DNA from: Candidatus Omnitrophota bacterium
GTDB taxonomy: Bacteria; Omnitrophota; Omnitrophia; Omnitrophales; Aquincolibacteriaceae
Direction of reading: 5' to 3'
Length of the DNA stretch: 43,833 bases
Assembly (NCBI GenBank): GCA_016930235.1
Contig: JAFGHI010000030.1
Location: 1-43,833 of the forward strand
Part shown: positions 1-43,833 of the stretch, in pieces
Layout of the letters: each line of letters starts with the position of its first letter
Numbering within the stretch: position 1 is the first letter of the stretch
Made by a program: the position numbers and the translations under genes
Notes under the pieces: generated by a model
Seen by the model: the letters and a program-made list of their open reading frames with translations, nothing else
The model's database searches: none
What the model was told of the DNA's origin: nothing

Positions 1-76
1 CGCCCACCGCGTAGGTGGCCTTTTCGACCAAACCGAACGTTAGGAATGATTGAAAAGGCCACCTACGCGGTGGGCG
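1..76. repeat. Long palindromic intergenic element (copy 1, left edge cut by window)
   Basis: Perfect 25-bp inverted arms: 1-25 cgcccaccgcgtaggtggccttttc and 52-76 gaaaaggccacctacgcggtgggcg. The loop contains aacgttagg. Confidence 0.9.
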
Positions 77-134
77 CTAGCGGTGGGCGCCGGAGGCGCG
101 CGTTTGGAAGTAACTGTGGTACAATACGTGACTT

Positions 135-2717
135 ATGGACTGGAAAGAAATCGCAAAAAATGCCGGCTGTGTTGTTTCTTTGCTATTCCTCGTCCGGTTA
201 AGTTTATGGAATTTCCGTTCCTCGCGCACGGAAGATAACCGTCAGCCCTTTCTTGGATTATCGATCATGATCTTCGCCCTTGCTCTTTTGATTCCCTTCA
301 CTTGGATGTCGGATGATCTTGTTCTGCGGCCCGCCTTTCTGGTCCCATGGAATATCCTGATTTGGCCGAGTGTCCTGATGGGGATCATTCTTTCGACCTT
401 GAGTCTCATGGAATTTTCGGAAATGAAAAGACCTTCGAAGAAAGGAAAGCGTCTGGCATGGTTAACGCTGGGACTTTCCGTGGCCTTTTTTGTCGGTGCC
501 GGCGCTGCCGTTTTTTCCCGGTTCGGTGTCATTCAGGACGGCAAGATACAGTTCAATTTCGATTTACCCAAGCAAGTCGAAATCAATCTCGAAGAACAGA
601 TGCAGGCGGGTCTCCTCTGGGACCTGGACCTCAATAAGAAACAATTTTATTCCCCCAAATTTCATTACACGGTGGATTATGCGGGGACCCAATGGCAGCC
701 GTGGCCCAGCCTTTTGAAGGAATATCCCTACGCAGAATTCACCATGAAGCGCGGGGACGATTCTTTTTTTATCGTCATTCCTGTTTTCTTTGACGCCACC
801 GAGCCGCGTCAGGATGTCTTCATGGTTTCGATGATGAAGGAGGTGGGGATTGATTTGAATGCGGATAACGTCGGCAAGTGGGAGCGCCAGCAGCAGAATG
901 GCTATGAAGGATTTGTTTTCGATTTTGAAAAGGAGGCCGAAGAAGCCGAGTTTCGTTACCGTCTAAAACTTTTAAGCGCAGAAAATTATGGTTATTTGAT
1001 CCTTACCGGAACGCAATTAAAAGGAGAAGAAAAAGAGAAAGTGCTTGATCGCATTCAACAGAATATTGCCATGGATCCCGCACCGAAGGATTTTCCGGAT
1101 CCGGAGAAATTTACCGCGCAGGAAAAGACCCGGCACGAACAGTTTTTCTACGGAGCCGGTCAGGAACACGGCCGCCTGGAAGAATATGACAAAGCGATCG
1201 AATATTACGAAAAGGCGCTGGAATATGATTCCCGGGACCCCGATGTCATCCACGACATCGTTTTTGTGAACGTGGACAGGGGGAATCTTGAAGCGGCGAG
1301 AGATCTTCTCATGACTTTCCAGGAGAGTCTGCCCAATTTTGATGAATTGATGGAAGCTTTTCAGGCCTACATCGAAAATTCTGAGGGCGAGGAAGAATTC
1401 GAGGATGTGCTGGCCGAGAATCTTGAAGGACTCGAGAAAACGAAGGATCAGGAAGAAGCGACGGATGAAAAGGATCAGGGTCAGGATAAGGAAGAGGAAG
1501 CTTCAGAAGATGCCCTAGAAGATGATGAGTCAGGTTCACCTCAACAGAAAACCTCGAAGGACAAAGAAGGGCGCGATATACAAGAAGATGACGGCGGTTC
1601 ACGGGGACCGGAATCTAAAGCAAAACAGCATGGGACGGCCAGGTCGGGCAAGAAGGGGCAGGCCGCTCAGGACAAAGTGCCGTTGCCGCTCGATGAGATT
1701 ATTCTGCCCCCTGATTTCACTATCAAGGTCTTTGCGGAACGTGTTTCCGGGGCTTGGCAGATGGCGATGGGTTCTCAGGGGACCTTGTTTATCGGTTCAC
1801 GGAGTGCGGGAGTCGTTTATGCGGCGGTCGACCGCGACCGGGATCATGTTGCCGAAAAAGTTTATGCGGTGGCAGGGAACCTAAAATCGCCGTCCGGGGT
1901 GGCTTTCAAGGACGGTGCCCTTTTTGTCGCATCGAAAGGAAAAATTACACGATATGATCAAATTGAATCGAAATTGAAGAACCCTCCGGAAGGGAAAGTG
2001 ATTCGGGATGATTTGCCGAAGGGTGAATTTAAAGGGATCAAGGCTATACGTTTCGGTCCGGATGAGAGGATTTATTTGTCGGTCGAAATGCCCTGCAACT
2101 TTTGTGTCCCGGAGGACCCGCGTTTGGGGACCGTCCTGAGGATGAGCGAGGATGGCTCTGAGGAAATGATTCTGGCTCGCGGGGTTCGAAGCGTGGGCGG
2201 TCTTGCGTGGCATCCCAGGACGCAAAAATTATGGTTTACGGACCGGGGACGTGATTTACTCGACCGGGATATTCCCAGGGATGAAGTCAATCTTGCTTCT
2301 TGGGAAGGACAGCATTTCGGTTTTCCTTATTGCTTCGGAAATAATGTTGTGGATCCGGCCTTTGCGGCGAAAGAAACGTGTGATGACTATACGATTCCTC
2401 AAAGGGAATTGGTGGCCCACGGGGGAGCCGCCGGGCTGACTTTTTATACGGGATCCATGTTTCCCATGAAATATCGGGACCAAATTTTCATTGCCGAAAG
2501 CGGTATCCAGGACCGGAGTGAACAGCAGGGGTATCGAGTCTCTCTGGTACGGTTTCAGAAAGGGGATGTTCCGGCGTATGAAGTTTTTGCCTCAGGCTGG
2601 CGACGCCAAGGCGTTGCCTGGGGACAACCCGGGGATGTCCTTGTGGACACCGACGGGGCGTTACTCGTCTCGGACATGCTGGCCGGTGTGGTTTACCGGA
2701 TCGTTTACGAGGGATAA
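135..2717 (+). CDS. Membrane-anchored TPR protein fused to a PQQ/glucose-sorbosone dehydrogenase-like beta-propeller
   Basis: 860-aa ORF. Hydrophobic N-terminus, TPR-like 'GRLEEYDKAIEYYEKALEYDSRDPDV', acidic low-complexity linker, then 'LPPDFTIKVFAERVSGAWQMAMG...GGLAWHPRTQKLWFTDRGRD...FGFPYCFGN' typical of L-sorbosone/glucose dehydrogenase propellers. Confidence 0.75.
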   Translation: MDWKEIAKNAGCVVSLLFLVRLSLWNFRSSRTEDNRQPFLGLSIMIFALALLIPFTWMSDDLVLRPAFLVPWNILIWPSVLMGIILSTLSLMEFSEMKRPSKKGKRLAWLTLGLSVAFFVGAGAAVFSRFGVIQDGKIQFNFDLPKQVEINLEEQMQAGLLWDLDLNKKQFYSPKFHYTVDYAGTQWQPWPSLLKEYPYAEFTMKRGDDSFFIVIPVFFDATEPRQDVFMVSMMKEVGIDLNADNVGKWERQQQNGYEGFVFDFEKEAEEAEFRYRLKLLSAENYGYLILTGTQLKGEEKEKVLDRIQQNIAMDPAPKDFPDPEKFTAQEKTRHEQFFYGAGQEHGRLEEYDKAIEYYEKALEYDSRDPDVIHDIVFVNVDRGNLEAARDLLMTFQESLPNFDELMEAFQAYIENSEGEEEFEDVLAENLEGLEKTKDQEEATDEKDQGQDKEEEASEDALEDDESGSPQQKTSKDKEGRDIQEDDGGSRGPESKAKQHGTARSGKKGQAAQDKVPLPLDEIILPPDFTIKVFAERVSGAWQMAMGSQGTLFIGSRSAGVVYAAVDRDRDHVAEKVYAVAGNLKSPSGVAFKDGALFVASKGKITRYDQIESKLKNPPEGKVIRDDLPKGEFKGIKAIRFGPDERIYLSVEMPCNFCVPEDPRLGTVLRMSEDGSEEMILARGVRSVGGLAWHPRTQKLWFTDRGRDLLDRDIPRDEVNLASWEGQHFGFPYCFGNNVVDPAFAAKETCDDYTIPQRELVAHGGAAGLTFYTGSMFPMKYRDQIFIAESGIQDRSEQQGYRVSLVRFQKGDVPAYEVFASGWRRQGVAWGQPGDVLVDTDGALLVSDMLAGVVYRIVYEG

Positions 2718-2778
2718 ATTATTGCTTGTTGAAAGTCCCGAAGAGGCTTTAGAATAAGACTTCTTTAAAGGAATTCGT

Positions 2779-3219
2779 ATGCGGGGAGATCCCAAAAGAA
2801 AAACAAAGCCGCTTTTCGTTGTCGAGGATGATCCTGATCAGCAGGAACTCTTAAAGCTGATGTTGGACCGGGTTTGCCTTCCGTCCCAGGTTGTTTGTTT
2901 CTCGACGGGTGAGAAGTTAATGGAGCATATGAATAAGCTTGTTTCCAAACAGGGCCTCTCCGATGAAGAGATCCCGACATTAATTACGCTTGATCTCAGA
3001 CTCCCGGGCGTCGACGGTCTTGAAGTCCTTCAGGTGATACGTTCGCACGATAAATTTAGCAAGGTGCCGGTCCTTGTTTTAACGGCATCCCAGCTTGCCG
3101 ATGACGTTAAGGCGAGTTACCGGTTGGGCGGAACCGTTTTCTTGAGGAAGCCCTTTGAGGAAGAAGAATTAAAGAATATCCTGCAACAGCTTCGAATCAT
3201 GGGCCTCCTGAAGGGATAG
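2779..3219 (+). CDS. Stand-alone CheY-like response-regulator receiver
   Basis: 146 aa: 'FVVEDDPDQQELLKLML', phospho-acceptor 'LITLDLRLPGVDGLEVLQ', 'VLVLTAS', 'FLRKPF'. Confidence 0.9.
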   Translation: MRGDPKRKTKPLFVVEDDPDQQELLKLMLDRVCLPSQVVCFSTGEKLMEHMNKLVSKQGLSDEEIPTLITLDLRLPGVDGLEVLQVIRSHDKFSKVPVLVLTASQLADDVKASYRLGGTVFLRKPFEEEELKNILQQLRIMGLLKG

Positions 3220-3305
3220 CAGCGTTTATCAAGCTGTTTACTTGAGAGCCATTATCCCGATAACTCCCTTGGAATCCCGGACATTTCCCGGTATACTACG
3301 CGCCT

Positions 3306-4703
3306 ATGCCTAAGACCTTATTCGAAAAAATATGGGACAAACACGTCGTAACGACGCTTGCGGACGGGACTTCTGTTATTTATATCGACAGGCATCTGAT
3401 TCATGAGGTGACGAGTCCTCAGGCGTTTGAAGGTCTCCGCCTGGCCGGCCGAAAGGTCCGAAAACCGGAGCTTACCTTTGCGACGATGGACCATAATGTC
3501 CCGACCGATAACCGCCATATTATTGCGGATGCCATCTCACGTGCCCAGGTCGAGACTTTGACTCAAAATTGCCGGGAATTCGGGATCGAACTTTATGATT
3601 TAAAGAGCGACCGGAACGGGATCGTTCATATTATTGGGCCGGAGTTGGGGATCACCTTGCCGGGTCTGACCATGGTTTGCGGAGATTCCCACACAGCAAC
3701 TCACGGCGCTTTTGGGACCTTTGCGATGGGGATCGGGACTTCGGAAGTGGAACATGTCTTGGCGACGCAATGTCTCCTCATGAAAAAACCGAAGACTTTC
3801 AAAGTTGAATTCATCGGACGTCCGATGAATTGTGTGACAGCGAAGGATCTCATCCTGAAGTTGATCGGAGAAATCGGAACGGCCGGCGGAACCGGCTATG
3901 TCTTGGAATATGCCGGGGAGGCGATTCGCTCGCTTTCGATGGAAGGGCGGATGACGATCTGCAATATGAGTATTGAAGCAGGAGCACGAGCAGGTTTGAT
4001 GGCACCCGATGAAATAACTTTTCAATACATTCAAGCTGGAGATCGCCCCTTTGCGCCTAAAGGCGGGGATTTAGAGAAGGCCATATCTTATTGGAAGACG
4101 TTGCCATCCGATCCTGATGCGAAATTTGATCGTGAGATCACAATCGATGCCTCCCAGGTTGTTCCACAGGTGACCTGGGGGACAAGTCCCGGAATGGTGA
4201 CGGGTGTGGATGGAGTGGTTCCGTCACCGGAGGAAGTCAAGGGCTACAGCGCGAAGGATGTCGAAGCGGCCCTTCATTATATGGGCTTGAAACCGGGGAT
4301 GAAGATTACGGATATTAAGATTGATACCGTTTTTATCGGAAGCTGCACGAATGGGCGGATTGAAGATTTGAGGGCTGCGGCAAAGTTCTTAAAGGGCCGC
4401 AAAGTGGCTAAGGGCGTACGCGTCCTTGTCGTGCCGGGTTCACAATCGGTGAAAAAGGCAGCTGAGGGTGAAGGTTTGGATAAGATTTATAAAGAAGCGG
4501 GGGCCGAATGGCGGGAATCAGGGTGCAGTATGTGTCTGGCCATGAATCCGGATCAATTGAAGCCGGAAGAAAGATGTGCATCGACCTCGAATCGGAATTT
4601 TGAAGGACGCCAGGGGAAGGGCGGACGGACTCATTTGGTGAGTCCCGAGATGGCGGGAGCAGCGGCAGTTGCAGGCCATTTCGTCGATATCCGTAAAACT
4701 TAA
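3306..4703 (+). CDS. leuC: 3-isopropylmalate dehydratase large subunit
   Basis: 465 aa: aconitase-family motifs '[32 protein letters not shown]', '[17 protein letters not shown]', '[12 protein letters not shown]', '[31 protein letters not shown]'. Confidence 0.97.
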
Positions 4704-4837
4704 CCGCTCGCCCCGTAGAACGGGGCTCGCCCACCGCGGCGGTGTCCTTTTCCTCATGAGAAAAAAGGACACCGCCGCGGTGGGCGAAGCCTCGCCGGAG
4801 TCCGCAGGACGGAGGCGGGCGAAGCGGTCAAAGGAGT
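4704..4837. repeat. Compound palindromic element between leuC and leuD
   Basis: Perfect 24-bp arms 4728-4751 / 4763-4786 (cgcccaccgcggcggtgtcctttt / aaaaggacaccgccgcggtgggcg). Flanked by ccccgtagaacgggg and gcctcgccggagtccgcaggacggaggc hairpins. Outer arms are accgctcgcc and ggcgggcgaagcggt. Confidence 0.85.
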
Positions 4838-4842
4838 TTGAA

Positions 4843-5481
4843 ATGGAAGTTTTTAAAACACATCGGGGGATTGTGGCAACACTCGACAGGGCCAATGTCG
4901 ATACGGATGCGATTATCCCTAAACAGTTTTTAAAGTCCATCAAGCGCACAGGATTCGGAGAGCATCTTTTCAGTGATTGGCGGTACCTCGAAGACGGCAA
5001 CCCCAATCCCGAATTTTCACTCAACCGCAAAGAATTCAAAGGCGCTTCGATTTTAGTCGTAAGAAATAATTTCGGATGCGGCTCAAGCCGCGAACATGCG
5101 GTTTGGGCGGTGCGTCAGTACGGATTCCGCGTTGTTGTTGCCCCCTGGAAGATGGAGGGCAAGACCCAAGTCCCGGCCTTTGCGGATATCTTTAAGAATA
5201 ATTGCGTCAAGAATTCTGTTTTAACGATTGAACTGGCCGAAGAAGAAGTCGAGATCATCTTTCAGCTCGTTTCAAAAAATCCCGGTGTCCAAGCGACCGT
5301 GAATTTGGAAAAGGAAAGGTTCTATCTGCATTATAACAAGGAAATGACCTTTGCCTTTGACGTGGACCCGTCTGTGAAGAGCCGTCTTCTCAGCGGATTG
5401 GATGATATTGGACTCACCCTGCAGAAAGAAAAAGAGATTTCGGATTTCGAAACCCGACACGACCCGCAAATCCAAAGATAA
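4843..5481 (+). CDS. leuD: 3-isopropylmalate dehydratase small subunit
   Basis: 'MEVFKTHRGIVATLDRANVDTDAIIPKQFLKSIKRTGFGEHLFSDWRY...NFGCGSSREHAVWAVRQYGFRVVVAP'. Start reassigned from the track's 4669 to ATG 4843, which follows aaaggag. Confidence 0.96.
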   Translation: MEVFKTHRGIVATLDRANVDTDAIIPKQFLKSIKRTGFGEHLFSDWRYLEDGNPNPEFSLNRKEFKGASILVVRNNFGCGSSREHAVWAVRQYGFRVVVAPWKMEGKTQVPAFADIFKNNCVKNSVLTIELAEEEVEIIFQLVSKNPGVQATVNLEKERFYLHYNKEMTFAFDVDPSVKSRLLSGLDDIGLTLQKEKEISDFETRHDPQIQR

Positions 5482-5512
5482 ACAGGAAAAAATATTTTCC
5501 CTTGTTGATTAA

Positions 5513-5605
5513 CGTCATCCTGAGCGGAGAAAGAGATCCGAAATCTCCGCGAAGGATCCACGAACAGAGATTCGTCGGTCGTAAAAACCCCCCGTCAGGA
5601 TGACG
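5513..5605. repeat. Nested inverted-repeat element (cgtcatcctga...tcaggatgacg)
   Basis: 11-bp terminal arms 5513-5523 / 5595-5605. Internal stems gcggaga...tctccgc (5524-5530 / 5544-5550) and cgaa cagaga ttcg. Confidence 0.75.
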
Positions 5606-5775
5606 CATTGACAGGTCAAATTTCAGTTTTCGGGATTCAACAAAAATCATCTTCTAACATCTTATAACAGTCCTTAGCAACGACTGATCAGAACAAGTTT
5701 AATTCCGCATCGAAAATCAAAGATCGGCAAATCAGAAGAATCGCATTTTTACTTTCTAAAACCCTTGATAAGTCC

Positions 5776-5803
5776 TTGAAATACCATCCGGTTATGTTAT
5801 CTT
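5776..5803 (+). promoter_or_regulatory. Putative sigma70-like promoter of the giant ORF
   Basis: TTGAAA (5776-5781), 16-nt spacer, TATCTT (5798-5803), 45 nt upstream of ATG 5848. Confidence 0.4.
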
Positions 5804-5847
5804 TTACAAGTATTTCATCCACCTAAATCCAAATCGGGAAAGCGATT

Positions 5848-5955
5848 ATGCAAAAAGGCTTTAAAAAAGCGAAAGGCATATTTTCGTCGGTTACATGTCT
5901 ACTTTTTTTAATTACGAATCTATGCAACCCTTTACCCCCGAAGACAGCCTACGCT
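5848..5955 (+). other. Predicted N-terminal signal peptide of the giant ORF
   Basis: Basic start (KKAKG), hydrophobic core (SVTCLLFLITNLC), then AYA|ND as a plausible signal-peptidase site. Confidence 0.7.
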
Positions 5956-8900
5956 AACGACCAAGAAGCCTCATTCCTCACAGAACAACATCTGGGCGGT
6001 TTTGAGATACCGGCAGAGTGGGGCCGCGTGACAGAAATCATGAAGTCCGCCGAGACGGACTCTCTTATCCTTCATATCCAAACCTCTCACCGCCATTATG
6101 AAGCCCAAAAAAATATCCAGGCCATCCTTAAATATCTTTCTGAAAGATATGGGGTCCATCAACTCTTTTTGGAAGGAGGCTGGGACAAACTCGAGCCCGA
6201 GCTTCTGAGATTGACTCCTGAAGACGAAGAAACAAATCTCCGCATTACCGATGCCCTTTTGAAGGCGGGCGAAATTACCGGGGCCGAGGCCTTCCTGATC
6301 GATAACGAATCACCCGCTGATGGCTGGGGCATCGAAGATTATGAAGCCTATGCTGCCAATGGCGCTGTCTTTAAGGAAATCATACGGCAAGAACCGTTGA
6401 TTGAAAAAGGTCTCACGCAGGTTAAAGCGGCTTGGGAAAAAGAGGCCGCAAAATATTTTTCTAAACAGCTCCGGGATTTTATCCGCAGGGAAGAAGCCTT
6501 CCTGGCCAACCAAATCTCCATGAGTGATTGGTTGGATCACTTAACGCAGGAAGCCAGAACCTGTCTCCACCTGGATTTGGAAAATGTCTGGCATCAAGCA
6601 ACGTGGCCGATACTCGTACGTTACGCAAGACTTAAGAAAGTCGGAGAGTTATTCAACGAAGAAAAGATCCGGGAAGAATCGGAAGATTTTATTATAGCAT
6701 TACGGCGTCTTCAGATATCCGAGGAGATTGTCAAATCCATTCAAGAGACCTTAGGATCGGAACTGAATCAAGGAAATAGAGCTCAAGCCCGCGGAATCTT
6801 GAGATCCCGAACCCAAGACGGGGAAGAGATACCCGCTTCAGCGACACGTTTCCTCTTTGAACGGTTGTTTGATGTCCTGCCCGAAGACTTCTCAATGGAA
6901 TTATTCCCCAATCTCAAACTTTTCATTCAGCAGCTTGTCCTCATAAGCGAGCTTGAAGGCGAAAAACTGGAAGAGGAAACGCTGCGGCTCACATCCTGGA
7001 TCACCGAAGCGCTGGCTGACGGGGAAAGGGACAAGGAGCTCGTCCGGATGCTCGAGGCCATCAGGCATTTTGAGAAACTCTTTTCGCTTGAACTCACCCG
7101 CAAGGAATATCTCAACGCTTTTACGAGCCGCGGAGAGGATCCATTCAATCGTTTGTGGGAAGAAATTTTCAGCGGTCAGAAATTGAAGGCGAAAGACAAA
7201 GCATTGAAGGAAGGACTTCAAGCGCTTTACGCCAAGGCCGTCCAGTTTTATGAAGGGGCCGTCCGCCGCGAAAAATGGATGGCCGAAAATACGCTCTCTC
7301 ATCTCCGGCAGCTGGAGAATCGAAAAGCGGTTCTCATTACCGGCGGTTTTCACGCGGAGGGCCTTAAAGATGCGATCCTGAATCAAGGGGTTTCCTACGT
7401 CCAGATCACACCGCGCGTGACCGACATTCCCCAAAACACGCGGGAACTTTACCTTCAAATGGTTTTGGGCGAGTACCTGCCTTCTAATTCCAAATACGAG
7501 GCTGCCTTGAGATTACAAATGCAGGATTGGCCTGGGATGGAAAGCGATAGCTGGCCGGGCCCTTCTCAACAGAATGTCGCCCGGCATATGCTGGATATTG
7601 CAGGCCTTCAATTGAATGGCGATGCAGAGCTTGACCGGCAGTTAAAGACATCGCGTCTCGCTCAGCTGGCCGGATTACGCTCTGAACGGCGAACCGTTCG
7701 GTCTGAAGATTTGAATCCCCCGAATCGCTGGCAGGGTCATCGGTGGGATGATTGGGATGCAGATCACCTTGTCCAAACGGTCCAATCGGACACCGCCGGG
7801 AATTATGAAATTACGATTGATGAAGCCGAAGAAATTTTGCGACTTGTCCGGCAAATTCAAGGTCCTGAGCAGCCAAATCCACGCCTTGTAGTTGAAGCCT
7901 GGAAAAGCGGGCATGCCCTTACGATCGAAGAGGCAGTCGAGATGAGTCATTTCTCCAATCGGATGAATGGTACGGGTACCGTTGATTTGGATAAATGGCG
8001 GGATCAGATTGTCCAAAGAAGTAAAGACAAGAAGGGTAAAGTTAAACCGCTCAGCAGGGAAGAAGCTTTCCAAATCTTGAAGCAGATCGCGGAAATTCGT
8101 CTGATGAATGCCGATACGCGGCTTCTACCGATGCCGCTTCTGATCGATGCCTTTTTTGCTTTCGGTTCAGTGAAAAAGTTGAGGGAGATGCTCTTTGACG
8201 TGGCCTTTGACTACGTTCCGGAACCAACAGGGAAAACAGCTTCGCGCCGGGGCAGCAACCAAAAAGCTGCCGTGCAAATGAATTTGAGTGGTCTTATAGA
8301 AGCGGCCAAAGGGGAGAATCCGAAGGTGATAGATTGGGATTGGGGTTTTAAGGCCCTTGATCGGTATTATGAGCAGCATCGAATTCATGTGAGCGCGGCA
8401 AGACAGCGGAAAACAAAGTCTGAGCTGCGCTTGTCTCCAACCGAGACAAGCACTGCTCGGGACTCGATGCAACCGCCGAGTGGAACATCAAGTTCCACCG
8501 GCGTAGTACCTGCACACGAAGTACAGGTGGGGCCATCTCGCTCCGAGCCGCACCAATTTCCGACCGAAATTGGTACTGCTCAGTCCTTTGGGCCGACCGC
8601 CCAAAGGGCCGAGCTGCGGGAAGTAAGTTCCGCTTGGCTCCTGGCTGCCGCCTCGGTTTTCGTCATTGGTTTGGATATCTCCTGGCGGATACAGTTAAGG
8701 CGGAGGGTGACTCAAATTTGGGAAGGGCATGTTAAGCGGGAGCTTTCCGATCCGGATTATTTTAAAGGGCCGGGAGCCAATGAGATGTTTTTTGTCAACG
8801 AATCGCGTAAGTGGACGCGTAGACTCGTAAAGGCCATTTATTCCACGACACATGATTGGAAAGCATCTCTCGTTTCATTGGATGAATTGTTGTCGAGAAT

Positions 8901-11900
8901 CCCGCAGGTTTCGGTTTCGCTTATCCGCCGCAATCGCCGGAGCGGAAAGAATGAACATTGGTATATTACCGTTCCCGATTCGGTTGAGTTAAAGCGGTTA
9001 GCCGAAGATTCTTCAAGATTACGGTCAATCATCATTTCTCATTCCGAATTAAGGACGGAGGATGAATATTTTCGTCAATTGGTGGATGAACATCTCGAGG
9101 GGATCAGGGGTGTTTACGAGAAATTCGAAGAACGTCTTGATTCGATTGCCGGGCAACATGGCATTGACAAACTCGGATTGCGCTATGCGGTCTTGTTGGA
9201 TGTGATGAGATATAACACCCTTTTTTACGGGGATATTCTGGAAGGCCCGGGTTATTCCGGACTTTCCAGAGACGACCGTGCATTTCTTTTTGGGATCATT
9301 TTGACTATTTGGCAGATGGTTTATGATGAAATCCGGCAGTTATGGACGGAATTAAGCCGGGAATCGAATCCTTTTGAAAGATTGGCTCAGGTCCTTGACG
9401 AGACGGGGGAATTCCGCGCTGCGCTTCGGGTGAATCATCAAGAGGCGCTTAATTTAGTTATTCATGCGTTGGAAAATTCGGGTTTCGTTACCGGATCGGG
9501 AAAACAAACTGCCTCGGATTGGGTGGATTATATTATCGCCAGCGCCGCGAGATTTGAGGAAGGCCGCGTTGGGGATATGAATCAAACCCGGGAAAACATT
9601 CTTCTTCTTAAGGCCTTATTTGATGCCAAATTTCATTATTATCACCAGTTAAACAGGTATCGGGATAAAAGCATATCGAGGACAGGGGGCCGGGTTTCGA
9701 TAAGTGCGTTTGTGGAAGCGCTTCTGCGGCATGACGGGGAATTTCTGCGTGCAATAGATCGGGACGATCAGCCGCCCCGCTCCGAGCTGCGTACCTTAGG
9801 CTGGGAATGGGGATTGGCATTGGGTGCGGTTGTTTTGGGGGGTGTGTTTTATGCTTTGAATGTTTATTTGAAACGCGCTGAGTTTTTTGAACGAGTTGAA
9901 CAGATCTGGGTGGAATCCATCCGGGGAGTTTTGAAAGAATCTCATCATCCGGTCGAGCCGGGGCATGAGGATCAAATTCAGGATGATTCATGGGTCGACC
10001 GGCACGAATCCCGAAGGTTGTTGATGGAGCTTGCCGGGGTTTTAAGGAAGAAATTCCGCAATGATCCGAAGGCCATCGAAATCTTAAACAGGATTGCGCG
10101 GCAGATTTCAGATTACACAGAACCCATTGTGATGCGGGAAGGTGACAGGACGCCTCTTTACCATTTTAATCTTCCCGATCCCCGTCAACTGAAAATCATG
10201 CTCGAACAGCCGGCCAGACTCAATGAATGGATCCTGAACGCGAAAAGTAATTTTGCGCCCGACGAAATCGAGGCAACCCGATTCCAAAGGTCTGAGTTGC
10301 GCACAGGCGACATCGTTTTCCACGCTGAACCAAGTCCCTTATTGCCCGCTATCGAAAAATTTTATGGACAATTTCAGCAGACCATCGGGTGGATGCTCGA
10401 AGGACAGCTTTCGGGTGTTAAGGAACACCGGCTTGTTCGGGACATGTTAACCGACATGGCGCAATTTCATCAGAGCGAACGCAAGTGGCTTCGAGGCGGA
10501 GATTTCAAAAAACTCACATCCGAAGAAGAGGCCTTTCTCTTTTTCTCTTACCTGCTCCCTCTTTGGCGGATAATCCATCAAGAGTTGGAGCAAGTTTTCC
10601 TGGAATATGAGAAGGGTAAGCAGCCTGTCAGCGGGTTTTATGCGTATTTGACCCAAACACCGCGGGAGATCAGCGGGCGCATTTGGCAGCGGCATCGGGA
10701 ACCGTTTGGGAGGGCGGTGCAGTTAATCGGACAACATGCCGCAATCCGGTGGGCGGATGATCGGCGCCTCGGGGCTGATTTTATTGACCGTGTGATTGAC
10801 CGGCTCGTTCAATCTACGGCCGGGGTAGTTCAAAGTTTGGAACAAGAAAACAACCGATACGCCGCTATGGCGATTTTGAACTATCTTTTTAGGAGCAGGC
10901 AATTATTTTACAAGGAGTTTTCCGATTATGTCGCCGATTATGCGAAAAAGAACCTTCGGTCCCTTAGGCCCCGGCATGTAAATGAAAATCGTAATTTATT
11001 TTATCAAGCGCTCGAACAATACGAAGATACGCTCCTGCGATCAGAATTGCGGAAAGGCGTGCGCTCCAAGACGACGGTTCAAGGGGAACTGCGCGAGGTT
11101 GAAACGGCAATCAACGGAATTTCCCGCGCCTTGAGTGATCCGGAAGATGGACTTGATGAGGAAATTGCAAATCGGACTTTGACAGAACTCAACACACAAA
11201 AGGATCGTTTACTTGAAGAATTGCGGGATTTGGAATCCCGTTCCGAGCTCCGTCACGATCCGGTTTTGGAATGGCCGATGACCGATCCTAATCGAGATTT
11301 TAATCAAATGCTTACGGATTTTACTTTTTACGCTGCCAGGCAATATCACGATGGAAGCGCAAGATTAATGACGAGTCCTTCGATGATGGGTATCCAATAC
11401 AAGCGCGAGCAATCCTACGACAGCGTTTTAATTCGGCATAATCCGCAGGAGAATGAACTCGTTGTTGTCGGCAAAACGAGTCGCATTGATGAGCCCGATG
11501 CGGTTTTGAAATATGTACAAATCGTTTTTTCTGATGAGGATCTTCGTGTTTATCAGGGCCAGGCGGGTGAAGAGCATGGGGAAGTTGCTTCGGGTTCTTC
11601 AGAAGAGACCAGGATCATTGCGGAGCCTTTAAATGGTATTCGCTATCAAAGCGGTCGATTTGAACTGGTCGTAAGTCCACAGGCTTTTAGCTTCCTTAAA
11701 GCTCAAGAAGTGATGATAACCGGATTGACTTATGTGGAAAAGACGTCCGAAACGGAAATTCGCCCGCGCTCGGAACTTCATGAATCCATCTCGCCGGTAT
11801 TGGGATGGGGCGGAACCGTAAGTATCCTTTTAGGCGCCGGATTGTTTCTCGTGACGCTGGGAGGTTTGGCGGCAGTCTTCTTATTCCGGCGATGGAAGGC

Positions 11901-14900
11901 CAACGGACGGTATGACAATTATCCGGGTGTCAAATCCCATGTGCTGGCAGCCGTGAAAGCGGATCTTCGGGTTGATTTTTCTTCAGGGAAAAGGGAGATG
12001 ACCGAAGAGAAAATGGGCGGAGACGTTATTGACATTGATTATGATGACGAATTTTCAATCGACTGGGCCGCGTTACCGACGCCTCTTCTTCAAGATCTAT
12101 ATCGGCAGCTTGCTGAACAAAGGCGCCCTAAGATTGAGTTTGTATCGGGCGGGCCGCACGTGATTGTCAACCATGTTGAGCATCGCTTCTCGATGAATCG
12201 TGGCAAGAGGCTGCCGTCCCGCGTGATAGCGAAAAAGACTTTCGAGATCCGTTCTCCCCGTTCCGAGCTAAGGGCGGGATCTGTTTCACCCCGCGACTTT
12301 TTCGGTGAGGCGTTCGGTGATTGGGATAATCTTGTGCAAAGGATTCAAAGAAGTGAAATCACGTATGCTGCGATTAAACCCCTCGGACACTTCCCCGAAG
12401 AGGTGCAACTTGCGATCCGTTATCAAATTATCAGGACTTTTGTCCAGGCAGGATTTCTTGTCCATATTGGGAGACCGATTCGATTGACTCGCGAAGAAGC
12501 GGAAAAATTTTATACGGTTCATCAAGGAAAGCCTTTTTTTGATGCATTGGTTGATTATGTCTCAAGCGATGTCTATGTCCCGCTTCTTTTGGAGAAAAAG
12601 GATGGTCCTGAAATTATTGATCATGCCCGCGAAACGATTGTCGAAATCCGAAGAAAGGCACAGGCCTCTGAGTTAGTTCGAGGTGCTGAACTTATTCCAC
12701 AAGGTGTCGAGACGAGGGTTTACACGCAAAATCTTATTCACGGCAGCGATTCACCTGAGAATGCGATTTATGAGGTGGGTGTGATTTTGTCCACAGAAGG
12801 TGCGCGTTCGGAAATGCGGGGAATGACGGACCACGTGCAACGGACCACGGACCGTGAAAATTTACTCCTCACCCCAACCCTCTCCCCAGCGGGGAGAAGG
12901 CAGGGTGAGGGGGCGATCCACCTGGGTCATGGGTCTTGGGACCTGGGTCTTGAACGATCTGAGTCAAGAACGCCTTCCAGTGCACATTGGAGCTTGGCGG
13001 ATCCAGAATTTCCCCGTGGTGGTGTCATCCTGACCGATAACTATATCCGCTCCGATATGAAAACCTATTCCTTGCCGCATCACAGGAAGATTGCGGTTCT
13101 GGAAAGACAGGAAGGAGATCATCTGCCTTATGCAGGAAAATTTGTGACGGCGATCCAGCAAGCCGAGTTGGTAAACGAAGTTAATATCATCAGCCTTCAG
13201 ACATCCGGGAGTGTGCGGCAGACACTCGAAAACCTGCTGAGCGGATTCGAGCCTGATCTCGTTCTGGTACCGGTCTCCTCCGGCTGGCCGGAAAATGAAG
13301 TCGCTTCCTGGATTCATGATTATGTCCAGGTGCGCGGGAGCCCGCTTGAGGTGCTTCTTTATCCTGTTCCTCTTGAAAAGAATGATCAGTTTTTTTATAC
13401 GCCCATTTTAGAATATGACTTCGAAAAGATTATCCTGCCCGCAGTCAAAGTCCATCATACACAAAATCGAAGAACTCAATATGTGCCGGCCGTACGGCAT
13501 CTCCTGCGATTTTTGGCGGCCCGCGCCAATGCGGAACGCCGAGATGGGCCGTTGAGTACTCCCGTTGCCAATGCCTTTGCGGTGGAACTTATCCGTAAAG
13601 GGGAGGTCCAACGTGTCTTGTCTAATCGTAACCAAATGGCAGAACTGGACAAACTTGTTCCGCTTATTGTGATTTCGCCTCATCCGGATGATGATGTGAT
13701 CGCGGCCGGGGGATTGATCCGCAATATTTTAGCGACGACCGGCGTTGAGAACTGGGTTTTAGGAAGAGGGTATACCGGGGTAACGGGCGTCGGGGATTTG
13801 ACACCCGAAGAAATAGCCTGGGGGATGAGAGAACTGCAACAGATTTTCAAACCCGGCGGTGATTTCTACGACAAAACCGGTTTCGTTCCGGATCTTTACG
13901 GGCGAGTCTTAAAAGAAACGCCTGAGAGTCCAAGTCAGGAAGTGCGGTCGATTGTCGAGTACCAAGTGGATCTCCTGGGCCATTTGCCTGCTGTCCAGGT
14001 AAAAATTAACCAATGGGAACTAGGGGACAACGTCCAACCTGTTTTTGGGGAATTGGTTAAGCGGATTATTCGAAGGAAAGAGGTTGAAGAGGCTTCGCGG
14101 ATTTTATCGCGGGATTTGGAACGCCATGTATCGGTGAGATGGTTTGATCTTCATTCAGTGGCTTTTCCGCATGGTCTGGCTCCCCGGGTGCCCGATTGGA
14201 TGGTTCAGCAGGATGAAGTTGTTATTCTCGAAGAGTTCCAGCATTTTTTCAACGAACATCGTCAGCAAATTATGGCGTCCCAGACCCACGGGGTTCCCTG
14301 GAGTATTGTCGTTCCCCATCCCGAAGACCAGCATCCCCATCACAAGACGACGTCTCAAATCGTGATGACGGTGTTACAGGATTTATCCAGGCGCGAGGGG
14401 ATTGAGATTCAATTGATTGAATACCAGTCGCCCTGGGCCGGCGGGTTTGACACCTATTTTGTGACAGATACCGAGATCCCATCCGAAGCTGTTTCTCCTG
14501 ATTCCGGATTAGATCGTTCCGAAGAACTGTCGGCGATGGAGCAGTATCAACGGGCCTTAACCTTTCTTGTCGGAGAATTGGCGGGTCGGTCTTTTGGTTT
14601 GAGTTCACCGACGCCCGAACAATTAGGCGGCCGTTTTACGGAGAGTTTTAAACGACTGGTTTTTGAGCCGGTCCGCTCGGAGCTTCGTAATGATTTTCAA
14701 AAAAGAGCGGGTGATCTCCTTAACGCTTTGGAAGGATTTGACACAGCGGTTCAAACGGCTTTTAAGGCTGTCGCTAAAGATGTGCAGAAAATTGATGAAG
14801 AAGGTAGTCGCTTTCAAGTGACGCTGGGCGGTTTTCTTGGGTCTCTTGAGCGCGTCAAAGATTTGCTGCGGGCCGAAGATCTAGACCGGAAGGTGTTCCT

Positions 14901-17900
14901 AGATGCTCACGCGGCTTTGGAAAAAATTCAATCCGGGATGAAAGAGTTAATCGGAGGTTACAATCCCAAGAGGGCATCGCTCGGCGAAGTCCGGACTGCC
15001 GGCAATCAACTTGACGGAATTATTAAAGAACTTGCGGCATTTCTGGGGGTAACAAAGAAACCTGCTGCCAAAACCGTTCAACCGAAAACCGAACCGCCCA
15101 CTGAAAAAGTTGAAGGCACCGTGACGCCCCGTGAAAGTCATCGGCCGTCGATCGAGGTTAAAAAACATCAGGGGGTTGACGGTTTTGGTGCCGTATCAGC
15201 GCCGCCGGCTGAGTTTTTCGAACTTGCCAGCGGGCTCAAGCAAAGCGTTTTATCCGAGATGCTTTTGGATCCTGAGATCAATGCTATCGGGAAGGTAAAG
15301 GGCCCGGCTGCGGAGCTTGAAAAAGTAAAGGGCAGTATTATTTGGGTCGAATTGGGTTCCGAACCGGAGACGGTGGCCAAGCTTGTCATCAACGGTTTAA
15401 GGTCCGGTAAAGAAGATAAGTTACCGGTCAAGTATGGCTTTTTAATCGTTTCCTATCGCGCCGCTCCCGGATCGCCCGAAGCCAAGATGATCGTCCTTGT
15501 GCCTGAGACCGTTCCGGCAGAGAGCCCGCGGTCCGAACGGCGTGTGAAGGTTGAGGAATTGAATCGTCATTTGCGGGAACATAAAGCTCTCGACGGTATT
15601 GTTGTAGCATTACATCATTCCTATCGTGTTCGAGCGAAATGGGTTAACGCCCCGGCCGGCTCCAATGTCAAAGGTTACTATGTTTTTCTCTCACAACCTG
15701 CGGATTGGGATGAAGGCCTTGAAGAAAGGTCCGCACCGGTTCAAATGTATCTGGCCACAGAAGGAGAAATGCAGCAATATGAGTGGGAGATCCAACATCT
15801 TATGGACGAATCTTGGACGGCTCAGGAACGGAAAGGGGTTTATCTGCCGTCTGATTATTTTCTGTCCAGGAAGAAGAAAAAGAAAGTGGATCTAGCCTTA
15901 AAAAGCGAAGACGTTTTCAAGAAGGCGGCCAAAGCCATGGCGTTATTCACCAGCCACCACCAGATCGTGATGGATATCCGTGCCGCGGTTTTCTCTGAAC
16001 TCGGGGACTTCCAGTATGGTGCTGAAATTAAACCGTCTCAACAAAGCGATTTTGGTCCGCCCGCAAGTCAGGCACCTCAAAATATGATAAAGCTCCTTCA
16101 ATATGTGAAGGATCATCAATATGAAATTCTCGTTGGAGTGCAGGATATTGATCGATCAATGGGGCGGATACGATTGGTTCTAGGTGGTTCGGATGAAAAA
16201 ATCGGCAGTGTTGAAGAAGATGTAAAGACCGATTTGCCTGGATTGTCATTCCAAAAAGCAAAGGTGATTAAAGAATATCCTTCCGGGGGCAGACAGGTTC
16301 AACTTGGAAGAAAGGTGGTTATTCTTCGTGATTTTCATCAATTGAATGCGCTTTATCAAATTCTCGTCAAGCGTTTCCGTCCTGAATGGTGGAAGGGGGA
16401 TTATCTCGTGAGTGTGGCTGAAATCGAACGCGCCCTGGATCAGATGCAAGGGGCAAGGGGCAAGGGGCAAGGACGCTCCGAGCTTCGCGATGATAACCAA
16501 TATGTCGCCCGGGGAAACGGAACGATTCGTCTGGTACCGAGCGAGGGGAACAAAGCCGAGATTCATATCGTCCAGAATGATGTCAGGCAATTTACCTTTG
16601 AAATGATGTCCGGATCGGCGCAAACCGTGGTCGATAGCATTTTGTCCGGCATAGGATCTCAAGCGATTGAGGCCGTCTGGATTGGCAGTAGCGGCCACCT
16701 TATGGTTAGTGTCGGGGATTTTAACCGTTTTGTGGTTGATCCGGTTTTGGGGACGGTCGAGTTCAAACGGAACTATGTCTCAGCAGCTAGCGGTGTAATC
16801 GATCTCAAGGTGGAGCGGCGACATCTTGATCATCTAGCGGTTACCGTCAATGGGGGGCAATTTTTTACGCATACGGTTAAGAGCGCAGTAATCACTCTTA
16901 CGGCGATTGAATCCGTCAAAGGCGAAAGCGGTTATGACGCGGTCTGGCAGGATGCGAACGGTAATCTTATCATTCTATTAACGAATGGTTATCGGGTGCG
17001 GGTGGACGCAACAACCGACGAAGTTTCTGCTATGCCAGCAACAGGCTTGGACGAACTCCAGCCTTTAAAGGAAATGGGCCCTTCGCAAACAGGGACATCC
17101 GAATGGGAAGGCGAAGGAGAACAATTTCTGGTTACCTCCCGTCAGGGTGAGATTACCATTGAGACGACGGATTCGATTTTTACCGTTGCAGTTAATTTAA
17201 ACGGGAAATCAGAATTTGGCTGGGCGTTCGCGAAACCGGCTGCTCAGGTTGTGGATGAAATTAATGATGTCCGAGCTCAGTTTGGAAGTCCTATCGGATA
17301 TAAGGCTGTCTGGGGGGATAAGAGAAATCGTGATCTTGTCATTGAGCTCGATGACGGCCGGATGATCCGGGTGAAAGATCAATCGGGTGAGATATGGGTT
17401 CGCCGCGCAGATGCCGGCGAAGGGACCATTGTACTCGAGTCGACTGGAAATTACGGGGTAACTGTTCTTTTGGACGGTAACTATCGTGCTGAACTTGAAT
17501 ATCAACATGGTGCCAGAAGGTCTGCGGAAAGCCTTCGGGAACATCAGGGTACATCTCGGATTGCTTCTGTTTGGTCAAATCTGGATACAGGTGTCCATAT
17601 TTTTTACCTCGATGATGGAAGAATGCTGACAGCTGACAACCAAACCAGTGAAGTTACGGTCACTGGTGTCAAAACCGCTGGTGAAGCCCGACCGGCGGAT
17701 TCTGTTTTGTCCAAACTTCCTCCCGGTGCCGAGAAAGTCGTTGATAACGAAAACGGTTTTATCGTTTTAGAAGTCAGTAGATACGGTAATATCCTTGTTT
17801 ATGCGGGTAATCGAGATCGTGCCTACGAAATCCCAACCGCTAAAGATACCGGTCATGCATATCGGGAAGTCCACCGGCTTCAAAGAGGGGCAGACATTTC

Positions 17901-20900
17901 TTCCATCTGGAAGAATCCAGAAACATGGGACCATTTTATTGTTTTAAGTGATGGCCGGGTGATCCAAATGAATTATGCTACTCATGAAGTGACTTTTATG
18001 AGTGCTGATACTGCCCCGGGAAATTTGCCGGGCGCGACAAAGATTGCCGACTCAAACGATGGTGAGATCATGCTTTCCGCAGCGAGTACGGCGCTTGGAT
18101 TGTTAGTTAATGACGCAGTAAAAGAAACCTTCTTTATTGTTAATCCTCTGATTGTGGCACAAACATTTAATAGTTTACGCAGAGGCAGTTCGATCAAATC
18201 CGTTTGGGGTACAAGCGAGGAGCTTTTCTTTAATTTAGATGATAAAAGGGTGATTGTTATTGTCAGAGAAAACGGCAATATTTATGTCGAAGGTGAAGAA
18301 CCTGTTTCAAGTTCATCGACGGCAGTTAAAGAACATCCCAATGCCGACAAAGTAGCAGATTGGGGAAATGGCGTGATTGCATTAAGAAGGAATATCCTCG
18401 ATGAAATCATGGTTTATGAAGGCGATCGAAGAGTCTCCATCGTTCATATCCCCAGCAGTTCATCGGAACAAGTATGGAATCAAATCCGAAGGCTCAGGGC
18501 ATCCACGGAAATCGTCGCGGTCTGGCGGGAACAGACTTCGCTCGATTGCCTAATTGACTTAAGTGACGGAAGGACGATACGCATCGAGGACGAGACCGGT
18601 CGTATCGGTGTGGAAGGCGGAGATGCCACAACGCCTGCGCCGGCAGCCCTGGTCCCGCCGGCTTCTTCTTTTATCCCTCAGGAGGCCGTCTTGGTCGTGG
18701 ATTCAACGGAGGGAGGTATAGCCTTAGAAGTTACTTTAGACGGGGATATTGATATTTACATCGGTGGTCAGGTGGATAGAGACAGAAGGATTGATAATAC
18801 GACTTTAAGCAAGGCTAAAGAAATTATCGAGAAGTTAGGTGATCATACAATCACTGCGATTTGGTTAAAGAAAAGCGAGTCAAATTATTATTTGGATAAG
18901 GCCTATTATTTCGTTTTAGATAACGGACAAACGGTTGTTTTTAACGGTCGAACGGGTGAGGTATCGATCGAAGGTGTCGGAGCCGCTCCGGCTGGAGCTG
19001 ACGTGACAGCCAAAGAACACCCTGGATCAAGCAGGGTAGCGGATCAAAAAAATGGCGAGATTACAATCCGGTGGGATACAGATGATCAACTGGAAGTATT
19101 GGAGGGGAGAAGTCTCGCTCATACCATCTTTTTACACGATTTCGTAGCGGATCGAGTTCTGTCACAGATCCAGGGATTACAGGGCTCAAGCCGTGTCGTT
19201 GCCGTTTGGGAAGAAATTTCCACGCTGGACACTCTTATCGATCTAAGTGACGGAAGGACCCTCCGAATCAATGAGATTAATAGCCGAGTCACGGTTGAAG
19301 GAGAGCCGGTTGTCGCTTCGGCTGCTAGGGCAGGCAGTAGTCAATTAGCCGCGGCCAGTGCGGATGAGATGCTGGAAATGGAACAGGAGGCGATTGATGC
19401 TAAATCCAAAGCTGAGCCGGTTGCTTTTCAGGTTACTGTGGACGAAATACGGGAACGAGGAGTGGATGTTGTTCTTAGAGGCGAAGACCGTTCCGAAGTC
19501 AAAGGTTTTATTTTCGCGGATCAGTTAGATCAAGATCTCTCACGTTATTGGTGGGGCAATACCATTTCTCCCGTTTATCTCGTCTCTTATAAATATAGAA
19601 AACCCGAGCACCAAAGAAAATCTGCTCTATTTACGATGCGGTACGACCGTGCCTTGCGTGAGCGGCAATCAGGGACCCGTCAGCGGATGACTCGTCCCGA
19701 AGCACTGGAATATGTTCAAGACGCCTTTCAAAATGGTACGACGGTTGAGGCTGTTGTTCTAGGGGCATCCAGCAAGGGGACCGGCATCAATTTTATGATC
19801 GGCGGTGTTTTGAGGGCGTTTATGCGCGACCGATACGCTCGACCAAGATCCGGCGAGGTGAAAGAACTTCATGTTGTGAAAGTTGATGTTCAAAGCGGGG
19901 ACGATGTCTATGTCGAATTAGGTGAGACGGATCATCAATTGAGAAGAGGCAGGTCTGATTACCGGCGCTATATGCCCGAAGTGGATCAAGAAACGGCCAT
20001 GTCGGAATTAGAAGATGCTTTGCAGCGGGGAACAACGGTTTCAATCAGGGCAGGCCGTCCCAATGAGCGTAGAACAGGACTTAATGGTACGTACAGGGGA
20101 GCGGTTCATGTTTTCTATAGGGATGCACAAGCGGCGGCTGAGTGGTCCCGACAAACACCTGAGCAGGATATCGATGGTCTTTATGTTGTCCAAAAAGTAG
20201 AGAAAGGGCCAGACTCCTTTTATATCTTGCAGCGCAATCGGCCATCAGCTTCGGGTCCAAGATCTCAGCGCAGTATGGGAAGGTCAGGCAGCGGCGGGTT
20301 GTTCACTAGCAGTGGCCCGGCCGGCCTCTCACCGTATCGTAGAAAGGGTGGGCGGACTCCCAAAAAAAGCAAACGGCCCGGCCGCGGCGGATTGGATGGC
20401 GGCCGGCGACGTTCGGAGCTTCGTATCTGGAAAAATGGGGCGCTTGGGGAGGATCAATTAGAGATTTATTCCACGCGTGCTCACTGGGAAGGCGCCGAGA
20501 AGATGGCGGTTCCCCGCGAAATAATCCTTCACTCAGGCCGGGGTGAATTTGTTTTGCTTAACTTGAAGGCAGCGGGGCGGGCGGAAGATCAGCCAAGCCA
20601 CAATGTTTTAACCTATTCCATGGTTGCTGCCAACAGCTTGCCTTCGTTATGGGAAGAAGGTCTCCAAGTTGGCAATTTCAAGGTTGAAATTGATCAGGAA
20701 GGCCGTCCTGTCAGTCAGGGCATTCGGATTGAGATTTTTAGTGATGTCCAAGATCAATACGCGTACTTGGGAGAGTCTCTATCGCAATGGATCAATGCTG
20801 CAACGAATGGCGGCGAATTTCCTTTTACGCTTCAAAATTCCAGATTTGTCACGTTCTTGACCACCAACGTGCTGCCGACCATTAATCCTCTTGAGCAGCC

Positions 20901-23900
20901 AGATCAGGGGAATGATCTTGTAGTTGATCATGTCTCGTTAGTCAACTATGCCGATGATTTGGTTCGTAAACAAGCGGAAGCGGTTTTGGTCCACAGTGCG
21001 ACCGGCGGGTTTGGTGCTCGGGGAATGACACCTGCCTTGGCTCAATCGATTATCGAAAGCGAAACCCGGGCCATGAAGGAAGTTGGATTAACCGTTTATG
21101 CCAATGTTACACCCACGCGTTCTCGAGGGTACGAAGAAGATTATGAGAAAAATAAAGGTGAAGCCATTCAGGAAATGCTGCAGAATGCCGGGATTGCTGA
21201 AAATGCAGGCGCTGATGCGCTTGTTTTGGCGCCTCTTACCTTCTTAAGGTCCAGCGAAGAGATCACGGAAGTTGTCAATCTTTTGGTTGAAGCCACAGAT
21301 CTTCCTGTTGTTTTCTACGATAATCCGGGTCTTCACTTGATCCCGGGTCGGGATATCGACGCAGCTGTTGTCGAAAGTTTGTGGCGGTCCGGTCAAATCG
21401 CGGCGATTAAGGTTAGTACAGACCAATTTGAGATTGTGGAGGGGTATCTCCGGACAGGCATTCGTGTTTATATCGGGAATGAAGGTCTGATTGCCCGTGC
21501 CATGGAAAAGGGCGCCATTGGTTCTGTGGGTTCGACTGGAAATATTCTTTCCCTTCTGCAGGATTTACCCGTCACGAGAAATCTCGATAATCTTCAGTAT
21601 TTGCAACGTATCGTGGATGACCTTCGGGGACCGTTGACGGTGGATCAAACAAAGATTACGGCAGCTATCCTTTATGTTTTAGCGAAAGAAGGAATTGTTC
21701 AGAATGTCCTTCTTCCGGGCGTCCCAACGCTTGAAGATACGGAAAAACAAGCTATTGACGAAGCCCTTGTCAAAGTCAATCGATTGGAGGCTGGAAAGAA
21801 CGCAGGTATTGCTCAAGCGGCGCTTGAAAAAAAGGTTGTCGACCGTTTCATAGAAGATCCATTAGGTTATGTGAAATGGTTAAGAGATGAGGCTGATGAT
21901 GCGACTTTGACTCTTGCGATCAATCACATTGAAGGGGTGCTGACAGTTGAAGGGAATCGCAGGATTTTGGAAAAGCGGGGTGTTTTAGAGGAGATCGAAA
22001 CGGTCCTCGATGAAATTTTTGCCGCCCATGAATGGCCGGAGGAGGCTTTTCAAGTCGGGGAAGGGGTTGTAGACGCTGCTCAAGCGGATTTGCAAAGAGC
22101 CCGGCAGATATTGGTCGAACAAGTTGTTCGAAAGTTGTCTGACGACCGCCATGCCGAAATGCTGAACCGGTTTTATGAGGAAGGTGTTTGGAGGTCTCTT
22201 TTGGCAAATGTCGCTGAAGCGATGGCGGCGGTTCCCCGTCATCTGTATGCCTCTCGCTTTAACGGAGCTAATGCGTACGAAAATGACATCGTCTATATCG
22301 GACGCAGACAGACGATTTCCCAGCCGTCGTTAATAGCGATGATCCTTTTGTTCCTTCATTTGAAGGGTGATGAAAAGGTTCTAGAGGTCGGCGGCGGATC
22401 GGGATGGCTGGCATCTCTTTTGGGGCAGTTGACGGAAGAGGTTTATTCGACGGAAATTATTGAGCTGCTTCGCAAGCGCGCCGAGCGGACGGTTCAAAAA
22501 ATGGGAATTCAAAATGTCCATATACTTCAAGCCCGGCCGGACGTGCTCGGTTATCCGGATGCAGGACCTTATGATGTGATTGTCGTTTCAGCGGGGAGTT
22601 CTCGCGCGACGGTCCCTGACGAGCTTGCCAATCAGCTCGCTGAGGGCGGGAAATTGCTGATTCCGTTATTGGATGAAGATGCACAGGCCTTGAGGGAACG
22701 CGAGAATGCAAAAAGACTTTATTCGCTTAAAGTTTTTGTCAAAAGAAATGGTGTGTTGGTGGATATTTTTGATATGAAAGCAATGGGGTATCCTGTTTCC
22801 TTTGTGCCGCTTATCTTGCCCGAGCGCGCAGAGTTACGCGCGATCAACATCAAGTCAGAGACTTCGAAATCTGCCAATCAGTTAGTGATTGAAGTTGGTG
22901 GCAAGAAAAAAAGTGGGCGTCATATGAGAACAGTTCCTCGCTCATTTACTTTCCCGGTTTGGAGGGATGCCGCTCAACTTGTGAATGAAATTGAGGCGAT
23001 TGCTGCCACGGGAAACCGGCATTATACGGGCGTTATTATTAATTCCGAGCGTGGGCATCTTGTAACGCAATTATCGGAAGAGGCAACAACCCTTGGTACT
23101 AAAGGCTGGCATAAGGACGGCATTTTTAGTGATCTTGAGAGCGGAGATCTTGTGATTCAGTTATCCGATGGGGCATCGATCCTTGTTTCGGGTATGGATA
23201 ACTATGCTATGGAGATTCCACCCGCCGGTATGACGCGGGAAATAAAAATGAGACGAAGGGTCAAGTTGAATGGATTGGTCCCCAGCATTCTGTCGGTCAG
23301 TGCCGAGGGTGTGGTTCAAGGGAACCTGCTTGTTGAGCGCTCTTCGTCCGAAATCATTCGTGAAATCGAAGGCCTGATAGGCGAGCAGTTTTGGACGGGT
23401 GAGCGGTTTTTTGTATCGGCGGAGGTTTCGCCTCAAGAAGATGTTTTAGAATTGGTTTTGAATGACGGCCAGAAGGTGGTGGTAACGGAAGATGGTAAGC
23501 GTGTCACGATCGAAGAAGGCGGGCGTATTGCCGACCCGTTTTTGCTTCGGTCCGTCGTCCGGCTTGTCGAAGAGTGGGAAGATTACGGACAGGTTCAGAT
23601 CAATGCCAGTGTCTTGGCGGCGGAGATGGGGATCAGTTCGGATCTTACGGTGACGGACCGGGATGTTGTTCGTGCGATTCATCTTTATAATCAAAGTGGT
23701 TCCGAATACGTTTTGGTTGATTTACCCACCGAAATAGGAAGTACCTTCCAAATCTTACCGCGTTCGGAATATGAAAAGGTGGTTCCTCCCGAAGACCGCT
23801 CAGAACTGCGGTCAGTAACGGACCACGCAGAACGAACCATGGACCACGGGAATTTATCCCTCACCCCGACCCTCTCCCCGGCGGGGAGAGCCCGCCTGCC

Positions 23901-26900
23901 AGCAGTCGGGCAGGGTGAGGGGGCGAGTGACGTGGTTCGTGGTCCTTGGTCCGTGGTCCAAGCTCGCTCCGAGCTTCGCAGGAGTGGGCATCACTATGAG
24001 ACTATTCAAGGCAATATCTGGGTGAATCGGGAAATGAGTGAATTTCCGGATAAGCCCGAATTGAGTGAATTTGTGATTAGTAACGGACCTGAAATTAACT
24101 ATGCCAATGTTGACGCAAATTTCCGCGTTCGTGTTCTATATTGGGATTATCAACGCGCAATTGTTCAAGTGAAAGTCCCGGGAGGCGAGTGGTCCGAGGA
24201 GATCCAATTGTATATGCAGACGGGCCGGCATGCGATTTCAGGGACAATTCTCATGGAACTTCGCGGCTTCGGGAAATTCGAGAGGCCCGAATTCGGCTTT
24301 TATGTGCCCGGGGAGTCAAGGGTTTTGAGGCGGAGAGAATTTGACCGCGGAGTTCAGCGGCGCTCTGAGCTGCGTGATGATTTTGTGCCGTATGTAAATG
24401 AGGGACAATATACGCCTAACCTTAAAGGGTGGTTAAAATTAGGGGTGGATGGAAAAGAGGGTGGACTTTACGAATTTAGCGAGTTCGTCATATCGGTGGA
24501 GGGTGAGCTCGCTGATTTCGATGATCTTGACCGGAATATCCGGATCCAAGTAACTGATTTTTCAAAGGCGGAAAAATGGGTGGAGTTCCTATGGAAATAT
24601 CCGGGCCGGGGTTGGTCGCAGCCCGTAAAAATACGGATGGAATCGGATGAATTTCATATCACGCGGAATGCGATCATAAGATTTAGCAGTTTTGATCGGG
24701 AAGGTTTTCCGGGTTTTGCTTTTCGTGATATCAAGCGAAAACATGAAATCTTAAGGCGCCGGGCCTATGAGGAGATTAAAACAGGATTAGTTGTCAGCTA
24801 TCCCGGCGAAGAGATTGATCTCAAACATCCGGAAAATAATTTGCATTTAGAGATTGCGGATGCAGATGCAGACCAAGGAAGAGCTATGATCAAGTACCAC
24901 TCCCGAGGAGCGAACAGATGGACACGACCCCGAGATCTCAAGACAGATGCGATTATCAAAATCGACGGTTTGATTTCTGTGACCTATCGCGGTTTGGATA
25001 AAGAGGGAAAACCCCAATTTGAGTTTGAGCCCGACAATGTCAAAGTGATGCCCGGTCTGGAATACCGCCAGATCAGACAATCCGCCTACCGGCGCTCGCC
25101 ATCAAAAAGTGAGCTACGGATCGAGATCCCTGAAATCGTGGAAGTCATCAAAGACCTAATTAAAGAAACAGATGGAGAAAGGCAGATTCGTATTACGAAT
25201 GGGATTGTGGCGAACAGGCTTAATATCTCAGAGTCGGCGGTTACCACTTTGATGTTAGAAAAGGCCATCGGGCAATTCAATGAGTCAGATGGCACGCATT
25301 TTCTGGAGCCGATTCGCACGGAGATTGGGCATACGTATCTCGTCGAAACCCGTTCTGAATTGCGGGGCGAGTGGTTTAATTTGTCCGTTGATCTTCGAAA
25401 TGGCCGGGCTCTTGAAAATTATAGTGAATTGGTCATTTCCACAACAGGGAGAGTTGATGTGACGGATGTCGATCGGAATATCCGCGTTGAGGTGGTTGAA
25501 AGCGATTGGCAGCGGGAATGGGTGACCATTCGCGTCAAATTACCGGGCGGTGAATGGTCTGAAGCGATTACTTTATTTCGAGGCGATACTTATCCGTTAA
25601 CGAAGAGTGTGGATATTCAGCTTTTTACCTTTAACGGAAGTCGCGAACCTCGCCTGGGAGTTACGAGATTACCTCATGTTGGAGTCCTTCGCCGGCGGCT
25701 TTTTAACCGTGATCATAGAAGATGGCTTGAGCAGCAACCGGCGGTAAGAATAAGAGCCGAATTGCGCTTGTCTCCAACCGAGACAAACACTGCTCGGGCC
25801 TCGGCGCAATCGCCGGGTGGAACATCAAGTTCCACCGGCGTAGTACCTGCACACGAAGTGCAGGTAACGATGCCTCGCTCCGAGCTGCGGAGCAGAAACT
25901 GGGTTAATCTTCCCCTTGATGTTGAAAAAGGAAACCCCGAAATGGGCGAATTTGTGCTGAGTATGCCGGTGCTGGATATGCCCGGCAGCACGATGGATTA
26001 TTCCCGCGTTGACAATAATATTAGGTTACAGATCACGGCCTTTTCGATGAAAGGAGCCTGGATTGAATTCAGGTATAAACTGCCCGGGCGTCATGCAAAA
26101 TGGTCAAAGAACTATCGATTGCAGATGGGAGATGGACTTTATCCGATCACCGAAAGTGTTGAGTTTGAGTTGGGCTCGTTTACGGAGGAGGGTATCCCGG
26201 TCATTGGTTTTTTTGCTCCTCGCAGCGTTCGAATTTTCACAAGGCAAAATTATGACACATCCAATCGGCAGAAAACCGTCTGGTTTACTTTACGGGCGGA
26301 TACATGGGCCGGTAATCTTACGGAGGATCTAAGCGGATTTGTCATCAATAAAGAAGGAGAGGTTGACCAAACCGATATCAATAATAATGTCCGGGTCCAG
26401 GTCATTGACAAGGATGTTAAAAAGCAAACGGTCACGATTACGGTTGCTTATCCGGGAGAACAGAAAATCCGGACGGTTTTGCTTCGAAGGCACGAAGAAT
26501 ATCCGGTTTTCCTAAACTTTTCTATCCGGTTCCATTACTTTGACGATGACGGCACGCCTTATTTCGATTTTACTAAAGACACGGGTTATAAAGTTCTTCG
26601 CAGAAGCGTTTATGGAAGGGGTCCTGTTGTGCAGCATTCTGAATTGCGGGAAAAACGTGTCGCACTTCAGGGGGCACAGGGAATGCCTGAATTAGTCGAA
26701 TCATTTTTGCCGGAAGATGCGCAGAATGCGGTGTATGGTTACCGTGAAATTGGACGGGTAGGGGAGACAGGTATTTTTGCCTTTGCTGTCAAGGTGATGG
26801 ATGGCATCCTGCCTTTATCGTTACACGGGCTGGCGGCTGCCGGTCCGTTCTTTACAGAACTTCTAAGTTTGAATGGGTTGGCCATGGCGGCTCCGGGCCA

Positions 26901-27399
26901 GGAATCGCCGGTGGTTCATACCCAGGCAGCACAGCAGGCGCTTGGTTTTGAAAAGAGGATGGTGGATGCGATCGTGCTTGGTCCCGATGCAGCTTTTCAA
27001 CTGGCCATGCTTCCTGCTGTGCGTGCTGTTTATGCGGGAGTCCCTCTCTTTGTTGTCGGTGCGGATACCCGGCAGAAGGAACTCCTGGGGCAGTTTAATC
27101 TGGATCTCAGGCAATCCGCTCAGGCTGAAGTCCGGTTGATTGATGATGTCTCGCAAATCCGGGCAGAGCTTCTTAAGAAAATTGGGGACCGTAACATGCA
27201 GGCCTCATCGCTTCATTTGACAGCTCTCCTGACGGCCCGGGATTCCATGATGCTGGCCGAATCGCTTAAGGATCAAATCCCCAATACCATCTTTGTGACG
27301 GAGCGGATGGCCGAACATTTCCGCGCACAGGCCGGTGCTTATGTCGAAAGCCTGGTGGCCGAATTCCAGGCTCGCTATCGAGTCACTACATCAGCCTAA
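5848..27399 (+). CDS. Giant exported multi-domain protein, 7183 aa, divided by recurrent RSELR motifs
   Basis: Single uninterrupted 21.55-kb frame. Signal-peptide-like start 'MQKGFKKAKGIFSSVTCLLFLITNLCNPLPPKTAYA', ChaN/TIKI-like N-domain, several enzyme-like domains and tandem repeat families (separate entries). Confidence 0.93.
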   Translation: MQKGFKKAKGIFSSVTCLLFLITNLCNPLPPKTAYANDQEASFLTEQHLGGFEIPAEWGRVTEIMKSAETDSLILHIQTSHRHYEAQKNIQAILKYLSERYGVHQLFLEGGWDKLEPELLRLTPEDEETNLRITDALLKAGEITGAEAFLIDNESPADGWGIEDYEAYAANGAVFKEIIRQEPLIEKGLTQVKAAWEKEAAKYFSKQLRDFIRREEAFLANQISMSDWLDHLTQEARTCLHLDLENVWHQATWPILVRYARLKKVGELFNEEKIREESEDFIIALRRLQISEEIVKSIQETLGSELNQGNRAQARGILRSRTQDGEEIPASATRFLFERLFDVLPEDFSMELFPNLKLFIQQLVLISELEGEKLEEETLRLTSWITEALADGERDKELVRMLEAIRHFEKLFSLELTRKEYLNAFTSRGEDPFNRLWEEIFSGQKLKAKDKALKEGLQALYAKAVQFYEGAVRREKWMAENTLSHLRQLENRKAVLITGGFHAEGLKDAILNQGVSYVQITPRVTDIPQNTRELYLQMVLGEYLPSNSKYEAALRLQMQDWPGMESDSWPGPSQQNVARHMLDIAGLQLNGDAELDRQLKTSRLAQLAGLRSERRTVRSEDLNPPNRWQGHRWDDWDADHLVQTVQSDTAGNYEITIDEAEEILRLVRQIQGPEQPNPRLVVEAWKSGHALTIEEAVEMSHFSNRMNGTGTVDLDKWRDQIVQRSKDKKGKVKPLSREEAFQILKQIAEIRLMNADTRLLPMPLLIDAFFAFGSVKKLREMLFDVAFDYVPEPTGKTASRRGSNQKAAVQMNLSGLIEAAKGENPKVIDWDWGFKALDRYYEQHRIHVSAARQRKTKSELRLSPTETSTARDSMQPPSGTSSSTGVVPAHEVQVGPSRSEPHQFPTEIGTAQSFGPTAQRAELREVSSAWLLAAASVFVIGLDISWRIQLRRRVTQIWEGHVKRELSDPDYFKGPGANEMFFVNESRKWTRRLVKAIYSTTHDWKASLVSLDELLSRIPQVSVSLIRRNRRSGKNEHWYITVPDSVELKRLAEDSSRLRSIIISHSELRTEDEYFRQLVDEHLEGIRGVYEKFEERLDSIAGQHGIDKLGLRYAVLLDVMRYNTLFYGDILEGPGYSGLSRDDRAFLFGIILTIWQMVYDEIRQLWTELSRESNPFERLAQVLDETGEFRAALRVNHQEALNLVIHALENSGFVTGSGKQTASDWVDYIIASAARFEEGRVGDMNQTRENILLLKALFDAKFHYYHQLNRYRDKSISRTGGRVSISAFVEALLRHDGEFLRAIDRDDQPPRSELRTLGWEWGLALGAVVLGGVFYALNVYLKRAEFFERVEQIWVESIRGVLKESHHPVEPGHEDQIQDDSWVDRHESRRLLMELAGVLRKKFRNDPKAIEILNRIARQISDYTEPIVMREGDRTPLYHFNLPDPRQLKIMLEQPARLNEWILNAKSNFAPDEIEATRFQRSELRTGDIVFHAEPSPLLPAIEKFYGQFQQTIGWMLEGQLSGVKEHRLVRDMLTDMAQFHQSERKWLRGGDFKKLTSEEEAFLFFSYLLPLWRIIHQELEQVFLEYEKGKQPVSGFYAYLTQTPREISGRIWQRHREPFGRAVQLIGQHAAIRWADDRRLGADFIDRVIDRLVQSTAGVVQSLEQENNRYAAMAILNYLFRSRQLFYKEFSDYVADYAKKNLRSLRPRHVNENRNLFYQALEQYEDTLLRSELRKGVRSKTTVQGELREVETAINGISRALSDPEDGLDEEIANRTLTELNTQKDRLLEELRDLESRSELRHDPVLEWPMTDPNRDFNQMLTDFTFYAARQYHDGSARLMTSPSMMGIQYKREQSYDSVLIRHNPQENELVVVGKTSRIDEPDAVLKYVQIVFSDEDLRVYQGQAGEEHGEVASGSSEETRIIAEPLNGIRYQSGRFELVVSPQAFSFLKAQEVMITGLTYVEKTSETEIRPRSELHESISPVLGWGGTVSILLGAGLFLVTLGGLAAVFLFRRWKANGRYDNYPGVKSHVLAAVKADLRVDFSSGKREMTEEKMGGDVIDIDYDDEFSIDWAALPTPLLQDLYRQLAEQRRPKIEFVSGGPHVIVNHVEHRFSMNRGKRLPSRVIAKKTFEIRSPRSELRAGSVSPRDFFGEAFGDWDNLVQRIQRSEITYAAIKPLGHFPEEVQLAIRYQIIRTFVQAGFLVHIGRPIRLTREEAEKFYTVHQGKPFFDALVDYVSSDVYVPLLLEKKDGPEIIDHARETIVEIRRKAQASELVRGAELIPQGVETRVYTQNLIHGSDSPENAIYEVGVILSTEGARSEMRGMTDHVQRTTDRENLLLTPTLSPAGRRQGEGAIHLGHGSWDLGLERSESRTPSSAHWSLADPEFPRGGVILTDNYIRSDMKTYSLPHHRKIAVLERQEGDHLPYAGKFVTAIQQAELVNEVNIISLQTSGSVRQTLENLLSGFEPDLVLVPVSSGWPENEVASWIHDYVQVRGSPLEVLLYPVPLEKNDQFFYTPILEYDFEKIILPAVKVHHTQNRRTQYVPAVRHLLRFLAARANAERRDGPLSTPVANAFAVELIRKGEVQRVLSNRNQMAELDKLVPLIVISPHPDDDVIAAGGLIRNILATTGVENWVLGRGYTGVTGVGDLTPEEIAWGMRELQQIFKPGGDFYDKTGFVPDLYGRVLKETPESPSQEVRSIVEYQVDLLGHLPAVQVKINQWELGDNVQPVFGELVKRIIRRKEVEEASRILSRDLERHVSVRWFDLHSVAFPHGLAPRVPDWMVQQDEVVILEEFQHFFNEHRQQIMASQTHGVPWSIVVPHPEDQHPHHKTTSQIVMTVLQDLSRREGIEIQLIEYQSPWAGGFDTYFVTDTEIPSEAVSPDSGLDRSEELSAMEQYQRALTFLVGELAGRSFGLSSPTPEQLGGRFTESFKRLVFEPVRSELRNDFQKRAGDLLNALEGFDTAVQTAFKAVAKDVQKIDEEGSRFQVTLGGFLGSLERVKDLLRAEDLDRKVFLDAHAALEKIQSGMKELIGGYNPKRASLGEVRTAGNQLDGIIKELAAFLGVTKKPAAKTVQPKTEPPTEKVEGTVTPRESHRPSIEVKKHQGVDGFGAVSAPPAEFFELASGLKQSVLSEMLLDPEINAIGKVKGPAAELEKVKGSIIWVELGSEPETVAKLVINGLRSGKEDKLPVKYGFLIVSYRAAPGSPEAKMIVLVPETVPAESPRSERRVKVEELNRHLREHKALDGIVVALHHSYRVRAKWVNAPAGSNVKGYYVFLSQPADWDEGLEERSAPVQMYLATEGEMQQYEWEIQHLMDESWTAQERKGVYLPSDYFLSRKKKKKVDLALKSEDVFKKAAKAMALFTSHHQIVMDIRAAVFSELGDFQYGAEIKPSQQSDFGPPASQAPQNMIKLLQYVKDHQYEILVGVQDIDRSMGRIRLVLGGSDEKIGSVEEDVKTDLPGLSFQKAKVIKEYPSGGRQVQLGRKVVILRDFHQLNALYQILVKRFRPEWWKGDYLVSVAEIERALDQMQGARGKGQGRSELRDDNQYVARGNGTIRLVPSEGNKAEIHIVQNDVRQFTFEMMSGSAQTVVDSILSGIGSQAIEAVWIGSSGHLMVSVGDFNRFVVDPVLGTVEFKRNYVSAASGVIDLKVERRHLDHLAVTVNGGQFFTHTVKSAVITLTAIESVKGESGYDAVWQDANGNLIILLTNGYRVRVDATTDEVSAMPATGLDELQPLKEMGPSQTGTSEWEGEGEQFLVTSRQGEITIETTDSIFTVAVNLNGKSEFGWAFAKPAAQVVDEINDVRAQFGSPIGYKAVWGDKRNRDLVIELDDGRMIRVKDQSGEIWVRRADAGEGTIVLESTGNYGVTVLLDGNYRAELEYQHGARRSAESLREHQGTSRIASVWSNLDTGVHIFYLDDGRMLTADNQTSEVTVTGVKTAGEARPADSVLSKLPPGAEKVVDNENGFIVLEVSRYGNILVYAGNRDRAYEIPTAKDTGHAYREVHRLQRGADISSIWKNPETWDHFIVLSDGRVIQMNYATHEVTFMSADTAPGNLPGATKIADSNDGEIMLSAASTALGLLVNDAVKETFFIVNPLIVAQTFNSLRRGSSIKSVWGTSEELFFNLDDKRVIVIVRENGNIYVEGEEPVSSSSTAVKEHPNADKVADWGNGVIALRRNILDEIMVYEGDRRVSIVHIPSSSSEQVWNQIRRLRASTEIVAVWREQTSLDCLIDLSDGRTIRIEDETGRIGVEGGDATTPAPAALVPPASSFIPQEAVLVVDSTEGGIALEVTLDGDIDIYIGGQVDRDRRIDNTTLSKAKEIIEKLGDHTITAIWLKKSESNYYLDKAYYFVLDNGQTVVFNGRTGEVSIEGVGAAPAGADVTAKEHPGSSRVADQKNGEITIRWDTDDQLEVLEGRSLAHTIFLHDFVADRVLSQIQGLQGSSRVVAVWEEISTLDTLIDLSDGRTLRINEINSRVTVEGEPVVASAARAGSSQLAAASADEMLEMEQEAIDAKSKAEPVAFQVTVDEIRERGVDVVLRGEDRSEVKGFIFADQLDQDLSRYWWGNTISPVYLVSYKYRKPEHQRKSALFTMRYDRALRERQSGTRQRMTRPEALEYVQDAFQNGTTVEAVVLGASSKGTGINFMIGGVLRAFMRDRYARPRSGEVKELHVVKVDVQSGDDVYVELGETDHQLRRGRSDYRRYMPEVDQETAMSELEDALQRGTTVSIRAGRPNERRTGLNGTYRGAVHVFYRDAQAAAEWSRQTPEQDIDGLYVVQKVEKGPDSFYILQRNRPSASGPRSQRSMGRSGSGGLFTSSGPAGLSPYRRKGGRTPKKSKRPGRGGLDGGRRRSELRIWKNGALGEDQLEIYSTRAHWEGAEKMAVPREIILHSGRGEFVLLNLKAAGRAEDQPSHNVLTYSMVAANSLPSLWEEGLQVGNFKVEIDQEGRPVSQGIRIEIFSDVQDQYAYLGESLSQWINAATNGGEFPFTLQNSRFVTFLTTNVLPTINPLEQPDQGNDLVVDHVSLVNYADDLVRKQAEAVLVHSATGGFGARGMTPALAQSIIESETRAMKEVGLTVYANVTPTRSRGYEEDYEKNKGEAIQEMLQNAGIAENAGADALVLAPLTFLRSSEEITEVVNLLVEATDLPVVFYDNPGLHLIPGRDIDAAVVESLWRSGQIAAIKVSTDQFEIVEGYLRTGIRVYIGNEGLIARAMEKGAIGSVGSTGNILSLLQDLPVTRNLDNLQYLQRIVDDLRGPLTVDQTKITAAILYVLAKEGIVQNVLLPGVPTLEDTEKQAIDEALVKVNRLEAGKNAGIAQAALEKKVVDRFIEDPLGYVKWLRDEADDATLTLAINHIEGVLTVEGNRRILEKRGVLEEIETVLDEIFAAHEWPEEAFQVGEGVVDAAQADLQRARQILVEQVVRKLSDDRHAEMLNRFYEEGVWRSLLANVAEAMAAVPRHLYASRFNGANAYENDIVYIGRRQTISQPSLIAMILLFLHLKGDEKVLEVGGGSGWLASLLGQLTEEVYSTEIIELLRKRAERTVQKMGIQNVHILQARPDVLGYPDAGPYDVIVVSAGSSRATVPDELANQLAEGGKLLIPLLDEDAQALRERENAKRLYSLKVFVKRNGVLVDIFDMKAMGYPVSFVPLILPERAELRAINIKSETSKSANQLVIEVGGKKKSGRHMRTVPRSFTFPVWRDAAQLVNEIEAIAATGNRHYTGVIINSERGHLVTQLSEEATTLGTKGWHKDGIFSDLESGDLVIQLSDGASILVSGMDNYAMEIPPAGMTREIKMRRRVKLNGLVPSILSVSAEGVVQGNLLVERSSSEIIREIEGLIGEQFWTGERFFVSAEVSPQEDVLELVLNDGQKVVVTEDGKRVTIEEGGRIADPFLLRSVVRLVEEWEDYGQVQINASVLAAEMGISSDLTVTDRDVVRAIHLYNQSGSEYVLVDLPTEIGSTFQILPRSEYEKVVPPEDRSELRSVTDHAERTMDHGNLSLTPTLSPAGRARLPAVGQGEGASDVVRGPWSVVQARSELRRSGHHYETIQGNIWVNREMSEFPDKPELSEFVISNGPEINYANVDANFRVRVLYWDYQRAIVQVKVPGGEWSEEIQLYMQTGRHAISGTILMELRGFGKFERPEFGFYVPGESRVLRRREFDRGVQRRSELRDDFVPYVNEGQYTPNLKGWLKLGVDGKEGGLYEFSEFVISVEGELADFDDLDRNIRIQVTDFSKAEKWVEFLWKYPGRGWSQPVKIRMESDEFHITRNAIIRFSSFDREGFPGFAFRDIKRKHEILRRRAYEEIKTGLVVSYPGEEIDLKHPENNLHLEIADADADQGRAMIKYHSRGANRWTRPRDLKTDAIIKIDGLISVTYRGLDKEGKPQFEFEPDNVKVMPGLEYRQIRQSAYRRSPSKSELRIEIPEIVEVIKDLIKETDGERQIRITNGIVANRLNISESAVTTLMLEKAIGQFNESDGTHFLEPIRTEIGHTYLVETRSELRGEWFNLSVDLRNGRALENYSELVISTTGRVDVTDVDRNIRVEVVESDWQREWVTIRVKLPGGEWSEAITLFRGDTYPLTKSVDIQLFTFNGSREPRLGVTRLPHVGVLRRRLFNRDHRRWLEQQPAVRIRAELRLSPTETNTARASAQSPGGTSSSTGVVPAHEVQVTMPRSELRSRNWVNLPLDVEKGNPEMGEFVLSMPVLDMPGSTMDYSRVDNNIRLQITAFSMKGAWIEFRYKLPGRHAKWSKNYRLQMGDGLYPITESVEFELGSFTEEGIPVIGFFAPRSVRIFTRQNYDTSNRQKTVWFTLRADTWAGNLTEDLSGFVINKEGEVDQTDINNNVRVQVIDKDVKKQTVTITVAYPGEQKIRTVLLRRHEEYPVFLNFSIRFHYFDDDGTPYFDFTKDTGYKVLRRSVYGRGPVVQHSELREKRVALQGAQGMPELVESFLPEDAQNAVYGYREIGRVGETGIFAFAVKVMDGILPLSLHGLAAAGPFFTELLSLNGLAMAAPGQESPVVHTQAAQQALGFEKRMVDAIVLGPDAAFQLAMLPAVRAVYAGVPLFVVGADTRQKELLGQFNLDLRQSAQAEVRLIDDVSQIRAELLKKIGDRNMQASSLHLTALLTARDSMMLAESLKDQIPNTIFVTERMAEHFRAQAGAYVESLVAEFQARYRVTTSA
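5970..7500 (+). other. ChaN/TIKI-like (erythromycin-esterase/TraB-like) N-terminal domain
   Basis: 'LILHIQTSHRHYEAQKNIQAILKYLSERYGVHQLFLEGGWDKL...GVEDYEAY'-like pattern (here 'GWGIEDYEAYAAN') and 'AVLITGGFHAEGLKDAI'. Confidence 0.5.
8427..8528 (+). repeat. 102-bp dispersed in-frame repeat, copy 1
   Basis: About 93% identical by eye (7 differences) to 25764-25865, in the same reading frame. Contains 5-nt-loop hairpins. Confidence 0.9.
8430..8607. repeat. Array of short hairpins with 5-nt loops
   Basis: cttgtctc-CAACC-gagacaag (8430-8450); gtggaac-ATCAA-gttccac (8480-8498); accaatttc-CGACC-gaaattggt (8552-8574); cctttgggc-CGACC-gcccaaagg (8585-8607). Confidence 0.85.
8605..11052 (+). other. 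Duplicated TM plus helical cassette (A1 about 8605-9777, A2 about 9778-11052), each with an internal SELR motif
   Basis: 'WLLAAASVFVIGLDISWRIQLRRRVTQIWEGHVKREL' matches 'LALGAVVLGGVFYALNVYLKRAEFFERVEQIWVESIRGVL'. 'DDRAFLFGIILTIWQMVYDEIRQLW' matches 'EEEAFLFFSYLLPLWRIIHQELEQVF'. Confidence 0.65.
12274..12804 (+). other. Nucleoside-diphosphate-kinase-like domain inside the giant ORF
   Basis: 'YAAIKPLGHF...FVQAGFLVHIGRPIRLTREEAEKFYTVHQGKPFFDALVDYVSSDVYVPLLLEKKDG...NLIHGSDSPENAIYEVGVIL'. The NDK active-site signature N-x-x-H-G-S-D-S is present. Confidence 0.8.
12833..12966. repeat. REP-like nested palindrome in frame (copy 1)
   Basis: cctcaccccaaccctctccccagcggggagaaggcagggtgagg core, flanked by ggaccac / gggtc-type repeats. 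Translated as 'LLLTPTLSPAGRRQGEGAIH'. Confidence 0.8.
13650..14480 (+). other. PIG-L/LmbE-type deacetylase-like domain
   Basis: 'LVPLIVISPHPDDDVIAAGGLIRNIL' (HPDDD at 13681-13695) and 'VPHPEDQHPHHKTTSQIV' metal-ligand-like motif. Confidence 0.8.
16447..16472 (+). repeat. GGGGCAA heptamer run, in frame, abutting RSELR
   Basis: gcaaggggcaaggggcaaggggcaagg immediately before cgctccgagcttcgc. Confidence 0.85.
16489..19310 (+). repeat. About nine tandem protein repeats of about 95 aa
   Basis: Pattern 'VAD..NG.I.L..........V..G.........[20-25 aa]..LR....I.AVW......I.LSDGR.IRI...TG.V.VEG' recurs, e.g. around 17740, 18040, 18345, 18690 and 19030. Confidence 0.7.
19370..20409 (+). other. Possible OB/S1-like repeats followed by a Gly/Arg-rich basic tail
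   Basis: Beta-type repeats 'VTVDEIRERGVDVVLRGEDRSEVKGFIFADQL', 'VVKVDVQSGDDVYVELGE', then 'SMGRSGSGGLFTSSGPAGLSPYRRKGGRTPKKSKRPGRGGLDGGRR'. Confidence 0.35.
20960..21800 (+). other. DapA/N-acetylneuraminate-lyase-like TIM-barrel domain
   Basis: 'AVLVHSATGGFGARGMTPALAQSII...GADALVLAPLTFLRSSEEI...LPVVFYDNPGLHLIPGRD...IAAIKVSTDQFEIVEGYLRTGIRVYIGNEGLIARAMEKGAIGSVGSTGNIL'. Schiff-base Lys context (IKVS) and Tyr (FYDNP) are retained. Confidence 0.72.
22150..22824 (+). other. Protein-L-isoaspartate O-methyltransferase-like domain
   Basis: 'VPRHLYASRFNGANAYENDIVYIGRRQTISQPSLIAMILLFLHLKGDEKVLEVGGGSGWLASLLGQL...PYDVIVVSAGSSRATVPDELANQLAEGGKLLIPL'. Confidence 0.85.
23816..23964. repeat. REP-like nested palindrome in frame (copy 2)
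   Basis: ccctcaccccgaccctctccccggcggggagag...cagggtgaggg core inside ggaccacg...cgtggtcc outer arms. Translated as 'LSLTPTLSPAGRARLPAVGQGEGAS'. Confidence 0.85.
23998..26634 (+). repeat. Six copies of a beta-rich module of about 110-125 aa
   Basis: Shared core 'SEFVIS..G...D..D.D.NIRVQV......W......PGGEWSE.I.L......I..S..I....F...G.P.FGF.....VLRRR.Y.R'. Copies at about 23998, 24376, 24771, 25366, 25891 and 26263. Confidence 0.8.
25764..25865 (+). repeat. 102-bp dispersed in-frame repeat, copy 2
   Basis: Near-identical to 8427-8528, same frame. Encodes 'LRLSPTETNTARASAQSPGGTSSSTGVVPAHEVQV'. Confidence 0.9.
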
Positions 27400-27430
27400 C
27401 CGCTTCGCACACCGCGTAGGTGGCCTTTTC
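27399..27430 (+). repeat. Truncated (left arm only) palindromic element
   Basis: accgcttcgcacaccgcgtaggtggccttttc matches the 32-bp left arm with one mismatch. Loop-like cctaacattggatg follows, but there is no right arm. Confidence 0.8.
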
Positions 27431-27659
27431 AGATATTCCTAACATTGGATGCGGGCCCCTTTTCTATGTCTTCTTGAGGACCGTTCGGACCACAAAGGAT
27501 AAAGGCCGGTTGAGGGTGCTATAGACTTCAGTCATCAGGTTCTTTTTTTCCTTCAACCTTCGATACTTGGCCTTCCAACCGTTTTTGGGTTTATAGTCTG
27601 TTGTCTTCAGTCCTTAGTCTCCTTATCGCTTATTGCTTAACATGTTATAATGCATTTCT

Positions 27660-28460
27660 ATGTATCGACTTCTGGTTGTTGGAGATAGCTATGAAGCCCA
27701 CACGATTACCCGTTATTTCCGGTCGAAGAATCAGCGTGTATTTTGTTTGATCGGACATTCTGAGGCGGCTGATTCAATTCGGGGTATAGGGGCCGAACCC
27801 ATCTTTGCGGATCTTCCGTCCGGGGAATTATCGCAACCATTGCCGGCTGTTCAGTTTGTAATTTTTGTTCAGCCGAATCAGGGGGAGAAGGATCCGTACT
27901 TAAAGGGGGTTTCGAATTTTTTGGGACGTCTCAAACGGAATCCGGCACCGACCTTTCTTCTCTGTGTGACGGGATTGGAGATCTGGGGCCGGGGGATCGG
28001 TGATTGGGTGGATGAATCGACGATTCCACAACCGGATACGCCATGGGGGGAGGCACTTTTAAAAGCTGAAAGACGGATTCTTTTATCAGGATATGCTGCC
28101 GGTATCTTAAGGATTGGCAAGGTTTATGGGAATCATGATTCATTTGTGAAAGCAGCAGGCGATTTTGAGAAGATAGATCAATACTTGAGTTTTCTCCATG
28201 AGGATGATTTAATGGGAGTAATGCCTCGGGTCTTAAAGAAGATTAAGGCCGGGGGAGTCCTCATCGCCTCGGAAGATGAACCGCTTTTAGAATCTGAAGT
28301 TAATCGTTATTTGAATGGAAATTTTGGACAGCCGGTTAAAAAACCGGTCGGGTTCGAGACGGGAATCCGGGGGGTTCGATTACGTAATACCGCGCTCAAA
28401 AACCTCGGTTACCGCTTCGCCCACCGCGTAGGTGGCCTTTTCGCACAAAACGAACGTTAG
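27660..28460 (+). CDS. NAD(P)-dependent epimerase/dehydratase-like (extended SDR) protein
   Basis: 266 aa: 'MYRLLVVGDSYEAHTITRYFRSKNQRVFCLIGH' Rossmann-like start, 'TFLLCVTGLEIWG', 'GILRIGKVYGNHD'. Confidence 0.65.
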   Translation: MYRLLVVGDSYEAHTITRYFRSKNQRVFCLIGHSEAADSIRGIGAEPIFADLPSGELSQPLPAVQFVIFVQPNQGEKDPYLKGVSNFLGRLKRNPAPTFLLCVTGLEIWGRGIGDWVDESTIPQPDTPWGEALLKAERRILLSGYAAGILRIGKVYGNHDSFVKAAGDFEKIDQYLSFLHEDDLMGVMPRVLKKIKAGGVLIASEDEPLLESEVNRYLNGNFGQPVKKPVGFETGIRGVRLRNTALKNLGYRFAHRVGGLFAQNER

Positions 28461-28501
28461 GAATGATGGAAAAGGCCACCTACGCGGTGGGCGCTAGCGG
28501 T
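28411..28501. repeat. Long palindromic element overlapping the 3' end of the epimerase-like gene
   Basis: Left arm 28411-28442 accgcttcgcccaccgcgtaggtggccttttc; right arm 28469-28493 gaaaaggccacctacgcggtgggcg. Confidence 0.92.
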
Positions 28502-28529
28502 GGTTGTGTAAGCGAGCGAAGGAGACAGG

Positions 28530-31500
28530 ATGTCAGAAATCAAAAGACAGCATAAAGATTTATTGACGGTTGCGGGAGTTCGTGCCTTTGTCAAGGATAT
28601 CTGCAAACAAGCCGTGCGGCCGGTCAATGTTTATCATTTAATGGTCAATTCGCAGTTTCAATTTAAACAGGCCCAGGCGGTTATCCCTTATCTGAAATCT
28701 CTGGGGATCGACACCCTTTATCTTTCACCTTTCTTTCAGGCTGTGCCGGGTTCTTTACATGGCTACAATTGCACCGACCCCAATCAAATCAATTCGGAGA
28801 TCGGAACCGTTGAGGAATTCTATCGGTTTTCGGAAACTTTGAAACAGCATGGGATGCATCTGGTGGCCGATGTGGTCCCCAACCATATGGGGATTTCGGG
28901 TAACGGGAACAGCTGGTGGCTGGACGTCCTCGAAAACGGCCCGAGTTCGGTGTATGCCCCTTTTTTTGATATCGACTGGGACCCGGAGAAAAAGGAATTA
29001 AAAGATAAGGTCCTGCTGCCGGTCTTGGGGGATCATTACGGCAAGATTCTCGAAGAGGGTGAAATACGGCTGGAATTTAATTCTAGAGAGTTCAAACTAC
29101 GGTATTGGGACCATTTGTTTCCCGTAGCGCCCGGGACGTATCCTCAGGTCCTGGAATACGGGACCCAGGAGCTTCAGGATTCGCTGGGGACTGAGGACAA
29201 GGATTATCTGGAATATTTAAGCGTGATCACGGCTTTCCGGAATCTTCCCGCCCGCACGACCCAGCATCCCGAAAAGATCGATGAACGCAACCGTGAAAAA
29301 GAGATCGCCAAGGACCGCCTGGAAAATCTCGTCAACAAATCAGAGGCGGTCCGCAATTTTCTGGAAGGCCGCGTCCGGCTCTTTAACGGCGAGAAAGGCC
29401 ATCCGAGAAGCTTTGATCTTCTGGATGAACTTGTCAATGTCCAGCCTTACCGGTTGGCCCACTGGCGCGTGGCCTCCGAGGAGATTAATTATCGCCGCTT
29501 CTTTGACATCAATGAATTGGCCGCTATCCGCATCGAGGATTCGCGAGTTTTTAATACCCATCATCGTTTGTTGTTTGAGCTTGTCCATGACGGGAAAATC
29601 CAAGGTTTAAGGATCGACCATCCCGACGGACTTTATGATCCCCCGGTCTACTTTCAGAAACTTCAGCGGACGTTTCTTTGGAAGGCTCTAGAAAAGGAAT
29701 ATGAACGAATTTATCAAAAAGAATTGCTTAAGGATTCCGAGGAAGCCAAGGTGCTCGATCACTACCTTGAACGCGTTCTTCATGAGAAGAAGATGCTTGA
29801 GGCCAAACCGCTTTATGTGGTGGCCGAGAAGATCCTAGACCGTAAAGAATCGCTTCCGAAGGACTGGAATATTCACGGGACGGTCGGATATGAATATTTG
29901 AATGCCTTGAACGGGGTCTTTGTGGACCGGGAGAATGCCCAAAAATTTCAGGAAATTTACGAGGAATTTTCGGGGCTCAAAATCGACTTTGATCAGCTTG
30001 TTTATGAAAAAAAGAAATTCTTTGCTCTTGTCCATATGTCGAGTGAAATCAATACGTTAGCGCACCGTCTTGATCAAATATCCGAGACGGACCGTCGTTA
30101 CCGTGACTTTACCCGTAATCACTTGGCGGTGGCGATTCGTGAAGTGATCGCCTGTTTTCCGGTTTACCGGACTTATATTTCACCGGATGTGACCCAGATT
30201 TCCGAACGCGATGAAAAGTATATTCATATCGCGATCGAAAAGGCCAAAAGGAAGACACCCGCGCTTTCGAATGCCCTTTATGATTTTTTAAGGGATGTCC
30301 TGATTCTCAAAATTGTCCCGGAGATGTTTTCCGATGAAGAAAGGATGTACCGCGATTTCGTTTTACGGTTCCAGCAGTTAACGGGGCCTGTGATGGCCAA
30401 AGGCCTGGAAGACACCTGTTTTTATATTTACAACCGTTTGATTTCCTTAAATGAAGTTGGCGGCGATCCGCTTCACTTTGGGATGTCCGCGGGGGATTTT
30501 CACCGACAAAATCAGGAAAGGCAGAGAAAATGGCCCGAGAGTTTTATCACATCTTCGACACATGATACGAAACGAAGCGAAGATGTCCGGATGCGGATCA
30601 ATGTCTTGAGTGAGATTCCGGAGGAGTGGAAGGCCACCTTGACGAAGTGGGCCGTTACGAACGAGAAGCACAAGACCAAGATTGGCGGGTCTCTGGAGCC
30701 CGACCGGAATGTAGAATATTTTATTTACCAGACGCTGGTGGGTGTGTGGCCGATCGAGGGTGTGTGTCCCGAAGCGGAAGAGGCCTTTAAGGAAAGGATC
30801 TGGATTTATATGGAGAAGGCCCTTCGGGAAGCCAAAGGGAAAACCAACTGGATTAATTCCAATACCGAATACGAAGAGGCCGTCAAAAAGTTTGTTTACG
30901 GGATCCTGGGGCGTGGGGAAGGGAATTTTTTTCTCGAGGTTTTCCTTCCATTCCAGCAGCGGATCTCGATGGCGGGGATGCTCGGTTTGTTATCCGCCCT
31001 GTGTTTAAAATTCGGTTCCCCGGGTGCGATTGATACTTTTCAGGGGACAGAGTCGTGGAATCTCCGCCTTGTCGATCCCGACAACCGGTATCCGGTGGAT
31101 TTTGGAGGTTGCGAGGCTAAACTCAATCAAATCTTGGCATCGATGAGTTCTTCTGCCTCTCGTGAGGAGGCATTAGGCGCGTTTCTATCCAAGTGGGAGG
31201 ATCATGGGATCAAACTCTGGTTGCTTCGTGAGGGTTTGGGACTTCGCCGCAAAATGGCGGAGCTTTTGATCGAAGGAGATTATCTTCCTCTGAAGATAAG
31301 CGGCAAAAAAGATAAACACATTGTGGCTTATCTTCGAAGGATGAAAGGGCAATGCGTCATTTTTGCCGCGATGCGGTTTTTTATGGAAGCTTTGACGGAA
31401 GGGGGCGCCTTGACGCCCCATCGCGAGTGGTGGCAGGATACGGTCCTTGTTTTGCCTCAGGATATTTCCGAAAATTGCCTGGAAGATTATTTATTGCAGA

Positions 31501-31613
31501 AAGAAATCCCGATTCATACGGAAGGGGATGAGAAGGTGATTCGGGCCGGAGAACTTTTTTCGAGGCTTCCTCTTTCCATTTTGACTCAAAACACATCCAA
31601 GGGGAATTCTTGA
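28530..31613 (+). CDS. treY: Malto-oligosyltrehalose synthase
   Basis: 1027 aa: 'LKSLGIDTLYLSPFFQAVPGSLHGYNCTDPNQINSEIG', 'LVADVVPNHMGI', 'GLRIDHPDGLYDP', 'FITSSTHDTKRSEDVRMRI'. RBS aaggag. Confidence 0.95.
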   Translation: MSEIKRQHKDLLTVAGVRAFVKDICKQAVRPVNVYHLMVNSQFQFKQAQAVIPYLKSLGIDTLYLSPFFQAVPGSLHGYNCTDPNQINSEIGTVEEFYRFSETLKQHGMHLVADVVPNHMGISGNGNSWWLDVLENGPSSVYAPFFDIDWDPEKKELKDKVLLPVLGDHYGKILEEGEIRLEFNSREFKLRYWDHLFPVAPGTYPQVLEYGTQELQDSLGTEDKDYLEYLSVITAFRNLPARTTQHPEKIDERNREKEIAKDRLENLVNKSEAVRNFLEGRVRLFNGEKGHPRSFDLLDELVNVQPYRLAHWRVASEEINYRRFFDINELAAIRIEDSRVFNTHHRLLFELVHDGKIQGLRIDHPDGLYDPPVYFQKLQRTFLWKALEKEYERIYQKELLKDSEEAKVLDHYLERVLHEKKMLEAKPLYVVAEKILDRKESLPKDWNIHGTVGYEYLNALNGVFVDRENAQKFQEIYEEFSGLKIDFDQLVYEKKKFFALVHMSSEINTLAHRLDQISETDRRYRDFTRNHLAVAIREVIACFPVYRTYISPDVTQISERDEKYIHIAIEKAKRKTPALSNALYDFLRDVLILKIVPEMFSDEERMYRDFVLRFQQLTGPVMAKGLEDTCFYIYNRLISLNEVGGDPLHFGMSAGDFHRQNQERQRKWPESFITSSTHDTKRSEDVRMRINVLSEIPEEWKATLTKWAVTNEKHKTKIGGSLEPDRNVEYFIYQTLVGVWPIEGVCPEAEEAFKERIWIYMEKALREAKGKTNWINSNTEYEEAVKKFVYGILGRGEGNFFLEVFLPFQQRISMAGMLGLLSALCLKFGSPGAIDTFQGTESWNLRLVDPDNRYPVDFGGCEAKLNQILASMSSSASREEALGAFLSKWEDHGIKLWLLREGLGLRRKMAELLIEGDYLPLKISGKKDKHIVAYLRRMKGQCVIFAAMRFFMEALTEGGALTPHREWWQDTVLVLPQDISENCLEDYLLQKEIPIHTEGDEKVIRAGELFSRLPLSILTQNTSKGNS

Positions 31614-33466
31614 CCGTGCTGACGAAGGGAAAGACCTGGAAACTTGAGCTTGGAGCACATGTCCTGGCGTCCGAGAGGACACGATTCCGTGTCTGGGCGC
31701 CGCGCTGCCAGCATGTGGATTTAAAGATTTTATGCGGTCCGTCCGCAAAAATGATTCCGATGCAGCGTGAAAAAGACGGTTATTACTTTGTTGAGACAGG
31801 TGAGGCCCCTGCCGGCACCCGTTATCTTTATATCCTCGATCACGAGAAAGAGCGCCCGGACCCCATTTCCCGGTATCAGCCTGAGACGGTACACGGTCCT
31901 TCTCAGGTAATGGACCCGAATCGCTACGGCTGGCACGACTCCAAATGGAAAGGAATTCCGCATAAGGAATTGGTTTTTTATGAGCTGCATGTCGGGACTT
32001 TTACGCGCGAAGGGACCTTTGAAGCCGTGATTTCAAAACTTCCGTATCTCAAGAAACTGGGTGTGACGTGTGTGGAGATCATGCCGGTGGCCCAGTTCCC
32101 CGGCAAAAGGAATTGGGGCTATGACGGTGTCGGCCTTTATGCCGTCCAGAATAGTTACGGCGGCCCCGACGGATTGAAAAAATTGGTGGATGCTTGTCAC
32201 TGCCAGGGTTTGGCTTTTTGTCTGGATGTGGTCTATAACCACCTGGGACCGGAAGGTAATTATCTGCGTGATTTCGGGCCTTATTTTAGCGAGCGTTATA
32301 AAACCCCTTGGGGGGAGGCCATTAATTATGACGGCGAGGCAAGCGAACATGTCCGGCGTTATATCGTCGAGAACGCTCTTTACTGGGTGAGCGAATTTCA
32401 TGTGGATGCGCTAAGATTGGATGCGATTCACGGGATTTATGATTTTGGGACGCGGCATATTCTGGAGGAGATCGGAGACTGCGTTCACGAAGAAGCCCAG
32501 AGGTTGGGCCGTCCTCTTTATATTATTCCAGAAAGTGATCTGAATGAATCCCGAATTATTCGTTCCAAGGCAGGCGGGGGATTCGGACTGGATGCCCAGT
32601 GGAGCGATGACTTTCATCATTCGGTCCATACGATTTTAACCGGCGAAGAAATGGGATATTACCGGGATTTTTCGGGCCTTGCGGATCTGGCGAAATCGAT
32701 CGAAGAGGGGTTTGTCTATGACGGAAGGTATTCCAATTTTCGCGGAAAACCGCACGGGGATTCGACCAAGGATCTTGCGGGTGAAAAATTTGTTGTCTGT
32801 ATCCAAAATCATGACCAGGTCGGTAACCGCGCGTGGGGGGATCGGTTTGGGACCCTCCTTTCGTTGGAGGCCCAGAAGCTGGCAGGGGTCATGCTTCTCA
32901 TGTCGCCGTATCTTCCTCTGATTTGGATGGGGCAGGAATACGGCGAGAAGGCCCCGTTCCAGTATTTTGTCGATCACGGGGATCCCGGACTGGTCGAGGC
33001 TGTTCGAAAGGGGAGGAAAGCGGAATTTGTTTCCTTCGGGTGGAATGAGATTCCGGACCCGAAGGATCCCTCGACGTTTGAACGGTCGCGTCTGGATTGG
33101 AAGAAGATTCGTAAAAAGCCGCATGTTTTTCATTGGAGGCTTTATCGTGACCTTCTTTGTTTAAGGAAATCCTGGGGAATGCTTGAGGAAATCAAAAAGG
33201 AGAAGACGAAAGTCCGTTTTTCCGAAAAGGAAAAATGGTTGAGTGTGGAATACACGACTTCCCATGGTGCCAGGAAGGGTATCCTTTATTCCTTTTTGGA
33301 TCTTGAGCGGACAATCCCACTTCCTTTTTCGAAGAACCGGTTTGTCGAGATTCTGAATACCGAAGCCAAAAAATACGGCGGTTCGGTGAGCCGCCTCAGA
33401 AACAAAGTCCATCGCAAGCAGATCCTGCTCCGGCATTTTCAAGCTATCGCCGGGCAGATCCGCTAG
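31610..33466 (+). CDS. treZ: Malto-oligosyltrehalose trehalohydrolase
   Basis: 618 aa: 'FYELHVGTFTREGTFEAVISKLPYLKKLGVTCVEIMPVAQFPGKRNWGYDGVGLYAVQNSYGG', 'LDVVYNHLGPEGNYL', 'VDALRLDAIHGI'. TTG start overlaps the treY stop (TTGA). Confidence 0.93.
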   Translation: MTVLTKGKTWKLELGAHVLASERTRFRVWAPRCQHVDLKILCGPSAKMIPMQREKDGYYFVETGEAPAGTRYLYILDHEKERPDPISRYQPETVHGPSQVMDPNRYGWHDSKWKGIPHKELVFYELHVGTFTREGTFEAVISKLPYLKKLGVTCVEIMPVAQFPGKRNWGYDGVGLYAVQNSYGGPDGLKKLVDACHCQGLAFCLDVVYNHLGPEGNYLRDFGPYFSERYKTPWGEAINYDGEASEHVRRYIVENALYWVSEFHVDALRLDAIHGIYDFGTRHILEEIGDCVHEEAQRLGRPLYIIPESDLNESRIIRSKAGGGFGLDAQWSDDFHHSVHTILTGEEMGYYRDFSGLADLAKSIEEGFVYDGRYSNFRGKPHGDSTKDLAGEKFVVCIQNHDQVGNRAWGDRFGTLLSLEAQKLAGVMLLMSPYLPLIWMGQEYGEKAPFQYFVDHGDPGLVEAVRKGRKAEFVSFGWNEIPDPKDPSTFERSRLDWKKIRKKPHVFHWRLYRDLLCLRKSWGMLEEIKKEKTKVRFSEKEKWLSVEYTTSHGARKGILYSFLDLERTIPLPFSKNRFVEILNTEAKKYGGSVSRLRNKVHRKQILLRHFQAIAGQIR

Positions 33467-33487
33467 ACCCCTAGCACTTGTCCTCCC

Positions 33488-33577
33488 ACCGCTTCGCCCA
33501 CCGCGTAGGTGGCCTTTTCGTACAAACCTAACGTTAGGAATGATTGAAAAGGCCACCTACGCGGTGGGCGAAGCGGT
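33488..33577. repeat. Long palindromic element, best-preserved copy
   Basis: Perfect 32-bp arms 33488-33519 / 33546-33577. The loop contains the palindrome cctaacgttagg. Confidence 0.95.
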
Positions 33578-33664
33578 TGCGATGGGTGTGGCGGTCACTT
33601 ATAATGAACCTGCTCACCTCGATGGTGATCTCTTCGAATATTTCTAGCCGTAGCGACTTACCGG

Positions 33665-34384
33665 ATGGAAAGAAAAAATCAAAATGGGATCAAGACCTGG
33701 CCGATCTCTGATCATCCAAGGGAAAAGGCGTGCCGCTTTGGTGTGGAAAAACTTTCGGATGCCGAACTCTTGGCTGTCATTCTCCGTCAGGGTATTCGGG
33801 GGAAAGATGCAGTCGTTTTATCGCGTGAACTCCTGACTCAGTTCGGAGGTTTACGGAAATTACTGGCAAGCGATTGGCCGAGTCTGGAAAGGATAAGAGG
33901 TCTCGGGCCCGCCAAAATCACGGCTCTTCTGGCGGTCAATGAACTCGCACGCCGCCAATTGAAGGAAAAGATCTTCAACTGTCAGGTGATCCGCGATCCT
34001 GAAACGGTTGTTGAGTTTCTTTATGCTTCCTTTCAAGGGAAAGTGCGCGAGATCTTCAAATGTCTTTTTCTTGACCGCGCCAATCGCCTTATCGAAGAAC
34101 GGGATCTCTTTCAGGGGACTGTCGATCAATCGGTTGTGCATCCCCGCGAAGTGGTGAAGGCCGCGCTCGACTGCCACGCGACAAGTGTGATCCTGGTTCA
34201 TAATCATCCTTCAGGCCGTGTCGAACCGAGCGTTGAAGATAAAGAAGTGACCCGCAAACTCCAACTGGCTTGTCAGACCGTATCCGTCGAGATCCTGGAC
34301 CACTTGATCATTGGTGAGGGACAGTATTTCAGCTTTCGCGAGCATCAGCTTTTAGGCTGCGAGCGGATCAGCCAAAGGGGATAA
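33665..34384 (+). CDS. radC: RadC-family JAB-domain protein
   Basis: 239 aa: 'DHPREKACRFGVEKLSDAELLAVILRQG', 'VILVHNHPSGRVEPSVEDKEVTRKL', 'LDHLIIGEGQYFSFRE'. Confidence 0.95.
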   Translation: MERKNQNGIKTWPISDHPREKACRFGVEKLSDAELLAVILRQGIRGKDAVVLSRELLTQFGGLRKLLASDWPSLERIRGLGPAKITALLAVNELARRQLKEKIFNCQVIRDPETVVEFLYASFQGKVREIFKCLFLDRANRLIEERDLFQGTVDQSVVHPREVVKAALDCHATSVILVHNHPSGRVEPSVEDKEVTRKLQLACQTVSVEILDHLIIGEGQYFSFREHQLLGCERISQRG

Positions 34385-34426
34385 AAATTCCGAAGAGAAC
34401 AGAAGAGATGGGCTTAACGGACTAAC

Positions 34427-34587
34427 GTGAAGCGTGAAGAGTGAAAAGTAAAGAGTCGGATATATTCGGTGTGTCGAAAATCGTCCAGGGCGGGAGGCTT
34501 TAAATAAATTTCAAAATTTATTATGCGGCTTGGCAATTTTTGTTTCCGGTTTGTTAGGTATTTTACCCTTCACCCTTCACATTTCAC
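34427..34587. repeat. 26-nt imperfect inverted repeat enclosing an AT-rich hairpin
   Basis: gtgaagcgtgaagagtgaaaagtaaa vs the reverse complement of tttacccttcacccttcacatttcac (5 mismatches). Inner aataaattt-ca-aaatttatt at 34503-34522. Confidence 0.7.
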
Positions 34588-34724
34588 AACTGCACAAATG
34601 CCTTTTGCCTTCCTTCTTTGCCTCTTGGCCTCTTTCTTCCTGCCTCTTCAAGCATCTTGTCTTTCGTCCTCAGGCTTTATTTGGTATCCTATATTTGGAA
34701 ACTTTCCTAGGGAGGGCGAAAACG

Positions 34725-35273
34725 ATGAAAACAGCAATGATTCCTATTGCGGACGGATTTGAAGAGATTGAAACAATGACCATCGTCGATGTTTTAAGGA
34801 GAGCCGGCCTGAAAGTCGTGCTTGCCGGCATTAAGCCAGGTCCTTTGACAGGGGCCCGAAGGGTTCAGGTGGTTCCTGATGTTGCCTTGGCGGATGTTCA
34901 AGAAGATGATTATGATGCCGTGATTTTACCCGGCGGCCAGCCGGGTGTCGACAATCTCAGGAAAGATGAGCGGGTTCTTAAGCTCCTCAAGAGAATGAAA
35001 AGTGAAAAGAAACTTATCGGTGCCATTTGTGCTGCGCCGCTTATTTTGCGCGATGCCGGTCTTATCGAGGGGGTTCGTCTTACGAGTTATCCGGGCCTTG
35101 AAAAGGATCTCCCTGGCAGTCAATATTCCAAAGACCGTGTTGTTTTGGACGGATCCATTCTCACAAGCCGTGCACCCGGTACCGCAATGGAATTTGCGAT
35201 CAAGCTTGTTGAAATCTTGGTGGGAAAATCCGTGCGGGACAATCTTACCGAAATTATGGTCGTCAAAAGTTGA
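34725..35273 (+). CDS. DJ-1/PfpI family protein
   Basis: 'MKTAMIPIADGFEEIETMTIVDVLRRAGLKVVLAGI...VILPGGQPGVDNL...LIGAICAAPLILRDAGLIEG'. Start moved to ATG 34725 behind gggaggg. Confidence 0.93.
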   Translation: MKTAMIPIADGFEEIETMTIVDVLRRAGLKVVLAGIKPGPLTGARRVQVVPDVALADVQEDDYDAVILPGGQPGVDNLRKDERVLKLLKRMKSEKKLIGAICAAPLILRDAGLIEGVRLTSYPGLEKDLPGSQYSKDRVVLDGSILTSRAPGTAMEFAIKLVEILVGKSVRDNLTEIMVVKS

Positions 35274-35289
35274 CGGATAGATTTAAAAG

Positions 35290-37242
35290 CTAAACCCTGA
35301 GCTGCCGTTCGGCATCCACCACATCCCGATTGATCAACTCTCGGGCATGAATCGCCCGCGTGCGAAGAACCTCAGAAGTGTGCGGGGCCCCTACCAGTTC
35401 GCGTAAAAGCTGGATCACCATCCGAAAATACCGGACAAGCTCTCCTTCATCCGTGGACGTCAACTCAAACAATTTGTCAAAGGAGTCCCCGCGTGTCCAG
35501 GCCTCCACGGCTTGGGCCAAATTGAAATGAGGGGGTTTGGTGGTGGGGCGGATCTTGAATTTGTTTTCGTAACGATGAATGTTCCGGAAAAAATGTTCGG
35601 ACCGTTTACGTAATTTCTCATGACGCGGGCCTAAATGAGGCGGCCGGTCGCCCCGTCGCGGCTCAAAGATCATGGCGCATAAAAGGACATTGAGTTCGGC
35701 CTCACTTAATGCTTCCAGCATCCCTTCCTCCTGCATTTCTGAAAGGAGGAGCTCGTACCCGAAGAGGGAAGCTGCAAATTCACCTTTATGCGTCAGTCCT
35801 TGGGGCGTGAGGTAGCCCATCGCTTCCAAAAGTTCCAGCTTGCGTTTAAGCAGATGATATCCTTCCTCGCGTTTCTTACGGTTAGATTGAAACGAATGAA
35901 AGGACTGCGGGTAGATTTCGAGAAGCTCCCGTCCGAAATCCCGGTAAAGATTAAGCAGTGTTGCATACGTCGTATTGAATTGGCTCCGAATAGGTTCGGG
36001 TTTTCCGAAGATAATGCGTTCAACCTCATAATAAGGAATGTCCGGCGGAAAAATTCGGGAATAAACGAATCCGCGATCGTCCATCCCACGCCGTCCGGCA
36101 CGCCCGGCCATCTGATAAAAGTCACGGGTCGTTAAGTGGCGGAAACCTGTTCCATAAAATTTTTCCAGTTCGTCAAAAATGACCGTTTTGGCCGGCATGT
36201 TGATCCCCAGGGCGAAGGTCTCGGTGGTGAAAATTACTTTGATCAGCCGGCTGGTAAAAAGCTGTTCGATCACCTCCTTTAAGGAAGGCAACATCCCGGC
36301 GTGGTGAAAAGCAATCCCCAGTTGAATGAGAGGTCGCATCGAAACAGCGGATCGCTCTGTTGTCAGGTCGTAGCGTTCAAGCAGGGAATCAAAAAGGCCC
36401 GTTACGGTTTTCCGTTCTTCTTCGGTCAAAAAGTCGAAGTGGTACGAAAGGATTTCGTAGGCAAGGTCTTCGGCGCGTTTACGGCCGAAGACAAAGTAAA
36501 TCAGGGGAAGACGGTTTTTTTCGACGAGTTCTTTGATCAAGGGGTCGAGGCGGTTACGTTTTGCCCGAAGCGGAACAAAACCGCGGCGTCTTTCTCTCAT
36601 ATTGAGACGCCACTTTTCGCGGTTGAGGTAGCCCTCCCGCCTGAGGGCCCTCATGTTGTCAAAAGTACGGCCCTGGCATTGAAAAAGAAAACTTAAAGGG
36701 ACCGGACGATGCTCTTCCCGAATGACGGTGACCTGGCGGTTCTCAAGTGTGCGGATCCAGTCTGCAAGCTGGTCAACATTGGGGACGGTGGCGCTCAGGG
36801 CAAGGATCCGGATCTGGGGAGGGGTAAAAAGGAGGGCCTCTTCCCAGACCGTTCCGCGTTCGATGTCGTCTAAGTAATGGATTTCATCGAAGATGACCCA
36901 GCCTAATTTGTCGATACGCGGGCGGCTTTCAAAAAGGGAGTTTCGGTAAATCTCGGTGGTCATAATCAGGATGGGGGCCTCGGTATTGATGGCGACATCC
37001 CCGGTCAGGATGCCGACCTTCTCTTCGCCGAACCGGGCCCGGAAGTCCCGGTACTTCTGATTGCTTAATGCCTTGATCGGCGCGGTATAAGCCACCTGTT
37101 CATTTTTGGACAGGGCTTTTTCGATGGCGGCTTCCGCAATTAATGTTTTACCTGCGCCCGTCGGTGCCGATATTAAGACAGAATGTTCTTTTTCGATTTC
37201 GGCAATGGCTTCTTTTTGGAAGGGATCTAATTCAATAGGCAT
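35290..37242 (-). CDS. Ski2/Mtr4-like SF2 helicase
   Basis: 650 aa: 'VLISAPTGAGKTLIAEAAI', 'VIFDEIHYLDDIERGTVWEEALL', 'LALSATVPN', 'FTTETFALGINMPAKTVIFDELEKF', 'DFYQMAGRAGRRGMDDRG'. Confidence 0.93.
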   Translation of the reverse strand: MPIELDPFQKEAIAEIEKEHSVLISAPTGAGKTLIAEAAIEKALSKNEQVAYTAPIKALSNQKYRDFRARFGEEKVGILTGDVAINTEAPILIMTTEIYRNSLFESRPRIDKLGWVIFDEIHYLDDIERGTVWEEALLFTPPQIRILALSATVPNVDQLADWIRTLENRQVTVIREEHRPVPLSFLFQCQGRTFDNMRALRREGYLNREKWRLNMRERRRGFVPLRAKRNRLDPLIKELVEKNRLPLIYFVFGRKRAEDLAYEILSYHFDFLTEEERKTVTGLFDSLLERYDLTTERSAVSMRPLIQLGIAFHHAGMLPSLKEVIEQLFTSRLIKVIFTTETFALGINMPAKTVIFDELEKFYGTGFRHLTTRDFYQMAGRAGRRGMDDRGFVYSRIFPPDIPYYEVERIIFGKPEPIRSQFNTTYATLLNLYRDFGRELLEIYPQSFHSFQSNRKKREEGYHLLKRKLELLEAMGYLTPQGLTHKGEFAASLFGYELLLSEMQEEGMLEALSEAELNVLLCAMIFEPRRGDRPPHLGPRHEKLRKRSEHFFRNIHRYENKFKIRPTTKPPHFNLAQAVEAWTRGDSFDKLFELTSTDEGELVRYFRMVIQLLRELVGAPHTSEVLRTRAIHARELINRDVVDAERQLRV

Positions 37243-37307
37243 AGGAGATTATTTTCGATATTATAAGGGATGTCAAAGACTAAATCCAAAAAGGGAGAGA
37301 AATAATC

Positions 37308-37835
37308 ATGAGTGAACGCGAAGTGCTTTATGAAGGAAAATACCAGCGCCTGGTCCGGCAGGACGGCTGGGAGTTTATCGAACGGGTCAATTGCACTGAT
37401 ATTGTTGTCATTTTGGCGGTGACGGAAGAAAAAAAGATCCTCTTCGTCGAACAGTACCGTGTTCCTGTCCAGAATCATGTGATTGAATTTCCTGCAGGGT
37501 TGGTGGGTGACGAAGAACGCTATCGAGGGGAAGAACTCACGACTGCGGCCAAACGCGAGTTACTAGAAGAAACCGGTTACGAAGCCGAGCAAATGGTCCT
37601 CCTGACAAAAGGACCCATTTCGTCGGCTTCGATCGCGATCCTGATGTCTGTTTATCAAGCCAAGGGCCTCAAAAAGGTCGGGCCCGGGGGCGGGGACGAA
37701 CTGGAATCCATCATCGTCCACGAAGTCGATATCGACTTGGCAGAAATGTGGCTCCGCAACAGGCAGAAAGAAGGTTGTCTTGTCGATCCCAAGGTTTATG
37801 CCGGTCTTTATTTCCTCCAAAAGATGGAGTCTTGA
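37308..37835 (+). CDS. NUDIX hydrolase (ADP-ribose pyrophosphatase-like)
   Basis: 'VEQYRVPVQNHVIEFPAGLVGDEERYRGEELTTAAKRELLEETGYEA' Nudix box. Confidence 0.9.
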   Translation: MSEREVLYEGKYQRLVRQDGWEFIERVNCTDIVVILAVTEEKKILFVEQYRVPVQNHVIEFPAGLVGDEERYRGEELTTAAKRELLEETGYEAEQMVLLTKGPISSASIAILMSVYQAKGLKKVGPGGGDELESIIVHEVDIDLAEMWLRNRQKEGCLVDPKVYAGLYFLQKMES

Positions 37836-37846
37836 TTCACCCAGCG

Positions 37847-38224
37847 ATGAACGAAAAAGATTTGTCCCGGAAGAATCCTACCGATTTTGAATGTCTCCGC
37901 TGTCATGCCTGCTGCCTTCAGCCGGGGTTTGTTTATTTAAAGAAAGGGGAGGAAGAAACGATGGCAGCACATTTGGGACTTGATCCTTTTGATTTTGTGA
38001 ACCGCTATTGTGAGCTCGAGGACCGGCAGAAGTTAGTCCTCAAGAAACATCCGGATGAACGTTGTATCTTTCTTCAAAAAGGGGGTTGCCAAGTCCATGA
38101 GGCGAAACCCAAGCAATGTCGGGATTTTCCTAAAAACTGGAAGACCGAGAAAAGTTTAGATTATTGTGAAGGAATGAAAAAACGGCGTTCCGCTAAAAAG
38201 GAGCCATCGTCTTTCGATGATTGA
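37847..38224 (+). CDS. YkgJ-like Cys-cluster protein
   Basis: 'CLRCHACCLQPGFVYL...ERCIFLQKGGCQVHEAKPKQCRDFPKNW'. Start ATG 37847, trimmed from the track. Confidence 0.82.
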   Translation: MNEKDLSRKNPTDFECLRCHACCLQPGFVYLKKGEEETMAAHLGLDPFDFVNRYCELEDRQKLVLKKHPDERCIFLQKGGCQVHEAKPKQCRDFPKNWKTEKSLDYCEGMKKRRSAKKEPSSFDD

Positions 38225-39209
38225 TCTGAAGAACCCCGAAGTTCAGTTTGTTGTGAAGGCCGTGACGCAAGCCTCAAGACTGGCTCGGGAAATTCAACGC
38301 AAGATGGAAGGCTCATCGCTCGAAAAATCCGATGCCTCACCCGTGACGATTGCCGATTTTTCGATTCAGGCACTCTTCGGGCACCTTCTTGAAAAGGAGT
38401 TTCCCAAGGACGTCCTCGTTGCTGAAGAGGATTCTTCCGTGTTGAGGCAAAGCGGGGATTCCCGGCATTTGAAGGTGGTGATGGAATCCCTAAAACCTTA
38501 CCTTGGAAATGTCGAATGCGAGCAAATTATTCGCTGGATTGATCGGGGTACCGGGAAATCGTCAGGGCGGTTCTGGGTCCTTGATCCGATTGACGGAACA
38601 AAAGGATTCATACGAGGCGGTCAGTATGCTGTTGCCTTGGCTTTGATCGAGAGAGGTGAGGTCCAACTTGCCGCTTTAGGATGCCCGGAGTTACTTCCGA
38701 GCGGAGAATCTGAGTTGGGAGGAACGGGAACGCTTGCTATTGCAGTCAAAGGGCAAGGGAGCTGGTCCCGTTCATTGTTGATGGAGGGTGATTTTCGTCC
38801 GATCAAGGTTTCAAGATGTAAAACGGGGAGCGATGCGACTGTGTTACGATCCTTTGAAACGATGCATACCGATGCCGTTTTTACGGAGCGTTTCATGAAG
38901 ACCTTGGGTATGCATGCGGCCCCGGTCTTAATGGACAGCCAGGCCAAGTATCTGGCTTTGGCTTGCGGGAAAAGCGAACTTTTTTTCTACTTAACGCCAC
39001 CGGCAAATCCGGATTTTCGGATGCACCTTTGGGATGTGGCTCCGGGTGCTTTGATCGTCGAAGAGGCCGGGGGAAAGATCAGTGATCTCATGGGTGAACG
39101 GCTCAACTTTTCTCGTGGGGTGACCCTCGAAGACAATCCGGGCATCTTAGTCACGAATGGGGTTTTTCACGCCAAGGCCGTTGAAACCATTCGTAACCTA
39201 TTATCTTAA
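38217..39209 (+). CDS. HAL2/CysQ-like 3'(2'),5'-bisphosphate nucleotidase (inositol monophosphatase superfamily)
   Basis: 'DASPVTIADFSIQALFG', 'VAEEDSS', 'FWVLDPIDGTKGFIRGGQYAVALALIE', 'WDVAPGALIVEEAGGKISD'. Confidence 0.9.
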   Translation: MIDLKNPEVQFVVKAVTQASRLAREIQRKMEGSSLEKSDASPVTIADFSIQALFGHLLEKEFPKDVLVAEEDSSVLRQSGDSRHLKVVMESLKPYLGNVECEQIIRWIDRGTGKSSGRFWVLDPIDGTKGFIRGGQYAVALALIERGEVQLAALGCPELLPSGESELGGTGTLAIAVKGQGSWSRSLLMEGDFRPIKVSRCKTGSDATVLRSFETMHTDAVFTERFMKTLGMHAAPVLMDSQAKYLALACGKSELFFYLTPPANPDFRMHLWDVAPGALIVEEAGGKISDLMGERLNFSRGVTLEDNPGILVTNGVFHAKAVETIRNLLS

Positions 39210-39266
39210 AATAAATTCGGGATAACTCCAAGGACCTTCAATCTACCAGGATTTGTGTTTAAAATC

Positions 39267-39299
39267 AAAGTGGACTGAAATAGTCTGGTTTGATATACT
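39267..39299 (+). promoter_or_regulatory. Putative IscR-type operator overlapping the suf promoter
   Basis: 39267-39291 aaagtggactgaaatagtctggttt contains GACTgaaatAGTC. -35-like tggact (39271-39276), 17-nt spacer, -10 tatact (39294-39299). Confidence 0.6.
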
Positions 39300-39324
39300 T
39301 TTCCGTATCGAATAGGAGAGTACG

Positions 39325-39795
39325 ATGCGCTTTACGAAAAAGACCGAATATGGGCTCATTTGTCTGGTCCACATGGCGAGACTGAATGGCAAGAGACCGA
39401 TCCCTCTCAAAGAGCTCGTGATCGATGAGCATTATTCACTTCCCTTTACCGAAAAAATTTTTCAGAAATTACGTGCGGCCCGTATCGTCCAATCCCAGCA
39501 GGGGAATCAAGGCGGTTATGCCCTGGCGCGGCCTGCATCCAAAATTACGCTAAAAGAAATTATCGAAGCGCTTGAAGGGCAAACGTTTGATATCTTTTGC
39601 CATTCGGAGAACCGGCGTGATGTCGTTTGTTCTCATTTTCCGTTATGCGGAGTGAAACCTATTTGGGAAAAGACAAAAAGCCTTATTGACGAGTATTATG
39701 ATTCTTTGACGCTCGCGATGTTGGCAGAGGGGAATTTGGGGTTGGAGAGCAAGCTGCCGCCCCAGGGACACAAAAATGGTCGAAAAAGATCTTAA
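39325..39795 (+). CDS. Rrf2/IscR-family Fe-S-type transcriptional regulator
   Basis: '[19 protein letters not shown]...[47 protein letters not shown]' plus a Cys triad C-x9-C-x5-C ('[18 protein letters not shown]'). Confidence 0.92.
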
Positions 39796-41227
39796 TCTTC
39801 GTCAGTTGGTCAACCGGGAATATCAATATGGGTTTAAAACTCCCATTGAAGCCCAGAAGACCGTCCGCGGCCTGGGCGAAGAAACCATCCGTATGATTTC
39901 TGAGTATAAGCGGGAACCCGACTTTATGCTCGAGTTTCGTCTGAAGGCTTATCGGCATTGGAAGAAAATGGAAGAGCCACACTGGGCGCATGTAAGTTAT
40001 CCGCCGATAAACTACGATGATATTATCTATTATTCCGAACCGAAACAGGCGAAGAAGAATCCTCAAAGCTTAGATGAGATTGATCCGGAGCTTCGCAAGA
40101 CTTATGACCGATTGGGTATTTCACTGGTTGAACAAAAGCGGCTGGCCGGAGTTGCCGTCGATGCGATTTTCGATAGCGTTTCGGTGGCCACGACCTTTAA
40201 AGCGAAATTGAAAGAAGCAGGTGTCATCTTTTGTCCTTTCTCACAAGCCGTTCAGGAATACCCGGAGCTTGTGAAGAAATATATGGGGTCTGTGGTCCCT
40301 TATACCGACAATTTCTTTGCGGCCCTGAATTCAGCTGTTTTTACGGATGGTTCTTTTATTTATATCCCCCAAGGGACGCGATGTCCGATGGAATTGTCGA
40401 CTTATTTTAGGATCAACACGGAACATTCAGGTCAATTTGAAAGGACCCTGATTGTTGCTGAAGACCATAGTTACGTAAGTTATCTGGAAGGTTGTACCGC
40501 CCCCCAATTTGATACGAACCAGCTGCACGCGGCGGTGGTGGAACTCATCGCGATGGACCACGCCGAAATCAAGTATTCGACGGTCCAGAATTGGTATGCC
40601 GGGGACCCCAAAACCGGCAAGGGCGGGATTTATAATTTTGTGACGAAGCGGGGAAAATGTGCCGGAGTGCATTCAAAAATCTCCTGGACTCAGGTTGAAA
40701 CGGGGTCCGCCATTACTTGGAAGTATCCCAGTTGTCTTCTTTTAGGGGATCATTCGGCCGGTGAATTTTATTCCGTTGCGCTCACCAACGGCCGGCAGCA
40801 GGCGGATACGGGGACCAAAATGATTCATGTGGGGAAAGATACGAAGAGCACGATTGTGTCCAAGGGCATTTCAGCCGGACAGGCCTCGAACAGTTACCGA
40901 GGTCTTGTTCAAATCGGCCCACAGGCGGATCGCGCCAGAAATTATACGCAATGCGATTCGCTTTTGATCGGTTCCGAGTGTCAGGCGAATACCTATCCCT
41001 ATGTGGATGTTCAAAATGCCACCGCACATTTGGAGCATGAGGCCTCAACGTCGAAGGTCAATGAAGACCAGCTATTTTATTTTCGCCAGCGTGGAATCGG
41101 CGTTGAAGATGCGATGGCTTCGATCATTAGCGGGTTCTGCAGAGCTGTTTTTAAGGAATTACCGGGGGAGTTTGCTGTGGAGGCGACTCAGCTTTTGGGA
41201 CTTAAATTAGAAGGAACGACAGGTTAG
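39776..41227 (+). CDS. sufB: Fe-S cluster assembly protein SufB
   Basis: 483 aa: '[18 protein letters not shown]', '[24 protein letters not shown]', '[28 protein letters not shown]', '[21 protein letters not shown]'. Confidence 0.97.
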
Positions 41228-41246
41228 CGGAGGAAAGGAAGAAACT

Positions 41247-42011
41247 ATGTTGAGTGTTCGTGATCTGCATGCGCAAATCGAAGACAAGAAAATCGTGAAG
41301 GGAGTGAATCTCGAAGTAAAGCCCGGAGAAGTCCATGCCATTATGGGCCCTAACGGTTCGGGAAAGAGTACCTTTGCCAAGGTTTTGGCGGGGGATCCTC
41401 TCGTGGAAGTCACAAAAGGCGAGGTCCTTTTCCGGGGAGGAAATCTATTAGACAAGGCGCCTGAAGACAGGGCCTTGGCCGGTATTTTTATGGCTTTCCA
41501 ATATCCGGTTGAGATTCCCGGGGTCAATAATGCCTCTTTCTTACGGATGGCCTACAATGCCAAACGGAAAGCAAAAGGCGAAGAAGAACTCGATCCTTTG
41601 GAGTTCGATGAATTTTTGATGGAGAAGGTCAAACTCGTCAATATCCCGCAGCATTTTCTCGACCGGGCGGTCAATTTCGGTTTTTCGGGCGGCGAAAAGA
41701 AAAGAAACGAAATCCTTCAAATGGCCGTTTTGGATCCCGCGTTGGCTGTCTTGGACGAAACCGATTCGGGATTGGATATCGATTCGCTAAAAGTTGTCGC
41801 AGCGGGGGTCAACCGTTTGAGGAGACCTGATAATGCGATCGTCCTTGTGACCCATTATCAGAGACTCCTTAATTACATTGAACCTGATTTTGTGCACATT
41901 TTCTGTGAAGGACGGATTATTTGTTCCAGCAACAAGCAGCTGGCCCGGGAGGTTGAAGACAAAGGGTATGATTGGCTGGTCAATGGGGCCTCCGAAAAGA
42001 AAGAGGGATAA
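41247..42011 (+). CDS. sufC: Fe-S cluster assembly ATPase SufC
   Basis: 'VHAIMGPNGSGKSTFAKVLAG' Walker A, 'FSGGEKKRNEILQMAVLDPALAVLDETDSGLDIDSLK'. Confidence 0.97.
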   Translation: MLSVRDLHAQIEDKKIVKGVNLEVKPGEVHAIMGPNGSGKSTFAKVLAGDPLVEVTKGEVLFRGGNLLDKAPEDRALAGIFMAFQYPVEIPGVNNASFLRMAYNAKRKAKGEEELDPLEFDEFLMEKVKLVNIPQHFLDRAVNFGFSGGEKKRNEILQMAVLDPALAVLDETDSGLDIDSLKVVAAGVNRLRRPDNAIVLVTHYQRLLNYIEPDFVHIFCEGRIICSSNKQLAREVEDKGYDWLVNGASEKKEG

Positions 42012-42013
42012 AG

Positions 42014-43357
42014 ATGGTTAAGGCGGGATCGTCGGGAGAGGTGAAAAGTTACCGTAACGCATTCAGCGTTCCGGTGTTTCCCGAAGGAAGGCCTTTCTGG
42101 ATGCTTGAGAAGCGGAAACGAGCCTATGCGCGTTTCAAGGATCTAGGATTCCCGGCCCCAAAAGATGAGGCCTGGCGTAGGGATCCTTTGCCTGCGATTT
42201 TGGATGTTGTTCATCTTCCTCCCGCCGGCGATTTATCGCTTGATCCTGAAACCATTTACCGGAAGGCACTTATTCATAGCGGCTCAAAGGTATTTTGTTT
42301 TGTGAATGGGATCTATGACGAGGGATTAACAAATCCGGTCACGAATTCCTCCGCTCTAAGTGTTTGCAATTTAGGTCCGATGCTCAAAGCCAATGAACCC
42401 GGTATTTTGAAGGTCTTCGGCGCTTGTCTTGAAGAGGAAGCGAATCCTTTTGCCTGTATCAATACTTTCAGTTTTGAGGATGGGGCCTTTGTTAAGATTT
42501 CGAAAGAGCATCCTTCGCAAGAACCTATCCATCTTTGCTTTATTGCCAAAGGTGACGGTGCTATTGCCCCCGCAATTTATCCAAGAATCTTCATCTGGCT
42601 GGAAGACGGGGCCTCGGCCGATTTTGTGATTCAGCATTTGGGTTACGATGACCAACCATATTTTGTGAACGCCGTAGCGGAGATTTTCCTCCAAAAAGGA
42701 GCTTCCGCATCGGTCCAGATTTTGGAAAGGGGAAGCCCGGGGACCCATCAGTTATGTAAAATGAATTTCTATTTAGAGGAGAAAAGCAATCTTGATTTAA
42801 CGATTTATTCGGAAGGCGGGAAATATTCGCGTAATGATTCGGAGGTTTTTTTCCGCGGGAAAGACGCTGCTTGCACTTTGCGAGGCCTATCTTTTTTAAG
42901 CGGCGACGCCAGGGTCAGCAATCATCTGACGGTTCACCACAATGTTCCCCGATGTACGAGCCGTCAGTATTACAAGAACATCTTGTGCGAAAGAGCTGAG
43001 GCCGAGTTTGACAGCTTGGTACGCGTTTGCCGGGGAGCGGTGGAATCCGATTCCAATCAGCTCAACCGGAATTTACTGCTTTCTTCAGGGGCCCGTGCCT
43101 ATGCAAGGCCGCAGCTTCAGATTGAGGACGAAAATGTGAAGGCCTCTCACGGGGCCACGACGGGGCAACTGGAGGAAAGAGAGCTGTTTTATTTTCAAAG
43201 CCGCGGGATTTCGCTCGCGGACGCGAGGTATATTTTAACTTACGGCATCGCCGAAGAAATTTTACAGGAAATGAAACCGTTTGAAATCAGGCGCGAGCTG
43301 GAGGATCATGTCCGTCATGAACTCAAGCAATGGTTTGATGCCAACAAGCAGTCCTAA
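42014..43357 (+). CDS. sufD: Fe-S cluster assembly protein SufD
   Basis: 'SHGATTGQLEERELFYFQSRGISLADARYILTYGIAEEIL', 'CTSRQYYKNILCERAEAEFDSLVRV'. Start trimmed to ATG 42014. Confidence 0.94.
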   Translation: MVKAGSSGEVKSYRNAFSVPVFPEGRPFWMLEKRKRAYARFKDLGFPAPKDEAWRRDPLPAILDVVHLPPAGDLSLDPETIYRKALIHSGSKVFCFVNGIYDEGLTNPVTNSSALSVCNLGPMLKANEPGILKVFGACLEEEANPFACINTFSFEDGAFVKISKEHPSQEPIHLCFIAKGDGAIAPAIYPRIFIWLEDGASADFVIQHLGYDDQPYFVNAVAEIFLQKGASASVQILERGSPGTHQLCKMNFYLEEKSNLDLTIYSEGGKYSRNDSEVFFRGKDAACTLRGLSFLSGDARVSNHLTVHHNVPRCTSRQYYKNILCERAEAEFDSLVRVCRGAVESDSNQLNRNLLLSSGARAYARPQLQIEDENVKASHGATTGQLEERELFYFQSRGISLADARYILTYGIAEEILQEMKPFEIRRELEDHVRHELKQWFDANKQS

Positions 43358-43369
43358 AGGAGAAGCGGG

Positions 43370-43833
43370 ATGATGAGTTTAAATGCCTCAGAGGTTCAGG
43401 CAATACGCCGTGATTTTCCTATTTTATCGCGAATGATGAACGGCCGGCCCCTAGGTTACCTGGATAATGCGGCAACGACGCAAAAACCGATTTCTGTCAT
43501 TGAGCGATTGAATACCTTTTACCGCGAGCAATATGCGACGGTCCACCGGGGCGTTTATACCTTGAGTCAGAATTCCACCTGGGAATGCGATGAGGTGAGA
43601 AAAAAGTGTCAAAAATTTTTAAATGCCAGGCAAGCGGAAGAAATTATTTTTGTCCGGGGTGTGACCGAGGGCATCAATCTGATCGCGGCCGGTTATGCCC
43701 GGAAGTTTCTCAAAGCGGGAGATGAAATCGTTATTTCTGAAATTGAACACCACGCCAATATTGTCCCGTGGCAGCGTGTCTGTGAGGAGAAAGGAACAGT
43801 TCTGAAAGTCATCCCCGTCAACGACCGCGGCGA
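43370..43833 (+). CDS. sufS: Cysteine desulfurase SufS (5' part, runs off window; not in the ORF track)
   Basis: My translation: 'MMSLNASEVQAIRRDFPILSRMMNGRPLGYLDNAATTQKPISVIERLNTFYREQYATVHRGVYTLSQ...EIIFVRGVTEGINLIA...EIVISEIEHHANIVPWQ'. RBS aaaggag. Confidence 0.95.
   Translation, partial: MMSLNASEVQAIRRDFPILSRMMNGRPLGYLDNAATTQKPISVIERLNTFYREQYATVHRGVYTLSQNSTWECDEVRKKCQKFLNARQAEEIIFVRGVTEGINLIAAGYARKFLKAGDEIVISEIEHHANIVPWQRVCEEKGTVLKVIPVNDRG

Follow-up and report, generated by a model that had tools for sequence, protein, structure and literature searches.

Giant open reading frames (ORFs) are common in Omnitrophota and have already been published for this phylum, where they were described as poorly conserved, of uncertain function and probably serving in adhesion or predation (Seymour et al. 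2023, PMC10066038). The 39,678-aa giant of 'Ca. Velamenicoccus archaeovorus' is cited there from Kizina et al. 2022, and a survey of huge proteins mentions Omnitrophota giants as well (PMC11573180). PMC10066038 describes no common N-terminal module, joint motif or C-terminal rule and offers no polyprotein reading, the word "polyprotein" occurring in it 0 times. In the full-text literature, searched without bioRxiv and most subscription journals, there was no report of an RSELR joint motif or of a bacterial or Omnitrophota polyprotein, and we found no published account of giants organized as described below. Viral and eukaryotic polyproteins are similar in that one chain carries many unrelated functional modules with short conserved sites between them; here, instead, the genes are cellular and bacterial, number many per genome, have a signal-peptide-like start and use a joint code that is swapped between lineages, and their processing is a proposal. 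NRPS/PKS megasynthases, RTX proteins and large adhesins are comparable in size, but none of their domains was matched in the giants in Pfam and NCBIfam searches, in agreement with an earlier sequence-only reading that had set the protein apart from all of these.

The window, by which we mean the whole 43,833-nt stretch of Omnitrophota DNA analyzed here, contains an open frame of 7,183 codons (5848..27399; this ORF and all features within it are on the + strand). It shares with the published giants the phylum, the size class (at 21.55 kb, it exceeds the >20 kb criterion for Omnitrophota giant ORFs), a signal-peptide-like start and a paucity of annotated domains. The 7,183-aa ORF is real, as the sequence-only reading had claimed: approximately 228 stops are expected from its own codon-position composition and none is present, the remaining 5 frames across the same interval contain 198–466 stops each, and codon-position GC is coding-like in each 2.4-kb block over the full length. 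The claimed signal peptide fits a basic start, a hydrophobic stretch and a ..TAYA-N sequence with predicted AYA/N cleavage (aa 1–36, 5848..5955, judged by eye), and the same layout is repeated, again by eye, in other giants having a complete start. The last module (aa 6935–7183, 26650..27396) follows an HSELR joint and ends in ..RVTTSA. Outside the frame, an intergenic palindromic repeat family (CGCCCACCGCGTAGGTGGCCTTTTC ... inverted copy) occurs at 1–86, 4727–4790, 27399–27446, 28411–28503 and 33488–33580, the third of these copies lying directly after the stop codon of the giant ORF. A 266-aa ORF just downstream (27660–28460), beginning MYRLLVVGDSYEAHTITRYF, has no Pfam match; the aconitase at 3306–5481 consists of 2 overlapping ORFs, one for the catalytic domain and one for the C-terminal swivel domain. 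A search of Rfam gave no match.

The claim of at least 5 unrelated enzyme-like domains was borne out by a ChaN/Tiki-like domain at the N-terminus (E 0.009, below the Pfam cut-off) and by Pfam matches to NDK (5.5e-19), PIG-L (1.2e-10), DHDPS (1.4e-11) and PCMT (1.3e-37). NCBIfam concurs on NDK, DapA and PCMT, its sole addition being a weak match of glucosamine-6-phosphate deaminase type near the PIG-L region. Active-site motifs are retained in alignments to solved structures: the NDK module (aa 2172–2315, 12361..12792), the only NDK match found in its genome, keeps the catalytic His in IHGSDS; the DHDPS/DapA-like module (aa 5106–5300, 21163..21747) holds the position of the Schiff-base Lys, its AIKVS aligning with AIKDA of 3hij; and the PCMT methyltransferase module (aa 5435–5619, 22150..22704) carries the SAM motif VLEVGGGSGW. 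The best Pfam stretch of the PIG-L deacetylase-like module spans aa 2740–2842 (14065..14373), with an HPDD sequence upstream noted by eye. The 3 repeat families previously pointed out are all present, namely the RSELR pentapeptide, a beta-rich array of ~90-aa repeats recognized by eye (~aa 3548–4530, 16489..19437; no confident Pfam match), and related ~130-aa modules forming 4 segments with RSELR-type joints between them (aa 6045–6929, 23980..26634; sequence comparison). A translated intergenic repeat (..LTPTLSPAGR..QGEGA..) lies in frame between 2 RSELR joints at 23812..23964. Two repeat pairs within the ORF are likewise in frame between joints, one 88% identical (8426–8551 and 25763–25888; protein LSPTETxTARxSxQ..) and the other 71% identical (12899–12963 and 23909–23973; protein LTPTLSPAGR..QGEG); cassettes related to these in-ORF repeats also occur in the giants of contigs C16 and C48.

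What had been presented as a single oddity turned out otherwise: judged by sequence comparison, the ORF is one member of a genome-wide and clade-wide class of modular giants. Its own genome, a draft assembly (as are the others) of 63 contigs and ~90% completeness, encodes at least 15 giants (21 ORFs or fragments) totaling 97,334 aa or ~292 kb, which is ~12.7% of 2,307,202 bases. The longest reach 12,255 and 11,896 aa; G014, a relative from the same family, has a chain of 14,273 aa, and open frames of 10,000–15,709 aa are found elsewhere in the order. The common plan runs from a signal-peptide-like start and the N-terminal module through a series of unrelated modules to a final module and an -(A/S)A end, with related modules recurring at different positions and in different orders in different giants. 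One chain, the C7 giant, combines GDE_C, GH77, phosphorylase, starch synthase, PPDK and glutamate dehydrogenase-like domains, and other giants of the genome carry PFK, phosphoglucomutase, phosphotransacetylase, alanine dehydrogenase, IMPase, HAD and methyltransferase domains. Overall, the divergent modules include NDK, DapA, PCMT, PIG-L, glycogen enzymes, PPDK, PFK, PTA and AlaDH. Many genomes of the other families of the order have a standalone NDK; the NDK matches of family f1 lie within giant frames (G000, G006, G012, G016 and G018), with a short-frame exception in G091. The idea that giant-borne NDK replaces the cytosolic enzyme is weak, because NDK matches are entirely lacking in many f1 genomes. 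The 11,896-aa giant of C60 (G000, 16404–52091) includes an outer-membrane efflux (OEP) domain and at one place runs for ~7,189 aa from one joint motif to the next; part of it resembles a 2,241-aa ORF of C12 devoid of RSELR-type joints. In the giant of C63 (G000), a frame change within a repeat cassette divides the chain in two (4529–10837 and 10717–25572), through either a natural frameshift or an assembly error.

Homologous N-terminal modules open 11 giants of the genome; there is one per chain, always as the first module where the context was examined. In the window giant, the module covers aa 50–560 (5995..7527; profiles, alignment and model). When 23 of these modules, drawn from several genera, are aligned, H81, A86, Q87, E109, G110, G145, G161, Y468 and R474 are invariant, as are G499-G500-F501-H502 and P522. 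All Pfam matches of the N-terminal modules are sub-threshold: ChaN, with a best E of about 0.008–0.009, and erythromycin esterase are among the 3 most frequent weak matches, and DUF5694 is also matched weakly. A search of the AlphaFold2 model (pLDDT 84) against the PDB with Foldseek returned nothing at E ≤ 0.001, its weak matches including ChaN 2g5g (E 3.9) and 2rad, which we take to be an EreA-like entry. With moderate confidence, we therefore call the module Tiki/ChaN/EreA-like (PF04187, PF05139), on the basis of the weak ChaN, Erythro_esteras and DUF5694 profile matches and the invariant His/Glu/Arg/His; unlike members of those families, it has no significant match, includes a large helical region within its ~500 aa, and stands first in a giant. 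The module was detected in 146 of 292 sampled Omnitrophota genomes, and all 73 loci matched in a GTDB scan, for which the A2 subfamily alignment of the domain was used, are titled Omnitrophota or Omnitrophica.

The opposite end of the chain is similarly constant. Among the 58 closed giants that could be fetched, counted with no filter for common ancestry, the last residue is Ala in 52 and the last two are AA or SA in 47, compared with AA/SA ends in 2.3% of control ORFs; the 6 giants with a different last residue include the frame-broken C63 ORF and one with N-masked sequence. The final module of the C16 type, a subfamily other than that of the window giant, is predicted to be an alpha/beta domain (pLDDT 82.5) and, in a fold search of the PDB, matches generic Rossmann-like folds only, with low TM-scores. 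In L007/L069 and 18 other C16-type final modules, the domain has a terminal helix that runs to -(A/S)A, and it also has a well conserved GLLxxALLY-like stretch.

The joints between modules are marked by a pentapeptide, of which the window giant contains 13 exact RSELR copies and ~13 variants. The first is RSERR at aa 611–615 (7678..7692). Exact RSELR copies start at aa 1311 (9778..9792), 1731 (11038..11052), 2138 (12259..12273, before the NDK module), 2943 (14674..14688), 3543 (16474..16488) and 4855 (20410..20424), and variants include RSEMR at aa 2320 (12805..12819), directly after the NDK module, and RAELR at aa 5660 (22825..22839). Genome-wide, the degenerate pattern has 138 matches, which form in-phase clusters on many contigs, and the reversed pattern has 9; the 21 ORFs or fragments counted above come from the regions marked by these matches. 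In the giants of this genome, RSELR occurs 140 times versus 0.30 expected. One-mismatch variants in the same giants show almost no change of Glu, R or H at the last position, S or A at the second, and no constraint at the fourth. In 9 of these giants, none of 144 motifs falls inside a Pfam-matched domain (14.2 expected), and joints can bracket domains tightly, as for a 144-aa NDK match in a 177-aa segment, 395 aa of alanine dehydrogenase in 472, and 288 aa of a PEP-utilizing domain in 378. The flanks of the joints are disorder-prone and less hydrophobic. Independent internal starts, raised earlier as an outcome that would speak against a single long product, gain no support, as Met is not enriched after the joints (47 seen versus 51.2 expected).

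The earlier description of one pentapeptide was right as to the existence of the joints and too narrow as to the motif, which is R-[SA]-E-x-R in 4 families of the order and A-x-SLG in 2 others. Other genera of the same family as the window use RSEVR, RSEMR, RAEMR or RSEIR; families f3 and f8 mainly RAEVR and RSEAR; and family f6 RSELR. Across R-[SA]-E-x-R genomes, the fourth residue (L, V, M, A or T) differs by genus. In families f7 and f4, R-[SA]-E-x-R is missing and A-x-SLG is present instead, with counts of 24 versus 0.57 expected in G037, 11 versus 0.5 in G032 and 7 versus 0.2 in G036, a case that comes from one f7 genome and mainly 2 f4 genomes. The 24 sites of G037 have 23 distinct DNA spellings. 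Giants of f7 and f4, at loci that were selected by the N-terminal module, keep that module and the -AA ends. A-x-SLG shows no excess in genomes with RSExR joints (2 versus 3.2 expected in the genome of the window and 3 versus 4.0 in G014). [AG]-x-SLG-like tags follow the N-terminal module also in more distant genomes (L169–L174), and joints of the SLG type may therefore be ancestral. A joint code that is conserved as protein and swapped between lineages would imply a cognate reader, and in our view no other observation speaks as strongly for the tag being read as the motif swap does.

The window giant carries several unrelated modules in one chain, and the conserved short sites lie between modules, none of them inside a Pfam-matched domain in the 9 giants compared. 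Of the earlier suggestion of an exported, multi-enzyme ORF of possible polyprotein type, the phylum, the export-type start, the multi-enzyme content and the pentapeptide joints have held up, whereas we only infer cleavage. The polyprotein idea is strengthened by the placement of joints at domain boundaries, by the lineage-specific motif swaps and by the constant N- and C-terminal modules, and the best single account, which we put slightly above an even chance, is that the giants are exported polyproteins from which modules would be released by proteolysis at the joints. The chain would be exported by Sec, and a cognate factor would recognize the joint tag; most likely, this factor would be an endoprotease, site-specific and cutting after Arg (or at SLG), that yields separate enzymes outside the cytoplasm; the modules would be active as enzymes, and the -(A/S)A tail could act as a sorting or quality-control signal. 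Speculatively, the N-terminal module is a candidate for the processing hydrolase, because it occurs once per chain and has invariant His, Glu, Arg and His residues. The broader proposition, to which we give even chances, is that much of the secreted proteome is made as giant polyproteins, with a dedicated protease reading the joint code and whole families having switched code and protease together; this would be a combinatorial system of cellular polyproteins with no described counterpart in bacteria. A clostripain-type C11 protease is absent from the 45 genomes searched; a search for gingipain C25 gave no signal in any control and carries no weight either way. Speaking against processing are the export of metabolic enzymes (NDK, PFK, PPDK), which has no obvious purpose, and the very long joint-free stretch in C60 (~7,189 aa).

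That stretch, together with other long joint-free stretches and the OEP-like domain of C60, is more at home in the next best explanation, a rather unlikely one in our estimate, in which the giants work uncut at the surface or in the periplasm, as scaffolded enzymes or as coat, adhesion or predation proteins, with the tag serving for docking, cross-linking or anchoring. The published adhesion or predation reading of Omnitrophota giants (PMC10066038) and the signal-peptide-like starts agree with it as well, but the folds are mostly those of soluble metabolic enzymes, with no adhesin domains among the Pfam matches, and a tag that marks almost all domain boundaries and is absent from the domains themselves fits separation at least as well as docking.

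At the DNA level, the 139 joint sites have 102 spellings and no conserved flanking DNA. Codons 1 and 2 (Arg and Ser) in the giants of this genome strongly favor CGC/CGT and TCC/TCG (CGY TCS), CGCTCCGAGCTGCGG being the commonest spelling; codon usage for Glu and Leu is much nearer the background. The codon bias suggests some spread by DNA copying. This bias, the shuffling of modules and the in-frame translated intergenic repeats in linkers would all be expected if the tag were a by-product of module shuffling, a signature of recombination or insertion with little protein function. We consider this doubtful, given the diversity of spellings and flanks, the near-invariant Glu, R/H ends and free fourth residue, and the change of the fourth residue by genus and of the motif by family, which DNA-level copying does not predict. 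A DNA-level mobile element as the main origin of the joints was rejected on the same spellings and unconserved flanks, with the bias in codons 1 and 2 remaining, and a palindromic origin was rejected for want of covariation. Finally, fusion of genes by assembly errors or pseudogene decay, to which the 63-contig, ~90% complete assembly and the split C63 giant might point, is highly improbable, since many Omnitrophota genomes that were assembled independently show this architecture, open frames of 10,000–15,709 aa exist elsewhere and active-site motifs are retained.

With the N-terminal module, joint code and C-terminal rule as a shared architecture, the giants can be recognized, dissected module by module and put to the test. 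Even without cleavage at the joints, the code would call for a reader. If the joints are cut, the giants would represent a large-scale polyprotein strategy in cellular bacteria, accounting for about one-eighth of this genome, and the motif switching would be a natural experiment that should lead to the processing protease.

Follow-up and report, generated by a model that had tools for sequence, protein, structure and literature searches.

A recurrent pentapeptide delimits the units of giant, apparently exported proteins in an Omnitrophota bacterium

The window, that is, the entire 43,833-nucleotide stretch of Candidatus Omnitrophota bacterium contig JAFGHI010000030.1 that was analyzed, contains a giant ORF of 7,183 amino acids (5848..27399, on the + strand, as are all features below). 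This single ORF holds 13 exact copies of the pentapeptide RSELR, all of them in frame according to a sequence check (9778..9792, 10288..10302, 11038..11052, 11239..11253, 12259..12273, 14674..14688, 16474..16488, 20410..20424, 23797..23811, 23965..23979, 24361..24375, one starting at 25351, and 25876..25890), whereas shuffling of the protein yields a mean of 0.03 copies and a maximum of 1. There are, in addition, about 13 variants: RSERR (7678..7692 and 15529..15543), KSELR (8416..8430 and 25105..25119), the weak RSEPH (8539..8553), RAELR (8605..8619, followed by a hydrophobic stretch, 22825..22839 and one starting at 25753), HSELR (9040..9054 and, as the final delimiter, 26635..26649), RSELH (11767..11781), RSEMR (12805..12819) and the weak RSESR (12955..12969). 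The last of these is absent from the original prediction, which had otherwise placed the exact copies and every variant it named correctly and had quoted the right codons for the exact copies.

The protein starts with a sequence that has the appearance of a Sec-type signal peptide (5848..5955), with cleavage expected after TAYA, followed by an N-terminal domain (5956..7494); the other seven complete giants of this genome (G000) that carry this domain have the same N-terminal layout, and signal-peptide-like N-termini are found in all eight complete giants inspected. Among the units farther downstream is an NDK-like one of 177 amino acids (12274..12804), bordered by the RSELR at 12259 and the RSEMR at 12805, which aligns along most of nucleoside diphosphate kinase and retains HGSDS; a genome-contig search with this unit, NDK being universal, retrieved ordinary NDK genes from other phyla and nothing else. 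There follow a PIG-L deacetylase-like domain (14065..14373), a dihydrodipicolinate synthase-like domain (21163..21708) and a protein-L-isoaspartate methyltransferase (PCMT) domain (22150..22704), with the RAELR at 22825 located 41 residues beyond the latter. The unit that precedes the RSELR at 14674 is shared with another genome (G016), where it ends at RSEMR, and the RSELR at 24361 separates paralogous beta units. A beta-strand unit (25351..25767), with RSELR at one end (25351) and RAELR at the other (25753), was modeled, with pLDDT above 90 for most of the core and below 50 for nearly all motif residues, so that, in this one unit, the motif is predicted to sit in a disordered linker. A fold search with this unit yielded no significant solved structure and weak matches to phage proteins, most of them unnamed. 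The C-terminal unit (26650..27396) ends in -TTSA, and a small residue followed by alanine is the C-terminal end of most complete giants in the class.

The N-terminal domain is present in all 49 genomes of the class, with the invariant elements IQ[DT][AS]H, EG, FY..R and GGFH, and is weakly similar to the Tiki/ChaN proteins; the analysis recovered several hundred relatives of it. The match to PF04187 (E=0.007, 16.8 bits) falls below the cut-off of 27.7, and those to PF18950 and PF05139, which we take to belong to the same clan, are also below the Pfam cut-offs (E 0.05-0.09). The invariant residues include H47, E75 and H468; the His-to-Glu spacing of 28 is the same in Bcr135 and the RRSP endopeptidase of the Tiki/EreA/ChaN group, and the later conserved His of that group has a counterpart in GGFH (PMC6254334). 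The likeness is one of sequence, at the sub-threshold scores given above, and the Glu that stands two residues before the first His in the Tiki arrangement is replaced here by D or T. A PDB profile search returned chance matches only, with no solved relative by sequence, an NCBIfam search gave nothing useful, and an AlphaFold2 model built from only two sequences (pLDDT 39) is unusable for fold assignment.

The motif is by no means limited to this ORF. Across the genome, 128 exact copies of RSELR occur in 15 giant sequences, either ORFs or pieces of ORFs at contig ends (75,888 amino acids in total, the longest protein reaching up to 12,231), against 0.24 expected from composition, and none in 204 (150 + 54) ordinary ORFs of the same genome (64,649 amino acids). 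At the DNA level, the pattern CGNTCNGARCTNCGN has 68 matches genome-wide compared with 6 for the reversed control. The limits of the motif are sharp at five residues, with 3.3-4.0 bits inside and no more than 0.35 outside, and hydrophobic residues are rarer beside it (24-26% versus 34%). Several variants also exceed chance, namely RAELR (27), RSEQR (18), RSELH (14) and KSELR (10).

The original prediction that the motif falls at domain borders is borne out by three kinds of evidence. In a between-genome BLAST comparison, run with the motifs masked, units shared between genomes contain 2 motifs compared with 34.0 expected, whereas 36 of the 99 ends of such units lie within 20 amino acids of a motif, compared with 8.3 expected (0 of 5000 random placements in both cases); the signal persists after masking and so is not an artefact produced by the motif itself. 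The 27 recognized Pfam domains contain no motifs compared with 14.8 expected (0/10000). Finally, shared units keep their borders even where the spelling of the motif has changed (see below). The NDK, alanine dehydrogenase, GH77+GDE_C and phosphorylase units are located between motifs, with the domain partners kept together. Thus, this is a recurrent short site confined to the borders of folded units, as expected of processed polyproteins in general.

The codons of the motif carry a mixed message. Third positions vary in all five codons, with 93 distinct 15-mers among the 128 copies, and the flanking DNA is unconserved (0.06 bits per base), which together imply purifying selection on the peptide. 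A plain DNA repeat or a coding interspersed repeat can be rejected given that there is no similarity past the five codons. However, the motif Ser is encoded by TCN in 134 of 137 copies (98%) compared with 74% elsewhere, and the first Arg by CGY in 79%, the corresponding CGY figures being 40% for control dipeptides and 34% for the last Arg, so that the copies share either DNA ancestry or a DNA-level constraint. Hence, of the initial argument from synonymous change, conservation of the peptide stands but freedom from DNA ancestry does not. This codon memory leaves room for a DNA-level role of the motif. Nevertheless, it is most improbable that the motif is primarily a recombination site or an mRNA element that is translated by chance: such a signal could account for the position-specific bias, with CGY at the first Arg and not at the last one, but the variable third bases, the amino acid change between genomes at position 4 and the lack of signal in the flanks leave no fixed nucleotide word. 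The shared ancestry also fits an inert joint derived from a seed sequence that was copied at each duplication or fusion of units and retained because linkers are tolerated, and so does the clustering, between motifs, of short inserts that resemble translated interspersed repeats. We regard this explanation as improbable, although less so than the preceding one, in view of the selection on the peptide and because an inert joint would neither be respelled in concert throughout a genome nor give way to a different pentapeptide in another family.

Both of these behaviors are observed in the relatives, where the borders of units are kept but the spelling of the motif is altered. Four families use R[SA]E[LVAMT]R, others A-x-S-L-G or GxSLG, with AxSLG replacing the motif at the equivalent kind of place. 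All giants of a given genome have a common spelling: the overlap of position-4 letters between giants is 0.74 within a genome versus 0.33 between genomes (0/2000 label shuffles). The same unit, 38% identical between two genomes, is bounded by RSELR...RSELR in one (G014) and by RSEAR...RSEAR in the other (G038). Loss of the motif in orthologs had been proposed as grounds for dismissing it, which is too simple a view because relatives respell it genome by genome. In small samples of giants from families f2 and f10 and from other classes, there was no clear pentamer. A search of the literature brought up no description of the motif. Bacterial giants of this kind, apparently exported, number in the dozens; they consist of shuffled units, some of them entire enzyme domains, divided by a species-specific pentapeptide, a pattern to be expected of a cleavage site in a long precursor.

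We estimate at roughly 60% the probability that the giants are exported polyproteins in which the motif is cut or recognized by a trans-acting factor. Each giant would be made as one chain that consists of the signal peptide, the constant N-terminal domain, variable units, many of which resemble enzymes, and a short tail with alanine as its C-terminal residue. The Sec-type signal peptide would export this chain, RSELR in exposed linkers would serve as the delimiter, and one factor, probably a protease, would recognize and cleave it, freeing the units after export. The motif and the factor would drift together, and each genome would have its own spelling because one factor must serve more than 100 sites. 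Of the processing or docking signal envisaged originally, the conserved peptide, its position at unit borders and in a predicted linker, and its recurrence in relatives favor processing or recognition, whereas cleavage is a step that we infer, and docking is possible. Under the docking scenario, the giant would stay uncut, with one adaptor or scaffold bound to each linker so as to impose a defined arrangement or to attach the protein to the cell surface. The genome-wide spelling fits co-evolution with a binding partner equally well, exposed linkers suit short binding motifs, and giant ORFs of Omnitrophota are thought to encode surface proteins (PMC10066038). Docking nevertheless appears unlikely because units of every size and kind, including those with only 6-13 amino acids between adjacent motifs, are delimited alike, and enzyme units of the cytoplasmic type are easier to account for if released. 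Conversely, an exported NDK or phosphofructokinase has no obvious role outside the cytoplasm, which counts against processing after export. The tryptic proteomics once suggested as a check would be confounded, both Arg residues of the motif being trypsin sites.

Processing by a trans-acting factor brings up the identity of that factor. No common processing protease was detected among 48 genomes: C11 was found in 0/48, C14 in 3/48, S8 in 10/48, S41 in 19/48 and S1 in 27/48, and C14, S8, S41 and S1 are absent from the present genome (90% completeness); C25 was found in 0/48, but the C25 control was silent everywhere as well. With this patchy distribution, classical proteases are unsupported as universal processors. 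It is speculative to propose the Tiki-like N-terminal domain common to the giants as this factor. A bolder scheme, tentative at best, is that, throughout the class, a large part of the exported protein is produced as polyproteins that process themselves, with the Tiki-like domain as the protease, the pentapeptide as its site, lineage-specific codes (RSELR, RSEVR, RSEAR, AxSLG) and enzymes released outside the cell.

Comparable systems are known. The gingipains RgpA and Kgp of Porphyromonas gingivalis are likewise exported multidomain precursors processed at multiple sites, but these are few sites in two proteins, with an internal caspase-like protease and a T9SS C-terminal domain (PMC10319874), whereas the sites here exceed 100 per genome and are spread over at least 15 giants or pieces of giants; the Pfam matches of the scanned giants include no C25 or T9SS domain. 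The MARTX toxins are giant and modular, with the middle units freed by site-specific proteolysis; they have repeats at each end, and their cysteine protease domain, activated by inositol phosphate, cuts after Leu (PMC2900308). In the giants described here, units and a delimiter are evident, whereas processing is what we infer; these units resemble ordinary enzymes, the delimiter is a shared pentapeptide, and RTX-type end repeats or a cysteine protease domain have no Pfam match in the scanned giants. For Omnitrophota, giant ORFs have been described as very long, with few recognized domains, in small genomes, and are considered extracellular; that paper deals with adhesion-type domains, and its consulted passages do not mention a delimiter, a shared N-terminal domain or enzyme units (PMC10066038). 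What is new is the genome-wide delimiter code; site-specific processing, the mechanism suggested, is a known principle.

The giant ORFs of uncultured bacteria encode some of the longest known proteins, about whose functions little is understood. With a delimiter recognizable in the sequence, such giants can be divided into units for separate annotation, expression and testing. If the motif is a cleavage code, this would be bacterial polyprotein processing at a scale that, to our knowledge, is otherwise seen only in viruses and in certain precursors of eukaryotes. The spellings peculiar to each genome would then amount to a natural experiment, with a recognizer co-evolving with more than 100 of its own targets.

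The recurrent RSELR pentapeptide, originally noted at 13 exact sites along with a series of close variants in the giant ORF of the window (5848-27399, forward strand; 7,183 residues), was recovered at every one of these positions, and one more variant, RSESR, was detected at 12955. This recurrence is real and far above chance because shuffled versions of the protein contain, on average, only 0.03 copies. A degenerate DNA pattern of the motif has 68 matches, which are clustered, in the genome of the window (2.3 Mb, 63 contigs), compared with 6 for the reversed control, and the stretches around these matches yielded 15 giant ORFs or ORF pieces, with a total of 75,888 and a maximum of 12,231 residues. 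These proteins contain 128 exact RSELR copies, compared with 0.24 expected from composition, an expectation that takes no account of local sequence structure, and also RAELR (27), RSEQR (18), RSELH (14) and KSELR (10); no exact copy is present in 204 other ORFs of the genome (64,649 residues). The five motif positions carry 3.3-4.0 bits of information and those outside it at most 0.35 bits, the inner values being fixed by the search and the outer ones not.

The motif is not a DNA repeat, given that the 128 exact copies are encoded by 93 distinct 15-mers and the flanking bases carry 0.06 bits. To this extent the original argument from synonymous codon change holds, but the codons are far from free: the motif Ser is TCN in 134 of the 137 copies in this genome (74% in control dipeptides) and in 248 of the 258 copies in its relatives (60%), and CGY encodes the first Arg in 79% of the copies, compared with 40% in control dipeptides and 34% for the last Arg. 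This bias implies either that the copies share a common DNA ancestry or that a nucleotide-level constraint persists.

The location of the motif at domain borders was borne out by two comparisons. None of the motifs falls inside the 27 Pfam domains of the giants, compared with 14.8 expected. All-against-all BLAST of these giants and of giants from 18 related genomes, the latter chosen by size and mostly one or two per genome, showed that otherwise different giants have units in common. When the search was run on sequences in which all motifs had been masked, the 53 shared intervals contained 2 motifs compared with 34.0 expected under random placement, and a motif was located no more than 20 residues from 36 of the 99 interval ends compared with 8.3 expected, neither value being reached in 5000 placements; some shared units have motifs at the corresponding ends in both genomes. 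The residues adjoining the motif are depleted of hydrophobic ones (24-26% compared with 34%). A structure predicted for the unit at 25351-25767 from an alignment of six paralogous units of the window has a mean pLDDT of 85, with most of the core above 90, and RSELR at residues 1-5 and most of the final RAELR below 50.

Many units resemble enzymes. Pfam detects NDK, PIG-L, DHDPS and PCMT domains in the window ORF, and in other giants, GH77 with GDE_C, phosphorylase with DUF3417, starch synthase, PPDK, PEP-utilizers, phosphofructokinase, phosphoglucomutase, phosphotransacetylase, both domains of alanine dehydrogenase, inositol phosphatase, sigma-70 region 4 and the RNA polymerase alpha C-terminal domain. 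The 177-residue NDK unit, flanked by RSELR and RSEMR, aligns over most of a solved NDK and retains HGSDS. Hydrophobic, membrane-helix-like stretches immediately follow three motifs of the window (8620-8700, 9793-9870 and 11782-11870). Short inter-motif stretches at 8416-8619, 12820-12960, 23812-23964 and 25768-25875 resemble translated interspersed DNA repeats (LTPTLSPAGR, GTSSSTGVVPAHEVQV), with comparable inserts (LTLSPEGRG, LQAS..LQ, PESRDSGTP) between the motifs of other giants of this genome. Elsewhere in the window, aconitase is encoded in two overlapping ORFs (main domain at 3306-4703, C-terminal domain at 4669-5481) and is either naturally split or frameshifted. Two further overlapping ORFs, at 28530-33466 near the giant gene, each contain a partial alpha-amylase domain.

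The spelling of the delimiter is specific to the genome. Among the relatives, the most enriched pentamer is RSELR (G014, G028), RSEVR (G016, G012), RSEAR/RAEVR (G038), RAEVR (G025, G030), RSETR (G007), RSEMR (G011), RSEAR (G010) or RPELR (G005). Counts for the reversed motif are generally low, the exception being 13 in G038, where a pattern with A on either side of E reads identically both ways. None of the spellings listed for these relatives was found in G036 (family f7), where A-x-S-L-G occurs 26 times (0.57 expected) with border-like spacing; the same pattern occurs 7 times in G035 (family f4; 0.26 expected), and one G027 giant (family f5) has 13 GASLG and 6 GRSLG. In the G047 giant L199 (family f8), LSDSR is enriched (9 copies) in place of R[SA]E[LVAMT]R and is possibly a third delimiter type. 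The overlap of position-4 letters between giants is 0.74 within a genome and 0.33 between genomes, a difference not reproduced in 2000 label shuffles. We interpret this agreement as the work of a trans-acting recognizer; part of the shared spelling could come from motif DNA being copied within a genome.

A strict five-residue word that is restricted to borders, exposed, common to all the giants of a genome and changing along with that genome finds its best explanation as the target of a single trans-acting factor. In the simplest case, a protease would cut at the motif and free the units; the main rival is recognition by a docking factor. The extracellular processing peptidases tested are absent from this group or patchy in it. 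Gingipain polyproteins (PMC10319874) and MARTX toxins (PMC2900308) have a similar mode of working, but the giants scanned with Pfam gave no hit to the domains that define either system. Giant ORFs of Omnitrophota are described as containing adhesion-type domains and having an unclear function (PMC10066038); the large number of giant ORFs in the present genome suggests that it belongs to this phylum. Our literature search found no mention of RSELR in proteins of this kind.

All 8 complete N-termini in this genome that bear the shared N-terminal domain start with a segment that resembles a signal peptide and has an AxA-type site; the domain comes next, with its invariant IQ[DT][AS]H, EG, FY..R and GGFH; three further ORFs with the domain, which run off contig ends, also contain the motif or a variant. 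The domain profile is positive in 39 of the 39 genomes of the order (mostly 3-49 copies per genome, one in the fragmented G032), in 49 of the 49 genomes of the class and, outside the class, in about 36 of the 96 sampled genomes of the phylum. In the order-wide search, the domain is often found at the start of very long ORFs, the longest of 15,709 residues. At the other end, -[small]A is the C-terminus of most complete giants in the class. One giant of this genome (L027:4571-20000) is interrupted at about 10,807-10,840, where its two frames overlap, through either an assembly error or a real frameshift. A 2,106-aa ORF on an IMG/VR contig (L179:1567-7887) combines a signal peptide with this N-terminal domain, weakly matches M90 peptidase and adjoins ParB/methylase-like and terminase-like genes, which places a giant-type protein in a predicted (pro)phage. 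The N-terminal domain is weakly similar to the Tiki superfamily, which includes a sequence-specific endopeptidase with the same His-Glu spacing as in this domain (PMC6254334). This similarity, together with the presence of the domain in all the class genomes examined, makes it a candidate, and no more, for the processor of the giants.

Follow-up and report, generated by a model that had tools for sequence, protein, structure and literature searches.

Border motifs and module exchange in giant secreted proteins of Omnitrophota, and their possible processing as polyproteins

The giant reading frame and its modules

The window is a stretch of 43,833 nucleotides from an Omnitrophota metagenome-assembled genome. 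A preliminary description of this DNA had reported DNA repeats bracketed by short peptide motifs in arrangements of the form SELR-[repeat]-SELR. Every motif that it named is present in frame, the repeats and the hairpin at 7678 (gaacgg-cgaa-ccgttc; z -2.6) are real, and all of the motifs lie inside one secreted open reading frame (ORF) of 7,183 amino acids (Table 1). Each genome encodes about 20 such secreted giants, of which this ORF is one. Judged from their sequences, the intact giants that were sampled consist of a signal peptide, a domain of the TIKI/EreA/ChaN-type fold, a variable chain of modules and a C-terminal tail whose last residue is Ala; the signal peptide and the fold were common to every intact N-terminus sampled. 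The chains are assembled from whole enzyme, membrane or repeat modules.

Table 1. Features of the giant ORF and its border motifs in the window
Feature	Position	Strand	Remarks
Giant secreted ORF	5848..27399	+	7,183 aa; carries every motif discussed
Sec-type signal peptide region (MQKGFKKAKGIFSSVTCLLFLITNLCNPLPPKTAYA)	5848..5955	+	By inspection; layout matches other aligned intact giant N-termini
N-terminal TIKI/EreA/ChaN-type fold domain	5956..7512	+	Conserved H81, E109, H502; first acid is T79 here
Motif RSERR	7678..7692	+	6-bp hairpin, then RSED
Motif KSELR	8416..8430	+
Spacer repeat copy 1	8426..8551	+	Hairpin-forming (z -3.8)
Motif RSEPH	8539..8553	+
Motif RAELR	8605..8619	+	Hydrophobic helix directly after
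Motif RSELR	9778..9792	+	Hydrophobic helix directly after
Motif RSELR	10288..10302	+
Motif RSELR	11038..11052	+
Motif RSELR	11239..11253	+
Motif RSELH	11767..11781	+	Then hydrophobic helix
Motif RSELR	12259..12273	+	NDK module start
Nucleoside diphosphate kinase (NDK) domain	12361..12792	+	Active-site His retained (NLIHGSDS); sole NDK found in genome
Motif RSEMR	12805..12819	+	NDK module end
Spacer with dispersed palindromic repeat (LTPTLSPAGRRQGEG)	12820..12954	+	Repeat intergenic elsewhere in genome
Motif RSESR	12955..12969	+	PIG-L module start
PIG-L deacetylase region	13681..14373	+	HPDDD at aa 2612 through Pfam match end
Motif RSELR	14674..14688	+	PIG-L module end
Motif RSERR	15529..15543	+
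Motif RSELR	16474..16488	+	Adjoins GCAAGGG x3.9 run
Motif RSELR	20410..20424	+
Dihydrodipicolinate synthase-like domain	21163..21708	+
Protein-L-isoaspartate methyltransferase (PCMT) domain	22150..22704	+	Sole strong PCMT match in genome
Motif RAELR	22825..22839	+
Motif RSELR	23797..23811	+
Spacer	23812..23964	+	Palindromic repeat family as in 12820..12954
Motif RSELR	23965..23979	+
Motif RSELR	24361..24375	+
Motif KSELR	25105..25119	+
Motif RSELR	25351..25365	+
Motif RAELR	25753..25767	+
Spacer repeat copy 2	25763..25888	+
Motif RSELR	25876..25890	+
Motif HSELR	26635..26649	+	Last border motif
C-terminal region	26650..27396	+	Ends ...TTSA; common to orthologous giants

The model of the N-terminal domain had an AF2 pLDDT of 88.8, and that of the C-terminal domain (pLDDT 51) was too poor for a structure search. 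Foldseek alone gave no significant match for the N-terminal model; VIA-align gave Z scores of 9.7 for EreC, 9.3 for ChaN, 8.8 for Bcr135 and 8.4 for RRSP, values of 8-10 being modest. The predicted alpha/beta core and EreC/ChaN-like fold modestly argue for membership of the TIKI/TraB/EreA/ChaN superfamily, with which the domain also shares a set of 2His/2Glu residues. Across the family, the first acid is Asp or Glu in 37 of 41 sequences, and H45 (40/40), E73 (40/40) and H466 (41/41) are invariant; in the window copy, Thr replaces Asp/Glu at the first acid position. The giants' predicted domain differs from the known superfamily in its large helical insertions and in heading a giant chain. RRSP is a TIKI-family endopeptidase that requires the 2His/2Glu residues (PMC6254334).

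As in a polyprotein, several complete proteins are found per giant ORF (33 Pfam domain matches in 11 ORFs). They are whole, normally free enzymes, including NDK, alanine dehydrogenase, PTA, PCMT and glycogen enzymes, and some of them start, immediately behind a motif, with a membrane helix of their own. The acyltransferase-like module of contig C33 lacks GHSxG in a simple pattern search, so that some modules are not clearly catalytic. The NDK module is bracketed by motifs in three genomes (G000, G015 and G009), and the PIG-L module is also motif-bounded in other genera.

A border motif conserved as peptide

RSELR occurs 13 times in the window protein, where 0.024 are expected, and 99 times in the 15 giant ORFs or fragments of the source genome (66,067 amino acids, taken as stretches), where 0.21 are expected. 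The broader pattern R[SA]ExR is found 166 times in giants against 4.5 expected, and no border motif is found inside the 33 Pfam domains, where 16.6 occurrences would be expected (the minimum of 2000 draws was 5). Composition and shuffled controls rule out chance as the origin of the motif and of the placement of the repeats. The junctions, like those of a polyprotein, carry a common recognition-type sequence that is missing from the interior of the modules. Directly 3' of the motifs there are hydrophobic helices and one lipobox-like segment, resembling the N-terminus of a free protein.

The pattern is present in giants of 12 sampled genomes, all from one order of uncultured Omnitrophota, and its fourth residue is specific to the genus (L, T, A or V/M). 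By family, the motif is present in f1, f2, f5 and f7 and missing from f4, f10 and f14. This residue tracks the genome with a mutual information of 1.05 bits, compared with a shuffled maximum of 0.35, and homologous modules from different genera are flanked by the motif on either side, with a differing letter.

The DNA behind the motif is variable. The 166 sites have 134 distinct 15-mers, Leu at the fourth residue uses all six of its codons, and the codons of residues four and five are close to background. In the giants, the coding frame contains the sequence CGYTCNGAR 138 times, compared with 3 to 13 times for each of the other frames. DNA windows that differ from the commonest 15-mer at no more than 3 positions were found 87 times in the coding frame and 0 times in either of the other two. 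This dependence on frame and strand rules out a pure DNA repeat, and the motif is a peptide rather than a DNA element. One feature is left unexplained by selection on the peptide, namely a bias toward CGY-TCN at residues one and two that goes beyond codon use. It shows a DNA-level component and leaves room for some copying at the level of DNA. Compensation within the motif, as expected of a hairpin, was not seen, in that the third bases of the first Arg codon and the Glu codon do not covary.

Module exchange and the repeats between motifs

The preliminary description had viewed the borders as recombination sites that spread modules and had looked to orthologs for differences running precisely from motif to motif. 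Such differences are found. The orthologous giants L148 and L174 are 58-72% identical in most aligned blocks, and a 1,073-amino acid motif-to-motif stretch of L148 is missing in L174, where a single motif joins the flanks; at the same place, L146 carries unrelated modules. Module gain and loss therefore runs from motif to motif with one copy left. Across the giants, 36 of 59 ends of homology blocks have a motif no more than 25 amino acids away, compared with a mean of 8.7 and a maximum of 17 in 1000 random trials. On the evidence of these alignments, modules are shown to have been swapped as motif-to-motif units. For a giant fragment in G072, no within-genus ortholog match was found in G022 or G054; G072 itself has many internal copies. 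Modules thus do enter and leave at borders, as had been proposed, but the frame lock, the mixed codons at residues four and five and the genus-specific fourth residue argue against the motif as a DNA element. Recombination may take place at the 15-bp motif itself, or selection may retain just those events after which a motif is left.

The spacers of the window contain two pairs of related repeats, 8426-8551 with 25763-25888 (88% identical) and 12805-12897 with 23797-23889 (78% identical). In the 15 giant ORFs or fragments, 44 of 50 short repeat islands have a motif no more than 10 amino acids away, where 1000 random trials gave a mean of 9.1 and a maximum of 20, and 38 of the 50 have a motif on each side within 60 amino acids (random mean 6.3, maximum 15). 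The earlier claim that repeats enter only at module borders is accordingly correct for most islands but not for the six that lie away from motifs, and the claim that they always keep the frame has one exception: in L065 (contig C63), a repeat flanked by two copies of RSELR leaves them in different frames and splits the giant ORF, unless the assembly is in error. The repeats are in part dispersed intergenic palindromes and in part small linker repeats, lying between two copies of the motif. The R2/R3 repeats are found in intergenic DNA as well, and therefore do not exist to spread modules.

Possible processing and its alternatives

The shared border peptide allows a direct test of the function of the giant ORFs of Omnitrophota and of whether their products remain uncut. 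A survey of huge proteins considered that some could be cleaved, and placed the difficulty in unknown proteases and motifs (PMC11573180). On balance we think that the giants are polyproteins processed at R[SA]ExR. In this model, R-[S/A]-E-x-R would mark the module borders as a signal at the peptide level. A trans-acting factor would recognize it, with a fourth-residue preference that varies by genus, as codon diversity and the genus-wide change suggest. This factor would most likely be a protease, and its cuts would free the modules of the chain from one another. The spacer between two motif copies would be unconstrained, and discarded as a short peptide if both sites are cut, which would explain why DNA repeats and duplicated linker units of 20-22 residues gather there. 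The candidate cutter would be the TIKI-type domain at the N-terminus or a protease distinct from it; no processing protease was identified besides that domain, and clostripain C11 was not found in 22 genomes. A TIKI-type domain also heads the giants of motif-less genomes (G044, G080 and G007), so that it is insufficient and may have another role. A fuller account, in which the roughly 20 secreted giants of a genome are cut at a shared, genus-tuned motif by the TIKI-type domain or a co-evolving protease, metabolic enzymes are released outside the cytoplasm, and exchange and repeats are confined to the cut points, is put forward tentatively and may well need revision. Whatever the model, it is odd that enzymes of cytosolic type are chained behind a signal peptide.

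Conservation of the peptide and a genus-specific letter would suit any peptide-binding partner, and the motif might be an uncut linker bound by a chaperone, a secretion ratchet or a surface partner, the giants being intact multi-enzyme or surface fibres. Other giants of Omnitrophota are usually taken as intact surface proteins (PMC10066038). We nevertheless regard this alternative as unlikely, if a serious contender, since the modules are whole enzymes of normally free type, some with a membrane helix of their own after the motif, and a structural linker does not predict repeats gathered between duplicated motifs.

A primary role of the motif as a site of DNA recombination, with an enzyme or a homology-driven process acting on the 15-bp sequence and the peptide as a by-product, is improbable. 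The gain and loss of modules from motif to motif with one copy remaining, the ends of homology blocks, the CGY-TCN bias and the presence of the motif at the edge of some repeats could all be accommodated, but third positions are degenerate, the sequence is locked to one frame and strand and is rare outside giants (CGYTCNGAR, 1 per 10 kb), and the fourth amino acid depends on genus while its codons stay mixed. Very little credence is given to the repeats themselves as agents, moving as palindromes into in-frame positions and carrying the motif along, in the manner of the in-frame palindromic elements of Rickettsia. They are indeed palindromic and dispersed both in giants and between genes, but most of the 191 motifs stand without a repeat of this kind, the short islands numbering 50, a PIG-L border homologue in G009 has two motifs and a 12-amino acid spacer with no repeat, and intergenic R2/R3 matches align on the palindrome and not on the motif.

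If the motif is cut, the giants would constitute a polyprotein system of cells that matches in scale what is otherwise seen in viruses. In viral polyproteins such as those of the Potyviridae, a single ORF encodes numerous proteins, and each junction bears a short recognition sequence that varies by lineage. The giants resemble them in both respects but are cellular, number about 20 per genome, carry a signal peptide, and gain and lose modules between species; cleavage is established for the viruses and would be presumed here. The MARTX toxins are likewise secreted giants with swappable middle modules, and their RRSP module has a TIKI fold. Internal release of MARTX modules is proteolytic, with autoprocessing that relies on a dedicated cysteine protease domain, whereas release from the giants is a proposal. 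MARTX toxins also have pore-forming repeat arms and lack a lineage-wide five-residue border motif shared by some 20 giants, and most recognized modules of the Omnitrophota giants are metabolic enzymes. Neither the MARTX cysteine protease domain nor the glycine-rich repeat arms gave a Pfam match (E <= 0.01 or 0.001) in the subset of giants scanned. The giant ORFs of Velamenicoccus and other Omnitrophota belong to the same phylum and are secreted, with few recognized domains (PMC10066038); in that text RSELR occurs 0 times and an internal border motif is unreported, and none of the other relevant papers in the literature searched contains RSELR. The border peptide gives a rule for splitting such otherwise unannotatable giants into modules. 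Rickettsial palindromic elements are also palindromic repeats read in frame within coding sequence, but those of the giants are mostly confined to the spacers that separate peptide motifs, and the border motif is independent of the repeat.

Module borders in giant secreted proteins

The window spans bases 1 to 43,833 of contig C50, which is 126,764 bases long and belongs to a 2.31-Mb genome of 63 contigs; the relatives of this genome that bear names are MAGs of Candidatus Omnitrophota. Every feature under study falls within a single ORF whose 7,183-aa product starts with a signal peptide, as judged by inspection. The nine motif coordinates named in the preliminary description were all correct. 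This protein has 13 copies of RSELR (0.024 expected), and a pattern search of the whole genome returned 156 matches, against 13 for the reversed pattern; the matches listed are concentrated in giant ORFs of about 2,500 to 12,255 aa on many contigs. A census of 15 giant ORFs or fragments from the same genome (66,067 aa) counted 99 RSELR (0.21 expected), 23 RAELR, 16 RSEQR, 13 RSELH and 9 KSELR. The general form R[SA]ExR totals 166 versus 4.5 expected, with permuted control patterns giving 4 to 8.

The R[SA]ExR motif marks the borders of modules. Not one copy falls within 33 Pfam domains, where 16.6 were expected and the lowest of 2,000 random draws was 5. The NDK domain of the window giant has RSELR on one side and RSEMR on the other, the NDK of two related genomes (G015 and G009) likewise sits between motif copies, and the same bracketing is seen for alanine dehydrogenase, PTA, GNAT, an acyltransferase, formyltransferase, CheR and a response regulator. 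Alignments of PIG-L homologs span query residues 229-808 (G009) and 243-804 (G050), the query having its motifs at positions 233 and 806. When giants from different genomes are compared, 36 of the 59 ends of homology blocks are no more than 25 aa from a motif (random 8.7, maximum 17), and one 1,312-column block common to G015 and G020 has a motif at both ends in both genomes.

Three orthologous giants (L146, L148 and L174) have N- and C-terminal regions in common with the window giant, and L148 and L174 are 58-72% identical over aligned blocks, except for one 36% block. L148 carries 1,073 aa between RSEVR 2426 and RSEIR 3504 that are absent from L174, where the flanks are joined at a single RSEMR (2977); at this site L146 has three other modules. 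A module of ~625 aa after the first motif is present in L146 and L174 and missing from L148, with one motif remaining. Thus modules come and go border to border, as predicted when such borders were proposed to be recombination sites. Events of any kind that stay in frame and leave a single motif would produce the same picture, if selection removed all other events.

A peptide signal with a genome-specific letter

The motif is a peptide-level signal. The 166 R[SA]ExR sites comprise 134 distinct 15-mers, and all six Leu codons are used at residue 4. The coding frame of the giants contains 138 copies of CGYTCNGAR and the remaining five frames have 3 to 13 apiece, with about one per 10 kb in non-giant DNA of the genome. 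DNA windows within 3 mismatches of CGCTCCGAGCTGCGG number 87 in frame 0, of which 85 encode the motif, and are absent from frames 1 and 2. A codon bias is present at the first two residues: compared with the remaining RS dipeptides in these giants, the motif has CGY for R1 in 85% of cases versus 35%, and TCN for S in 99% versus 65%, with R5 near background. Twelve other genomes, pooled, have the same bias (CGY 77% vs 42%, TCN 94% vs 59%). This bias would reflect either the seeding of new sites by DNA copying or a second constraint at the nucleic-acid level. In the giants of 13 genomes, the CGY-TCN preference over residues 1 and 2 of RSExR goes beyond codon usage.

An unbiased gapped-pattern search ranked R.E.R, RSE or SE.R first or close to first in the giants of 12 to 13 genomes from this order, and did so in none of three genomes whose giants lack the motif (G044, G080 and G007). 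The fourth residue is L in the window's own genome (G000) and G020, T in G005, A in G001, V/M in G009, G032 and G046, A/V in G050 and G012, and T/M in G066. Genome and letter share 1.05 bits of mutual information (shuffled maximum 0.35), or 1.01 bits when G000 is omitted (shuffled maximum 0.53). Homologous modules in two genera keep both end motifs and differ in the letters, as in RSELR...RSELR (G020) versus RSEAR...RSEAR (G050) and RSELR...RSELR (G000) versus RSEMR...RSEVR (G046). Of 27 genomes from the family, 25 have at least a threefold excess of a DNA pattern allowing hydrophobic letters over its reversed control, as do some genomes in three further families of the order; outside the order this pattern gave no threefold excess.

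Repeats in the spacers

The spacers at 12805 and 23797, of the form SELR-repeat-SELR, contain a common palindromic repeat that is also intergenic in the same genome on both strands (L060, L061, L043 and L045). Other spacers are tandem units of 20 to 22 residues, motif included. Repeats had been thought to enter only at borders and always in frame. The preference for borders holds, with 44 of 50 short DNA-repeat islands in giants no more than 10 aa from a motif (random 9.1) and 38 of 50 having one on both sides (random 6.3), but exclusivity does not, since 6 of 50 lie elsewhere. Repeats are usually in frame, but not always: at L065 (10700-10840) a repeat between two RSELR copies leaves the giant's halves in different frames, which is either real or an assembly error. 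Double motifs are independent of the repeat, because at the PIG-L border of G009 the two motifs are separated by a 12-aa spacer that contains no repeat. Between the genes of the window lie copies of a palindromic repeat of ~86 nt (CGCCCACCGCGTAGGTGGCCTTTTC...), one of them directly following the giant gene's stop codon.

Coordinates of the giant ORF and of the intergenic palindromic repeat in the window
Feature	Coordinates
Giant ORF	5848-27399
Palindromic repeat	1-86
Palindromic repeat	4727-4790
Palindromic repeat	27399-27446
Palindromic repeat	28418-28503
Palindromic repeat	33495-33580

A possible reader and the content of the giants

The constraint at the peptide level, together with a letter that is genome-wide, argues for some reader of the peptide. 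The simplest option would be a protease cutting at the motif, a cleavage that we infer. This reader is favored because whole enzymes stand in series, because membrane helices in the giants begin directly after a motif, and because repeats accumulate freely between duplicated motifs. The TIKI-type domain, being encoded in the chain, would be the obvious candidate cutter, but giants that lack the motif begin with it too, so a separate protease is just as possible.

Six intact giant N-termini align over a common signal peptide and this ~500-aa domain, which has 1 to 58 matches per genome in the 22 genomes searched (20 in G000). Its structural model (pLDDT 88.8) is nearest to EreC, ChaN, Bcr135 and RRSP (Z 8.4-9.7); Foldseek alone gave no significant match to the model. 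RRSP is a TIKI-family endopeptidase that requires the His/Glu set (PMC6254334). The superfamily His/Glu set is conserved in a 41-sequence alignment, except at the first acid of the window copy, where aa 79 (6082-6084), beside the first catalytic His, is Thr and most relatives have Asp or Glu. Long ORFs in Auribacterota, Elusimicrobia, a Planctomycetales MAG and Candidatus Obscuribacterium likewise begin with this domain (loci beyond Omnitrophota include L169, L180, L185, L189, L206 and L224).

At the other end, all 12 closed giants of the genome terminate in Ala, versus 7 of 104 control ORFs. The preceding residue is usually S, A or M, with endings such as TTSA, ATSA, AISA and FWSA (L038, L040, L043, L046 and L034 among them), and this may be a C-terminal sorting or processing tail.

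In the window's genome NDK is found only inside the window giant, as is the sole strong PCMT match; NDK is absent from most relatives, and 11 have a strong PCMT as a free gene. The active-site His is retained in all four giant-borne NDK copies read. The 12,255-aa ORF on contig C7 (L035, L034) carries GH77, debranching enzyme, a divergent phosphorylase, a starch-synthase domain and a PPDK domain in series, a glycogen pathway in one secreted chain; the main phosphorylase is a free gene. In L033, directly after RSEIR (aa 2320 of C2), come a basic stretch, a hydrophobic stretch and AFGAGC, a lipobox-like segment that gives the impression of a lipoprotein gene incorporated into the giant together with its signal.

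Follow-up and report, generated by a model that had tools for sequence, protein, structure and literature searches.

Why does a giant coding sequence carry perfect hairpins whose loop recurs while their stems differ? The hairpins in question lie in a 7,183-aa ORF of the window, the 43,833-nucleotide stretch of Omnitrophota DNA analysed here (Table 1). An initial annotation, made from the letters of this stretch, had described three perfect hairpins with the loop C[AG]ACC, and all three are present. The spacer ACTGCTC(G/A)G directly follows hairpins 1 and 2, as described. Two neighbouring hairpins with 5-nt loops also exist, but only the one with the ATCAA loop is perfect; the ACGAA hairpin has one mismatch, and its second copy (25844-25866) has a perfect stem. 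The peptide pattern given for the hairpins, PTExxTA[RQ], is correct for hairpins 1 and 2 but wrong for hairpin 3. The stems had been called unrelated. Although 36 distinct 5' arms occur among 60 copies, most copies match the loose consensus RCTYRRNYC and differ from one another by compensated changes, so this description was too strong. The stems ACCAATTTC and CCTTTGGGC are outliers from the consensus.

Table 1. Features of the giant ORF in the window
Feature	Position	Strand	Remarks
Giant ORF, 7,183 aa, containing the hairpins	5848..27399	+	Pfam domains NDK, PIG-L, DHDPS, PCMT
N-terminal domain common to giant ORFs: hydrophobic signal/TM segment, then ~500 aa	5848..7560	+	Invariant H, EG, GGFH; sub-threshold ChaN/Tiki
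Linker motif KSELR preceding hairpin 1	8416..8430	+	
Type A hairpin 1, GCTTGTCTC-CAACC-GAGACAAGC, 9-bp stem, then ACTGCTCGG	8429..8451	+	Covariance model 60.2 bits
Hairpin GTGGAAC-ATCAA-GTTCCAC	8480..8498	+	Second copy at 25816-25836
Hairpin ACCTGCAC-ACGAA-GTACAGGT, one mismatch	8508..8528	+	Perfect in the 25844-25866 copy
Linker motif RSEPH preceding hairpin 2	8539..8553	+	
Type A hairpin 2, ACCAATTTC-CGACC-GAAATTGGT, then ACTGCTCAGT	8552..8574	+	51.3 bits; stem also in contigs C11, C33, C42
Hairpin 3, second hairpin of the hairpin-2 unit, CCTTTGGGC-CGACC-GCCCAAAGG	8585..8607	+	
Linker motif RAELR at the end of the 22-aa unit of hairpin 2	8605..8619	+	
Second copy of the 8426-8551 segment, same ORF, with hairpins	25759..25890	+	88% identical; RAELR before, RSELR after
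Further linker motifs (R[SA]EL[RH], RSEMR, KSELR) in the ORF	within 9778..25365	+	Starts in the next two rows
Linker motifs, starts	9778, 10288, 11038, 11239, 11767, 12259, 12805, 14674	+	
Linker motifs, starts	16474, 20410, 22825, 23797, 23965, 24361, 25105, 25351	+	

Two results indicate that the hairpins are more than chance. Perfect hairpins of at least 8 bp exceed the expectation of a Markov model at giant-ORF loci (13 against 4.7 in the window, 15 against 3.0 in L053 and 10 against 3.3 in L052). In addition, a pattern that constrains the flanks but neither the stem nor the greater part of the loop matches six copies in the genome of the window (G000), with stems paired except for one mismatch in one copy. 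Genome-wide counts here come from searches together with the stretches around matches. By DNA similarity, composite segments recur at another place in the same ORF (contig C50) and in contigs C11, C33, C42 and C63 of this genome. Identical stems are found in four or five of its contigs. There are 43 occurrences of the linker sequence CGCTCCGAGCTGC at no more than one mismatch, compared with none in a reversed control. The contigs that carry copies contain long ORFs, many of which run open to the contig ends. Several related units can be distinguished. Type A comprises hairpins of the kind of 1 and 2, and type B (RSEQRQVARMFAVPDQKDQV) has two hairpins. In types C and D, the motif codons GTTCCGAA serve as one arm of the hairpin. 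A further related unit is the CCCTCACCC/CCCTCTCCCC palindrome.

A covariance model trained on 12 type A copies has matches in 16 of the 47 genomes of the order, one of them inferred to be Omnitrophica bacterium RIFCSPLOWO2_01_FULL_45_10b. Rather than being absent or unpaired elsewhere, copies with paired stems are present in this genome and in 15 others. When 84,980 species genomes were searched with the flank pattern, 18 matches were returned, and the stem is paired in just two. One of these is again in Omnitrophica bacterium RIFCSPLOWO2_01_FULL_45_10b and the other is in a 3.3-kb contig filed under Aenigmatarchaeota (L108, JACQNY010000018.1). This contig has the hairpin and, in its ORF, four R[SA]EL[RH] motifs, and is therefore probably Omnitrophota DNA placed in the wrong bin. 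A phage origin was considered and rejected: phage records had no match, and the sole match in a viral contig has an unpaired stem. An assembly artefact was ruled out because independent genomes have different, paired, in-frame stems.

The repeated unit is larger than the single hairpin of the initial annotation. Each hairpin spans approximately 37-40 nt, and the usual unit is a segment of 63-66 bp (21-22 aa) bounded by two R[SA]E motifs. Non-redundant matches to the covariance model (81 in total) were classified by placement, with long ORFs defined as those of at least 500 aa. Sixty-two are in long ORFs on the sense strand in phase 0 (in frame with the GAG of the motif), three are in long ORFs on the other strand or in another phase, and 16 are outside long ORFs. 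The host ORFs of the coding copies are long and mostly giant and modular. An R[SA]E motif immediately precedes the hairpin in 52 of the 62 in-frame copies, and in 39 of the 62 the next R[SA]E follows 21-22 aa downstream. The encoded unit peptide is similar among copies ([LS]xPxExSTA[RQ]). An element usually has three or four reading frames, out of six, without a stop codon, and the fixed frame is therefore not dictated by stops alone; stop codons and selection could be partly behind it. Most motif linkers have no hairpin. After homologous modules, RSE carries a type B unit in contig C2, whereas plain RSELR stands there in contig C11, and this comparison between paralogous modules suggests insertion. 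The copies outside genes include a 200-nt non-coding array of alternating hairpins between minus-strand and plus-strand genes (G044, contig C64, 5000-5200).

The fixed frame and strand, the bounding of units by the motif and the similar peptide would also be expected if the 21-22-aa linker peptide were the object of selection and recombination between R[SA]E-coding sites dispersed its units, with the palindrome incidental. This explanation is very improbable indeed, as coding constraint yields no compensated changes across both arms and intergenic copies exist.

Further non-coding copies and other repeats were seen. In two genomes, hairpins that match the covariance model begin at the 3' ends of tRNA genes, tRNA-Lys and tRNA-Arg (G041 C37, L185 3053-3091; G045 C19, L200 2798-2836), and in a third such a hairpin begins at a tRNA-like 3' end (G040 C116, L188 3092-3130). 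All three are followed by approximately 90 nt of conserved sequence containing a second hairpin. In-frame CCCTCACCC...CCCTCTCCCC-GGGGAGAGGG palindromes in giant ORFs encode LTLSLSPEGRGLGEG; they are located at coding positions 1213, 4743, 9877, 11989 and 17572 of L054 and at 23872-23890 of the window. In linkers of L053, L054 and G040 C13, in-frame low-complexity segments like LETRNPKLETNFN or SSKLKVPSSKLE adjoin the motif, and it looks as though several repeat families gather in motif linkers.

Stem pairing is maintained through compensatory change. The first alignment has a covariation score of 0.603; shuffling gives 0.227, sliding never exceeds 0.125, and pairing in the inner 9-bp stem is 98.1%. 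Among 101 distinct sequences found with the model, covariation is 0.657 against 0.221, the inner stem is 97.4% paired and both-sided changes occur at eight of the nine stem pairs; this set leans towards structure because a structure model picked its members. Copies selected by their flanks are free of that bias and form a small set, with 72 pairs of which 70 are Watson-Crick, none is G-U and two are mismatches. The flanks of the hairpin are TGC and ACTGC; ACTGC and the loop consensus are conserved. An outer GAGC/GCTC helix was discarded as a structural part: it is only 79.6% paired and varies with the peptide motif of the lineage, and so is taken as a by-product. Further copies whose stems stay paired through compensatory change support the proposal that the hairpin is a structure-recognised element.

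G-U pairs (G·T in DNA) make up 6 of 540 cells (approximately 1%) in the 40-nt copies. RNA helices normally tolerate clearly more G-U than this. We infer from the low G-U level that constraint or correction acts on DNA hairpins rather than on RNA. Structured mRNA elements in the linkers of giant genes, with a role in translation pausing, mRNA processing or mRNA stability, would match the strong covariation, the location between modules and the coding-strand placement of 62 of the 65 long-ORF copies. Such a function is unlikely, however, given the scarcity of G-U, the non-genic copies (including the array), the absence of the hairpin from most motif linkers and the lack of a match to any Rfam family in the window.

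The initial annotation also raised templated generation of the hairpins. Perfect stems of many sequences with few one-sided intermediates are what would be seen if polymerase template switching or arm-to-arm correction perfected the stems, without trans-acting recognition of the hairpin. Scarce one-sided intermediates fit arm-to-arm correction and selection on a DNA hairpin equally well. As a full account, self-templating is very unlikely: it leaves the conserved ACTGC flanks, the loop consensus, the dispersal to many sites and the fixed position at the motif unexplained, and broken or bulged copies persist. As the same stems occur in four or five contigs of one genome, self-templating is at most an added process.

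The hairpins probably represent a small, non-autonomous palindromic element of DNA whose copies have dispersed within one Omnitrophota order, using in-frame linker sites of giant ORFs. The proposed model is as follows. The element would insert directly after R-[SA]-E-[LVM]-R codons, on the coding strand and in one phase. Each insertion would add an in-frame linker of 21-22 aa, usually ending in a new R[SA]E motif. The element would be moved or copied as a folded DNA hairpin, either by transposition with a trans-acting enzyme or by recombination or conversion between motif-coding sites. Movement as a hairpin would keep the stems complementary while their sequence drifts, and the linkers of giant genes would be the landing sites at which the element is tolerated. 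A search for the mobilising enzyme in the genome of the window found three Y1 transposase-like (Y1_Tnp) genes, none of which is flanked by these hairpins. Mobilisation by a neighbouring RAYT was therefore rejected; such an enzyme could still act in trans. Separately, GTAGGGAACGGTT-TCA-AACCGTTCCCTAC, a palindrome located close to a Y1 transposase-like gene (L129, 1721-1749), resembles a conventional REP/RAYT pair.

Two groups of known palindromic elements are comparable. Rickettsia palindromic elements (RPEs) are short palindromes that have entered protein-coding genes in frame and encode a peptide of their own (PMC10969869). The present element is likewise a hairpin-forming palindrome inserted into coding genes in a conserved frame (62 of the 65 long-ORF copies are sense, phase 0). 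However, RPEs are approximately 150 bp in length (about 100-150 bp as a criterion), whereas this element is 37-66 bp. RPEs are found in many unrelated metabolic genes rather than in long, mostly giant modular ORFs, and orthologues without the insert are known for them, while presence and absence are seen here between paralogous modules only. Unlike RPEs, the present element sits at one pentapeptide motif and has highly variable stems. As the length and host-gene features differ, the element was filed, by comparison of described features, as a variant of coding palindromes and not as an RPE. REP/BIME elements share small hairpins with compensated stems, and the G044 array of alternating hairpins is intergenic as theirs are. 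REP/BIMEs are extragenic, however, whereas the present element is mostly intragenic (62 of 81 copies occupy one frame of long ORFs). It also has TGC and ACTGC flanks in place of the GTAG foot. The RAYT-like genes of the genome of the window are not flanked by the present hairpins, and one has its own GTAG palindrome.

The motif R[SA]E[LVM]R at which the element sits is abundant in the giant ORFs. Giant-ORF sequence totalling 58,198 aa contains 102 copies of RSELR, compared with 0.19 expected by composition. A larger set from this genome has 126 RSELR copies with 91 DNA spellings. Codon use for the Glu, Leu and last Arg is near background and Ser is almost always TCN, which fits descent under protein-level selection. 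The first Arg and Ser codons, in this genome and its relatives, show a CGY-TCC bias that is not fully explained and is possibly a nucleotide-level constraint. The motif is sharp, with hydrophilic, unconserved flanks, and S, A or T is often the next residue. Where homologous modules are shared between giant ORFs, 47.5% of their ends have a motif no more than 25 aa away; random placement gives 13.5%, with 23.8% as the highest of 500 draws. The motif looks like punctuation between protein modules.

The commonest form of the motif differs between genomes. It is RSELR in G000, G014, G031 and G035, RSEMR in G011 and G017, RAEVR in G040, and RSEVR or RSEAR in G022, G028 and G041. In most genomes belonging to families f1, f3, f6 and f8, a broader motif pattern exceeds its control; no enrichment was found in f2, f4, f5 or f7, or in the other classes and phyla searched. 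A literature search for "RSELR" returned alginate-lyase papers only and none on giant ORFs, and the motif is apparently newly described here.

Many giant ORFs whose 5' end is present have an N-terminal region in common, which is approximately 550 aa long, starts with a hydrophobic, signal-like stretch and contains invariant H, EG and GGFH residues. This domain has no significant match in Pfam, NCBIfam or PDB, the similarity to ChaN/Tiki being weak and below threshold. The downstream modules vary, with matches to NDK, PIG-L, DHDPS, PCMT, CheR, GNAT, HEAT and methyltransferase domains. Giant ORFs with transmembrane segments, few annotated domains and poorly understood roles are already known from the same phylum, Omnitrophota (PMC10066038); the parts of that account consulted here do not mention pentapeptide punctuation or palindromes.

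As in polyproteins, a short conserved motif stands at the module boundaries. More tentatively than the mobility of the element, the motif itself may act at the protein level as a signal for a factor in trans, the simplest candidate being a protease site that separates the modules of a secreted polyprotein. Its concerted change by lineage fits recognition in trans. A wider reading of the same sequences is possible, if doubtful: the giant ORFs would be secreted polyproteins and R[SA]E[LVM]R a cleavage signal between their modules, evolving in step with a dedicated protease in each lineage. The motif-coding DNA would then also be the landing or exchange site of the palindromic element, such that its spread and the shuffling of modules share sites.

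With these hairpins, coding palindromes kept in frame have a clear example in bacteria other than Rickettsia. Their stems, which change yet stay complementary, are useful for understanding how DNA hairpin elements move and persist. Giant Omnitrophota proteins reach tens of thousands of residues, and a short, lineage-specific motif at their module boundaries offers a direct handle on whether they are cut, and by what.

Follow-up and report, generated by a model that had tools for sequence, protein, structure and literature searches.

The giant open reading frame

The stretch of DNA analysed here (the window) comprises positions 1 to 43,833 of contig JAFGHI010000030.1, from a draft genome of a Candidatus Omnitrophota bacterium (GCA_016930235.1; 2.3 Mb, 63 contigs, 90% complete). 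The SufB encoded in the window is 75% identical to SufB of Omnitrophica bacterium RIFCSPHIGHO2_02_FULL_51_18, a name that is given to one class in the available text of a phylum survey (PMC10066038). The window holds a 21.5 kb open reading frame (5848..27399; all window coordinates given here are on the + strand) encoding 7,183 amino acids without an internal stop. Its N-terminus (5848..5955; MQKGFKKAKGIFSSVTCLLFLITNLCNPLPPKTAYA), judged by eye from the sequence, resembles a signal peptide and suggests export; similar N-termini are also found on the giant proteins of relatives. A head domain with invariant H, EG and GGFH motifs follows (5968..7560; the first ~500 residues), and is common to many giants, with matches in all 39 related genomes (from 1 to 56 per genome, many in large open frames) and 22 matches in the window's own genome. 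The window copy scores 16.6 bits against the ChaN/Tiki family PF04187, below the cut-off of 27.7, and matches in 6 of 20 members are likewise weak and sub-cut-off (best E 0.0076); the resemblance is no more than a lead in the search for a protease. At the other end, the stretch that follows the last [RH]SELR (26650..27396; ~250 residues) forms a tail domain shared with other giants, with matches in 11 of 39 related genomes.

Apart from the NDK segment described below, the only Pfam models exceeding their cut-offs in the giant are those of a PIG-L deacetylase (14065..14373, E 1.2e-10), a DHDPS/DapA-like module (21163..21708), also present between RSELR motifs in giant G012:C3, and a PCMT (protein-L-isoaspartate methyltransferase) module (22150..22704, E 2.3e-37). 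Hydrophobic segments at giant residues 1323-1341 and 1993-2011 lie between the signal-like N-terminus and the NDK segment, and with at least two such segments intervening, the NDK could face either side of the membrane.

Giant ORFs of more than 20 kb are described as common and poorly understood in the Omnitrophota (PMC10066038, available text). The window frame resembles these in length, signal-like N-terminus, scattered hydrophobic segments and phylum. It differs in that the giants described there have few annotated domains, and neither a punctuation motif nor embedded metabolic enzymes are mentioned in that text.

An NDK module with a conserved active site

A preliminary description, made from the letters of the DNA, had noted a nucleoside diphosphate kinase (NDK)-like domain bracketed by two related pentapeptides. 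RSELR (12259..12273) and RSEMR (12805..12819) are indeed present at the claimed positions, ahead of and behind the module and both in frame 1 of the giant ORF, as are the quoted strings IKP, LTREEAEKFY..HQGKPFF and NLIHGSDSPEN. An HMM search matched the segment to the NDK family (PF00334, E 2.8e-20, 73 bits against a cut-off of 27), the sole Pfam family found there, covering residues 35-178 of the segment that runs from RSELR to RSEMR (12361..12792). The same description had equated the 177 amino acids between the motifs with one NDK-like domain; the distance is correct, but the NDK profile spans only 144 amino acids, starting 29 past RSELR and ending 4 short of RSEMR. The ~29-residue N-terminal extension that separates motif from core is a departure from the NDK family, and its final portion (..I..G.VTFA.IKPD) is seen again in NDKs of other giants. 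The observation of a bracketed NDK domain, lying inside a giant protein and retaining its active-site His context, is confirmed. The interpretation given in the preliminary description is supported in part, export of the giant being suggested by its signal-like N-terminus.

Other comparisons agree as to family. Only NDK models of NCBIfam matched the segment, every one under its equivalog cut-off, and solved NDK structures matched it in sequence down to E 3e-15. The best profile matches among solved structures were NDK7/FAP67-type domains, which are similarly housed within larger proteins; NME7/FAP67, however, are eukaryotic axonemal proteins with two NDK domains and lack R[SA]E.R punctuation. 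A single-sequence structure model of the segment (pLDDT 52.6) was too poor to use, making its Foldseek matches meaningless, and an initial scan for related loci with the NDK segment as query gave no matches. The window module is the only NDK found in its own genome (90% complete).

Nine active-site positions were compared, in human NDK numbering: the equivalents of K12, Y52 and F60 (codons 12376, 12511 and 12535), R88, R105 and N115 (12628, 12649 and 12730), and H118, S120 and E129 (12739, 12745 and 12772). The window module retains the phosphate- and base-binding K12, Y52, F60, R88, R105, N115 and E129 equivalents, and its NLIHGSDSP fits NxxH[GA]SD[GSA]x, the catalytic-His signature of the family, with the putative phospho-acceptor His at giant residue 2298 (12739..12741). 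Among 13 NDKs of giant or large ORFs, all nine positions are kept in at least 12, and only 14 of 126 well-filled columns are conserved to that extent, the nine included (Fisher P 1.2e-10). Two departures occur, Q for H118 in genome G038 and N for F60 in G375; because Gln replaces the catalytic His in G038, some copies cannot work via phospho-His. We take the conservation to mean that most copies, that of the window included, have been selected for phosphoryl transfer, and the window module is most likely catalytically competent, as judged from these residues.

In other respects the module departs from the family whose profile, active-site residues and signature it shares: it is part of a giant protein, belongs to a fast-diverging separate lineage, and has a deleted loop. 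The GxTNPxxAxxxT stretch, which holds Thr94 at the start of the Kpn loop, is absent from the window module and from four NDK modules of related genomes, and the Thr94 loop is gone in the seven NDKs nearest to that of the window. Its loss characterises the giant- and large-ORF NDKs of this order, that of the window among them. In stand-alone NDKs the Kpn loop contributes to hexamer assembly. A form of the window type probably does not build hexamers as the stand-alone enzymes do, and loss of the loop suggests that it would act either alone, as a monomer, or inside the giant.

The R[SA]E.R boundary motif

The bracketing pentapeptides are examples of a motif that pervades the giants. In twelve giant-ORF pieces of the window's own genome (48,441 amino acids), RSE.R is present 117 times where 1.5 would be expected, and RSELR is the commonest pentapeptide, with 80 copies in 63 DNA spellings that include AGR and CGN arginine and TCN and AGC serine codons. 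On this codon diversity a DNA-repeat origin of RSELR is rejected, and the R[SA]E.R pentapeptides around the NDK are maintained at the protein level. Residues flanking the RSELR copies show no conservation. The DNA pattern CGCTCNGARYTNMG has 73 matches genome-wide, compared to 0 for a reversed control, and RSExR is found in none of the other listed ORFs of the window. The fourth residue differs by genome, being V in G016 and G012 and A in G038.

Placement of the motif is equally distinctive. In the giants R[SA]E.[RH] is found at 0.0031 copies per residue, yet 0 copies fall within Pfam domains where 11.2 are expected (Poisson P 1.3e-5). Of 12 hydrophobic-segment groups in own-genome giants, defined by eye, 9 have their start 7-22 residues downstream of a motif (binomial P 2e-8). 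Domains the size of whole proteins lie between motifs, including a formyltransferase (N and C domains), an acyltransferase with GNSLG, and a receiver domain; the formyltransferase and acyltransferase of giant C33 are complete between tags, with catalytic motifs kept. Bracketing by R[SA]E.R is a rule, the motif being a module-boundary code throughout the genome and the order, and the bracketing of the window NDK is not chance, because the motif avoids Pfam domains, is frequent in giants and brackets homologous NDKs elsewhere.

The acyltransferase, of malonyl-transacylase type, occupies residues 3138-3460 of the RSELR-punctuated giant G000:C33 (L017), keeps its GxSxG, and is the only such acyltransferase found in the genome (90% complete). 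A stand-alone formyltransferase is present on contig C43, which rules out that modules simply replace cytosolic genes. At the ends of giants L002 and L017, tandem 20-residue repeats (RSEQRQVARKPAVQNQQDSS) carry the motif in series, as RSEQR.

Some sequence between tags is derived from DNA repeats. Directly behind the NDK module, a linker between RSEMR and RSESR (12820..12954, closed by RSESR at 12955..12969) is a translated dispersed palindromic repeat; the same repeat (LTPTLSPAGR.QGEGA) is translated at 23812-23964, after RSELR, and both linkers end in RSExR. This repeat has 21 matches in the genome, other contigs included. A second in-frame repeat of 126 nt, with copies 88% identical at 8426-8551 and 25763-25888, comes after KSELR and RAELR and encodes LSPTET.TAR...GVVPAHEVQV.

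NDK modules in other genomes

In relatives, NDK modules are located between tags in giant frames of 5,182 amino acids (G018, residues 4625-4780), 11,110 (G016, 4867-5022), 8,198 (G012, 707-983) and 10,566 (G038, 1447-1726). All four have R[SA]E.R 2-60 residues ahead, and in G018 and G016 the next motif is within about one residue of the module's end. Because the modules occupy different positions in their giants, among unrelated neighbouring modules, the NDK has been shuffled as a unit. In G038, which has one stand-alone NDK and one in a giant ORF, the closing RSEAR of the NDK is directly followed by a receiver domain bracketed on both sides by RSEAR (contig C44, L034).

In a 384-genome sample, NDKs embedded in giant or large frames also turn up in further families of the phylum, the frames reaching 42,913 amino acids. 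The longest of these, from another family, holds an NDK module with a full NKVHGSDS motif (L191, G091:C2:419044-419493). R[SA]E.R was not found within the flanks examined around giant-ORF NDKs of other Omnitrophota classes, so the tag is dispensable for the existence of such modules. In a tree with 18 stand-alone Omnitrophota NDKs, the 13 NDKs of giant or large ORFs are split off on one branch with support of 100/100, many end branches being long and the order inside the 13 unsure. By this tree the window NDK groups with its giant- and large-ORF counterparts, which have diverged fast except at the active site; capture of a stand-alone NDK from living relatives is ruled out by the separate lineage. 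The boundary code, the phylum-wide recurrence of NDKs in giants and the missing Thr94/Kpn loop are new beyond the preliminary description.

Interpretation

On these findings the segment is a complete NDK-family enzyme module in a modular giant, and an extension of this to nucleotide binding, tag cleavage and action at the membrane is a reading that we judge to be evenly balanced between right and wrong. The giant would be translated, with its signal peptide, as one chain; a protease would recognise R[SA]E.R and split the chain into separate proteins in the manner of a polyprotein; and the NDK module would handle nucleotides at or beyond the inner membrane, perhaps those of a partner or prey cell. 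The parts of this scheme are not equally secure. That the window NDK can bind nucleotide and phosphorylate His 2298 is probable. Location of the chain at or beyond the inner membrane, perhaps acting on partner or prey nucleotides, could go either way, and it is plausible, at slightly less than even confidence, that the tags are protease recognition sites.

Cleavage is suggested because the modules resemble whole proteins and the membrane modules open with a hydrophobic segment right after a tag. Protein-level selection, inter-domain position, free flanks and hydrophobic segments after tags would all four be explained by a cutting site, and the first three by a docking or hinge peptide. Most likely cleavage sites are marked by the tags, which perhaps are themselves the sites. 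A protease was not found, and Pfam peptidase matches are absent from the scanned giants. The substrates of NDK, formyltransferase and acyltransferase are cytosolic, which is a poor fit with export; precedent for an NDK acting outside a bacterium exists in secreted NDKs such as that of Porphyromonas gingivalis (PMC5121656), which differs in being stand-alone and leaderless.

The main competitor, to which we give a considerable minority of our confidence, is that the tags are not cut at all, and that the giant remains whole as a surface or envelope scaffold, with R[SA]E.R serving as a flexible joint or as a docking peptide for a partner and the NDK as one decoration among many. Interpretation of Omnitrophota giants as coats or adhesins in the available text of PMC10066038, the failure to find a protease, and the existence of tandem repeats with RSEQR are in its favour, whereas the specificity of a tag without conserved flanks, its exclusion from domains and the hydrophobic segments that follow it suit cutting at least equally well. 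A second proposal, rather unlikely, makes the module a structural or nucleotide-sensing pseudo-kinase comparable to the NDK domains of NME7/FAP67 in larger assemblies. The NDK7/FAP67-type profile matches, the lost T94 loop and the H to Q change in G038 would agree with this, but the nine active-site residues are each retained by 12 or more of the 13 strongly diverged modules, and joint retention of K12, Y52, R88, R105, N115, H118 and E129 would be unexpected under neutral or purely structural use. It is very improbable, given the many spellings of RSELR, that R[SA]E.R serves no purpose in the protein and is only a trace left in the DNA by a mobile or recombining element, even though dispersed palindromic repeats adjoin some tags. 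An assembly or annotation artefact, conceivable in a draft of 63 contigs, is practically negligible in view of 7,183 codons without a stop and of head-domain giant frames, homologous modules and tags in other genomes.

Among known systems, the proposed tag-cut giant would work like the MARTX toxins (PMC6315884), large secreted proteins with exchangeable domains and processing sites between them. The window cargo differs in resembling metabolic enzymes, with no indication of host delivery or harm, and membership in the MARTX group is ruled out by the absence, across the whole window giant, of Pfam matches to repeats-in-toxin regions or a cysteine protease domain. A still more far-reaching scheme, doubtful at present, is that Omnitrophota of this order export dozens of enzymes and membrane proteins as one chain, cut at R[SA]E.R with the fourth residue depending on the protease, and release the NDK in active form.

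Significance

The giants resemble strings of ready-made enzymes and may be polyproteins. The NDK module provides a test case, being a small enzyme that is simple to assay and has a defined active-site residue. Should the tags prove to be cleavage sites, the giants would amount to a bacterial polyprotein system encoded in the chromosome, of which a literature phrase search returned no record; if they are left uncut, they would still be a domain punctuation that is absent from descriptions of Omnitrophota giants in the available text of the phylum survey. With the boundary code, the content of the giants becomes readable module by module, as whole recognisable enzymes.
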